DNA from: a virus
IMG/VR virus record: IMGVR_UViG_3300031741_000018
Coordinates: 1 to 26,144 of that record
DNA length: 26,144 bases
Strand: one strand, 5' to 3'
Shown here: piece by piece, positions 1-26,144 of the stretch
Layout: every line of letters begins with the position of its first letter
Position numbering within the stretch: the stretch's first letter is position 1
The notes under the pieces: generated by a model
What the model saw: only the letters and a program-made list of their open reading frames with translations
Told to the model about the DNA's origin: nothing
Database searches by the model: none
Translations under genes and position numbers: made by a program

Positions 1-650
1 AGGATGCAGACTCAAAGATCGTAGGAGTTCCAGCAGTGATCGTAGAACCTGATACATCTAGGATACAGGAAGTTCCATAACTGGAATTACCTCCATCCTG
101 GTAAGTAACTATTGCTTTAGTTGATGTCAGCATAGCTACTGATATGTAGAAGGAGGATGCAGACTCAAAGATCGTAGGAGTTCCGGCAGTAATCGTAGAG
201 CCTGATACATCTAAGATGCAAGAAGTTCCATAGTAGGAGTTACCTCCATCCCGATAAACAACTATAGCTTTGGTTGATGTCAGCATAGCTACTGATGTGT
301 AGAAGGAGGATGCAGACTCAAAGATCGTAGGAGTTCCAGCAGTGATCGTAGAACCTGATACATCTAGGATACAGGAAGTTCCATAACTGGAATTACCTCC
401 ATCCTGGTAAGTAACTATTGCTTTAGTTGATGTTAGCATAGCTACTGAGGTGTCGGAGGAGGATGCAGACTCAAAGATCGTAGGAGTTCCAGCAGTGATC
501 GTAGAACCCGATACATCTAAGATGCATGAAGTTCCATAACTGGAATTACCCTCATCCCGATAAGTTACTATAGCTTTAGTTGATGTTAGCATAGCTACTG
601 ATATGTGAATGGAGTTTGCTGACTCAAAGATCGTAGGAGTTCCAGCAGTA
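1..650 (-). repeat. 153-bp tandem repeat encoding 51-residue fibre blades
   Basis: The same point in the unit (ggatgc) falls at 2, 155, 308 and 461, exactly 153 bp apart, and a fifth degenerate unit begins near 621. Copies are nearly identical at the nucleotide level. Differences cluster in the short stretch after ESASS, the probable loop. The array continues past the left edge, so the copy number is not known. Confidence 0.95.
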
Positions 651-2197
651 ATTCCATCACCACCCGGAGTTACAACCTCGCCAACAACAGTCACAGTCCC
701 ATCACTATTAAGGATAACAGGCGTACCGTTAGGTAACGTACCGCTGGCTACGAAGTCTACACTAAGGCCACCGCCAGCAGCATCAGCCATAGTAGGAGCA
801 ACACCAGCACCACCGCTCGTCAATACCTGACCGACTGTCCCTGTTGTAACATAAGCGGGAGCACCAGCAGCATCATACGTGATTAGATTGCCGTCTGTGC
901 CATGTGCCATCTTTGCAAGAGTGATTGAGTTATCCGCTGGTACGATCTCGGCAATAGTCGTCCCACTATCTTTAATGAGTTTGCCTGTAACTCCATCAAA
1001 TACCGCGACCCTCTCGTCTACCGCTGAGGCAGGGCCGACTACGACACTCTCCGCTGGAAGATACGCAGTGTACCATACAGATCCAGTATAGACCCTCATC
1101 TCATCACTTGTAGTATTCCAGTACAGTGCACCGGTTAGCAGGGCGTTACCATCGTTATCCAGGGATGGATCAGAAGCCTTATCTCCTAGATATCTATCAT
1201 CAAACTCATCGTACTTAGTGTTCGTCAGTACTACATCAGCATTCGTAGTTACCACATCGGCTGCTGTGTCTATGGTATCTTGATTGGTTGCTACTAAGTC
1301 TGCTGCTGTATCTATAGTATCCTGATTGGTTGCTATTAGATCCAGTCCAGTCTGCACTCTGTCTGCCGCTGTATCTATGGTATCCTGATTAGTTGCTACT
1401 AAGTCTGCTGCTGTATCTATAGTATCCTGGTTGGTTGCTACTAAGTCTGCGGCTGTGTCTATAGTATCCTGATTGGTTGCTACTAGATCTAAGCCTGTCT
1501 GAACTACATCAGCGTTTGTAGAGACTACATCTAGCCCCGTTAAGACTACATCAGCGTTTGTAGAGACTACATCTAGCCCCGTTAAGACTACATCAGCGTT
1601 TGTAGAGACTACATCAGCATGCGTACTGACTACATCTAGCCCCGTTAAGACTACATCAGCATTCGTAGAGACTACATCAGCATGCGTACTGACTACATCC
1701 AGCCCCGTACTGACTACATCAGCGTTCGTAGAGACTACATCTAGCCCCGTTAAGATTACATCAGCGTTCGTAGAGACTACATCTAGCCCCGTTAAGACTA
1801 CATCAGCATTAGTAGCTACTAAGTCTGCCGCTGTATCTATAGTATCCTGATTGGTTGCTATTAGATCAGCGGCTGCTGATGTCTCCGAAGACAGTGCATT
1901 AGTCTCTGAGATACCTGCGGCTACTGCATGGGCTAAGGCCACTGCTGCACTAGCTGATCCCTTAGTGGCCCAGTGTAGTGCTGAGTATTCTCCTGGTACT
2001 ACTGGGCTATCCTCTGCTTCTTGTGCCCATTGCTCAGCCAGTAGTGCCCACTGCTCTACTGAGAGTTCTAGGGTTACGAGTGCTGCCTCAACGGTAGTGA
2101 AGCCACTATCAGCCTCATCATTAATATCATTAACATCCTTAGCGAATGCAATATCGCCATCTTTCACATCTGGCAACTTAGTGTAGAAAATCGACAT
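1..2197 (-). CDS. Tail fibre / receptor-binding protein, repeat-rich (3' end outside window)
   Basis: The frame opens at ATG 2197 and stays free of stops to base 1, so at least 732 residues are present and the C-terminus is missing. Residues 1-110 carry a phage-fibre N-terminus with Gln-Trp-Ala pairs and the motif GEYSALHWATKGSASAA, typical of fibres attached to short tails. Residues about 112-319 are heptad-like repeats (ADVVSTN, ADVVLTG, LDVVSTH), probably a trimeric coiled coil. Next come a KYDEFDDRYLGDKASDPSLD block and SITLAKMAHGTDGNLITYDA, both common in phage tail-fibre and collar proteins. The visible C-terminal part is a tandem 51-residue repeat (VAMLTSTKAIVTYQDGG core) that looks like beta-propeller or beta-solenoid blades. 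It is the last late gene seen, after the nozzle. The fibre assignment is firm; the receptor is unknown. Confidence 0.88.
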   Translation of the reverse strand, partial: MSIFYTKLPDVKDGDIAFAKDVNDINDEADSGFTTVEAALVTLELSVEQWALLAEQWAQEAEDSPVVPGEYSALHWATKGSASAAVALAHAVAAGISETNALSSETSAAADLIATNQDTIDTAADLVATNADVVLTGLDVVSTNADVILTGLDVVSTNADVVSTGLDVVSTHADVVSTNADVVLTGLDVVSTHADVVSTNADVVLTGLDVVSTNADVVLTGLDVVSTNADVVQTGLDLVATNQDTIDTAADLVATNQDTIDTAADLVATNQDTIDTAADRVQTGLDLIATNQDTIDTAADLVATNQDTIDTAADVVTTNADVVLTNTKYDEFDDRYLGDKASDPSLDNDGNALLTGALYWNTTSDEMRVYTGSVWYTAYLPAESVVVGPASAVDERVAVFDGVTGKLIKDSGTTIAEIVPADNSITLAKMAHGTDGNLITYDAAGAPAYVTTGTVGQVLTSGGAGVAPTMADAAGGGLSVDFVASGTLPNGTPVILNSDGTVTVVGEVVTPGGDGITAGTPTIFESANSIHISVAMLTSTKAIVTYRDEGNSSYGTSCILDVSGSTITAGTPTIFESASSSDTSVAMLTSTKAIVTYQDGGNSSYGTSCILDVSGSTITAGTPTIFESASSFYTSVAMLTSTKAIVVYRDGGNSYYGTSCILDVSGSTITAGTPTIFESASSFYISVAMLTSTKAIVTYQDGGNSSYGTSCILDVSGSTITAGTPTIFESAS
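1240..1860 (-). repeat. 21/42-bp repeats encoding a fibre heptad stalk
   Basis: Short units such as gactacatctagccccgtt and tagagactacatcagc recur throughout. They encode seven-residue units of the form x-D-V-V-x-T-x. A second unit type, TNQDTIDTAADLVA, occurs at both ends of the array. The period fits a coiled-coil fibre shaft. Near-identity of the DNA means length changes by slippage or recombination are likely. Confidence 0.88.
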
Positions 2198-2199
2198 AC

Positions 2200-2412
2200 T
2201 TAGCTCCTGTCAGCAATCTGGAGTACCTTCTTGATGAAGTCGGTCTCTGTACTTGCGTGTTTCATCTTATTACATATAGCACAACAGGCTACAGTGTTCT
2301 CAAGGGTATACTCTATAGAGTCTAACTGCTTCCTAGCATATATTACTTAGTTCTGCTGCATCCTTATGTTTTATATATGGATCATTCAGAACTTCTTGTT
2401 GACTTTGCCATC
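2200..2412 (-). pseudogene. Decayed HNH endonuclease remnant
   Basis: Between the nozzle and the fibre genes, the minus strand encodes the tail end of an HNH/zinc-finger homing endonuclease: LDSIEYTLENTVACCAICNK followed by MKHASTETDF and IKKVLQIADRS, with a stop at 2200-2202. The CC-x-x-CN-x-MK pattern after TLEN is characteristic of phage HNH proteins. The frame has no start codon and is closed upstream by TAA. A neighbouring frame just upstream reads RWQSQQEVLNDPYIKHKDAA, which resembles the N-terminal part of such proteins, so the middle, with the first cysteine pair and the catalytic core, appears deleted. This is a free-standing homing-endonuclease relic; I see no intron core around it. 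Confidence 0.7.
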
Positions 2413-4272
2413 TTATATTCTCCTACCTACAAGGGAGTAGTCTGTGATAACGTTCTGGACGACATGCTGGGGCCTATACATCTCATTACTTAGTATCTTA
2501 TAACTCATATTAGTCCCAATACCCTGTAGGTATATTGGGACCCTATTCGTTACTGCTGATCCCCCATACCTCATAGTCCCCCACTCCGTTATACTGTACA
2601 CTGCCCCTCCGTCCGTATTGTAGAGTGTCGGTGTGTACCATATAGTCCGTGGACTACCCAACTCATTGTAATCAAAGTCCACCTTAATATCAAAGGTCTG
2701 CTCATTCTGTGCACTAATCTCGAAGGTAGCCCGCTTGAATGCCTTACGTTGTCTTGGTGACCCATAGTGGTAGTAAGCTGTACTCATACGACATATGATC
2801 GGTAAGCCATCGAAGGAGGTTCCACTATCCATTATGTATACAAAGCCAGCCTCATCATTCGTTACGAAGACTATAGTCTCCAGTTGATTACTATTCTCAC
2901 CTTGTGCTGAGCAGGATATCTGATCAGGAAACTCTATGAACGTAGCCCCCTGTAGCTCCTTGCCGATGAAAGACATGTAGATCCCACTCTTATCCTCAAA
3001 GAAGATACGGTACTGATTGAGATCCCTATTAACTATACATGTCGTTATCTTATCCTTCTTAGCGAAGAGTGTCTGTTTGAAACGTTGAGAGATACTATTA
3101 GCTGCATAGTCTCCATATGTATCTACAGCCTCTAAGGTAGAGACCCCACGATCACCTACGGAGTATACGGAGCCTAGTAATCTCCTAGCTGTCCTATTGT
3201 ATGCACCAGAGACATCACTGAAGACCTGGAGTACCCAGTCATCTATAGAGTTACCACTCAGTACCCTCACAGCCTCCCCTAGGTAGATGATTAGGGATGA
3301 TTGAACCCCTGCTACCAGATTGGTAACCTCTGCTCCTAGGCCTATCTCTGAGGCTCCTACGGTACCATCCCAGACCGCTGGGTCACCTAGTTTACTGTGT
3401 TGCAAAGAGCCTCCACGGTACGCTAGGAATAGGTGATAATTATGTGTCGCTATATGTGTAGGGGCATCCAGCGCCTGACTGAACATACCAGTATTACTTA
3501 TCGTTATTACATCAGTACCATCAAACTGTCTGCACTGATTAGTACCATCCACCCAGAAGAATGAGTTAGTATCAGCAGTACTCTTAAAGTTATATGTAGC
3601 AAACTTAAAGTCATGTACTCCATCATAGAACAGTGGATCAGAAGATGTATCTATCTCTACCCATCCTGAGGGATCCTGCTTGTACAATCCGATGACTGGC
3701 ACACTCGCCTTCTTCCTGAAGGCATACACCTCAGCCTCGAAGATGTAGAGTCCTAATACATTACCCTCCCCTGGTACAGGCTGCACTGTGGCTCTAGCAG
3801 TATCTAAGGCTGCATGATAGTTAGCAAAGCCTCCTGTTATTACATTAGTGATTACAAAGGTACCAATCAATCCGGATGTACTAATTAGGTCCCCAGCTAC
3901 GAAGGTTCCCGTAATCACCTGTACCTGTACGATAATAATAGCATCAACCCCGTAGGTCCCACTCTCCAGGTAACCATCAGCTATCGCTACAGCGGAGGCT
4001 GCCGAGGGATCACCAGTCATCGTCTCACCTAGGAGGACATTACTAGTGGCCTCATTGATTGTTACGGTATAGGATACATGCTCCGATGGTATAATAGCCC
4101 CATCCATCCTCTCGTAACCCCGAGTCGATAGGTAGCCACCATAGCCACCCTCTGCCATCATATAGTTCTTAACGTCCAATAGCTCCCCAGCCTGTAACTC
4201 GAGGGAGCTGACATTCTCATTAATTCCTTGTTTCAATTCTACTATGGATGATTTGTATTCAGCGAATTTCAT
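2413..4272 (-). CDS. Tail nozzle / stabilisation protein (gp10-like)
   Basis: This 619-residue protein is beta-rich, without signal peptide or membrane segments. The stretch THIATHNYHLFLAYRGGSL followed by HSKLGDPAVWD (about residues 280-310) is the kind of motif seen in the propeller domain of podoviral nozzle and P22 gp10-like stabilisation proteins. It sits between the adaptor and the fibre, where the nozzle gene is expected, and would plug the portal-adaptor channel and anchor fibres. The start ATG 4272 is two bases after the adaptor stop and has no strong ribosome-binding site, so translational coupling is likely. The family call rests on motif and order, not on an alignment. Confidence 0.72.
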   Translation of the reverse strand: MKFAEYKSSIVELKQGINENVSSLELQAGELLDVKNYMMAEGGYGGYLSTRGYERMDGAIIPSEHVSYTVTINEATSNVLLGETMTGDPSAASAVAIADGYLESGTYGVDAIIIVQVQVITGTFVAGDLISTSGLIGTFVITNVITGGFANYHAALDTARATVQPVPGEGNVLGLYIFEAEVYAFRKKASVPVIGLYKQDPSGWVEIDTSSDPLFYDGVHDFKFATYNFKSTADTNSFFWVDGTNQCRQFDGTDVITISNTGMFSQALDAPTHIATHNYHLFLAYRGGSLQHSKLGDPAVWDGTVGASEIGLGAEVTNLVAGVQSSLIIYLGEAVRVLSGNSIDDWVLQVFSDVSGAYNRTARRLLGSVYSVGDRGVSTLEAVDTYGDYAANSISQRFKQTLFAKKDKITTCIVNRDLNQYRIFFEDKSGIYMSFIGKELQGATFIEFPDQISCSAQGENSNQLETIVFVTNDEAGFVYIMDSGTSFDGLPIICRMSTAYYHYGSPRQRKAFKRATFEISAQNEQTFDIKVDFDYNELGSPRTIWYTPTLYNTDGGAVYSITEWGTMRYGGSAVTNRVPIYLQGIGTNMSYKILSNEMYRPQHVVQNVITDYSLVGRRI

Positions 4273-4275
4273 TAG

Positions 4276-4953
4276 TTACACCATTGGTCTTTGTTGCATT
4301 CGCTTCTTAGGGATCTCCAGCCTCATAAGCTCACCTATCATACCCTCAGCTTTCCTGGTATACTCATGGTAGTTCTCTGGGCTACTAAGATATATGGACA
4401 TCTTAGCAGTTGCCAAGTACGCTATCGCATTATGGTATGATGCTGGGAGAATAGGCACCTGTGCGTCTACTGAGAGGATCTCAGGGCTAGCATAGTACCG
4501 GCAAGTCACAGTATACACTCCATCAGGGATAGGCTTAAAGATCAAAGCATTATTCTCAGGGTTAATAGCGTACTGTGTTGGGAGTTTCTGTACTGTATCA
4601 TTCAGATATTGGGCCTCTAGTACGTCCCTCTCTGTGTACCTAAGGTAGTTCTTCTGCCCATCACTATTTGTTATAATGAATGAGTCCTTCTTGTACTTCT
4701 TGAATAAGGGGGCAGTAGTGCTAAAGACTTGGAGTAATGTATAGGTATCTTGTCCACTCTGCAGGGTTATAGATTTATCCCGTATCAGGAAGTTCCATTC
4801 CTCTCTACGATTCTGGATATCTACGTAAGCATCACGTACCATCCTAGTTAGTACCTCCTCTATACCCTGCTGGGCAACAACGGTACTTGGGCCAGTTCCT
4901 TGCATTCCACTAAGTAGTCGAGTTAACTGGACGAGTTCTTTATAGGTTGCCAT
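4276..4953 (-). CDS. Head-to-tail adaptor protein
   Basis: A 225-residue protein with a helical N-terminus (residues 1-60), a central beta region with SITLQSGQDTYTL, and a helical C-terminus containing LPASYHNAIAYLATAKMSIY and a Lys/Arg-rich tail. The pattern LPxxYHxAIxYxA is typical of podoviral adaptor (gp4- or tail-tubular-A-like) proteins that bind the portal underside and carry the nozzle. Length and position, between a small protein and the nozzle, agree. The SD ggagg lies just upstream of ATG 4953, and the upstream stop is adjacent, so it is co-translated with the 79-aa protein. Confidence 0.7.
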   Translation of the reverse strand: MATYKELVQLTRLLSGMQGTGPSTVVAQQGIEEVLTRMVRDAYVDIQNRREEWNFLIRDKSITLQSGQDTYTLLQVFSTTAPLFKKYKKDSFIITNSDGQKNYLRYTERDVLEAQYLNDTVQKLPTQYAINPENNALIFKPIPDGVYTVTCRYYASPEILSVDAQVPILPASYHNAIAYLATAKMSIYLSSPENYHEYTRKAEGMIGELMRLEIPKKRMQQRPMV

Positions 4954-4954
4954 A

Positions 4955-5194
4955 CTAATCCTCCAGTAACTTGATTAGGGTCTTACGGCTAGCGTTCCCC
5001 TTGTACTTTATGCCTTCTACGTCTAGTAAATCCTTTAACTCCCTTACAGGTACACCGACTAGTGGATCTACTGTCTCCGGAGGCATATATACACCGAGGT
5101 ACACATAGTCTCCTTGGTATTTCTCGTAGTGTTCCCTAGTTATTGTGGCCTTAGAGCCATTAGGTATCACTTCTACGTTAATATATTCTTGCAT
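4955..5194 (-). CDS. Small protein with HeH/SAP-like C-terminus
   Basis: This 79-residue protein has a short beta-like first half (EYINVEVIPNGSKATITREH). The last 30 residues, VRELKDLLDVEGIKYKGNAS then RKTLIKLLED, fit the helix-extended loop-helix (HeH/LEM/SAP) pattern often found in small phage proteins beside head-completion genes. It may bind DNA or act in head-tail joining. The SD aaggtaa precedes ATG 5194. It is the first gene after tRNA-Ser and forms a tight run with the adaptor and nozzle. One near-copy of the dispersed palindrome (5072-5085, one mismatch) lies in its coding sequence as the MPPET segment. Confidence 0.72.
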   Translation of the reverse strand: MQEYINVEVIPNGSKATITREHYEKYQGDYVYLGVYMPPETVDPLVGVPVRELKDLLDVEGIKYKGNASRKTLIKLLED

Positions 5195-5276
5195 TAGTTA
5201 CCTTATAAGTTATTATGGTGGACCCACTAGGACTTGACTAAGAGCCTACACTAGCTGTGTTATGGATCCTCTATTC

Positions 5277-5359
5277 TGGCAGAAGGTAGACGAATCGAAC
5301 GCCCATGTTTCCATGCCCACGGTATTCGACACCGCTTAGCCCCTTGGCTAGTACCTTCT
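5277..5359 (-). tRNA. tRNA-Ser(CGA)
   Basis: Read on the minus strand, the 83-nt element has a 7-bp acceptor stem (agaaggt with accttct), discriminator G and encoded CCA. The D stem is tagc/gcta. The anticodon stem is gcggt/accgt with loop gtcgaat, giving anticodon CGA. A variable arm with an atg-gaaa-cat hairpin marks a class II tRNA. The T loop is ttcgatt on a G-U-containing stem. Long variable arm, G73 and CGA agree on serine, reading UCG codons. It lies in the late transcript between the Lys-rich peptide gene and the 79-aa gene. The variable arm is short for a tRNA-Ser. Confidence 0.9.
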
Positions 5360-5506
5360 GTAACAGGGAACACAAGAGGAGCTACCTGTTAACTTTTCCG
5401 AACTCACCGGAGGAATCTGTTGTTCCGGGGCTCTAGAAAGGTGGTTTAATTCTGTTTGAAGTCTTCTGTTTTTAACGTGGGGCACCTCTACCACCACAAA
5501 TACAAT

Positions 5507-5617
5507 CTAGTACTTCTGGCTATTCTTCTTCAGAGCCTTACGGGTAGGCGTCTTAGTCCCTACCTTCTTCTTAGTCCCTGCATTCTCCTTAGCTCCTACC
5601 TTCTTCTTCGTCTTCAT
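5507..5617 (-). CDS. Small Lys-rich peptide (36 aa)
   Basis: A 36-residue ORF (begins MKTKKKVGAKENAG, ends ALKKNSQKY) preceded by a strong SD, aaggagag, two bases before ATG 5617. Almost half of its residues are Lys or Arg, and KKKVG is repeated twice. The composition suggests nucleic-acid or membrane binding; no family is recognised. It follows the endolysin gene by eight bases, so a lysis-related or DNA-condensing role is possible but unsupported. Too short for most gene finders, but its SD is better than several accepted genes here. Confidence 0.6.
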   Translation of the reverse strand: MKTKKKVGAKENAGTKKKVGTKTPTRKALKKNSQKY

Positions 5618-5625
5618 AACTCTCC

Positions 5626-5919
5626 TTATAACTCATAATGGTTGCCATCATTGAAGCGTCCACCCCAACGACCACCTATACTTTCCCAGTACTCTCCTAG
5701 CTCTCTATGATCCTCCGTTCCCCGTAAGAACTTACCGCCCTTAAAGAGGTTAAGATCTATAGCTAACTTACGTTTATGCTTACTAGTTGCACTACCTACC
5801 TTACAGTCCGGACATCTATATACGTGCCCTATACGGACTTGGAAGCCTAGGTTATGTGCGTGTAATAGTAAGTATGGTAAGAGTCTCGCGAACTCCTCTT
5901 GCTTCTTACCTAGTTTCAT
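5626..5919 (-). CDS. Endolysin, M15-family peptidase (VanY-like)
   Basis: A 97-residue single-domain zinc peptidase that would cut the peptide stems of host peptidoglycan at the end of infection. Zinc ligands fit the M15 pattern: His48 and Asp55 in SKHKRKLAIDLNLF, and His94 with Asp91 in GGRFNDGNHYEL. The GEYWESIGGRWGGRF segment is typical of phage M15 lysins. A CPDC pair at residues 36-39 occurs in this subgroup. I start at ATG 5919 because aggggat lies just upstream. An in-frame GTG at 5940 lies in a hairpin and has no SD. No signal peptide is seen, so a separate holin is expected; none is obvious in the window. Confidence 0.85.
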   Translation of the reverse strand: MKLGKKQEEFARLLPYLLLHAHNLGFQVRIGHVYRCPDCKVGSATSKHKRKLAIDLNLFKGGKFLRGTEDHRELGEYWESIGGRWGGRFNDGNHYEL

Positions 5920-5933
5920 AACATCCCCTATCA

Positions 5934-5968
5934 GTAACACTAAGTACCATACAGGCCCTTAGTGTTAC
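5934..5968 (-). promoter_or_regulatory. 11-bp perfect hairpin just upstream of the endolysin
   Basis: gtaacactaag (5934-5944) and cttagtgttac (5958-5968) are perfect reverse complements around a 13-nt loop. The hairpin ends about 15 nt before the endolysin start. It has no T-run, so a simple intrinsic terminator is unlikely. It could shield or expose the lysin ribosome-binding region, or be an RNA-processing site. Confidence 0.6.
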
Positions 5969-5982
5969 CTATTAGTAACTTT

Positions 5983-6036
5983 GTATATTCTCGGGGTGTA
6001 GTAGGCTCAACACCTCGCTATGCCCCGAGAATATAC
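5983..6036. promoter_or_regulatory. 14-bp perfect inverted repeat between late genes
   Basis: gtatattctcgggg (5983-5996) and ccccgagaatatac (6023-6036) form a perfect 14-bp stem with a 26-nt loop, between the 141-aa gene and the endolysin. The minus-strand transcript continues with aaagttac rather than a U-tract. Candidate factor-assisted terminator, RNase III cleavage site or mRNA-stabilising structure. Confidence 0.65.
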
Positions 6037-6041
6037 AACTG

Positions 6042-6056
6042 GTGTCTCCGGAGACA
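6042..6056. repeat. Dispersed palindrome copy, intergenic
   Basis: gtgtctccggagaca, perfect 14-bp core at 6043-6056. It lies six bases from the 14-bp inverted repeat and just beyond the stop of the 141-aa gene. A partial copy, ctccggagac, follows at 6075-6084. Confidence 0.9.
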
Positions 6057-6091
6057 GGTGATATTACCCCACTCCTCCGGAGACTTATAGC

Positions 6092-6517
6092 TTATGCCCC
6101 AGCATCCAGTGTAGCACTAGTCGCGTACCATGTGCCTGCACTATGGTACACTAGTTTAACAGTCTCACCCGTGGCAGCATCACTAACGATAGTTACACCA
6201 CCAGCCAGTGCAGTACCATTGAGTATGATAATCTGGGTGGTATCAGGGTCTATTGTCATAACGAATGCACCAACCTGGGTGATATCAAGTGACATCCCAA
6301 CGGCTACTGCAGGTAATGTGATAGTAGCTACAGCAGTTACGAAGACCGTAGTGTTATAGCACTGTGCTGCCGTTAAGACCTGTGAGGCTGCATACGTTGC
6401 TACGGCTGGTAAGGTACTCCTAGCCGCTACATCCGTATAGAGCTCCGCAATATCCGCGTTTACTTTGCGTCGAGTCCCTGTCCAGAAGTCTCCGCCCATC
6501 AATGGATCTTGTCCCAT
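6092..6517 (-). CDS. Small virion-associated protein of unknown function
   Basis: A 141-residue protein starting at ATG 6517, chosen because aaggag lies six bases upstream; the longer frame to 6568 would read through a dispersed palindrome and has no SD. Residues 1-40 are mixed (MGQDPLMGGDFWTGTRRKV). The rest is a small-residue, beta-rich segment with regular Thr/Val/Ala strands (ITLPAVAVGMSLDITQVGAF, IIILNGTALAGG) ending GTWYATSATLDAGA. Such folds occur in head-decoration or small fibre-like proteins. Its place directly after the major capsid gene favours a decoration role, but I do not recognise the family. Confidence 0.7.
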   Translation of the reverse strand: MGQDPLMGGDFWTGTRRKVNADIAELYTDVAARSTLPAVATYAASQVLTAAQCYNTTVFVTAVATITLPAVAVGMSLDITQVGAFVMTIDPDTTQIIILNGTALAGGVTIVSDAATGETVKLVYHSAGTWYATSATLDAGA

Positions 6518-6530
6518 CTTAATCTCCTTA

Positions 6531-6548
6531 TGTGTCTCCGGAGACACA
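6531..6548. repeat. Dispersed palindrome copy upstream of the 141-aa gene
   Basis: tgtgtctccggagacaca is an 18-bp perfect palindrome. It lies immediately 5' of the SD (aaggag) of the 141-aa gene in the minus-strand mRNA. A half-copy, atgtctccggg, follows at 6571-6581. Confidence 0.92.
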
Positions 6549-6590
6549 GGATCGTAGTGTTTAATCACCCATGTCTCCGGGACTAGTAGC

Positions 6591-7407
6591 TTATGCTACA
6601 TACTTTTTAACCACTACATTAACCATAGCGGTATCTAGAACTACAGCACGTCCGTAGACGAAGAGTGTTCTCCAATACTCACCAAAACTGTCGGGTATTT
6701 TTAAGGTATCAACCTTATCAACCTGAGATGCGAAGGTCGCGGCCTCTTTGGTACCAGCCTGTACATACCATGCGGTATCAGAATCACCATCAGTAGCGGT
6801 GAAGAGGTTATTGGACTGGTAAATCACTGTCCGATCTACCATACCTACGAGACCATTACGGATAACACCCGTAGTATCACCGGTGATATCAGCAGCCTTC
6901 AGGTCACCCTTCTTGAGTAGTGCGCAGTACCATGCAGGTAAGACGATGTAACGTCCCTCTGATGGGATATCTGCTTCATCAAGTACCTGGTTGATATCAA
7001 CGATCAAGTCGATAGCACCTGCGTAACCTGTACCAGTCTCAGTGGCTATAGATACAGTAGTTCCAGTACCAGCCAGTACACCGAGATTAATATTAGAGGA
7101 GAGTGCACCAGCAGTAGCTCCTTTGTTAGTAGCGTTTGCCTTAGTGCTCATGTACTCAAAAACTTCCTTGTCAACTGTAATAGCGATGCGGAGTGCAGCA
7201 TCCTTAGCAAACATATTAACCAGCTCAATATCTGCCTGAGCCTTATTAATATCATCCACCTGGAAAGCTGAGTAGACACCTTGGTCGATGAGTAACTCAG
7301 TTGCATCCTTAGTGGGTACTTGATAATTTAATGTATCACCAATAGTGTAGGATGATACGGTGATCTCAGGTGTTTTACGGATATGCACCTTAGCGCCTTG
7401 GCCTTTG
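6591..7407 (-). CDS. Major capsid protein, exon 3 (bulk of the protein)
   Basis: This is the main part of the coat protein that builds the icosahedral shell. The apparent 265-aa ORF starting at GTG 7388 is not the true gene. Coding continues upstream as KGQGAKV (7407-7389) and is joined through two introns to exon 2 (8307-8363) and exon 1 (8502-8629). The spliced length is 1002 nt, or 333 residues. Joined sequence around the junctions reads VLRNFYENTFYHDV, DYEGEIKGQGAKVHIRKT. KVHIRKTPEITVSSYTIGDT and YEVPT-like NYQVPTKDATELLID are typical of a widespread P22-coat-like (HK97-fold) phage capsid family, as is the ending AVVLDTAMVNVVVKKYVA. It follows the scaffold gene as expected. Splicing is inferred from frame continuity and intron core motifs. 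Confidence 0.88.
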
Positions 7408-8306
7408 CAAAGTCTTATGACTTCGGACTATCACTTGCCTTATAGGCTTCCTTTGTTTAGTCTCTGCGGGTAGTGTGGAATGCTATCATCTGTTCTATTG
7501 CCGCTACCTTTTTAGGTATCAAAGCATACTTCCTGAGTTGCTTTAAGAATCTCAGGGCCTTAGTCCTTGAGTTCCTACCTAGTGATAACTGCCAGAACCT
7601 ACATCCATCCTTACGGGTCCCTATCGACCCTCCGTGGATACGGTGTAGATGATTCAAGATAAATGCATCGTAGTCTGCTGAACCAACGAACAGCTTTAGC
7701 TCATTAGTTATAGCCGTACTACCATTACTGTAAGTTCTCTTCCTACCAATACGTACCCTATAGTGACCGTCACCATCAAAGTATCCCGCCATCCAAGCCC
7801 ATGCTAAGTGCTTAGGCTCCTTTCTCCATCGGGAGTTCAGACGAGAGCATCTTATATACTCAGTGAGATCATCCTTAGATGCTACACTCCACCCCTTCAG
7901 CTCACTTAAGAGCCAGAGGATATTATCAGAGTGGGTTGCTTTGATCCTCAGGTGCTTCCCGATTCTCCCTAGGAGAATATGAGATTCCTTATTATTCAAA
8001 GTCCATCTGTCAGCATATACAGTCCCTAGTCTATAGGCTTTGCAAAGCTGGTGCAGTATAGTTGTATCAGTCTGGCATATAGCCATCTGCAAGTAGCTAC
8101 TGTATCTCCCGTTAGAGTTCTTCTTGAAGTGTATTCCGATATATCCATCGGAATCAAGGAGACCAGCAGTATACTTATTCAGTTGTTCAGAGTGCTTACG
8201 AAGTGTATCTATCTTCTTGCTTAGCATTTCTTCTCCTCATAGTGAGTGAATGACTTTCCCTCGGATTTTACCCCGTTATTTAAAAGGAATTAAGAGACCT
8301 TATATA
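7408..8306 (-). ncRNA. Group I intron 2 of the capsid gene, with endonuclease ORF
   Basis: An 899-nt intron between exon 2 and exon 3. At the 5' site gagat ends in U and pairs with gtctc just inside the intron, giving the conserved U-G pair in P1. The intron ends in G before caaaggcc. Core elements in order are P3 5' strand ttccttt, aacggggtaa (P4/P5), a cactcactatgagg hairpin (P6), the ORF, acccgcagagacta (P4 3' and P7 5'), aaaggaa (P3 3'), a gcct-ata-aggc hairpin (P8), gatagtcc (P7 3') and an aagtc-ataa-gactt hairpin (P9). gagacta with gatagtcc is the classic group I P7 signature. Confidence 0.88.
7457..8227 (-). CDS. Intron-encoded LAGLIDADG homing endonuclease
   Basis: A 256-residue monomeric homing endonuclease with two LAGLIDADG motifs, TAGLLDSDGYI (residues 20-30) and MAGYFDGDGHY (146-156), each with the acidic residues needed for metal binding. 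It would cut intronless capsid alleles and spread the intron. The SD gaggag lies five bases before ATG 8227, inside the intron next to the P6 hairpin. The last residues (HTTRRD) and stop are written in the intron core: acccgcagagactaa is both coding and the P4/P7 strand. So the ORF end is constrained by RNA folding. It is on the same strand as the capsid gene and looks intact. Confidence 0.93.
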   Translation of the reverse strand: MLSKKIDTLRKHSEQLNKYTAGLLDSDGYIGIHFKKNSNGRYSSYLQMAICQTDTTILHQLCKAYRLGTVYADRWTLNNKESHILLGRIGKHLRIKATHSDNILWLLSELKGWSVASKDDLTEYIRCSRLNSRWRKEPKHLAWAWMAGYFDGDGHYRVRIGRKRTYSNGSTAITNELKLFVGSADYDAFILNHLHRIHGGSIGTRKDGCRFWQLSLGRNSRTKALRFLKQLRKYALIPKKVAAIEQMIAFHTTRRD

Positions 8307-8363
8307 ATCTCGCCTTCATAATCGGTGTTCATTACATCATGATAAAACGTGTTTTCATAGAAG
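8307..8363 (-). CDS. Major capsid protein, exon 2 (57-nt micro-exon)
   Basis: Only 57 nt, encoding most of FYENTFYHDVMNTDYEGEI, which fills exactly the gap between the N-terminal exon and KGQGAKVHIRKT. The following base pattern gagat|t fits a 5' splice site. The 3' boundary of intron 1, gtgatg|cttc, has the required terminal G. The reading frame is kept across both junctions (57 = 3 x 19). Confidence 0.85.
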
Positions 8364-8501
8364 CATCACGGACTATCGCATAGCTTGTAGCTTCCTCTCG
8401 CTTAGTCTCTGCGGGTGGCGAGCACCTCATAGTGAGTGCGTTACCTTCCCTCGGATATTACCCCGTTATTCAGAGAGGATTTTATTAGGAACTTCTAGTT
8501 C
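8364..8501 (-). ncRNA. Group I intron 1 of the capsid gene (~138 nt, no ORF)
   Basis: The same core as intron 2 in miniature. P1 is ttaggaa with ttcctaa. The exon start cttct can pair with agaag (P10). P3 is tcctctc with gagagga. Then come aacggggtaa (P4/P5), a gcac-tca-cta-tga-ggtgc hairpin (P6), acccgcagagacta (P4 3' and P7 5'), an agct-aca-agct hairpin (P8) and gatagtcc (P7 3'). The splice position is the least certain part. Frame continuity favours aggaa|gaac, but that puts A, not U, at the 5' site; aggaagaa|ctag is the other in-frame choice. Confidence 0.8.
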
Positions 8502-8629
8502 TTCCTAAGGACCTTCTTGCTGTAGAGTTCCGGTACGTACTTAGTACTATCATAGTAAGAACTCTTAATAGTACCGGAAGTCGTGGCGGTATTGTCATAT
8601 GCTGTATTTGTACTTGGACGAAGTGCCAT
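8502..8629 (-). CDS. Major capsid protein, exon 1 (N-terminus)
   Basis: Starts at ATG 8629 with a weak SD-like aggtaatt upstream, 12 bases after the scaffold stop. It encodes MALRPSTNTAYDNTATTSGT then IKSSYYDSTKYVPELYSKKV and LR(N), the standard beginning of this coat family. Read without splicing it would stop after 44 residues at a TAG in intron 1, so the unspliced ORF is a dead end. Confidence 0.87.
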
Positions 8630-8641
8630 AATAATTACCTA

Positions 8642-9610
8642 TTATTGTATGCCTCCCTCAACCATAGCTGCGGCATCTATACGGGCCTCTATCTCGAGTG
8701 CTTCCGTATGTCTACCTTTATATCTACCACGGTTCAGGTCATCATAAAATTTATCAATGAATGCCCGTGAGATCACGTCGATCTTTCCGGGCTGCTTAGC
8801 TTGGGTAGCTCCTGCACCATCACCGACAGGAGTGACCTTACTGGCCAGCTTGTCTTTAAGTACAGGCTTGTTCGTTATGAACTCGCTCATGTACCTGATG
8901 ATCTGTGCAGCGTTACCCTGAGTCTCTGCAGCAGTGAAGTAGGTCTTACGAGGTGTCCCATCTACGTCTGGTCCACTTAGAAATGTAGCGAACTCTGGAT
9001 CGTAATTGATCTTCTCCCAATCAGGAACAGCCTTAGCAACACGGGATATGAAGATGTTATATGCTTGTTGTCTATTATCCGCGGCTCGGTTATTACTATC
9101 AGCCTCACGGGCAGCTCTCTCCCTCTCCAGTTGTTCCTGGAGTGGCTTAGTAGCTGCCTCTGTGGCCTTAGCAGTCACCTTACGCATGGCATTAATAGTC
9201 GCCTCACCTAGTGCATCTGTATCCTCAGCAGTGAAGACACCATCTAAGGGGTCTACTGCGGGTTGTGCTGTTCTCAAACTAGCCACTTGAGTATGGAGAT
9301 CCCGAATAGTTGTAAGCGCGTCCGTCAACTCCCTCTTGGCTCGGTAAAGTTTCTCATCTCTACTCGACCGGAGGTTAGTGAAACGTAGCTTCCAATCCTC
9401 AGTATCTTTCTCAGGCTCAACCTTATCGTCCGGTGCAGAATCAGTAGGTGAGGTGACCGCCTCGTCCACCTGATCGTGTGCTTCCTCTGCTATAGGTTGT
9501 TCCTCGGTGGCTCCCTCAGGCTTGGTCTCGCCTTCCGGAGGTGCACCCATCATCAGTTTCTCTAGTTCCTCTTCCTGCATCTTCAATGACTCAATTGTAT
9601 CTTGTATCAT
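8642..9610 (-). CDS. Capsid scaffolding protein
   Basis: A 322-residue, highly charged, mostly helical protein between portal and coat. Residues 20-75 are acidic and low-complexity (Glu/Asp/Pro/Thr). Residues 75-190 form a long coiled coil (WKLRFTNLRSSRDEKLYRAK onward). The C-terminal third holds YNIFISRVAKAVPDWEKINY and a short Arg-rich end, FYDDLNRGRYKGRHTEAL, suited to binding the coat shell. Scaffold proteins guide coat assembly and then leave the procapsid. The SD aaaggat precedes ATG 9610. The assignment comes from composition and position, as scaffold sequences diverge quickly. Confidence 0.8.
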   Translation of the reverse strand: MIQDTIESLKMQEEELEKLMMGAPPEGETKPEGATEEQPIAEEAHDQVDEAVTSPTDSAPDDKVEPEKDTEDWKLRFTNLRSSRDEKLYRAKRELTDALTTIRDLHTQVASLRTAQPAVDPLDGVFTAEDTDALGEATINAMRKVTAKATEAATKPLQEQLERERAAREADSNNRAADNRQQAYNIFISRVAKAVPDWEKINYDPEFATFLSGPDVDGTPRKTYFTAAETQGNAAQIIRYMSEFITNKPVLKDKLASKVTPVGDGAGATQAKQPGKIDVISRAFIDKFYDDLNRGRYKGRHTEALEIEARIDAAAMVEGGIQ

Positions 9611-9630
9611 GTTATCCTTTCGGTATAAGG

Positions 9631-9645
9631 GTGTCTACGGAGACA
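9631..9645. repeat. Dispersed palindrome copy with one mismatch
   Basis: gtgtctacggagaca lies just after the stop of the 64-aa gene and before the scaffold gene; a replaces c at the centre. Confidence 0.8.
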
Positions 9646-9646
9646 G

Positions 9647-9841
9647 TTATACCTTTAGTTTAGTTAGTAAGCTATCGGCTAAGAAGGAGATTCCCTGGAG
9701 GAATGCTAAGTTAGCCGTGCTAGTCTTCTTTAAATCCTCTACTATCTTAAGATCTTGCTCCTCAAGGAGTCTGATTAGAGTGTCCTTGTCTCCACCTCTC
9801 AGGCGTTTAAGATCCTCTCTACTTAAGTTCAATCTATACAT
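9647..9841 (-). CDS. Small helical protein between portal and scaffold
   Basis: A 64-residue, charged, helical protein (MYRLNLSREDLKRLRGGDKD then a Leu-rich helix ending LLTKLKV) of unknown function. I prefer ATG 9841, since ggag in the dispersed palindrome lies seven bases upstream and can act as its SD. An ATG at 9859, which would translate the palindrome as MSPET, has ggag directly abutting it. Its place between portal and scaffold suggests a head-assembly role, with no further support. Confidence 0.65.
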   Translation of the reverse strand: MYRLNLSREDLKRLRGGDKDTLIRLLEEQDLKIVEDLKKTSTANLAFLQGISFLADSLLTKLKV

Positions 9842-9843
9842 TA

Positions 9844-9858
9844 GTGTCTCCGGAGACA
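9844..9858. repeat. Dispersed palindrome copy that supplies a ribosome-binding site
   Basis: gtgtctccggagaca sits exactly upstream of ATG 9841; its ggag half is the only good SD for that gene. If the palindrome folds in mRNA, the SD would be in the stem. Confidence 0.85.
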
Positions 9859-9867
9859 TCTCCGTTA

Positions 9868-12102
9868 TTAAACGTTATTAGCACGGTCTCCAGTTTGGAG
9901 ACTCAGTGCAATGGCTTGATTGGCTCGGTGCTCATCACTCTGGATCTTCTTCTCAGTTTCAGCTAACTTGCCGGTAGCCTTCATGGCCTCCGTCTCCTTA
10001 ACCTGCTCTAGCTCCATAGACTTTAACTCAACATCGGCTTGATCCTTCATCTTCTTCCTCTTGAGATCTGCGACTGCAATCTGGTCCCGCTGCTCGGCGA
10101 TCTTAAGGATTGTCTCGTTCTGGATCCTAGCTGCCTCTACATTATCACTCGGTGCTCTCTCTTGTTGTGTCTTAGCCTTCTCTCGTGCCTTCAGCTCTTG
10201 ACGATTAGGCACTATGTTCTCACCTAACCCTAAGTCATCCGCCATCACCCTTAATATCTCTGCCCTACCTTCTGCACCCATGATCTCTTGATCGACAGGA
10301 TTTGCTGTAACCTGGAGGAACTCATTGCGCCTCATCTGCTGTGCACCAGCCATCGTGAGACTTGCAGAGCCCCTCGCTATGACGTTGATGTCTCCGGTGA
10401 ACTGGTGATCTCCTTTCAACATCGTGGTGTAGAACTCCATCTCTACCCTCGGTATGATGATGCCCTCATCGAGGTGCCTGATAGCATCCTTGATGCCCTT
10501 ACTGGCTGACTCCAGGAGCATGGACAACCCAGACGCGGTCTGAGCTGCACCTGCCGTCTTCTCATTACCATAGGCATACCTCGGTATCATAGTCACATCA
10601 TCCGCTTTTACCTCAAACTCCTTATACACCGTTAGTAATTCTTGTGCATTACTGGGTATTGAGAAGAAGGAGACGGCTCTCTGCGAGTTGCCATAAGGAT
10701 CACTCTTAGTCTGTATGATATCACGGGGTACAAGCTGCTGTACCTCTTGTCCGTCAGCTAGTCTCTCAACTACGACCTCCATAATAGGACCTGAGGATAG
10801 ACCCATATTATTACTTAGTGCTCTTGCGCATGCATTACACATCTTCTGTATGTCCCGCATGAGGAATGGTGGTGCCGTACCCCAGATGGAGCCTGGCCTC
10901 TTCTGGTAACTTGCCGAATAGTATGGTCTACGCCCAAGCGGATCATCATTAAGTACACACTTGATGACCTCTGTCCCGATTAGGATAGCCTCTATATCTA
11001 CCTCGTCTTCCTCACCTAATCCTAGGAGTGCAGGATCCTCCAATCCCCACTCATTGAGCATCTTGGCTGGGGCTGTCCCGAAGAAGTGGAGCCCATGGAA
11101 TACATTCTCATTAGCACGGTGTGTATCCTCCCTCAGCTCCTCTCTAGCCTTCTCATCCTCTATGTTCGTATCCATCCCAGCAGGGTAACCCTTACCCTCA
11201 TCCCGTTCGAGTACCTTCTTCAACGCTTCCTCTTTGTACTTTGGTGTACCTAAGAGAGATGCCACCTCCTTCCTACTCATACGTAGGTGCTCCAGGAAGT
11301 TACCATCATTAACTGTGGTGGCCTCCGGAGAGGGGTAGATGTCAAGAGACGAGATGCTCTTATTCATCAGTACATAATCCTCTGCTGCTACGACTTCCCC
11401 TTTGACCCACTTAAGCCTCTTACGCTTAGTGATTATGGGCCCCTTCATGAATGCTGTTGGGAATATACAGAAGTGGTCTATAGTATCACTAAGTGCCCTC
11501 TCCCATTTCCCCTCTTTCATCTGGTCCTTAATCTGGTTCTCAATGATATCAAATGCGAACTTAGCTTCCTTGTTAATCTCCTCAGTTATAGCGGCGTATA
11601 AGTCCCTCTTCGTCTCATTAATCTCCTTGATAGTCTCGGCGATAGGCTTACGTTCCTTATCCCTTACCATCTCACTGAACTCTTTAGTCACCTGCTTCTC
11701 AATGCCCTTCTGTACCTTAAGGGGCAGGTCAACTACCGGAGTTACCTCGATACTATAGGCATCCTCTTTACTAGCTAATAGGATATCCTTAATCCAGGAG
11801 ATAGCTGCCCGTACCTTAGTGCTAGTGAGGTTCATGAAGATAGCTGAGCCACCCTCCTCCCTGATCTTCTGTATATCTTCCGGGTCGTACTGACCGTTAT
11901 AGGCTCTTAGGCTATCCAGCATCAGCTTGTTCACACCACCCGATTCCCTTGCGTCCCTGTTCTCCTGGAACGCATGGACTATGTGATTACGTAAGGAGTC
12001 TATACCTGGCTCATCAGCAGCTATTACGGCACTATCAAGTCCCCTCACGTGTTCAGCAACCATATCATCTATAGAGACTACCTTGACACCTATGCCTTCC
12101 AT
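9868..12102 (-). CDS. Portal protein
   Basis: A 744-residue portal subunit; twelve copies form the ring at one capsid vertex that serves as DNA channel and motor dock. The N-terminal 300 residues are helical with RAAISWIKDILLASKEDAYS (about 97-116). The core has RRPYYSASYQKRPGSIWGTA (about 393-412), where portals of this type carry a conserved PYY or P-x-G-S-x-x-G motif. GNEKTAGAAQTASGLSMLLE then SASKGIKDAI (about 555-585) is the clip/stem-wing region. The last 100 residues are a charged coiled coil, a feature of long podoviral portals. It follows the terminase genes directly. Its start overlaps the stop of the 26-aa ORF (taatg). Confidence 0.92.
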   Translation of the reverse strand: MEGIGVKVVSIDDMVAEHVRGLDSAVIAADEPGIDSLRNHIVHAFQENRDARESGGVNKLMLDSLRAYNGQYDPEDIQKIREEGGSAIFMNLTSTKVRAAISWIKDILLASKEDAYSIEVTPVVDLPLKVQKGIEKQVTKEFSEMVRDKERKPIAETIKEINETKRDLYAAITEEINKEAKFAFDIIENQIKDQMKEGKWERALSDTIDHFCIFPTAFMKGPIITKRKRLKWVKGEVVAAEDYVLMNKSISSLDIYPSPEATTVNDGNFLEHLRMSRKEVASLLGTPKYKEEALKKVLERDEGKGYPAGMDTNIEDEKAREELREDTHRANENVFHGLHFFGTAPAKMLNEWGLEDPALLGLGEEDEVDIEAILIGTEVIKCVLNDDPLGRRPYYSASYQKRPGSIWGTAPPFLMRDIQKMCNACARALSNNMGLSSGPIMEVVVERLADGQEVQQLVPRDIIQTKSDPYGNSQRAVSFFSIPSNAQELLTVYKEFEVKADDVTMIPRYAYGNEKTAGAAQTASGLSMLLESASKGIKDAIRHLDEGIIIPRVEMEFYTTMLKGDHQFTGDINVIARGSASLTMAGAQQMRRNEFLQVTANPVDQEIMGAEGRAEILRVMADDLGLGENIVPNRQELKAREKAKTQQERAPSDNVEAARIQNETILKIAEQRDQIAVADLKRKKMKDQADVELKSMELEQVKETEAMKATGKLAETEKKIQSDEHRANQAIALSLQTGDRANNV

Positions 12103-12182
12103 TAACAGACCTCCCAGTCTTCAGCAAGAGCATCACTGCTACTCTTCAACTCTCTAATCGCTTCTCCAAATGTTATACTCAT
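12102..12182 (-). CDS. 26-aa leader ORF before the portal gene
   Basis: MSITFGEAIRELKSSSDALA then EDWEVC, with SD aggag seven bases upstream of ATG 12182. The stop overlaps the portal start as taatg, a classic coupling arrangement. FGEAIxxLK followed about ten residues later by W resembles the start of DUF2829 (Tad2-like anti-Thoeris) proteins, but the frame ends there. It may be a truncated relic kept as a translational leader, or a chance likeness. Confidence 0.55.
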   Translation of the reverse strand: MSITFGEAIRELKSSSDALAEDWEVC

Positions 12183-12216
12183 CCGTCTCTCCTACGTCCT
12201 GTGGCAGAGACGGATG
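12180..12216 (-). promoter_or_regulatory. Hairpin covering the leader ORF start
   Basis: catccgtctc (12180-12189) and gagacggatg (12207-12216) are perfect 10-bp reverse complements. In the minus-strand mRNA the 3' arm contains the ATG of the 26-aa ORF, and its SD lies at the loop edge. This could set portal translation relative to terminase. Confidence 0.6.
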
Positions 12217-12252
12217 AACTCGTCCGGCAAGCCATTATTTATATACAAAGTG

Positions 12253-13659
12253 CTATAACCACCCACGTTTCCTTACCACTCTCGCCTTAGCACTACGTCT
12301 AGTCATACTCAGTGTGCTATCAAAGAAGGTGAAGCCTAGAGCATCTGCATGATCTGGGCTGGATATCTTCTTACCACTAGCATCTACTAACTTCTTCTTG
12401 CTAGTTAATTGCTCGGCCATCTTGCCCGAGTAGCCCCATGTCATTGTCCCTAGCTCCTGCTTGAGCTCATGGTGGTCTGGGATGGAACCTTCCTCAAGCC
12501 AAGCCCTCATCTCTCCCCACAACTGTGTTCTAACATTTGCATATTGACGAGGATCAGTAGATGGGAAGCCTGATCGGACATCGGTGACTGGTATACCCAA
12601 TTGCCTTGCACGGTCAGCGATAGGTCCGCCCATCCCGTCAGCATCCATAAAGATAGCTGAGGCCGAGGTGCTGAAGTAGATATCTTTTAACTTCGATACG
12701 ATCTGCATAGTATCCTCAGTCTTCAATTCATACTGATCTATAACCTTGAAGCCCTGTCGGACACAGAAGACTGTAGCATCACCAGATTTAGAACGGGCCA
12801 CATCGACTCCTATGATTATAGGAAATCGTATGTACTGTGATTGGTGCACGACCCGTTGGGCTGCCTCTTCGACGAGGACCATCGGGATGTATGTAGTGCC
12901 ATCAGCTCTGGGGAACTCCCCATCTACCATGACTCTCCATTCATCACTATCCTCTCCATAAAGCTCCCTGATCTCGTCTATGAACTTCTGGCTAGTCTGG
13001 GCCGACTTATGTGCAGTGAAGGTCCTAAGCTCCCATCCTTCAGGCTTCTTAGTAAAGAGGTCGGTGTAGAAGGGTTCGCTACCCCTCTCTGGGTTAGATA
13101 CTATAATTACATATCCGCCCTCATGGGCAGTACCTAAGGATCCTAGTGCATTACTGTAGGTATTATCCGGTATGCCAGACCCCTCATCAAAGAGGTAGAC
13201 CTGGGTATGTGAATGGACACCTGATTGTCTCTCCCGCTTAGTACTCTTAGCGGATACGCATACTGCCATATTTGTCTCATCGTCCTTCAGTACTAAGTTA
13301 TCATACTTGATAGCTATCTTATCAGCTACATCCCTCACCATCCGTTTATGGTGTTGGTTGATCTCCCTCATGTATACATCAATTAATTGATCATAACTAG
13401 GTGAGAGTATACGTATATTCACATCCGGATGACAGAAAATAAACCAGAGGGTTAGTCCAGCCAGTAAGAAAGTCTTCCCAGTTCCCTTACTGGATTTAAT
13501 GCATATACGGCACCCAGGCTTGACGAGTGTGATGAACTCCTCTTGTTGCTCATCCAGCTCTACCTTAAGGATATCTGTGAAGAATTCCTTAGGACGTGAG
13601 TGGTAATATAGTTGGGCATCTATTAACGCTTGTTGCTTCTTACTTACCTTCCTGCTCAT
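12253..13659 (-). CDS. terL: Terminase large subunit
   Basis: A 468-residue DNA-packaging motor with an N-terminal ATPase and C-terminal nuclease. Walker A is KSSKGTGKT (residues 55-63). Walker B with catalytic Glu is VYLFDEG (154-160). The RNase H-like nuclease acidic residues appear as GVDVARSKSGD (Asp286, Asp294), FMDADGMGG (Asp339, Asp341) and SPDHADALGF (Asp436, Asp439). The length is usual for phage large terminases. It overlaps the 3' end of the small-subunit gene by 20 bases, which implies coupled translation. All key residues are present. Confidence 0.96.
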   Translation of the reverse strand: MSRKVSKKQQALIDAQLYYHSRPKEFFTDILKVELDEQQEEFITLVKPGCRICIKSSKGTGKTFLLAGLTLWFIFCHPDVNIRILSPSYDQLIDVYMREINQHHKRMVRDVADKIAIKYDNLVLKDDETNMAVCVSAKSTKRERQSGVHSHTQVYLFDEGSGIPDNTYSNALGSLGTAHEGGYVIIVSNPERGSEPFYTDLFTKKPEGWELRTFTAHKSAQTSQKFIDEIRELYGEDSDEWRVMVDGEFPRADGTTYIPMVLVEEAAQRVVHQSQYIRFPIIIGVDVARSKSGDATVFCVRQGFKVIDQYELKTEDTMQIVSKLKDIYFSTSASAIFMDADGMGGPIADRARQLGIPVTDVRSGFPSTDPRQYANVRTQLWGEMRAWLEEGSIPDHHELKQELGTMTWGYSGKMAEQLTSKKKLVDASGKKISSPDHADALGFTFFDSTLSMTRRSAKARVVRKRGWL

Positions 13660-14389
13660 AGACCTCCCCCTTGGCCTTGGCCATTAAGATCTCAAGTCCA
13701 CTACGGGAGTCAGTCTCACTAGTCTCTATTCTATCAGTAAAGGCACCTATGGAGCGACCTAGCATCTCTATAGCCTTCAGGAGATTAGCACGTTGTCTAG
13801 GTTCATACGCTACCACCTCCTTAAGTTGTTCTATCTGGTTAACTAGCTCCATCTGTACCTGGGGCTTCTCTAGGTTATACTCCTTTATTCTCCTATCCTG
13901 CTCCTCCTTGATGATGGAACGGACTGGAGCTAAGTTCTGGAGGAACTGTCCTCGTATCCTGTAGACATACTCCTTGGTAGCCTTCCTTACACTCTTAGGT
14001 AGACCCATCGCGAGTCCGGACTCCGTGAGGGAGAACCTATTATCCCCAGTCTGTGCGTAGTAGTAGGCATACACTTCCGCCTGTGTCTCTACTGCTGCTA
14101 TGAAGTCACGTGTTAAGAACTTAGTTGGTGTCTTGCCTTGTTGTAACTTGAGGGCTGCAGTGTGTGTACCGGCTACGAGATCATTAGTCTCCCTGATGAT
14201 CTGCATGTTCTTGAGTGTTTTCTGGATGAGTCCGGAGATGATACGGGTGTCTCCGGAGACACTCTTCGCTATCACTGTGACGGGGGTACCTTCTGAGTAC
14301 TGTAAGAGTATCTGGTACTTCTGGGAATCAGTTAGCTCCTGTGTTACTGGTTGCTCCTCCGGTACCTTAAGTCTCTTAATGGTAGTCAT
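13640..14389 (-). CDS. terS: Terminase small subunit (by position and fold signs)
   Basis: A 249-residue protein directly upstream of and overlapping the large terminase. Residues 20-60 (SQKYQILLQYSEGTPVTVIA onward) look like a helix-turn-helix for recognising the packaging site. The middle is helical, and residues 150-215 are charged helices suited to oligomer formation. Small terminases bind pac/cos DNA and regulate the motor. The SD aggat lies six bases before ATG 14389. It is the first gene after the late promoter. A perfect palindrome copy falls inside the HTH-coding part (as VSGDT). Confidence 0.78.
   Translation of the reverse strand: MTTIKRLKVPEEQPVTQELTDSQKYQILLQYSEGTPVTVIAKSVSGDTRIISGLIQKTLKNMQIIRETNDLVAGTHTAALKLQQGKTPTKFLTRDFIAAVETQAEVYAYYYAQTGDNRFSLTESGLAMGLPKSVRKATKEYVYRIRGQFLQNLAPVRSIIKEEQDRRIKEYNLEKPQVQMELVNQIEQLKEVVAYEPRQRANLLKAIEMLGRSIGAFTDRIETSETDSRSGLEILMAKAKGEVYEQEGK
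14247..14262. repeat. Dispersed palindrome copy inside the small terminase
   Basis: gtgtctccggagacac, perfect over 16 bp, read as VSGDT in the protein. A further tccgga occurs at 14231-14236. Confidence 0.92.
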
Positions 14390-14498
14390 TTAATATCCTA
14401 TTAGTAATAATATCTTTATATATTCAGTATTCCTATGGTTAGAACCTAGTATTCCTTAGATATTTCTGGAATCCCTTCCGTCATGTTGTCCTATAGTA

Positions 14499-14527
14499 TA
14501 TATAGCACCTCAGTGACGTTTTGTCAA
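14499..14527 (-). promoter_or_regulatory. Late-module promoter, sigma70-like
   Basis: On the minus strand: perfect -35 TTGACA (14527-14522), 17-bp spacer, -10 TATATA (14504-14499). Transcription would start near 14492 and run through the terminase genes into the late block. It is the best promoter match in the window. Confidence 0.7.
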
Positions 14528-14704
14528 CCCCTCATTACTAATGTTTCTCGTATTCCTACTGATCCCCGGGGTTTACCTGCTAATATCAAGTGTTCAGGGC
14601 GTAAACTAGCCGTGTGTGGATTGGTTAGTTGGTACTGGAGGTATTCTATAGGATTATGCTCTAGGAGCCACGGGGGCTACCACCCGCTATCCGCGGTACC
14701 GTTC

Positions 14705-14747
14705 GCCTGTTTTAGGGGGGTGGGGCCCGAAAGGCCCGGGGGCAGGC
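14705..14747. other. GC-rich nested hairpin in the divergent region
   Basis: Outer gcctg/caggc (14705-14709, 14743-14747) encloses inner gggcc-cgaaa-ggccc (14723-14737) plus G- and C-runs. It lacks a T-tract on either side. It may separate the leftward promoter from the RNA region to the right, or belong to the structured RNA. Confidence 0.55.
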
Positions 14748-14790
14748 CCTTCGTCTCCCCATAACCCCAAGACCCTTCCATCCCTCCTGG

Positions 14791-15530
14791 CTCCGGAGAC
14801 ACCAATCACCTATCAGAGAGTAATACTATGAGAGGAGTTCGGCTCTACTCGTTACCACACTGGAACACTTTGACAATAGCATAGGACGACGGACTGGGAA
14901 GCAAGCCAACCGAGTAAGGTTAGAACGGGACTGCAAGGGCCTAGGAAGCGAGTTGAACCTCAGGGGATGGAGAGGATACGGGGACTTCAGGTAAAAAAGC
15001 GGAAACGGGAACCATACCAGAGTGAACCAAGCAAGGTCAGGATCTGGATAGCGGACAGGTTAAGTAGTTGGTGAGTATCTCTCGAGCACGAAGTCAAACT
15101 TACAATATGGTCGGCAAAGATTCTCCGACTGAAAACAAATGGTGTTATCAGCTTAGCAAGCTAGGAAATCCCGAATCTCAAGGGCCTGATATGGGGCGCT
15201 AGGAATACTAAATACACATATAGTGCTGGACTAACTACCAGTGCAAGAAGACCGGATAATAATGTCCGGCAAGTATCATACACATCCAAAGTCAGCAGGT
15301 CTATTGATGTACCAAGGGTAAGTTCACGGAATGATAGCCGTCCCTGATTGCATCCTTAGGATCAAGTATAATGAGTAAATAGAGAAAAGGTTGCTAGTAG
15401 TAATGAACCTGAGTATCGAGAGTGCTATGCTCTATAAAGAATACGAAGTCCTGACAGGCAAGGTGTCTCCATAGGCACCAGAGAGTTTAGGTCCTTGTTA
15501 GTTATGGCGGACATAAAACCAGCTAGTCAC
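14791..15530 (+). ncRNA. Candidate large structured noncoding RNA
   Basis: About 740 nt with no plausible ORF, SD or codon pattern, but dense in local stems. Examples are ccaga/tctgg around 15028-15056, gtcgg/ccgac (15110-15129), tatcag/ctgata (15146-15191) enclosing agctt-agc-aagct, ggcgcta/tagtgct near 15195-15230, ccgga/tccgg near 15254-15272, acgg/ccgt near 15330 and agag/ctct near 15419. The ggcgcta/tagtgct stem needs two G-U pairs that exist only in plus-strand RNA, which sets the orientation. Size, GA-rich loops and a phage setting recall GOLLD and ROOL RNAs. I cannot confirm membership; it could also be a replication or packaging control region. Boundaries are approximate and no promoter is clear. 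Confidence 0.5.
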
Positions 15531-15549
15531 AGGTGGTCTCTCAATTGTA

Positions 15550-15594
15550 TAACTGTTAGATGTAAGTCTACATCATGCTTACATCTAGCGGTTA
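15550..15594 (+). promoter_or_regulatory. 17-bp hairpin upstream of the ring-nuclease gene
   Basis: taactgttagatgtaag (15550-15566) pairs over all 17 positions with cttacatctagcggtta (15578-15594) in plus-strand RNA, using two U-G wobbles; the loop is 11 nt. Wobbles instead of mismatches argue for selection on RNA. It ends 38 nt before the start codon and has no U-tract. Confidence 0.65.
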
Positions 15595-15632
15595 TGTAGT
15601 TGATGTATGAATATTAACAAGTAGGTGTCTTA

Positions 15633-16106
15633 ATGAGGTATTTATCTGATACATTCAGTCTGGAGATGCTAGATGTTTCTCAGCTCCGTAACGTAACAGT
15701 GCGCCCTATATCAGCAAGTACTATTGCTTACATTATGGGTAGGCGTGAGGTCCATAGCTGTATTGGTCATGCGCATACAGCAGCCACTTTGTCTGCTCTA
15801 CTAGGTAAAGAGGTGGTAACTAATCATTGCAGTATATCACTGTATCCAGGAGATACACTATATGTTGCGTCTACATTACCTGATGGTATGGCAATCCAGT
15901 TCCTTATTATTGAGGTGGTTCAGCATCTAGTTCCTTACATAGGTCCTGATTATGATAAGGGCTCCATATATGGTGCAATACGCACTAGGGGAGAATTACT
16001 GGCCGATGAGTTCTGCGGTACCTGTGCAGATATGCAGGATAAATATGGTAACTTTTGTGTCCAAATTATCTCCAGTGATTTCCGTGCTACTCTTTGCGAT
16101 AACTAG
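15633..16106 (+). CDS. acrIII-1: AcrIII-1-like viral ring nuclease (DUF1874)
   Basis: Residues 1-97 match the DUF1874 pattern. The start is MRYLSDTFSLEML, followed by SCIGHAHTAATLSALLGKEV, NHCSISLYPGDTLYVA, TLPDG and IQFLIIEVV. In characterised AcrIII-1 proteins this fold is a dimer that degrades cyclic tetra-adenylate and so shuts down type III CRISPR signalling. His46, in IGH, lies where the catalytic histidine (His47 of SIRV1 gp29) is found. The Asn-Arg often seen before the second strand is Asn-His here. A 55-residue C-terminal extension with three Cys (FCGTCADM, NFCVQ) is not part of the core family. It is the first rightward gene, fitting early expression. SD is weak (aggtg). Confidence 0.82.
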   Translation: MRYLSDTFSLEMLDVSQLRNVTVRPISASTIAYIMGRREVHSCIGHAHTAATLSALLGKEVVTNHCSISLYPGDTLYVASTLPDGMAIQFLIIEVVQHLVPYIGPDYDKGSIYGAIRTRGELLADEFCGTCADMQDKYGNFCVQIISSDFRATLCDN

Positions 16107-16210
16107 AGATAAGCCAATGTTGGCAATAGTACAGGTGATTAATATGATTATAATACAGATCAGAATTGACGGCTTATGGTTCTTAATATCCATAAGACTG
16201 GAGGAATGTT

Positions 16211-16366
16211 ATGGATACTAAAACAATTATTCGCATCAAGCGGAAGGATGTTCAATCTACACGGATGGATAGGAGGGAACATCAAGTCAAGTGTGAGCAG
16301 TACGCACTTGCAGTCTCCAGGGCACCTAAGTTCTATATAAACCAGAACAAGGGTATAATGCTGTGA
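16211..16366 (+). CDS. Small basic protein (51 aa)
   Basis: MDTKTIIRIKRKDVQSTRMD through FYINQNKGIML, preceded by ggagg seven bases from ATG 16211. About a quarter of residues are Lys or Arg. It resembles no family I know and is probably a small early phage protein. The 104 bases between the ring-nuclease stop and this start hold only a weak hydrophobic reading frame (ATG 16117) without an SD. Confidence 0.65.
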   Translation: MDTKTIIRIKRKDVQSTRMDRREHQVKCEQYALAVSRAPKFYINQNKGIML

Positions 16367-16377
16367 TTTCAGCTCTG

Positions 16378-16415
16378 ATGGTCTTAAGGGACCATTAGAC
16401 TTGCAATTCCGCAAG
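16378..16415 (+). promoter_or_regulatory. Two consecutive hairpins in a gene gap
   Basis: atggtc-ttaagg-gaccat (16378-16395) is followed at once by cttgc-aattcc-gcaag (16400-16415). The second ends 19 bases before the next start codon. No U-tract. Possibly an mRNA processing or translation-control site. Confidence 0.5.
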
Positions 16416-16434
16416 AGATAATAAGGGTGATACT

Positions 16435-17172
16435 ATGAGTAATGAGATCGACTATACCATAATCAAGAGTGTAAACATTGAGGTAGCAATGAATGCATCG
16501 GAGAAGACTGATAAAGCTGCTGGGACAGCTAAGAAAGAAGGCGAGCTCTGCTGGGCCCACACGGTGTGTACAGTAATGGATCGTATCGACTTGGGTCTCC
16601 TCGATCAGGACAATGCTAGTAAGGATAATATTGAGGTTACAGGCAAAGTGATCAAGAAGATACTAGCAGACCATATAATCGCTACTACCACTATACCTGC
16701 CGAGGGTAAGAATAGAGTTGGTAAGACCTTTAAGACACATAATGATGATGATGGGACAGTCAAATGGGGCTCATGGTCAAAGACTAGACGTATCTTTGAT
16801 TATGCCGGTGTTATTAGTAAGATACTATGTTTCGGCCATGCTGCTTCATTGTATCCTGAGATGGGGAAGGTTGGTGGTCGCGGCAAGGTACTAGCATTGT
16901 GCAAAGTTGCTGAGGGACATATGAAGGCAATTGAGAGGCTAAGCGATGCATTACAGTCTAATTTAGACATGGTGGCAAATAGTACGGAAGTTGCCCATGC
17001 ACATTTGAAGGTATCCGCATTAACAGTGAATGATCTAGATCCCGTGGATGAGATGAAAGCACTTATTACTAAACTGGATGGTCTCCTGGGAGTGGTTGCA
17101 CCCTCAGAACGTAAGGCAGTACTGAATGACTTAGGCGGGTTAAGCTCACATTTTAATAAAGATGAGGTTTAG
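16435..17172 (+). CDS. Early phage protein of unknown function (245 aa)
   Basis: A soluble, mainly helical 245-residue protein; the SD aaggg lies nine bases before ATG 16435. Notable segments are GELCWAHTVCTVMDRIDLGL (about 36-55), a Gly/Lys-rich middle with NRVGKTFKTHNDDDGTVKWG (about 93-112), FDYAGVISKILCFGHAASLY (about 120-139) and an amphipathic helical C-terminus. There is no signal peptide, Walker motif or zinc cluster. It is flanked by hairpin-bearing gaps. I do not recognise the family. Confidence 0.75.
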   Translation: MSNEIDYTIIKSVNIEVAMNASEKTDKAAGTAKKEGELCWAHTVCTVMDRIDLGLLDQDNASKDNIEVTGKVIKKILADHIIATTTIPAEGKNRVGKTFKTHNDDDGTVKWGSWSKTRRIFDYAGVISKILCFGHAASLYPEMGKVGGRGKVLALCKVAEGHMKAIERLSDALQSNLDMVANSTEVAHAHLKVSALTVNDLDPVDEMKALITKLDGLLGVVAPSERKAVLNDLGGLSSHFNKDEV

Positions 17173-17224
17173 GGTCACTCTCTGACCACTAATGGTAGTC
17201 TATAAGACGTTATTTACAGACTAC
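17173..17224 (+). promoter_or_regulatory. Two hairpins in a gene gap
   Basis: ggtca-ctctc-tgacc lies just after the stop codon, then gtagtct (17195-17201) pairs with agactac (17218-17224). The arrangement mirrors the pair of hairpins before the preceding gene. Confidence 0.5.
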
Positions 17225-17249
17225 ACCTAACACAATAGGAGGTAGTGAA

Positions 17250-17483
17250 ATGAGTAATACAAATGTATTTAAAGGTCCATTAAGCAGTATTAAGAACTAT
17301 CACAAGGCAATGGCAGTTCTCGCAGAGCAGTACGAGGACGGTTTGCTATCTGTAAGTGAGGTCAATTGGTATATAATGGGGGTCTGTGGAGAGCATTATA
17401 GTACCATCCTGCAAGTCGCTGCTGCATACAAGAGGAATATCATCATGGCACCCACACCGGAGGTTTCTAATGAAAAAACATAA
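17250..17483 (+). CDS. Small early protein of unknown function (77 aa)
   Basis: Starts with a strong SD, aggaggt, eight bases upstream. The 77 residues are helical (AMAVLAEQYEDGLLSVSEVN, then WYIMGVCGEHYSTILQVAAA) with one possible helix-turn-helix-like bend and no other motif. Its 3' end overlaps the next gene by 14 bases, so the pair is co-translated. Function unknown. Confidence 0.75.
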   Translation: MSNTNVFKGPLSSIKNYHKAMAVLAEQYEDGLLSVSEVNWYIMGVCGEHYSTILQVAAAYKRNIIMAPTPEVSNEKT

Positions 17484-17619
17484 TTGTGACTGTGAGGAGT
17501 GTAGAGAATGGAGAGAAGATCATGTTTATGGTATCTTTGAGGGTACGGAGGATAGGCGGGATGATTACATCGCAGCTACGGAGATACAACCAAGCGATCT
17601 ACCAGTATTTGAAAGATAA
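17470..17619 (+). CDS. Small acidic Cys-rich protein (49 aa)
   Basis: MKKHNCDCEECREWREDHVY onward, with ggagg seven bases before ATG 17470. Cys6, Cys8 and Cys11 could bind a metal, but a fourth ligand is not obvious. The C-terminal half is acidic (EGTEDRRDDYIAATE). It overlaps the end of the 77-aa gene in another frame. A longer frame from 17386 lacks an SD and would overlap more, so it is not preferred. Confidence 0.65.
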   Translation: MKKHNCDCEECREWREDHVYGIFEGTEDRRDDYIAATEIQPSDLPVFER

Positions 17620-17727
17620 TCCTATATCTACAAGTGCGGAGATACGTGTGGCTACAAGTTACTATATAGTATTATCAGCTTAACGAACTCCAAGGCCATT
17701 AGGAAGATTAAGGTCTCCATAAGGTAC

Positions 17728-17733
17728 TATAAT
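17728..17733 (+). promoter_or_regulatory. Possible -10 element
   Basis: A perfect TATAAT in the 134-bp gap before the next small gene; no convincing -35 at 16-18 bp. It may be a weak or activator-dependent promoter. The rest of the gap shows nothing else. Confidence 0.25.
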
Positions 17734-17753
17734 ACAAATGATTCTTGAGGTAA

Positions 17754-17870
17754 ATGATGGTGGGATGGATAACAGCAAAGATAACAGGCACTACGCTAAT
17801 ACTGCAATGTAAGCCTGTGCCGATACTTAGTGCCAGACAGCCCTATAAGGTGGTGTATGGAATACCTTAA
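17754..17870 (+). CDS. Possible small protein (38 aa)
   Basis: Begins MMVGWITAKITGTTLILQCK and ends VVYGIP, with gagg close to ATG 17754. It overlaps the next small ORF by 14 bases, the same overlap as the 17250/17470 pair, which supports it. Beta-prone sequence, function unknown. Confidence 0.4.
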   Translation: MMVGWITAKITGTTLILQCKPVPILSARQPYKVVYGIP

Positions 17871-17970
17871 AACGTGTATTCAAATGGGAATATTGATGAT
17901 AGTAGTGGTATACCCAGTGGTATACGTAATCGCTAGGCTACTAAGAGGTGTCTCCGGAGACACTAGGTAG
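17857..17970 (+). CDS. Small single-pass membrane protein (37 aa)
   Basis: MEYLKTCIQMGILMIVVVYP then VVYVIARLL forms one hydrophobic span flanked by Lys and Arg. An aaggtgg sequence precedes ATG 17857. The C-terminal VSGDTR is encoded by a perfect palindrome copy. Small membrane peptides in phage early regions often act on host membranes or defences, but nothing here specifies a role. Confidence 0.5.
   Translation: MEYLKTCIQMGILMIVVVYPVVYVIARLLRGVSGDTR
17948..17963. repeat. Dispersed palindrome copy at a small-gene terminus
   Basis: gtgtctccggagacac, perfect over 16 bp, forms the last coding bases of the 37-aa ORF. Confidence 0.92.
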
Positions 17971-18013
17971 TTGTGCTAATAGGTAGCTTAGTAATCATAA
18001 AGTGGAGGTTAGT

Positions 18014-18172
18014 ATGACCAAGGAAGCTGTAGTATCAACACCTACAGTACTTAACGACAAGAGGGTTTGTCAGTACTGCAGGCACCAGGAGAATAACCCG
18101 TCCAGATGTCATCTCAGGCAATATTACGTAGGACGCAAAGATACCTGTAGTAACTTTGGTATCAAGAGATGA
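18014..18172 (+). CDS. Small zinc-finger-like protein (52 aa)
   Basis: Strong SD ggagg five bases before ATG 18014. Residues 19-46 carry VCQYCRHQENN, RCHLRQ and DTCSNF, giving Cys19, Cys22, Cys32 and Cys45, a plausible zinc site of the kind found in small phage regulators. Function unknown. This gene fills a stretch that could be mistaken for noncoding. Confidence 0.65.
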   Translation: MTKEAVVSTPTVLNDKRVCQYCRHQENNPSRCHLRQYYVGRKDTCSNFGIKR

Positions 18173-18225
18173 GAGCTGCGGGGTAAGTCCTCAGGAGATC
18201 TAAAAAGAGAAATAAGAGGTAATAA

Positions 18226-18537
18226 ATGCTAGAGACATTTAATTTCAGAATCAGTATAGAGAATAAGCAACTAGTCATGCTAATGACATCCAAGCTTCTC
18301 CAAGTCGCCAATGAGGCCACTACTCCGGCAAACGATCAGATAGTGTCCTCCTTAATCACATTGGATGAGAAGATAACCATAAGTATTGATGTGCCGGATA
18401 TCTCGTTAACGTGGGATGAGTTACTTAGTATGCATAGTATCAATATGATGATCAATGATATTTTGACTGGCCGTGATCCTCTAGAGTTATCCAGGGAGCA
18501 CATAGATGAACTTCAGGTTAAGCCCGAAGCAAACTAG
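18226..18537 (+). CDS. Small acidic protein of unknown function (103 aa)
   Basis: The SD aagaggt lies shortly before ATG 18226. An acidic, soluble protein with a two-part layout: LETFNFRISIENKQLVMLMT then helices, followed by a strand-rich segment (ISIDVPDISLTWDELLSMHS) and a helical end (LELSREHIDELQVK). No catalytic motif. It sits between zinc-finger-like and basic small proteins in the early run. Confidence 0.7.
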   Translation: MLETFNFRISIENKQLVMLMTSKLLQVANEATTPANDQIVSSLITLDEKITISIDVPDISLTWDELLSMHSINMMINDILTGRDPLELSREHIDELQVKPEAN

Positions 18538-18599
18538 GGTACCTGTGTTTTATAGTACTCGCTGCCATATGGTTCCACTATGGAGCTATATTATTATTC

Positions 18600-18613
18600 G
18601 GCAAGGGATTGCC
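18600..18613 (+). promoter_or_regulatory. Short perfect hairpin before a small gene
   Basis: ggcaa-ggga-ttgcc ends 17 bases before ATG 18631 and just before the SD; it could affect access to it. Confidence 0.4.
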
Positions 18614-18630
18614 ATTTAAGGGAGATAAAG

Positions 18631-18807
18631 ATGAGTAAAGGATCAAGTGGTAAGAAGCAAGGCAATGCAGCTAAGAGGAATCGTGCGATCTATAAGCTGA
18701 AGGGACAGCGCGATGTTAACAAGGCACGTAAGGCTAAGACGCAAAGAGCATGGTACGAGAGACTCCTATTGGCGGGTAAAGGTCCCTTAGTCAAAATGGG
18801 CCAGTAA
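18631..18807 (+). CDS. Small very basic protein (58 aa)
   Basis: I start at ATG 18631 (MSKGSSGKKQGNAAKRNRAI) because agggaga lies seven bases upstream. An in-frame ATG at 18580 has no SD and would read through a hairpin. About a third of residues are Lys or Arg spread along one probable helix, which suggests RNA or DNA binding. It ends ahead of a perfect palindrome copy and the VWA gene. Confidence 0.65.
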   Translation: MSKGSSGKKQGNAAKRNRAIYKLKGQRDVNKARKAKTQRAWYERLLLAGKGPLVKMGQ

Positions 18808-18814
18808 CCTTAAA

Positions 18815-18832
18815 GGTGTCTCCGGAGACACC
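18815..18832. repeat. Dispersed palindrome copy before the VWA gene
   Basis: ggtgtctccggagacacc, an 18-bp perfect palindrome, lies eight bases after the 58-aa stop and 14 bases before the VWA start. A separate ggggag lies between it and ATG 18847. Confidence 0.92.
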
Positions 18833-18846
18833 AGGGGAGATGGAAG

Positions 18847-20763
18847 ATGTCTATATTCACAATGCAAGAATCCAGCATGTTCGCAAGAGCACTAGCATCT
18901 CAGGGTAATGTGGAAGTTAAGCAGTCAGACGAGATTACAGATCCCTATAGTGATACCGACGGCACTATACACATTGGTACACCTTCAATCTACAACGAAT
19001 CTGCTTACATGGGCAGCTTACACAGGGAGATTAGTAAGCAATGTGGAGATATGACATTCTTTCAGGACCTGGATGTCAGTAAGAATCCATTGCAAAATAC
19101 CTGTAAGAATATCCTGCAGGCACAACGCACTGAGTATAATCAAGAAGGTATCTACGAGGGCCGAGATCGTATCCTAAGTGATGCATACGATCAGAACATA
19201 AGGGATGCAGGTGGTATTAAGAAGCTAGTAAAGGGGCTAGGAGAAAGTAATGCCACTGTTGCAGCTATGATCTATCTTGGTAACGAGATGAGAAATGACT
19301 GGAGCAAGAGTTTTAATTATTGCGATGATATCCCAGCTAACGTCAAGGAGGAGGTAGATAGGCTGGAGACTATGCTCGAAGAGGACTGGCTGGAGCTAGG
19401 GAGTACCGAGGACTTAAGTAATTTATTGGAACGTATCCAGAATGAGGGAACACAACAAGAAGGGGGAGACGAAGAGGGATCAAGTGATACTGGAGAAGAT
19501 AAGGGATCAAGTGATACTGGAGAAGATAAGGGATCAAGTGATACTGGAGAAGATAAGGGATCAAGTGATACTGGAGAAGATGAGGGAGTACCGTCGGATG
19601 GACAGGGAGTACCATCAGGTGAAGAGGGATCAAGTGATACTGGAGAAGATAAGGGATCAAGTGATACTGGAGAAGATAAGGGATCAAGTGATACTGGAGA
19701 AGATAAGGGATCAAGTGATACTGGAGAAGATAAGGGATCAAGTGATACTGGAGAAGATGAGGGAGTACCGTCGGATGGACAGGGAGTACCATCAGGTGAG
19801 GAGGGATCAGGCGATCCAGATACACAGTCTCTAAGTGAAGGTCCCCGAGGTAGAGGAGTCGGAGCGACGGATGCCTACGAGTCCCTTAAATCAATTGGTC
19901 TCGTAAAGGAACCGAGTAAGCTCAATGAGTATGTACAGCCCGATAGGGTACCTTATCAGCCAAGGAGTAACGATTTAGAAACAATAGATATCACAAAGAG
20001 GGCAGCGGAGGATACTCCCTGGTCAGGTGCTATTAAGGAAGCTCTTGGTACCTTCACATTATCCCGTAAGATCAAGAAGCACTTAATAGCACAGAAGCAG
20101 GTAGGTTATGAACTAGGCAAGAAGCGTGGTAAGATATGCGCTAAGAATATTGGCCGTATCTATGCGGGTCACAATCAGCCCAGGATCTTCAAGGAGAAGT
20201 GTGCCTCTAAGATACAACAAGATACCGCTATCTTCATACTGGGAGATTGTAGTGGCAGCATGTGTGGTGACAGGTATGAGACGAGTGCCTGCTGCCAAAT
20301 CAGTATGTCAGAAGTACTTAGTGTATTACAGATACCACACATGATGATGCAGTTCTCTACAGGAGGTAGGAGTAGAAAACACTTCATAATGAAGTACTTC
20401 ACGGAACGGGGTGTCTCCAGAGACACCCTTCTCCAACGTTATGGCTCACATGGTATAGGTATGGGCTGTAATGCTGATGGGGAGGCTGTTACAGAAGCTG
20501 CACAGATACTAGCACGGAGACCGGAGACCAATAGGATCCTGATAGTACTATCAGATGGATCACCTGTTTATATGAGTGGTGGCGATCAGTTCCTGACAGA
20601 TACCGTCAAGGAGATCGAGGATTCAGGGGTTGTATCAGTCATTGGGATCGGCATACAGACACATAGTGTCAAGAGATACTACAAGACCTCCAAGGTTATT
20701 ATGGAATTGAGTGAGCTAGAGGGTGTATTGTTAAATTTACTAAAAGAGACTGTACTAAAGTGA
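18847..20763 (+). CDS. VWA-domain protein, CobT-like
   Basis: A 638-residue protein. Residues 1-205 are helical and resemble the N-terminal half of CobT-like proteins, although the usual HExxH-type segment is replaced by GSLHREISKQCGD. Residues about 211-319 are acidic GSSDTGEDK repeats, probably disordered. Residues 455-638 form a von Willebrand A domain. MIDAS residues are in GDCSGSM (Asp467, Ser469, Ser471). CNADGEA (541-547) and LIVLSDGSP (565-573) match the NxDGEA and ISDGAP signatures of the CobT C-terminus. It sits 13 bases before an AAA+ gene, as in CobS-CobT and MoxR-VWA pairs, so the two probably act as one metal-dependent remodelling machine. No cobalamin genes are nearby, so cobalt chelation is unlikely to be the role. 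Confidence 0.85.
   Translation: MSIFTMQESSMFARALASQGNVEVKQSDEITDPYSDTDGTIHIGTPSIYNESAYMGSLHREISKQCGDMTFFQDLDVSKNPLQNTCKNILQAQRTEYNQEGIYEGRDRILSDAYDQNIRDAGGIKKLVKGLGESNATVAAMIYLGNEMRNDWSKSFNYCDDIPANVKEEVDRLETMLEEDWLELGSTEDLSNLLERIQNEGTQQEGGDEEGSSDTGEDKGSSDTGEDKGSSDTGEDKGSSDTGEDEGVPSDGQGVPSGEEGSSDTGEDKGSSDTGEDKGSSDTGEDKGSSDTGEDKGSSDTGEDEGVPSDGQGVPSGEEGSGDPDTQSLSEGPRGRGVGATDAYESLKSIGLVKEPSKLNEYVQPDRVPYQPRSNDLETIDITKRAAEDTPWSGAIKEALGTFTLSRKIKKHLIAQKQVGYELGKKRGKICAKNIGRIYAGHNQPRIFKEKCASKIQQDTAIFILGDCSGSMCGDRYETSACCQISMSEVLSVLQIPHMMMQFSTGGRSRKHFIMKYFTERGVSRDTLLQRYGSHGIGMGCNADGEAVTEAAQILARRPETNRILIVLSDGSPVYMSGGDQFLTDTVKEIEDSGVVSVIGIGIQTHSVKRYYKTSKVIMELSELEGVLLNLLKETVLK
19477..19803 (+). repeat. 27-bp tandem repeats inside the VWA gene
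   Basis: The 27-bp unit (GSSDTGEDK) occurs four times from 19477, then a 42-bp spacer (GVPSDGQGVPSGEE), then five times from 19627, then the same spacer again. So there are two levels of duplication. Copies are almost identical in DNA, which points to recent expansion and possible length variation. Confidence 0.95.
20410..20427. repeat. Dispersed palindrome copy with central mismatch inside the VWA gene
   Basis: ggtgtctccagagacacc; one base breaks symmetry at the centre. It is read as GVSRDT in the linker between MIDAS segments of the VWA domain. Confidence 0.85.
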
Positions 20764-20776
20764 GGAGGGTCTACAG

Positions 20777-21934
20777 ATGGGTGGAATGTCGAATGCCGAG
20801 TTAATCGCAATGATAAGCAAGAAGACTATTGAGATGGACCCTAGGGACAAATCAGCCTTGGAGTTTATAACGGAGAATGGGGGGTTTAGTGATGCCCTAT
20901 TGCAGCAGAAGGAGGCCAAGGAGGAGAGGGATGCTAAGATTGTGGAGACTGAGAGACTTAGAACTGAGGCTAAGGATCTCTCAGATAACCTCGGTGTTAA
21001 TCAGTTCCTCCTAACCGATATGACTGAAGGCCGCTTACCTTCTAGTGGACTTCAGCATGTGATGTTCAAGTACCCCAGGGATCAGTGGACTGAGGAGCAC
21101 CATTGTAATATCCCTGAGGTAGATGTGGATTTCTACTGGGATGCCGATACCCTTGAGGCTATATGGTTAGCATACGTTACTAATCAGAATTGTCTAGCTG
21201 TTGGTCCTCCAGGTACAGGTAAGACTGCTGCTGGTCATCAGTTGTGTGCTTGGATTCGCCAGCCCTATGCACGATTCAATGGTAAGGATGGTATCGAACC
21301 GGCCTCCATCCTAGGCTACCCATGGGCACTGAAGGATGGTATGGTCTGGATGGATGGTATCTTAACTCAGGCCGTAACTAGTGGGTACTATATGGCTATT
21401 GATGAGATCTTTAAGTTATCTCCTGGTATACAGATGGCTATGCAGTCTCTATATGAGGAGGGGGGGTACCTTATGCTCGATGAGAAGCCAGGAACTGTAA
21501 CGGAGAAGAGGGTAGAGAAGAGGGTAGAGTTCCGTATCCTTGGAACTGATAATACTAAGGGTACTGGAGATGATTTAGATAAGTATGCCGCTGGGCAAAT
21601 GCAGGATACTAGCTCACTAGATCGCTTTGGCATTACGATTGAGATGGGATACCTGAAGCCTAAGGTAGAGCAAGGCATCCTGTATAAGATGTTCCCCAGT
21701 GTAGACAAGAAGGCTATTAATAAATCAGTTGCTATGGCTAACCTAGTACGCACATCCTTCATTAAGAATGGGGACTTGAGCCTGACTATGAGCTTGAGAG
21801 GACTAAGAGTTACCTGTAAGTTACTTGAGAGGGGCTTGTCTCTTATCGCTGCCTTAGACCTGAGTTATATTAATAAGCTGGGCGAGGACAGTGAGGTACA
21901 GACAGCTAGAAAGTTTACCACTGATTGCATTTAG
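20777..21934 (+). CDS. AAA+ ATPase, MoxR/CobS-like
   Basis: A 385-residue ATPase of the MoxR/CobS branch. It has a helical N-terminal region (1-110), Walker A GPPGTGKT (143-150), Walker B YMAIDE (205-210), sensor 1 ILGTDNT (254-260) and a candidate arginine finger in SLDRFG (Arg283). All ATPase residues are present. The SD gaggaggg lies seven bases before ATG 20777. Such ATPases form hexameric rings that act with a VWA partner, here the gene immediately upstream. Phages often carry CobS-like ATPases, but the substrate is not known. A second ATG three codons in is also possible. Confidence 0.9.
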   Translation: MGGMSNAELIAMISKKTIEMDPRDKSALEFITENGGFSDALLQQKEAKEERDAKIVETERLRTEAKDLSDNLGVNQFLLTDMTEGRLPSSGLQHVMFKYPRDQWTEEHHCNIPEVDVDFYWDADTLEAIWLAYVTNQNCLAVGPPGTGKTAAGHQLCAWIRQPYARFNGKDGIEPASILGYPWALKDGMVWMDGILTQAVTSGYYMAIDEIFKLSPGIQMAMQSLYEEGGYLMLDEKPGTVTEKRVEKRVEFRILGTDNTKGTGDDLDKYAAGQMQDTSSLDRFGITIEMGYLKPKVEQGILYKMFPSVDKKAINKSVAMANLVRTSFIKNGDLSLTMSLRGLRVTCKLLERGLSLIAALDLSYINKLGEDSEVQTARKFTTDCI

Positions 21935-21944
21935 GAGGGGCGGT

Positions 21945-23144
21945 ATGTATAAGGATCCAATTGTCTTTAAGTCTAATGGTGTCTATGGGACCATCCATAG
22001 ACATAATAATCATACCCTGGACCTTGGAGGTGGGAATGATTATTCTATACTAAGGTCTGATGAGATTGAAGTTACCTGTGACCTCCCTATACTATATAAG
22101 ATGCATGGTAATGGAGAGTGGCAGGAGCTTAGGTTCATGTTGGTACTAGGTAGGTCCCCTGGGATACGGAGAGTCATAACCTGCAAGGGAGTTAAGGATA
22201 GGGTGTGGGATTCTCCTATTGTCGGAGCAGTGACTAAGGCATACAGTTCGGTACTAGAGACACGTCTTCAGTCCGCATGGAATAAGAAGCGGAATAGGGA
22301 TGGGTGGACAGAGCATAAGGGAGCTGCCGTACTCAGTGAGCCTATGCTCTTACATCATTACGACCTCTTCAAGGACCGTATCACACTGCCAGCACTTCAG
22401 TTCCCTAAGCTTAATGGTATCCGGTGTATATATGAGGTAGGGTATGGTATGTTATCACGGAAGCGTAACCTCTTTGATCTCCCACACCTTAAGGGACAAT
22501 TAAGAAAGTTAGAAAGGACCGTGGATGGTGAGCTATGGCATCCTGACTGGGACTTAGAGACTATAGTCTCCCGTGTCAAGGGGGACCATAAGTATGATGA
22601 TACTAAGGAGCTGGAGTTCCATATCTTTGATAGACCACATGGTGGCAGCTACCTGCAGCGTATGGCAGTATTGATCAAGGATCTGAAGGATGTCTCCGGA
22701 GACACTCCTAATATCAAGGTTGTTCCGATGAAATTAGTCAACACTTATGAGGAGATAGGTATAAACCATGAGATCATCAAGAAGATGAAGGGTGTTGATG
22801 GTAGTGTTGTGAGGAATCTTAACTGTCCATATGAGTGGAATGGTAGATCATATAATGTCTTGAAGATCAAGGATATTATAAGTCGTGAGTTCGTAGTGGA
22901 TGCAGTCCTTTGTGATGAGGACGCTAAGCATGGCAGAATGATTAAGTTCTCCTTCGCTAGTGGAGCTGGAAGCTTCCTTGTAGTACCTAATTGGAGTAAA
23001 GAGAGGAGGTCTATTAAGTACGCCGAGTATCAGGTTGGAGATGAGGTCTTTATAGGCGATAGGTTCACGGTAGACTTTAGAGAGTGGACAGCTAAGGGGT
23101 TACCAAGACATGTAGTATCAACGACTGCCCGTGATTACGAGTAG
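21945..23144 (+). CDS. ATP-dependent DNA ligase
   Basis: A 399-residue ligase that seals nicks in phage DNA. I start at ATG 21945, eight bases after taggagggg; an upstream ATG overlaps the AAA+ gene without SD. Motif I is PKLNGIR with Lys155 as the AMP-accepting residue; the usual KxDGxR Asp is Asn here. Motif III is VDGELWH (193-199), IIIa EFHIFD (224-229), IV VDGSVVRN (284-291), V VLKIKD (305-310), followed by an OB-fold C-terminus. The first 140 residues precede the catalytic core and start with a small beta domain, so the protein is longer than minimal phage ligases. A palindrome copy encodes VSGDT at 250-254 in a loop. Confidence 0.9.
   Translation: MYKDPIVFKSNGVYGTIHRHNNHTLDLGGGNDYSILRSDEIEVTCDLPILYKMHGNGEWQELRFMLVLGRSPGIRRVITCKGVKDRVWDSPIVGAVTKAYSSVLETRLQSAWNKKRNRDGWTEHKGAAVLSEPMLLHHYDLFKDRITLPALQFPKLNGIRCIYEVGYGMLSRKRNLFDLPHLKGQLRKLERTVDGELWHPDWDLETIVSRVKGDHKYDDTKELEFHIFDRPHGGSYLQRMAVLIKDLKDVSGDTPNIKVVPMKLVNTYEEIGINHEIIKKMKGVDGSVVRNLNCPYEWNGRSYNVLKIKDIISREFVVDAVLCDEDAKHGRMIKFSFASGAGSFLVVPNWSKERRSIKYAEYQVGDEVFIGDRFTVDFREWTAKGLPRHVVSTTARDYE
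22691..22704. repeat. Dispersed palindrome copy inside the ligase gene
   Basis: tgtctccggagaca is perfect over 14 bp; flanking bases (a, c) break longer symmetry. Confidence 0.88.
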
Positions 23145-23206
23145 TTACCTGAAGGGCTTGGTGACTAAGACCTTACTGAATGCTGTAGAATATTTAAGGA
23201 GAGATT

Positions 23207-23803
23207 ATGAGTAATGGAAAGTGTCTATGTATAAACTATCATGGTTCTTTATATACGCAAGGTAGAGTCTATGGGTATACATATGAACCTGGTGGACAAA
23301 TTAGAATCATGGCGAATAATGGCTCTAGTTATGGCTACGATTTACAAGAGTTCTATGATTCATTTAAGTTTTTATCAGCAGCCCAATCGGTTAAAGCAGA
23401 GGGGGATACAGTGACTAAGAAGTCTACGGAGAGCTATACATTCAATGTACAATCCCAAGACCAAATAGATCTATTTGAGATAATGGAGTGCTTGACACGA
23501 GAGGCACCAGTTGGTATAGTACATACCAGTAATCAGAAGATAGCGGTAGTACTCCACTCATGCATTTATTCAAAGGCTGAACTAATGCCTAAACGGTTCA
23601 TTAAGGAGCTTGATGCTGCAATAAGTGATCTTGAAGGGGAGGTCAGATTCGGACTAGAGGATACATTCCAGGTAAACTTGGCCCCATTAGATAGTAAGAA
23701 GATCAACAGAGTTACGGCAGCTATTAAGGCTATACGTTCTGGCCAAATCAAGAAGAAGTATCGTCAGGCACTTACTGTTCGTGTTGATCTATTGGAACTA
23801 TAA
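23207..23803 (+). CDS. Early phage protein with SH3-like N-terminus (198 aa)
   Basis: The SD aaggagag precedes ATG 23207. Residues 1-55 (CLCINYHGSLYTQGRVYGYT, then DLQEFYDSFKFL) follow the pattern of small SH3-like barrels common at the start of phage proteins of unknown function. The middle (70-130) is mixed. The C-terminal half has helices (LMPKRFIKELDAAISDLEGE) and a basic end, SGQIKKKYRQ. No enzyme motif is seen. It lies between the ligase and zinc-ribbon genes in the same run, so a nucleic-acid role is possible. Confidence 0.75.
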   Translation: MSNGKCLCINYHGSLYTQGRVYGYTYEPGGQIRIMANNGSSYGYDLQEFYDSFKFLSAAQSVKAEGDTVTKKSTESYTFNVQSQDQIDLFEIMECLTREAPVGIVHTSNQKIAVVLHSCIYSKAELMPKRFIKELDAAISDLEGEVRFGLEDTFQVNLAPLDSKKINRVTAAIKAIRSGQIKKKYRQALTVRVDLLEL

Positions 23804-23811
23804 GGAGACGT

Positions 23812-24012
23812 ATGAATAAGAGAGATGAAGAGAGGTACCTGAAGGGCTGGGGTTCTGACTGCTTCATATGTAAGCAGAGGGTAGAGCAGTGGGATAAGAG
23901 TCTGCAGGAGAGTATAGTGAGATTAGAGAAGTACCCTGAGTGGGCAGGATCCCTAGTCATCAAGTACTATATGGCCTGTCCAGACTGTGCAGCTAAGGGG
24001 GAGTTGGTGTGA
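23812..24012 (+). CDS. Small zinc-ribbon protein (66 aa)
   Basis: The SD aaggaga precedes ATG 23812, eight bases after the previous stop. Cys17/Cys20 (DCFICKQ) and Cys56/Cys59 (MACPDCAAK) form a clear two-CxxC zinc ribbon, separated by a 35-residue helix. The C-terminus overlaps the next gene's GTG. Such proteins are common in phage early regions; the target is unknown. Confidence 0.78.
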   Translation: MNKRDEERYLKGWGSDCFICKQRVEQWDKSLQESIVRLEKYPEWAGSLVIKYYMACPDCAAKGELV

Positions 24013-24365
24013 GATGTATAACCGTTAGATTCAAGGAGTCAGCAGATACCAATGGCCCTGTATACTATAGGGGCCATCGGTATCCTGCGATAGTACAGAG
24101 GGATGGGTCATGGGACGTCGTAACTGCAACAGGTGAGGGGGATATAGTGCTTCCTCTCCATCAGAAGGATTTCGATATAGTGTCTCCGGAGACACCAGGA
24201 GAGGGAGTCTTCACATACATCTTCCGGTGTAAGGGGGTATGCGATGGTGAGAGCTGCACACTTATAACTGAGCACAGTACCCGTATAGCTATGCAACCGC
24301 CAACCCGGTGTCCATACAGTAATGATGAGAAAATGTCATGGACTACGGAGAGAGTGGGAGGCTAA
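24009..24365 (+). CDS. Small protein with SH3-like fold signs (118 aa)
   Basis: Starts at GTG 24009, overlapping the upstream stop as gtga, with gggggag just before. Residues 1-60 (RCITVRFKESADTNGPVYYR onward) look like a small beta barrel. The second half has four Cys (FRCKGVCDGESC, PTRCPYS), possibly a metal site. Residues 57-61 (VSPET) are a perfect palindrome copy read in a different frame from the VSGDT copies. Confidence 0.7.
   Translation: MRCITVRFKESADTNGPVYYRGHRYPAIVQRDGSWDVVTATGEGDIVLPLHQKDFDIVSPETPGEGVFTYIFRCKGVCDGESCTLITEHSTRIAMQPPTRCPYSNDEKMSWTTERVGG
24180..24195. repeat. Dispersed palindrome copy inside the 118-aa gene
   Basis: gtgtctccggagacac, perfect over 16 bp, translated as VSPET and followed by a Pro-Gly-Glu-Gly linker. 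Confidence 0.92.
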
Positions 24366-24394
24366 GTAAGGGGTTCAACTATCTGAGGTAAGCC

Positions 24395-24502
24395 ATGACA
24401 CAGTACCTAAACGAAGTTGATATGTGTTACGCAAAGCAGGGCATAATCGTTCCTAAATTTGACGATAATTATTACTTAGCTATGGGGGTTAAGAAGAAAT
24501 GA
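24395..24502 (+). CDS. Small protein (35 aa)
   Basis: MTQYLNEVDMCYAKQGIIVP through YYLAMGVKKK, with gaggt before ATG 24395 and an atga overlap with the next gene. The tight overlap and SD support translation. No motif; function unknown. Confidence 0.55.
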   Translation: MTQYLNEVDMCYAKQGIIVPKFDDNYYLAMGVKKK

Positions 24503-24768
24503 AATGCAAGACATGCGGTAAGGCAATTATTCATGAAGAATATGTTTGCGGGAGTTGTGTTAGTGATATCAACAGAGAAGTATTCGAAGGAGGTTGGTGG
24601 ATAGACACTGAAGACGACCTACCTTTAGTCGGGAGAGATGTTCTGACAGCAACACACGCAAAGTCTTTGGTAATCGGACATTTACAAAAAGACGGGGAGT
24701 GGAGTCACACTTGTTTGGTTACCCATTGGCAAAGGTTGCCAGATGTACCAATGTCTGGATGTCGATAA
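24499..24768 (+). CDS. Zinc-ribbon protein with DUF551-like C-terminus (89 aa)
   Basis: Residues 3-20 hold a CKTC...CGSC zinc ribbon. Residues 33-86 follow the DUF551 pattern: WWIDTEDDLPLVGRDVL, DGEWSHT and VTHWQRLPDVP. DUF551 is frequent in phages and prophages and has no established function. The combination with an N-terminal ribbon is a compact fusion. It is translated with the 35-aa ORF through an atga overlap. Codon use starts to differ from the rest of the window here. Confidence 0.75.
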   Translation: MKCKTCGKAIIHEEYVCGSCVSDINREVFEGGWWIDTEDDLPLVGRDVLTATHAKSLVIGHLQKDGEWSHTCLVTHWQRLPDVPMSGCR

Positions 24769-25131
24769 AAAATCCCTCACCAATACAAAGGCCCGCACCA
24801 CCCAGGAGAGGGTTGGTGTGAAAGTAATATCAAGTTATTGGCGCAAGCCGGATCACACATTTAATCCGCACGATTACACCGGATTTTGCCGAGAAGACAA
24901 CTACACAAAAAGACCTGTCTATGGTGTGGAAACGGGTTTGCAATGCCTGAGAAAAACAGGATTGACGATCTGGGGAAACCGGACGACAGAATCCATAAAT
25001 GCCCACCATCAAAGGAAAGGCACAACATACGATCAATTACCCCGATTGGTTTCTCTTTGGCTGTTTTTGAGGCAAATCATATTCCAGGGCGGTTGCTTGA
25101 TAATAACTGAAAACCAACAAGGAGAATAATT
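24769..25131 (+). other. Stretch with conflicting reading frames, perhaps a decayed gene
   Basis: Two long frames overlap here and neither has a good start. One runs 24743-25129 with no SD and overlaps the previous gene. The other runs 24886-25110 from a TTG and contains KKTCLWCGNGFAMPEKN and RIDDLGKPDDRIHKCPPS, which reads like a real Cys-containing protein. A frameshift between an upstream piece and this one would explain the pattern. I do not call a gene. Confidence 0.35.
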
Positions 25132-25431
25132 ATGGCAGGGAGTACATTTGTGAAAGAGTTGAGTCCTTACGTTGAATTACATAAAGATGTTAAAACCGGA
25201 ATTGCTTGGGTTACTGATGGTAAAACAGGTATGGGGCACTCTGCCCACCCTAATATTGATTCTTCTGGTTCAGTTAAAGGTATGAAAAAGCAAGGATATT
25301 GGCACAAAGATGCTGTAACAGTCACAAGTCATGGTTGTCTATATAATATATCTTCATGCGTAGTAAGTGATGCCTATGATGAATTTGCACGACAAAATTG
25401 CACATGCGGAGGGAACCATAAAATTAAGTAG
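25132..25431 (+). CDS. Small protein of unknown function (99 aa)
   Basis: Strong SD aaggaga before ATG 25132. MAGSTFVKELSPYVELHKDV then a Gly/His/Ser-rich middle (GMGHSAHPNIDSSGSVKGM) and Cys residues near the end (RQNCTCGG). Its codon use is visibly more A/T-rich than the structural and early genes, in line with recent acquisition. No family is recognised. Confidence 0.75.
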   Translation: MAGSTFVKELSPYVELHKDVKTGIAWVTDGKTGMGHSAHPNIDSSGSVKGMKKQGYWHKDAVTVTSHGCLYNISSCVVSDAYDEFARQNCTCGGNHKIK

Positions 25432-25502
25432 TACAGTCTCCCGTGGTGTACCGCTACGCGGTTAAGGAAGGTGCTATAGCTGCTACATCCAAGGAGAATA
25501 AG

Positions 25503-25577
25503 ATGGGCTTACTTCAATGTGGAAAACCAGTGAGATATGCCATTAGTGACAACGAAGATTTAAGGAGGGCAAAGTGA
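25503..25577 (+). CDS. 24-aa leader ORF before the pentapeptide gene
   Basis: [24 protein letters not shown] with SD aaggaga nine bases upstream of ATG 25503. Its stop overlaps the next start (gtga), and the SD of the pentapeptide gene lies within its last codons. This suggests translational coupling. No function is implied. The 71 bases before it hold a short cgctacgcgg-like inverted motif only. Confidence 0.5.
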
Positions 25578-26144
25578 AAACAGAAATCAAAAATGTATCA
25601 GGGAAAGTAATCTACTCAAGCGAGGCGACAAGCCTGACGGGGTGTGTTGAAAACGCTGTTAAAGATTCGGCCTATCTCAGTGATGCCAATCTCAGAGGAG
25701 CCAATCTCAGAGGAGCCAATCTCAGAGGAGCCAATCTCAGTAATGCCAATCTCAGAGGTGCCTATCTCAGAGGTGCCAATCTCAGTAATGCCAATCTCAG
25801 AGGTGCCGATCTCAGTGGTGCCGATCTCAGTGATGCCGATCTCAGTGATGCCAATCTCAGTGGTGCCGATCTCAGTGATGCCGATCTCAGTGATGCCAAT
25901 CTCAGAGGAGCCAATCTCAGTAATGCCAATCTCAGAGGTGCCTATCTCAGAGGTGCCAATCTCAGTAATGCCAATCTCAGTAATGCCAATCTCAGTGGTG
26001 CCGATCTCAGTGATGCCGATCTCAGTGATGCCAATCTCAGTGGTGCCGATCTCAGTGATGCCGATCTCAGTGATGCCAATCTCAGTAATGCCAATCTCAG
26101 AGGTGCCTATCTCAGAGGTGCCAATCTCAGTAATGCCAATCTCA
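25574..26144 (+). CDS. Pentapeptide-repeat protein (3' end outside window)
   Basis: Starts at GTG 25574, eight bases after aaggaggg, and runs off the right edge with 190 codons visible. A 35-residue leader ([34 protein letters not shown]) is followed by unbroken A(N/D/Y)L(S/R)(D/N/G) pentapeptides, which fold as a right-handed beta-helix. Some family members (Qnr, MfpA) mimic DNA and inhibit gyrase, but most are uncharacterised. The repeats are almost identical at the DNA level, with few variants (ctcagtgatgcc, ctcagaggtgcc). The leader and repeats look foreign to the surrounding codon use. Confidence 0.9.
25670..26144 (+). repeat. 15-bp repeats with higher-order blocks
   Basis: The 15-bp unit ctcag(t/a)(g/a)(a/g)tgcc(a/g)at repeats about 30 times without interruption. 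Longer blocks also recur: the run from the gatctcagtgatgccgat block to the tatctcagaggtgcc block appears at least twice, showing segmental duplication on top of the basic repeat. Confidence 0.95.

Follow-up and report, generated by a model that had tools for sequence, protein, structure and literature searches.

What would a short perfect palindrome do when it recurs almost unchanged along a viral genome, within genes as well as between them? This question is raised by the window analysed here, i.e. an entire IMG/VR record of 26,144 bases, which is probably a genome fragment and to which the copy counts given for it refer. A first-pass annotation of this DNA had proposed three readings of the palindrome, namely a binding site for a phage protein, a tiny mobile palindrome, or an RNA hairpin used for processing. 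The first one is favoured by the present analysis, the binder itself being putative, while the two others are not. With a probability of about two in three, the palindrome would be a dispersed symmetric site bound by a DNA-binding dimer that the phage encodes and that acts on its whole genome.

The palindrome and its surroundings in the window

The palindrome TGTCTCCGGAGACA is present in the window as eight exact and five one-mismatch copies (Table 1). In dinucleotide shuffles, matches with no more than two mismatches average 0.07 and never get to 13. The eight exact and four one-mismatch positions reported in the first-pass annotation were all verified, and a fifth one-mismatch copy, TGGCTCCGGAGACA at 14788, had been overlooked. 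The extension of some copies to 18 bp, also mentioned at that stage, corresponds to two 18-bp perfect palindromes. Besides, the 16-mer GTGTCTCCGGAGACAC occurs five times and one further copy is degenerate, whereas the other palindromes of at least 12 bp found in the window are each present at most twice.

Table 1. Copies of the palindrome and two genes of the window, in positions of the whole record; G2, G3, and L239 are contigs described in the text.
Feature	Position	Strand	Context
One-mismatch copy, TGTCTCCGAAGACA	1880-1893		In tail-fibre gene, amid repeated SET/SAAA codons; weakest genic copy
One-mismatch copy, TGTCTCCGGAGGCA	5072-5085		In small gene 4955-5194
Exact copy	6043-6056		Intergenic
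Exact copy in 18-bp perfect palindrome, TGTGTCTCCGGAGACACA	6531-6548		Intergenic, upstream of ribosome-binding site of gene ending at 6092
One-mismatch copy, TGTCTACGGAGACA	9632-9645		Intergenic; change within central 4 nt
Exact copy	9845-9858		5' edge of gene 9647-9841/9859
Exact copy	14248-14261		In presumed terS (gene before terL); orthologous codons hold site in G3 (41871) and L239 (554)
One-mismatch copy, TGGCTCCGGAGACA	14788-14801		Divergent intergenic region
Degenerate copy, GGTGTCTCCATAGGCACC	15462-15479		Divergent intergenic region
Exact copy	17949-17962		Intergenic or 3' end of small ORF
Exact copy in 18-bp perfect palindrome, GGTGTCTCCGGAGACACC	18815-18832		Intergenic, upstream of cobT-like gene
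One-mismatch copy, TGTCTCCAGAGACA	20412-20425		In cobT-like (VWA) gene; orthologous site in G2 and G3
Exact copy	22691-22704		In DNA ligase gene; ungapped against ligases of phages Moogle and Rouille
Exact copy	24181-24194		In gene 24009-24365
Presumed terS	13640-14389	-	Assigned by location upstream of terL; G3 and L239 have orthologues; holds site 14248
245-aa early gene	16435-17172	+	Conserved in G2 and G3, within their site-dense early region

The head genes of the window lie on the minus strand and the early genes (cobT/cobS-like and ligase genes among them) on the plus strand. Between these divergent modules, about 1.2 kb without convincing genes (14390-15632) contain the copies at 14788 and 15462, and this stretch is a possible origin or promoter region. 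The presumed terS has no match to a curated family. Several features of the surrounding DNA can be recorded in their own right. A long hairpin with perfect arms (TTGTATATTCTCGGGG ... CCCCGAGAATATACAA; 5981-6037, -37.5 kcal/mol) adjoins the copy at 6043. The major capsid gene (6591-8629, minus strand) is in three parts, with exons near 8495-8629, at about 8362-8300 (FYENTFYHDVMNTDYEGEI), and at 7388-6591, and the longer of its two intervening sequences encodes a LAGLIDADG endonuclease (7457-8227); the split region has no Rfam family at threshold, and the capsid gene of the relative G3 is unsplit. Finally, a pentapeptide-repeat protein runs off the contig end (25574-26143, Pfam E 2e-64), and a 157-aa protein (15633-16106) weakly matches the archaeal-virus STIV B116-like family (E 7e-5, under the curated cut-off).

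Private versions of the word in other phages

In other viral contigs, the exact 16-mer was found in one contig that matches the window at 99.9% identity, i.e. the same phage, and in two unrelated contigs that were rejected as relatives, their single copies being at chance expectation. Single-protein scans with TerL and MoxR gave no relatives, and a TerL profile gave distant ones only. Three relatives were obtained with a CobS/MoxR profile, the motif being unused in the search: G1 (L095, 26.6 kb), G2 (L098, 32.5 kb), and G3 (L099, 57.6 kb, its ends overlapping by 123 bases). Mapping the palindrome in relatives had been suggested in the first-pass annotation, and each of these three protein-found contigs turns out to have its own version: G1 carries eight copies of TGCATCCGGATGCA, while G2 has 23 and G3 has 34 copies of GTCTCTAGAGAC at one mismatch at most, so that the window and the three relatives range from 8 to 34 copies. 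Like many of its relatives, the phage of the window has a private word that recurs roughly every 1-2 kb. The contigs L235/L239 come from the same metagenome as L098 (3300047478), sum with it to about 58 kb, and include the GTCTCTAGAGAC word in L239; L235/L239 and L098 may thus be two halves of one genome. G3 also encodes a protein that resembles sigma-70 region 2 and has an HTH at its C terminus (L103:4930-5397), conserved in G2, which is a candidate phage-encoded sigma factor, and Holliday-junction enzymes of two families, endonuclease VII and RusA (L103:450-896 and L103:2318-2758).

The trait extends to a cultured phage. A portal profile gave 80 more loci, and 21 records of that set were searched whole; the loci used for distribution counts were picked by protein similarity and not by motif, and some are near-duplicates. 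RHph_TM3_14A, a phage of Rhizobium which among named phages gives the best portal match (32%), carries the dyad GTTACCT-N4-AGGTAAC at 38-40 sites in 50 kb (40 at up to three mismatches). At one mismatch at most, GTTACCY-N4-RGGTAAC dyads occur three times or more in at least 13 of the 21 portal-relative records, the richest having 57 in 58.7 kb, versus none in any of the 21 for the reversed control pattern. Different dyads are present in several other portal relatives; a sensitive dyad scan also returned many GC-rich ones, which were set aside as mostly due to composition according to shuffles. The genes that RHph_TM3_14A detectably shares with the window's group are confined to the head module (capsid, scaffold, portal).

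According to the first-pass annotation, an equal density in unrelated phages of similar composition would have spoken against its reading of the palindrome. Such a density was not observed: in eight control phages (CRP-3, ICP2, HTVC115P, phiM6, ctYwJ313, ctsTn925, CRP-603, and vB_Pun_Y3) dyads are at shuffle level, and in 83 other viral loci (829 kb, nearly all obtained via TerL) no dyad reaches three copies. A scan of genome contigs for the RHph_TM3_14A dyad gave single chance matches only.

The sites could also be those of a host nucleoid or cell-division protein, which the phage would recruit or titrate by offering many of them. Different hosts would then account for different palindromes, and the bacterial sites of SlmA, Noc, and MatP are typically dispersed palindromes of comparable length. 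However, among 60 genomes (about 400 Mb) of the Rhizobium genus of genome G004, which may not be the exact group of R. etli, the RHph_TM3_14A dyad is nearly absent, with 8 occurrences at one mismatch at most versus 54 for the reversed control, and is not a host site or regulon in this one genus. In addition, the intermediate centres GTCTCCAGAGAC and GTCTCTGGAGAC also occur in G3, i.e. within one phage. Recognition by a host protein is therefore very unlikely. As to why the dyad is rarer than its reversed control in this genus, either composition or avoidance could be involved.

How the copies arise and in which form they are read

The sites located in genes use coding phases 0 and 2 only, the residues encoded being VSGD/VSRD or SPET/SLET in proteins unrelated to each other. 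Compared with their orthologues, these genic copies correspond to ungapped substitutions at nearly all places examined. In the tail gene, for instance, G3 has VSRD where the window has VNRD, without a gap; the ligase and cobT copies are likewise ungapped when compared to the orthologues of named phages, and copies in MoxR and other genes are ungapped against their orthologues as well. These alignments bear on the idea of a tiny self-copying element akin to REP, MITE, or Rickettsia palindromic elements, with which the presence of many near-identical copies in genes and gaps would agree. Insertion relative to an empty orthologous site characterises such elements, whereas the in-gene sites described here (ligase, cobT, tail gene, MoxR, and others) are gap-free against orthologues devoid of the site and, between phages, entire sets switch sequence together. 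The mobile palindrome of the first-pass annotation thus finds no support, and can be regarded as extremely improbable.

Two places are occupied in more than one phage, while about 0.008 coincidences would be expected (13 sites x 34/57,585). One is in cobT, where the window, G2, and G3 all have a site. The other is in terS, where the site is kept at the same codons in the window, G3, and L239, with GTC TCC GGA GAC (Ser-Gly) in the former and GTC TCT AGA GAC (Ser-Arg) in the two latter. The two central bases have thereby changed symmetrically, one change being silent and the other altering Gly/Arg. Although it is a single event, this symmetric replacement is as expected if selection acts on the palindrome as a DNA word. 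Codons conserved without the palindrome would, in the first-pass annotation, have told against the motif; in terS, it is the palindrome that is kept and a codon that has changed. In the DNA polymerase of G1, the amino acids VSRD are kept and the palindrome is absent (GTTTCTCGTGAC), as expected since G1 uses another word.

A further question is whether the copies are read as duplex DNA or as short stem-loops in mRNA, with a 6-7 bp stem and a CCGG loop, serving in processing, stability, or protein binding. As RNA, the window copies have folding energies of -7 to -9 kcal/mol; the changes in three of the five one-mismatch copies are confined to the central 4 nt, and the degenerate copy at 15462 retains the stem with one G-U pair. 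As a stable stem-loop is possible for its copies, the window by itself does not discriminate between the two forms. The other phages are more informative, as the compensation that characterises the stems of RNA hairpin elements is not seen in them: in G3, the two bases adjoining the 12-bp core form a Watson-Crick pair in 7 of 27 copies, while 13.2 would be expected if they varied independently, and the mismatches of RHph_TM3_14A are uncompensated in 39 cases and compensated in 2. Together, these two observations favour a reading of the site as duplex DNA, by a protein with two-fold symmetry. The hairpin remaining in G3 is moreover weak (-2.8 to -3.9 kcal/mol), and copies lie in genes of either orientation, a palindrome having no strand information. 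The processing hairpin of the first-pass annotation is disfavoured by the G3 flanking pair in particular, and an RNA role appears unlikely. Taken together, these data establish that the sites are genuine and private to the phages, that selection acts on them as DNA, and that they did not arise by insertion.

A putative genome-wide binding protein

From such sites, we infer a protein, its encoding by the phage, and a role at the scale of the genome. A dimeric phage-encoded protein would recognise the dispersed symmetric DNA site and would occupy the phage genome about every 0.8-3 kb, in genes and between them. It would probably organise, silence, or mark the whole genome, in the manner of stoperators or of KorB, Noc, and MatP, rather than switch single promoters. 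Since the version of the site differs from one phage lineage to the next, the specificity of the protein would shift over time, the sites being rebuilt singly by point mutations, including within genes.

Several observations bear on the genome-wide character of this role. The sites of G2 (coefficient of variation 0.44, 0/5000 simulations) and RHph_TM3_14A (0.67, P 0.006) are spaced more regularly than by chance, while this regularity is not significant in the window and G1 and is not seen in G3. Sites are enriched in intergenic gaps in the window, G1, G3, and RHph_TM3_14A, but not in G2, gene calls for the window and G1-G3 being those of a simple script that missed some genes (e.g. terS in G3); this enrichment would also fit local regulation. 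The 25 best Pfam families of G3 include no integrase, and this, together with the distribution and spacing of the sites, would favour a genome-wide role over a promoter-by-promoter one.

Concerning the binder, the 245-aa early protein is a possible candidate, with no family and a predicted structure at pLDDT 38; a RHph_TM3_14A protein of the same size and at the same place was discarded as its counterpart, their homology not being detectable. A protein of RHph_TM3_14A with three HTH motifs (24216-24767), whose gene is closely preceded by a site, was rejected as a general binder, its partial match being found in only one other dyad-bearing record (E 4e-5). Proteins of the ParB, MatP, or TetR type were recognised neither in G2 nor in G3, and ParB is not among the 25 best Pfam families of these two contigs.

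The dyads might instead be recognised by a packaging protein, be it TerS or a different one, and route the phage's own DNA into the capsid, as a distributed pac. Pac sites often lie within terS in other phages, and the best conserved copy is located in the presumed terS. Besides, the trait follows the capsid/portal/scaffold module common to RHph_TM3_14A, and the terminal overlap of G3 is compatible with circular permutation. Nevertheless, a single pac per genome is normally sufficient, no relationship is detectable between the TerS and TerL of RHph_TM3_14A and their counterparts in the window, and many copies lie in the early region, which makes a packaging signal improbable. Returning to the putative genome-wide binder, it is tentatively conceivable, and rather doubtful at this stage, that a broad clade of phages shares a so far undescribed genome-marking system made of a fast-evolving phage-encoded dimer and a private palindrome at about one per kb. 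Such a system, accompanied by no signs of lysogeny, could serve self-recognition, be it in packaging, replication, organisation, or the exclusion of relatives.

Comparison with known systems

Dispersed palindromes bound by dimers and acting over long distances are known from the KorB operators of plasmid RK2 and from the sites of Noc, SlmA, and MatP. These are plasmid or chromosome systems, and their sequences differ from the palindromes described here. Among phages, the stoperators of Cluster A mycobacteriophages (L5, Bxb1) are similar in being many short repressor sites along the genome that differ between phages. They are, however, asymmetric 13-bp sites oriented with transcription in temperate phages (PMC4351075), whereas the present sites are palindromic and without such orientation. 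The start-associated sequences of Cluster K mycobacteriophages are also repeated short words whose versions differ by subcluster, with inverted repeats in the extended form, but they stand at translation starts in one orientation (PMC3203893), while many copies are intragenic here.

The closest precedent is provided by the Cluster O mycobacteriophages, which match in kind and not in sequence or phage group. Corndog has 34 copies of the 17-bp dyad TGTTCGG-N3-CCGAACA, in gaps and genes, and the Cluster O repeats have no orientation, are absent from the host, occur in phages without integrase, and are lost by single point changes; their authors inferred a dimeric DNA-binding protein with a role other than promoter control and left the function unexplained (PMC4351075). 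The present phages likewise have tens of near-identical dyad sites per genome (8-34 in the window and G1-G3, 40 in RHph_TM3_14A), in gaps and genes and unoriented, and the absence from the host is paralleled, for the RHph_TM3_14A dyad, in one Rhizobium genus. The words of all the present phages, which are unrelated to Cluster O, differ from its dyad and, while one sequence serves that whole cluster, each lineage has its own version here.

In phages without lysogeny, dispersed palindromes had been noted once before, in Cluster O, and left unexplained there. A separate and large set of phages is now added, with lineage-private versions of the word, a conserved position where the word was replaced symmetrically, and a Rhizobium phage in culture. 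The many private words for one trait constitute natural replicates, and RHph_TM3_14A offers a laboratory system for the binder and its purpose.

What the first reader, a model, noticed from the sequence alone, without database searches (positions are those of the whole stretch)
14791..15530. Candidate giant structured RNA between the divergent modules
About 740 nt of gene-free sequence has many short stems in series, some stabilised by G-U pairs only on the plus strand, and GA-rich internal loops. Phages carry ornate large RNAs (GOLLD, ROOL) of similar size, some of which assemble into multimers. This could be one of them or a new class.
Basis: partly seen in the sequence, partly recalled or inferred. 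Interest (0 to 1): 0.8.

Follow-up and report, generated by a model that had tools for sequence, protein, structure and literature searches.

The report
Gene-free phage leader ending in hairpin
Between the two oppositely read gene blocks of an unnamed phage lies a gene-free stretch that relatives keep in the same place; it is probably a long untranslated RNA leader ending in a strong hairpin, but nothing shows that it is a giant folded RNA of the GOLLD or ROOL kind.

Summary
The gene-free stretch is real: 14390-15632 is the largest gap in the window, between leftward packaging genes and rightward genes, with no ORF of 50 aa or more in 14765-15632. The "many stems" are not more than chance. The 740-nt body folds no better than shuffles on either strand (z +0.4 and +0.2). 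The only exceptional structure lies just outside the given interval: a 27-bp hairpin at 15541-15603, z -7.4 on the plus strand, whose six non-Watson-Crick pairs are all G-U on that strand. A long hairpin with unrelated arms sits at the same place, about 15-33 nt before the first rightward gene, in three relatives. A virus with a 70% identical portal protein keeps a gene-free gap with colinear sequence islands. A conserved sigma-70-like promoter fires leftward only. The apparent 9-bp closing helix comes from degenerate copies of a dispersed palindrome. No Rfam family matches, and covariation could not be tested (43% identity, two sequences). Best reading: a long untranslated leader or noncoding RNA of the rightward operon, ended by an RNase III-type hairpin. 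GOLLD/ROOL membership is not supported. A distinct large RNA class is possible: two relatives fold modestly better than chance (z about -2).

The parts
14390..15632 (.). Gene-free gap between leftward late genes (small terminase-like, large terminase, portal) and rightward genes
   Evidence: No ORF of 50 aa or more in 14765-15632; largest gap in the window; TerL and portal by PHROGs
14499..14532 (-). Sigma-70-like promoter reading leftward, TTGACA-17-TATATA, starting the terminase/portal operon
   Evidence: Scan; same -35/17/-10 arrangement in L002 (TTGACA-17-TATAAC), L003 (TTGACG-17-TATAGA) and Rhizobium phage TM3_14A (TTGACA-17-TATATT)
14664..14794 (.). GC-rich block closed by an imperfect inverted repeat (14664-14676 / 14782-14794), holding the island GGGGCTACC at 14673; role unknown (boundary hairpin, possible packaging site)
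   Evidence: Inverted repeat; island shared with L002 and L003; folds like shuffles, z -0.2 on plus, -0.8 on minus
14791..14805 (.). Degenerate copy of the dispersed palindrome GTGTCTCCGGAGACAC at the start of the purine-rich stretch; L002 has an exact copy of its own form at the matching place
   Evidence: Sequence; family of copies
14791..15540 (+). Purine-rich noncoding body (candidate leader or ncRNA) with islands GCAAGCCAACC (14901-14911) and CGCTAGGAAT (15197-15206) shared with L002
   Evidence: chain score for the element alone 42 against shuffle mean 24, 4 of 200 as high; folding z +0.4
15463..15480 (.). Second degenerate palindrome copy, GGTGTCTCCATAGGCACC; complementary to 14796-14804, which makes an apparent closing helix
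   Evidence: Sequence; L002 has an exact GTCTCTAGAGAC at a similar place (6792-6803)
15541..15603 (+). 27-bp RNA hairpin (21 Watson-Crick and 6 G-U pairs on plus) directly upstream of the first rightward gene; candidate RNase III processing site
   Evidence: z -7.42 plus, -3.77 minus; hairpins with unrelated arms at the same place in L002, L010 and Rhizobium phage TM3_14A
15633..16106 (+). First rightward gene, 157 aa, PHROG 5063, weakly STIV B116-like
   Evidence: E 4.3e-12; PF08960, 23.3 bits, below the cut-off of 26

Best explanation
The stretch is the long untranslated 5' part of the rightward transcript. Transcription starts in or beside the GC-rich block (about 14650-14800), perhaps under control of a protein that binds the palindrome GTGTCTCCGGAGACAC, and runs through about 750-850 noncoding nucleotides. 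The 27-bp hairpin at 15541-15603 is then cut, most likely by host RNase III. The cut gives the early mRNA a clean 5' end next to its ribosome-binding site and releases the upstream RNA as a separate noncoding RNA of 600-800 nt. Shown here: the absence of genes, the shared place in relatives, the sequence islands, the hairpin and its retention with different arms. Inferred: the transcription start, the regulator, the RNase III cut, the release and any function of the freed RNA.
For: No coding capacity. The whole gap is colinear with the gap of L002: chain score 91 against shuffle mean 40 and maximum 65, 0 of 200 as high. The hairpin is exceptional on the plus strand (z -7.42), and equivalents lie just before the first rightward gene in L002 (z -4.80), L010 (-6.87) and Rhizobium phage TM3_14A (-4.98), with no U-tract, so it is not an intrinsic terminator. 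Plus-strand purine bias fits rightward transcription. Relatives' bodies fold modestly better than shuffles, more so on plus than minus: L002 z -2.19 / -0.87, Rhizobium phage z -2.07 / -0.97. An 800-nt abundant ncRNA from a 1-kb ORF-less space is known in phage ICP1 (PMC7567579).
Against: No rightward sigma-70-like promoter was found in the gap of the window, L002, L010 or the Rhizobium phage; only the leftward one is recognisable and conserved. The window's own body shows no folding excess. In L002 and L010 the terminal hairpin scores at least as well on the minus strand. No transcript data exist.
Confidence: 0.5

Rival explanations
1. The stretch is a large RNA with a defined, conserved fold, of a class not yet described, working in trans like GOLLD, ROOL or the ICP1 RNA; the hairpin is its 3' boundary.
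For: Size and gene-free context; equivalent bodies in L002 (z -2.19) and Rhizobium phage TM3_14A (-2.07 body, -2.89 full length) fold about as much better than shuffles as the ICP1 RNA (-2.6); islands shared with L002.
Against: The window's body has z +0.42, and its first 250 nt fold worse than shuffles (z +2.2). The apparent closing helix is made of copies of a dispersed DNA palindrome. The MAFFT/alifold consensus of window and L002 is not better than shuffled columns (z -0.9 on plus), though that alignment is poor. No Rfam match.
Confidence: 0.2
2. The stretch is a DNA control region (promoters, operators, perhaps the replication origin). It is gene-free because it works as DNA, and the RNA made from it has no fold of its own.
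For: Palindrome copies at both edges in the window and in L002, members of a family spread over the genome; conserved leftward promoter; cumulative GC-skew minimum at the gap; folding at chance level.
Against: No tandem repeats and no DnaA-box match in the gap; skew is explained by divergent transcription; a 750-nt spacer is longer than operators need; the terminal hairpin carries G-U pairs on one strand, a mark of RNA.
Confidence: 0.22
3. The GC-rich block beside the small terminase gene is the packaging start (cos or pac), and the whole gap is a packaging region.
For: The block lies upstream of the terminase genes; island GGGGCTACC shared by the window, L002 and L003; contigs of L003 and L012 end inside or just after such a GC-rich block.
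Against: L002 and L010 assemble straight through it; no overhang-like motif was tested; it does not explain the 750 nt to the right.
Confidence: 0.05
4. The stretch is a decayed or inserted gene remnant without function.
For: No sequence match in the phages collection; fast divergence compared with the flanking genes.
Against: The relative keeps a gene-free gap at the same place with colinear islands (0 of 200 shuffles); short translated stretches of the gap show no convincing protein similarity to the relatives' gaps.
Confidence: 0.03

Closest known systems
ICP1 ~800-nt abundant noncoding RNA between gp139 and gp140 (PMC7567579)
   Same: About 1 kb ORF-less phage gap, RNA of similar length, no tRNA nearby, no known family
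   Different: Detected by RNA-seq; its gap folds better than shuffles (z -2.6) and its sequence holds a hairpin followed by a T-run, terminator-like; the window's body shows neither
ROOL (RF03087) and GOLLD ornate RNAs (PMC12286853)
   Same: Size range and phage context
   Different: No covariance-model match; no tRNA island adjacent; no excess folding; covariation unproven
Phage K long noncoding RNAs lnc001/lnc002 (PMC9241854)
   Same: Long intergenic phage RNA candidates
   Different: Theirs lie beside tRNA genes and are abundantly transcribed
RNase III processing hairpins of T7-like early mRNAs (from general knowledge)
   Same: Long near-perfect intergenic hairpin directly upstream of an early gene, without a U-tract
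   Different: Here it ends an unusually long untranslated stretch; cleavage untested
Gap 17522-18201 of Rhizobium phage RHph_TM3_14A (MN988472)
   Same: Divergent modules, leftward TTGACA-17-TATATT promoter, GC-rich block, noncoding stretch, long hairpin just before the first rightward gene
   Different: No detectable sequence similarity; shorter (about 500 nt) and folds better (z -2.1 to -2.9)

Membership tests
ROOL (RF03087) | Match to the Rfam covariance model | tested here: not met
   No match at gathering score or at E<=10; also none in four related records, with the caveat that no control genome rang
ROOL (RF03087) | Usually near a tRNA island | tested here: not met
   Only one tRNA in the window, tRNA-Ser at 5277-5359, over 9 kb away
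GOLLD | Match to an Rfam covariance model | tested here: not met
   All 4227 families of release 15 scanned; only chance miRNA/snoRNA-type hits at E<=10. The separate one search used a wrong accession and is not counted
GOLLD | Covariation-supported secondary structure with a conserved 3' region | tested here: inconclusive
   One alignable relative at 43% identity; consensus energy z -0.9
GOLLD | Discrete abundant RNA, raised in the lytic phase, forming a multimer | not testable with these tools
   Needs RNA-seq, northern blot or cryo-EM
Large phage noncoding RNA in general (ICP1-like) | ORF-less phage gap of about 1 kb | tested here: met
Large phage noncoding RNA in general (ICP1-like) | Detected transcript of that length | not testable with these tools
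   No expression data held
Large phage noncoding RNA in general (ICP1-like) | Folding better than shuffled sequence (typical, not strictly defining) | tested here: not met
   Window z +0.42; ICP1 control z -2.6; relatives about -2
RNase III-type processing hairpin | Long, nearly perfect RNA duplex near an early gene, not followed by a U-tract | tested here: met
   15541-15603, 27 pairs, z -7.42; sequence after it UGUAUGAAUAUUAAC
RNase III-type processing hairpin | Cleavage by RNase III | not testable with these tools
   Needs in vitro cleavage or 5'-end mapping

The most novel reading that the evidence does not exclude
A group of uncultivated and Rhizobium phages carries, between its divergent modules, a fast-evolving 350-800 nt RNA that is cut from the early transcript at a conserved hairpin and works in trans; it would be a large phage RNA class unrelated to GOLLD and ROOL.
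Probability: 0.18. Interest if true: 0.7.

Novelty: new member of a known kind. Interest (0 to 1): 0.35.

Why it matters
Large noncoding RNAs of phages are few and their roles unknown. A gap that several phages keep gene-free at the same place, one of them cultivated on Rhizobium, would be a tractable place to look for another. If it is only a long leader with a processing hairpin, it is ordinary phage gene control, and the useful lesson is that reading stems by eye in a purine-rich gap gives chance-level structure.

Tried and rejected
Rfam scans of the gap and relatives: no usable hit in the gaps. Search of the gap DNA in the phages collection: none. Flanking proteins as single queries in IMG/VR: none. 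Portal alignment gave L002, L003, L006, L007 and others; terminase, CobT and small-terminase alignments gave only distant terminases or the same contigs; genome contigs gave one 24% match. Two-island DNA pattern: only L002 plus five records with no matching protein, taken as chance. L007's gap has visible repeats and no comparable element. MAFFT/RNAalifold on window and L002: alignment unreliable, known islands not aligned. One search used RF01998, which is a group II intron part, not GOLLD. Long-range helix 14796-14804 / 15463-15471 rejected as RNA evidence: both arms are copies of a dispersed palindrome. Origin of replication: no tandem repeats or DnaA boxes in the gap. Gaps of Roseobacter phage CRP-3 and of an E. 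coli phage-plasmid were looked at as analogues only.

Full report
What is there. The window is a fragment of an unnamed phage (a virus record of 26,144 bases). Leftward genes include a large terminase and a T7-type portal (head-tail adaptor); rightward genes include CobT-like, CobS-like and ligase proteins. Between them lies 14390-15632, 1243 nt, the largest gap in the window. It has no ORF of 50 aa or more from 14765 on, and stops are dense in all frames.

Is it structured beyond chance? Windows of 120 nt average z near 0 on both strands. The first 250 nt fold worse than shuffles (z +2.2). The exception is 15541-15603, just right of the interval: 27 pairs, 21 Watson-Crick and 6 G-U on plus, z -7.42 on plus and -3.77 on minus.

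Relatives. The portal protein led to L002, a 57.6-kb contig with 70% portal identity, whose gap is also gene-free. Nucleotide similarity in the gap is too weak for BLAST, but islands lie in the same order: TTTTGTCAACCCCT, GGGGCTACC, GCAAGCCAACC, CGCTAGGAAT. A chain of such islands scores 91 against a shuffle mean of 40 and maximum of 65 (0 of 200); for the element alone it is 42 against 24 (4 of 200). So the gap as a whole is homologous, and the body is probably so. L003 shares the left part and then ends. L010 (terminase 39%, small terminase 32%) has a shorter gap, and Rhizobium phage RHph_TM3_14A (portal 31.7%) has a gap at the same kind of boundary. These two have no significant sequence similarity to the window's gap; they are compared by position and layout only.

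Shared layout. (a) A leftward sigma-70-like promoter with 17-nt spacing in the window, L002, L003 and the Rhizobium phage. (b) A GC-rich block. (c) A noncoding stretch, purine-rich on the rightward strand most clearly in the window and L002. (d) A long hairpin about 15-33 nt before the first rightward gene, with unrelated arm sequences: z -7.4, -4.8, -6.9 and -5.0 in the window, L002, L010 and the Rhizobium phage. The pairing is kept while the sequence is not, which argues that the hairpin is needed. In L002 and L010 the reverse strand folds as well, so strand preference is clear only in the window and, less so, in the Rhizobium phage. A similar hairpin precedes the first gene of a divergent gap in an E. 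coli phage-plasmid, so such hairpins are not special to this group. None is followed by a U-tract.

A trap. The fold of the window joins 14796-14804 to 15463-15471 as a closing helix. Both arms are degenerate copies of GTGTCTCCGGAGACAC, a palindrome whose core is found eight times exactly in the window; L002's contig has 27 copies of the sister form GTCTCTAGAGAC. Two such copies always look complementary. I therefore do not count this helix as RNA structure; the copies more likely bind a regulator.

Is it a giant RNA? A calibration helps. The ORF-less ICP1 gap that yields an abundant ~800-nt RNA (PMC7567579) has z -2.6. The bodies of L002 and the Rhizobium phage reach -2.19 and -2.07, better on plus than minus. 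The window does not (+0.42), nor does L010 (+0.83). With one alignable full relative at 43% identity, covariation cannot be tested; the consensus fold was not better than column shuffles (z -0.9). No Rfam family matches in the gaps. The only tRNA in the window lies more than 9 kb away, whereas ROOL and GOLLD are often near tRNA islands (PMC12286853).

Conclusion. I read the stretch as a long untranslated leader of the rightward transcript, probably cut at the hairpin and so released as a noncoding RNA (0.5). The start of that transcript is not identified; no rightward sigma-70-like promoter was found. A DNA control region (0.22) and a large folded RNA of a new class (0.2) remain open. Membership of GOLLD or ROOL is not supported.

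Noticed in passing
window 6044, 6534, 9846, 14249, 17950, 18818, 22692, 24182 (variant 20413); L002 contig, 27 copies: Dispersed palindrome GTGTCTCCGGAGACAC (core GTCTCCGGAGAC); relatives carry GTCTCTAGAGAC instead. Both intergenic and inside genes; resembles a set of operator or stoperator sites. Binding protein unknown.
   Followed up: partly
window 14499-14532 (-): Conserved leftward sigma-70-like promoter for the terminase/portal operon.
   Followed up: yes
window 5981-6038, 12179-12217, 24045-24084: Further long hairpins, two of them between late genes; 5981-6038 has its G-U pairs on the plus strand although the neighbouring genes read leftward.
   Followed up: no
window 15633-16106: First rightward gene (157 aa) is weakly like STIV B116, a protein family named from an archaeal virus (PF08960, 23.3 bits, cut-off 26).
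   Followed up: no
L110:478-543 (Roseobacter phage CRP-212): Type II hammerhead ribozyme match, 38.4 bits, just above the gathering score.
   Followed up: no
L105:1791-1925 and L110:2501-2635: 135-nt noncoding stretch 71% identical between gene-free gaps of Roseobacter phages CRP-3 and CRP-212.
   Followed up: no
Rhizobium phage RHph_TM3_14A (MN988472) 17522-18201: Gene-free gap with a noncoding stretch that folds better than shuffles (z -2.1 to -2.9) in a cultivated phage; identical in three sister phages.
   Followed up: partly
L004 (IMGVR_UViG_3300031631_000342): A 4-kb viral contig is 100% identical to window 6638-10709.
   Followed up: no
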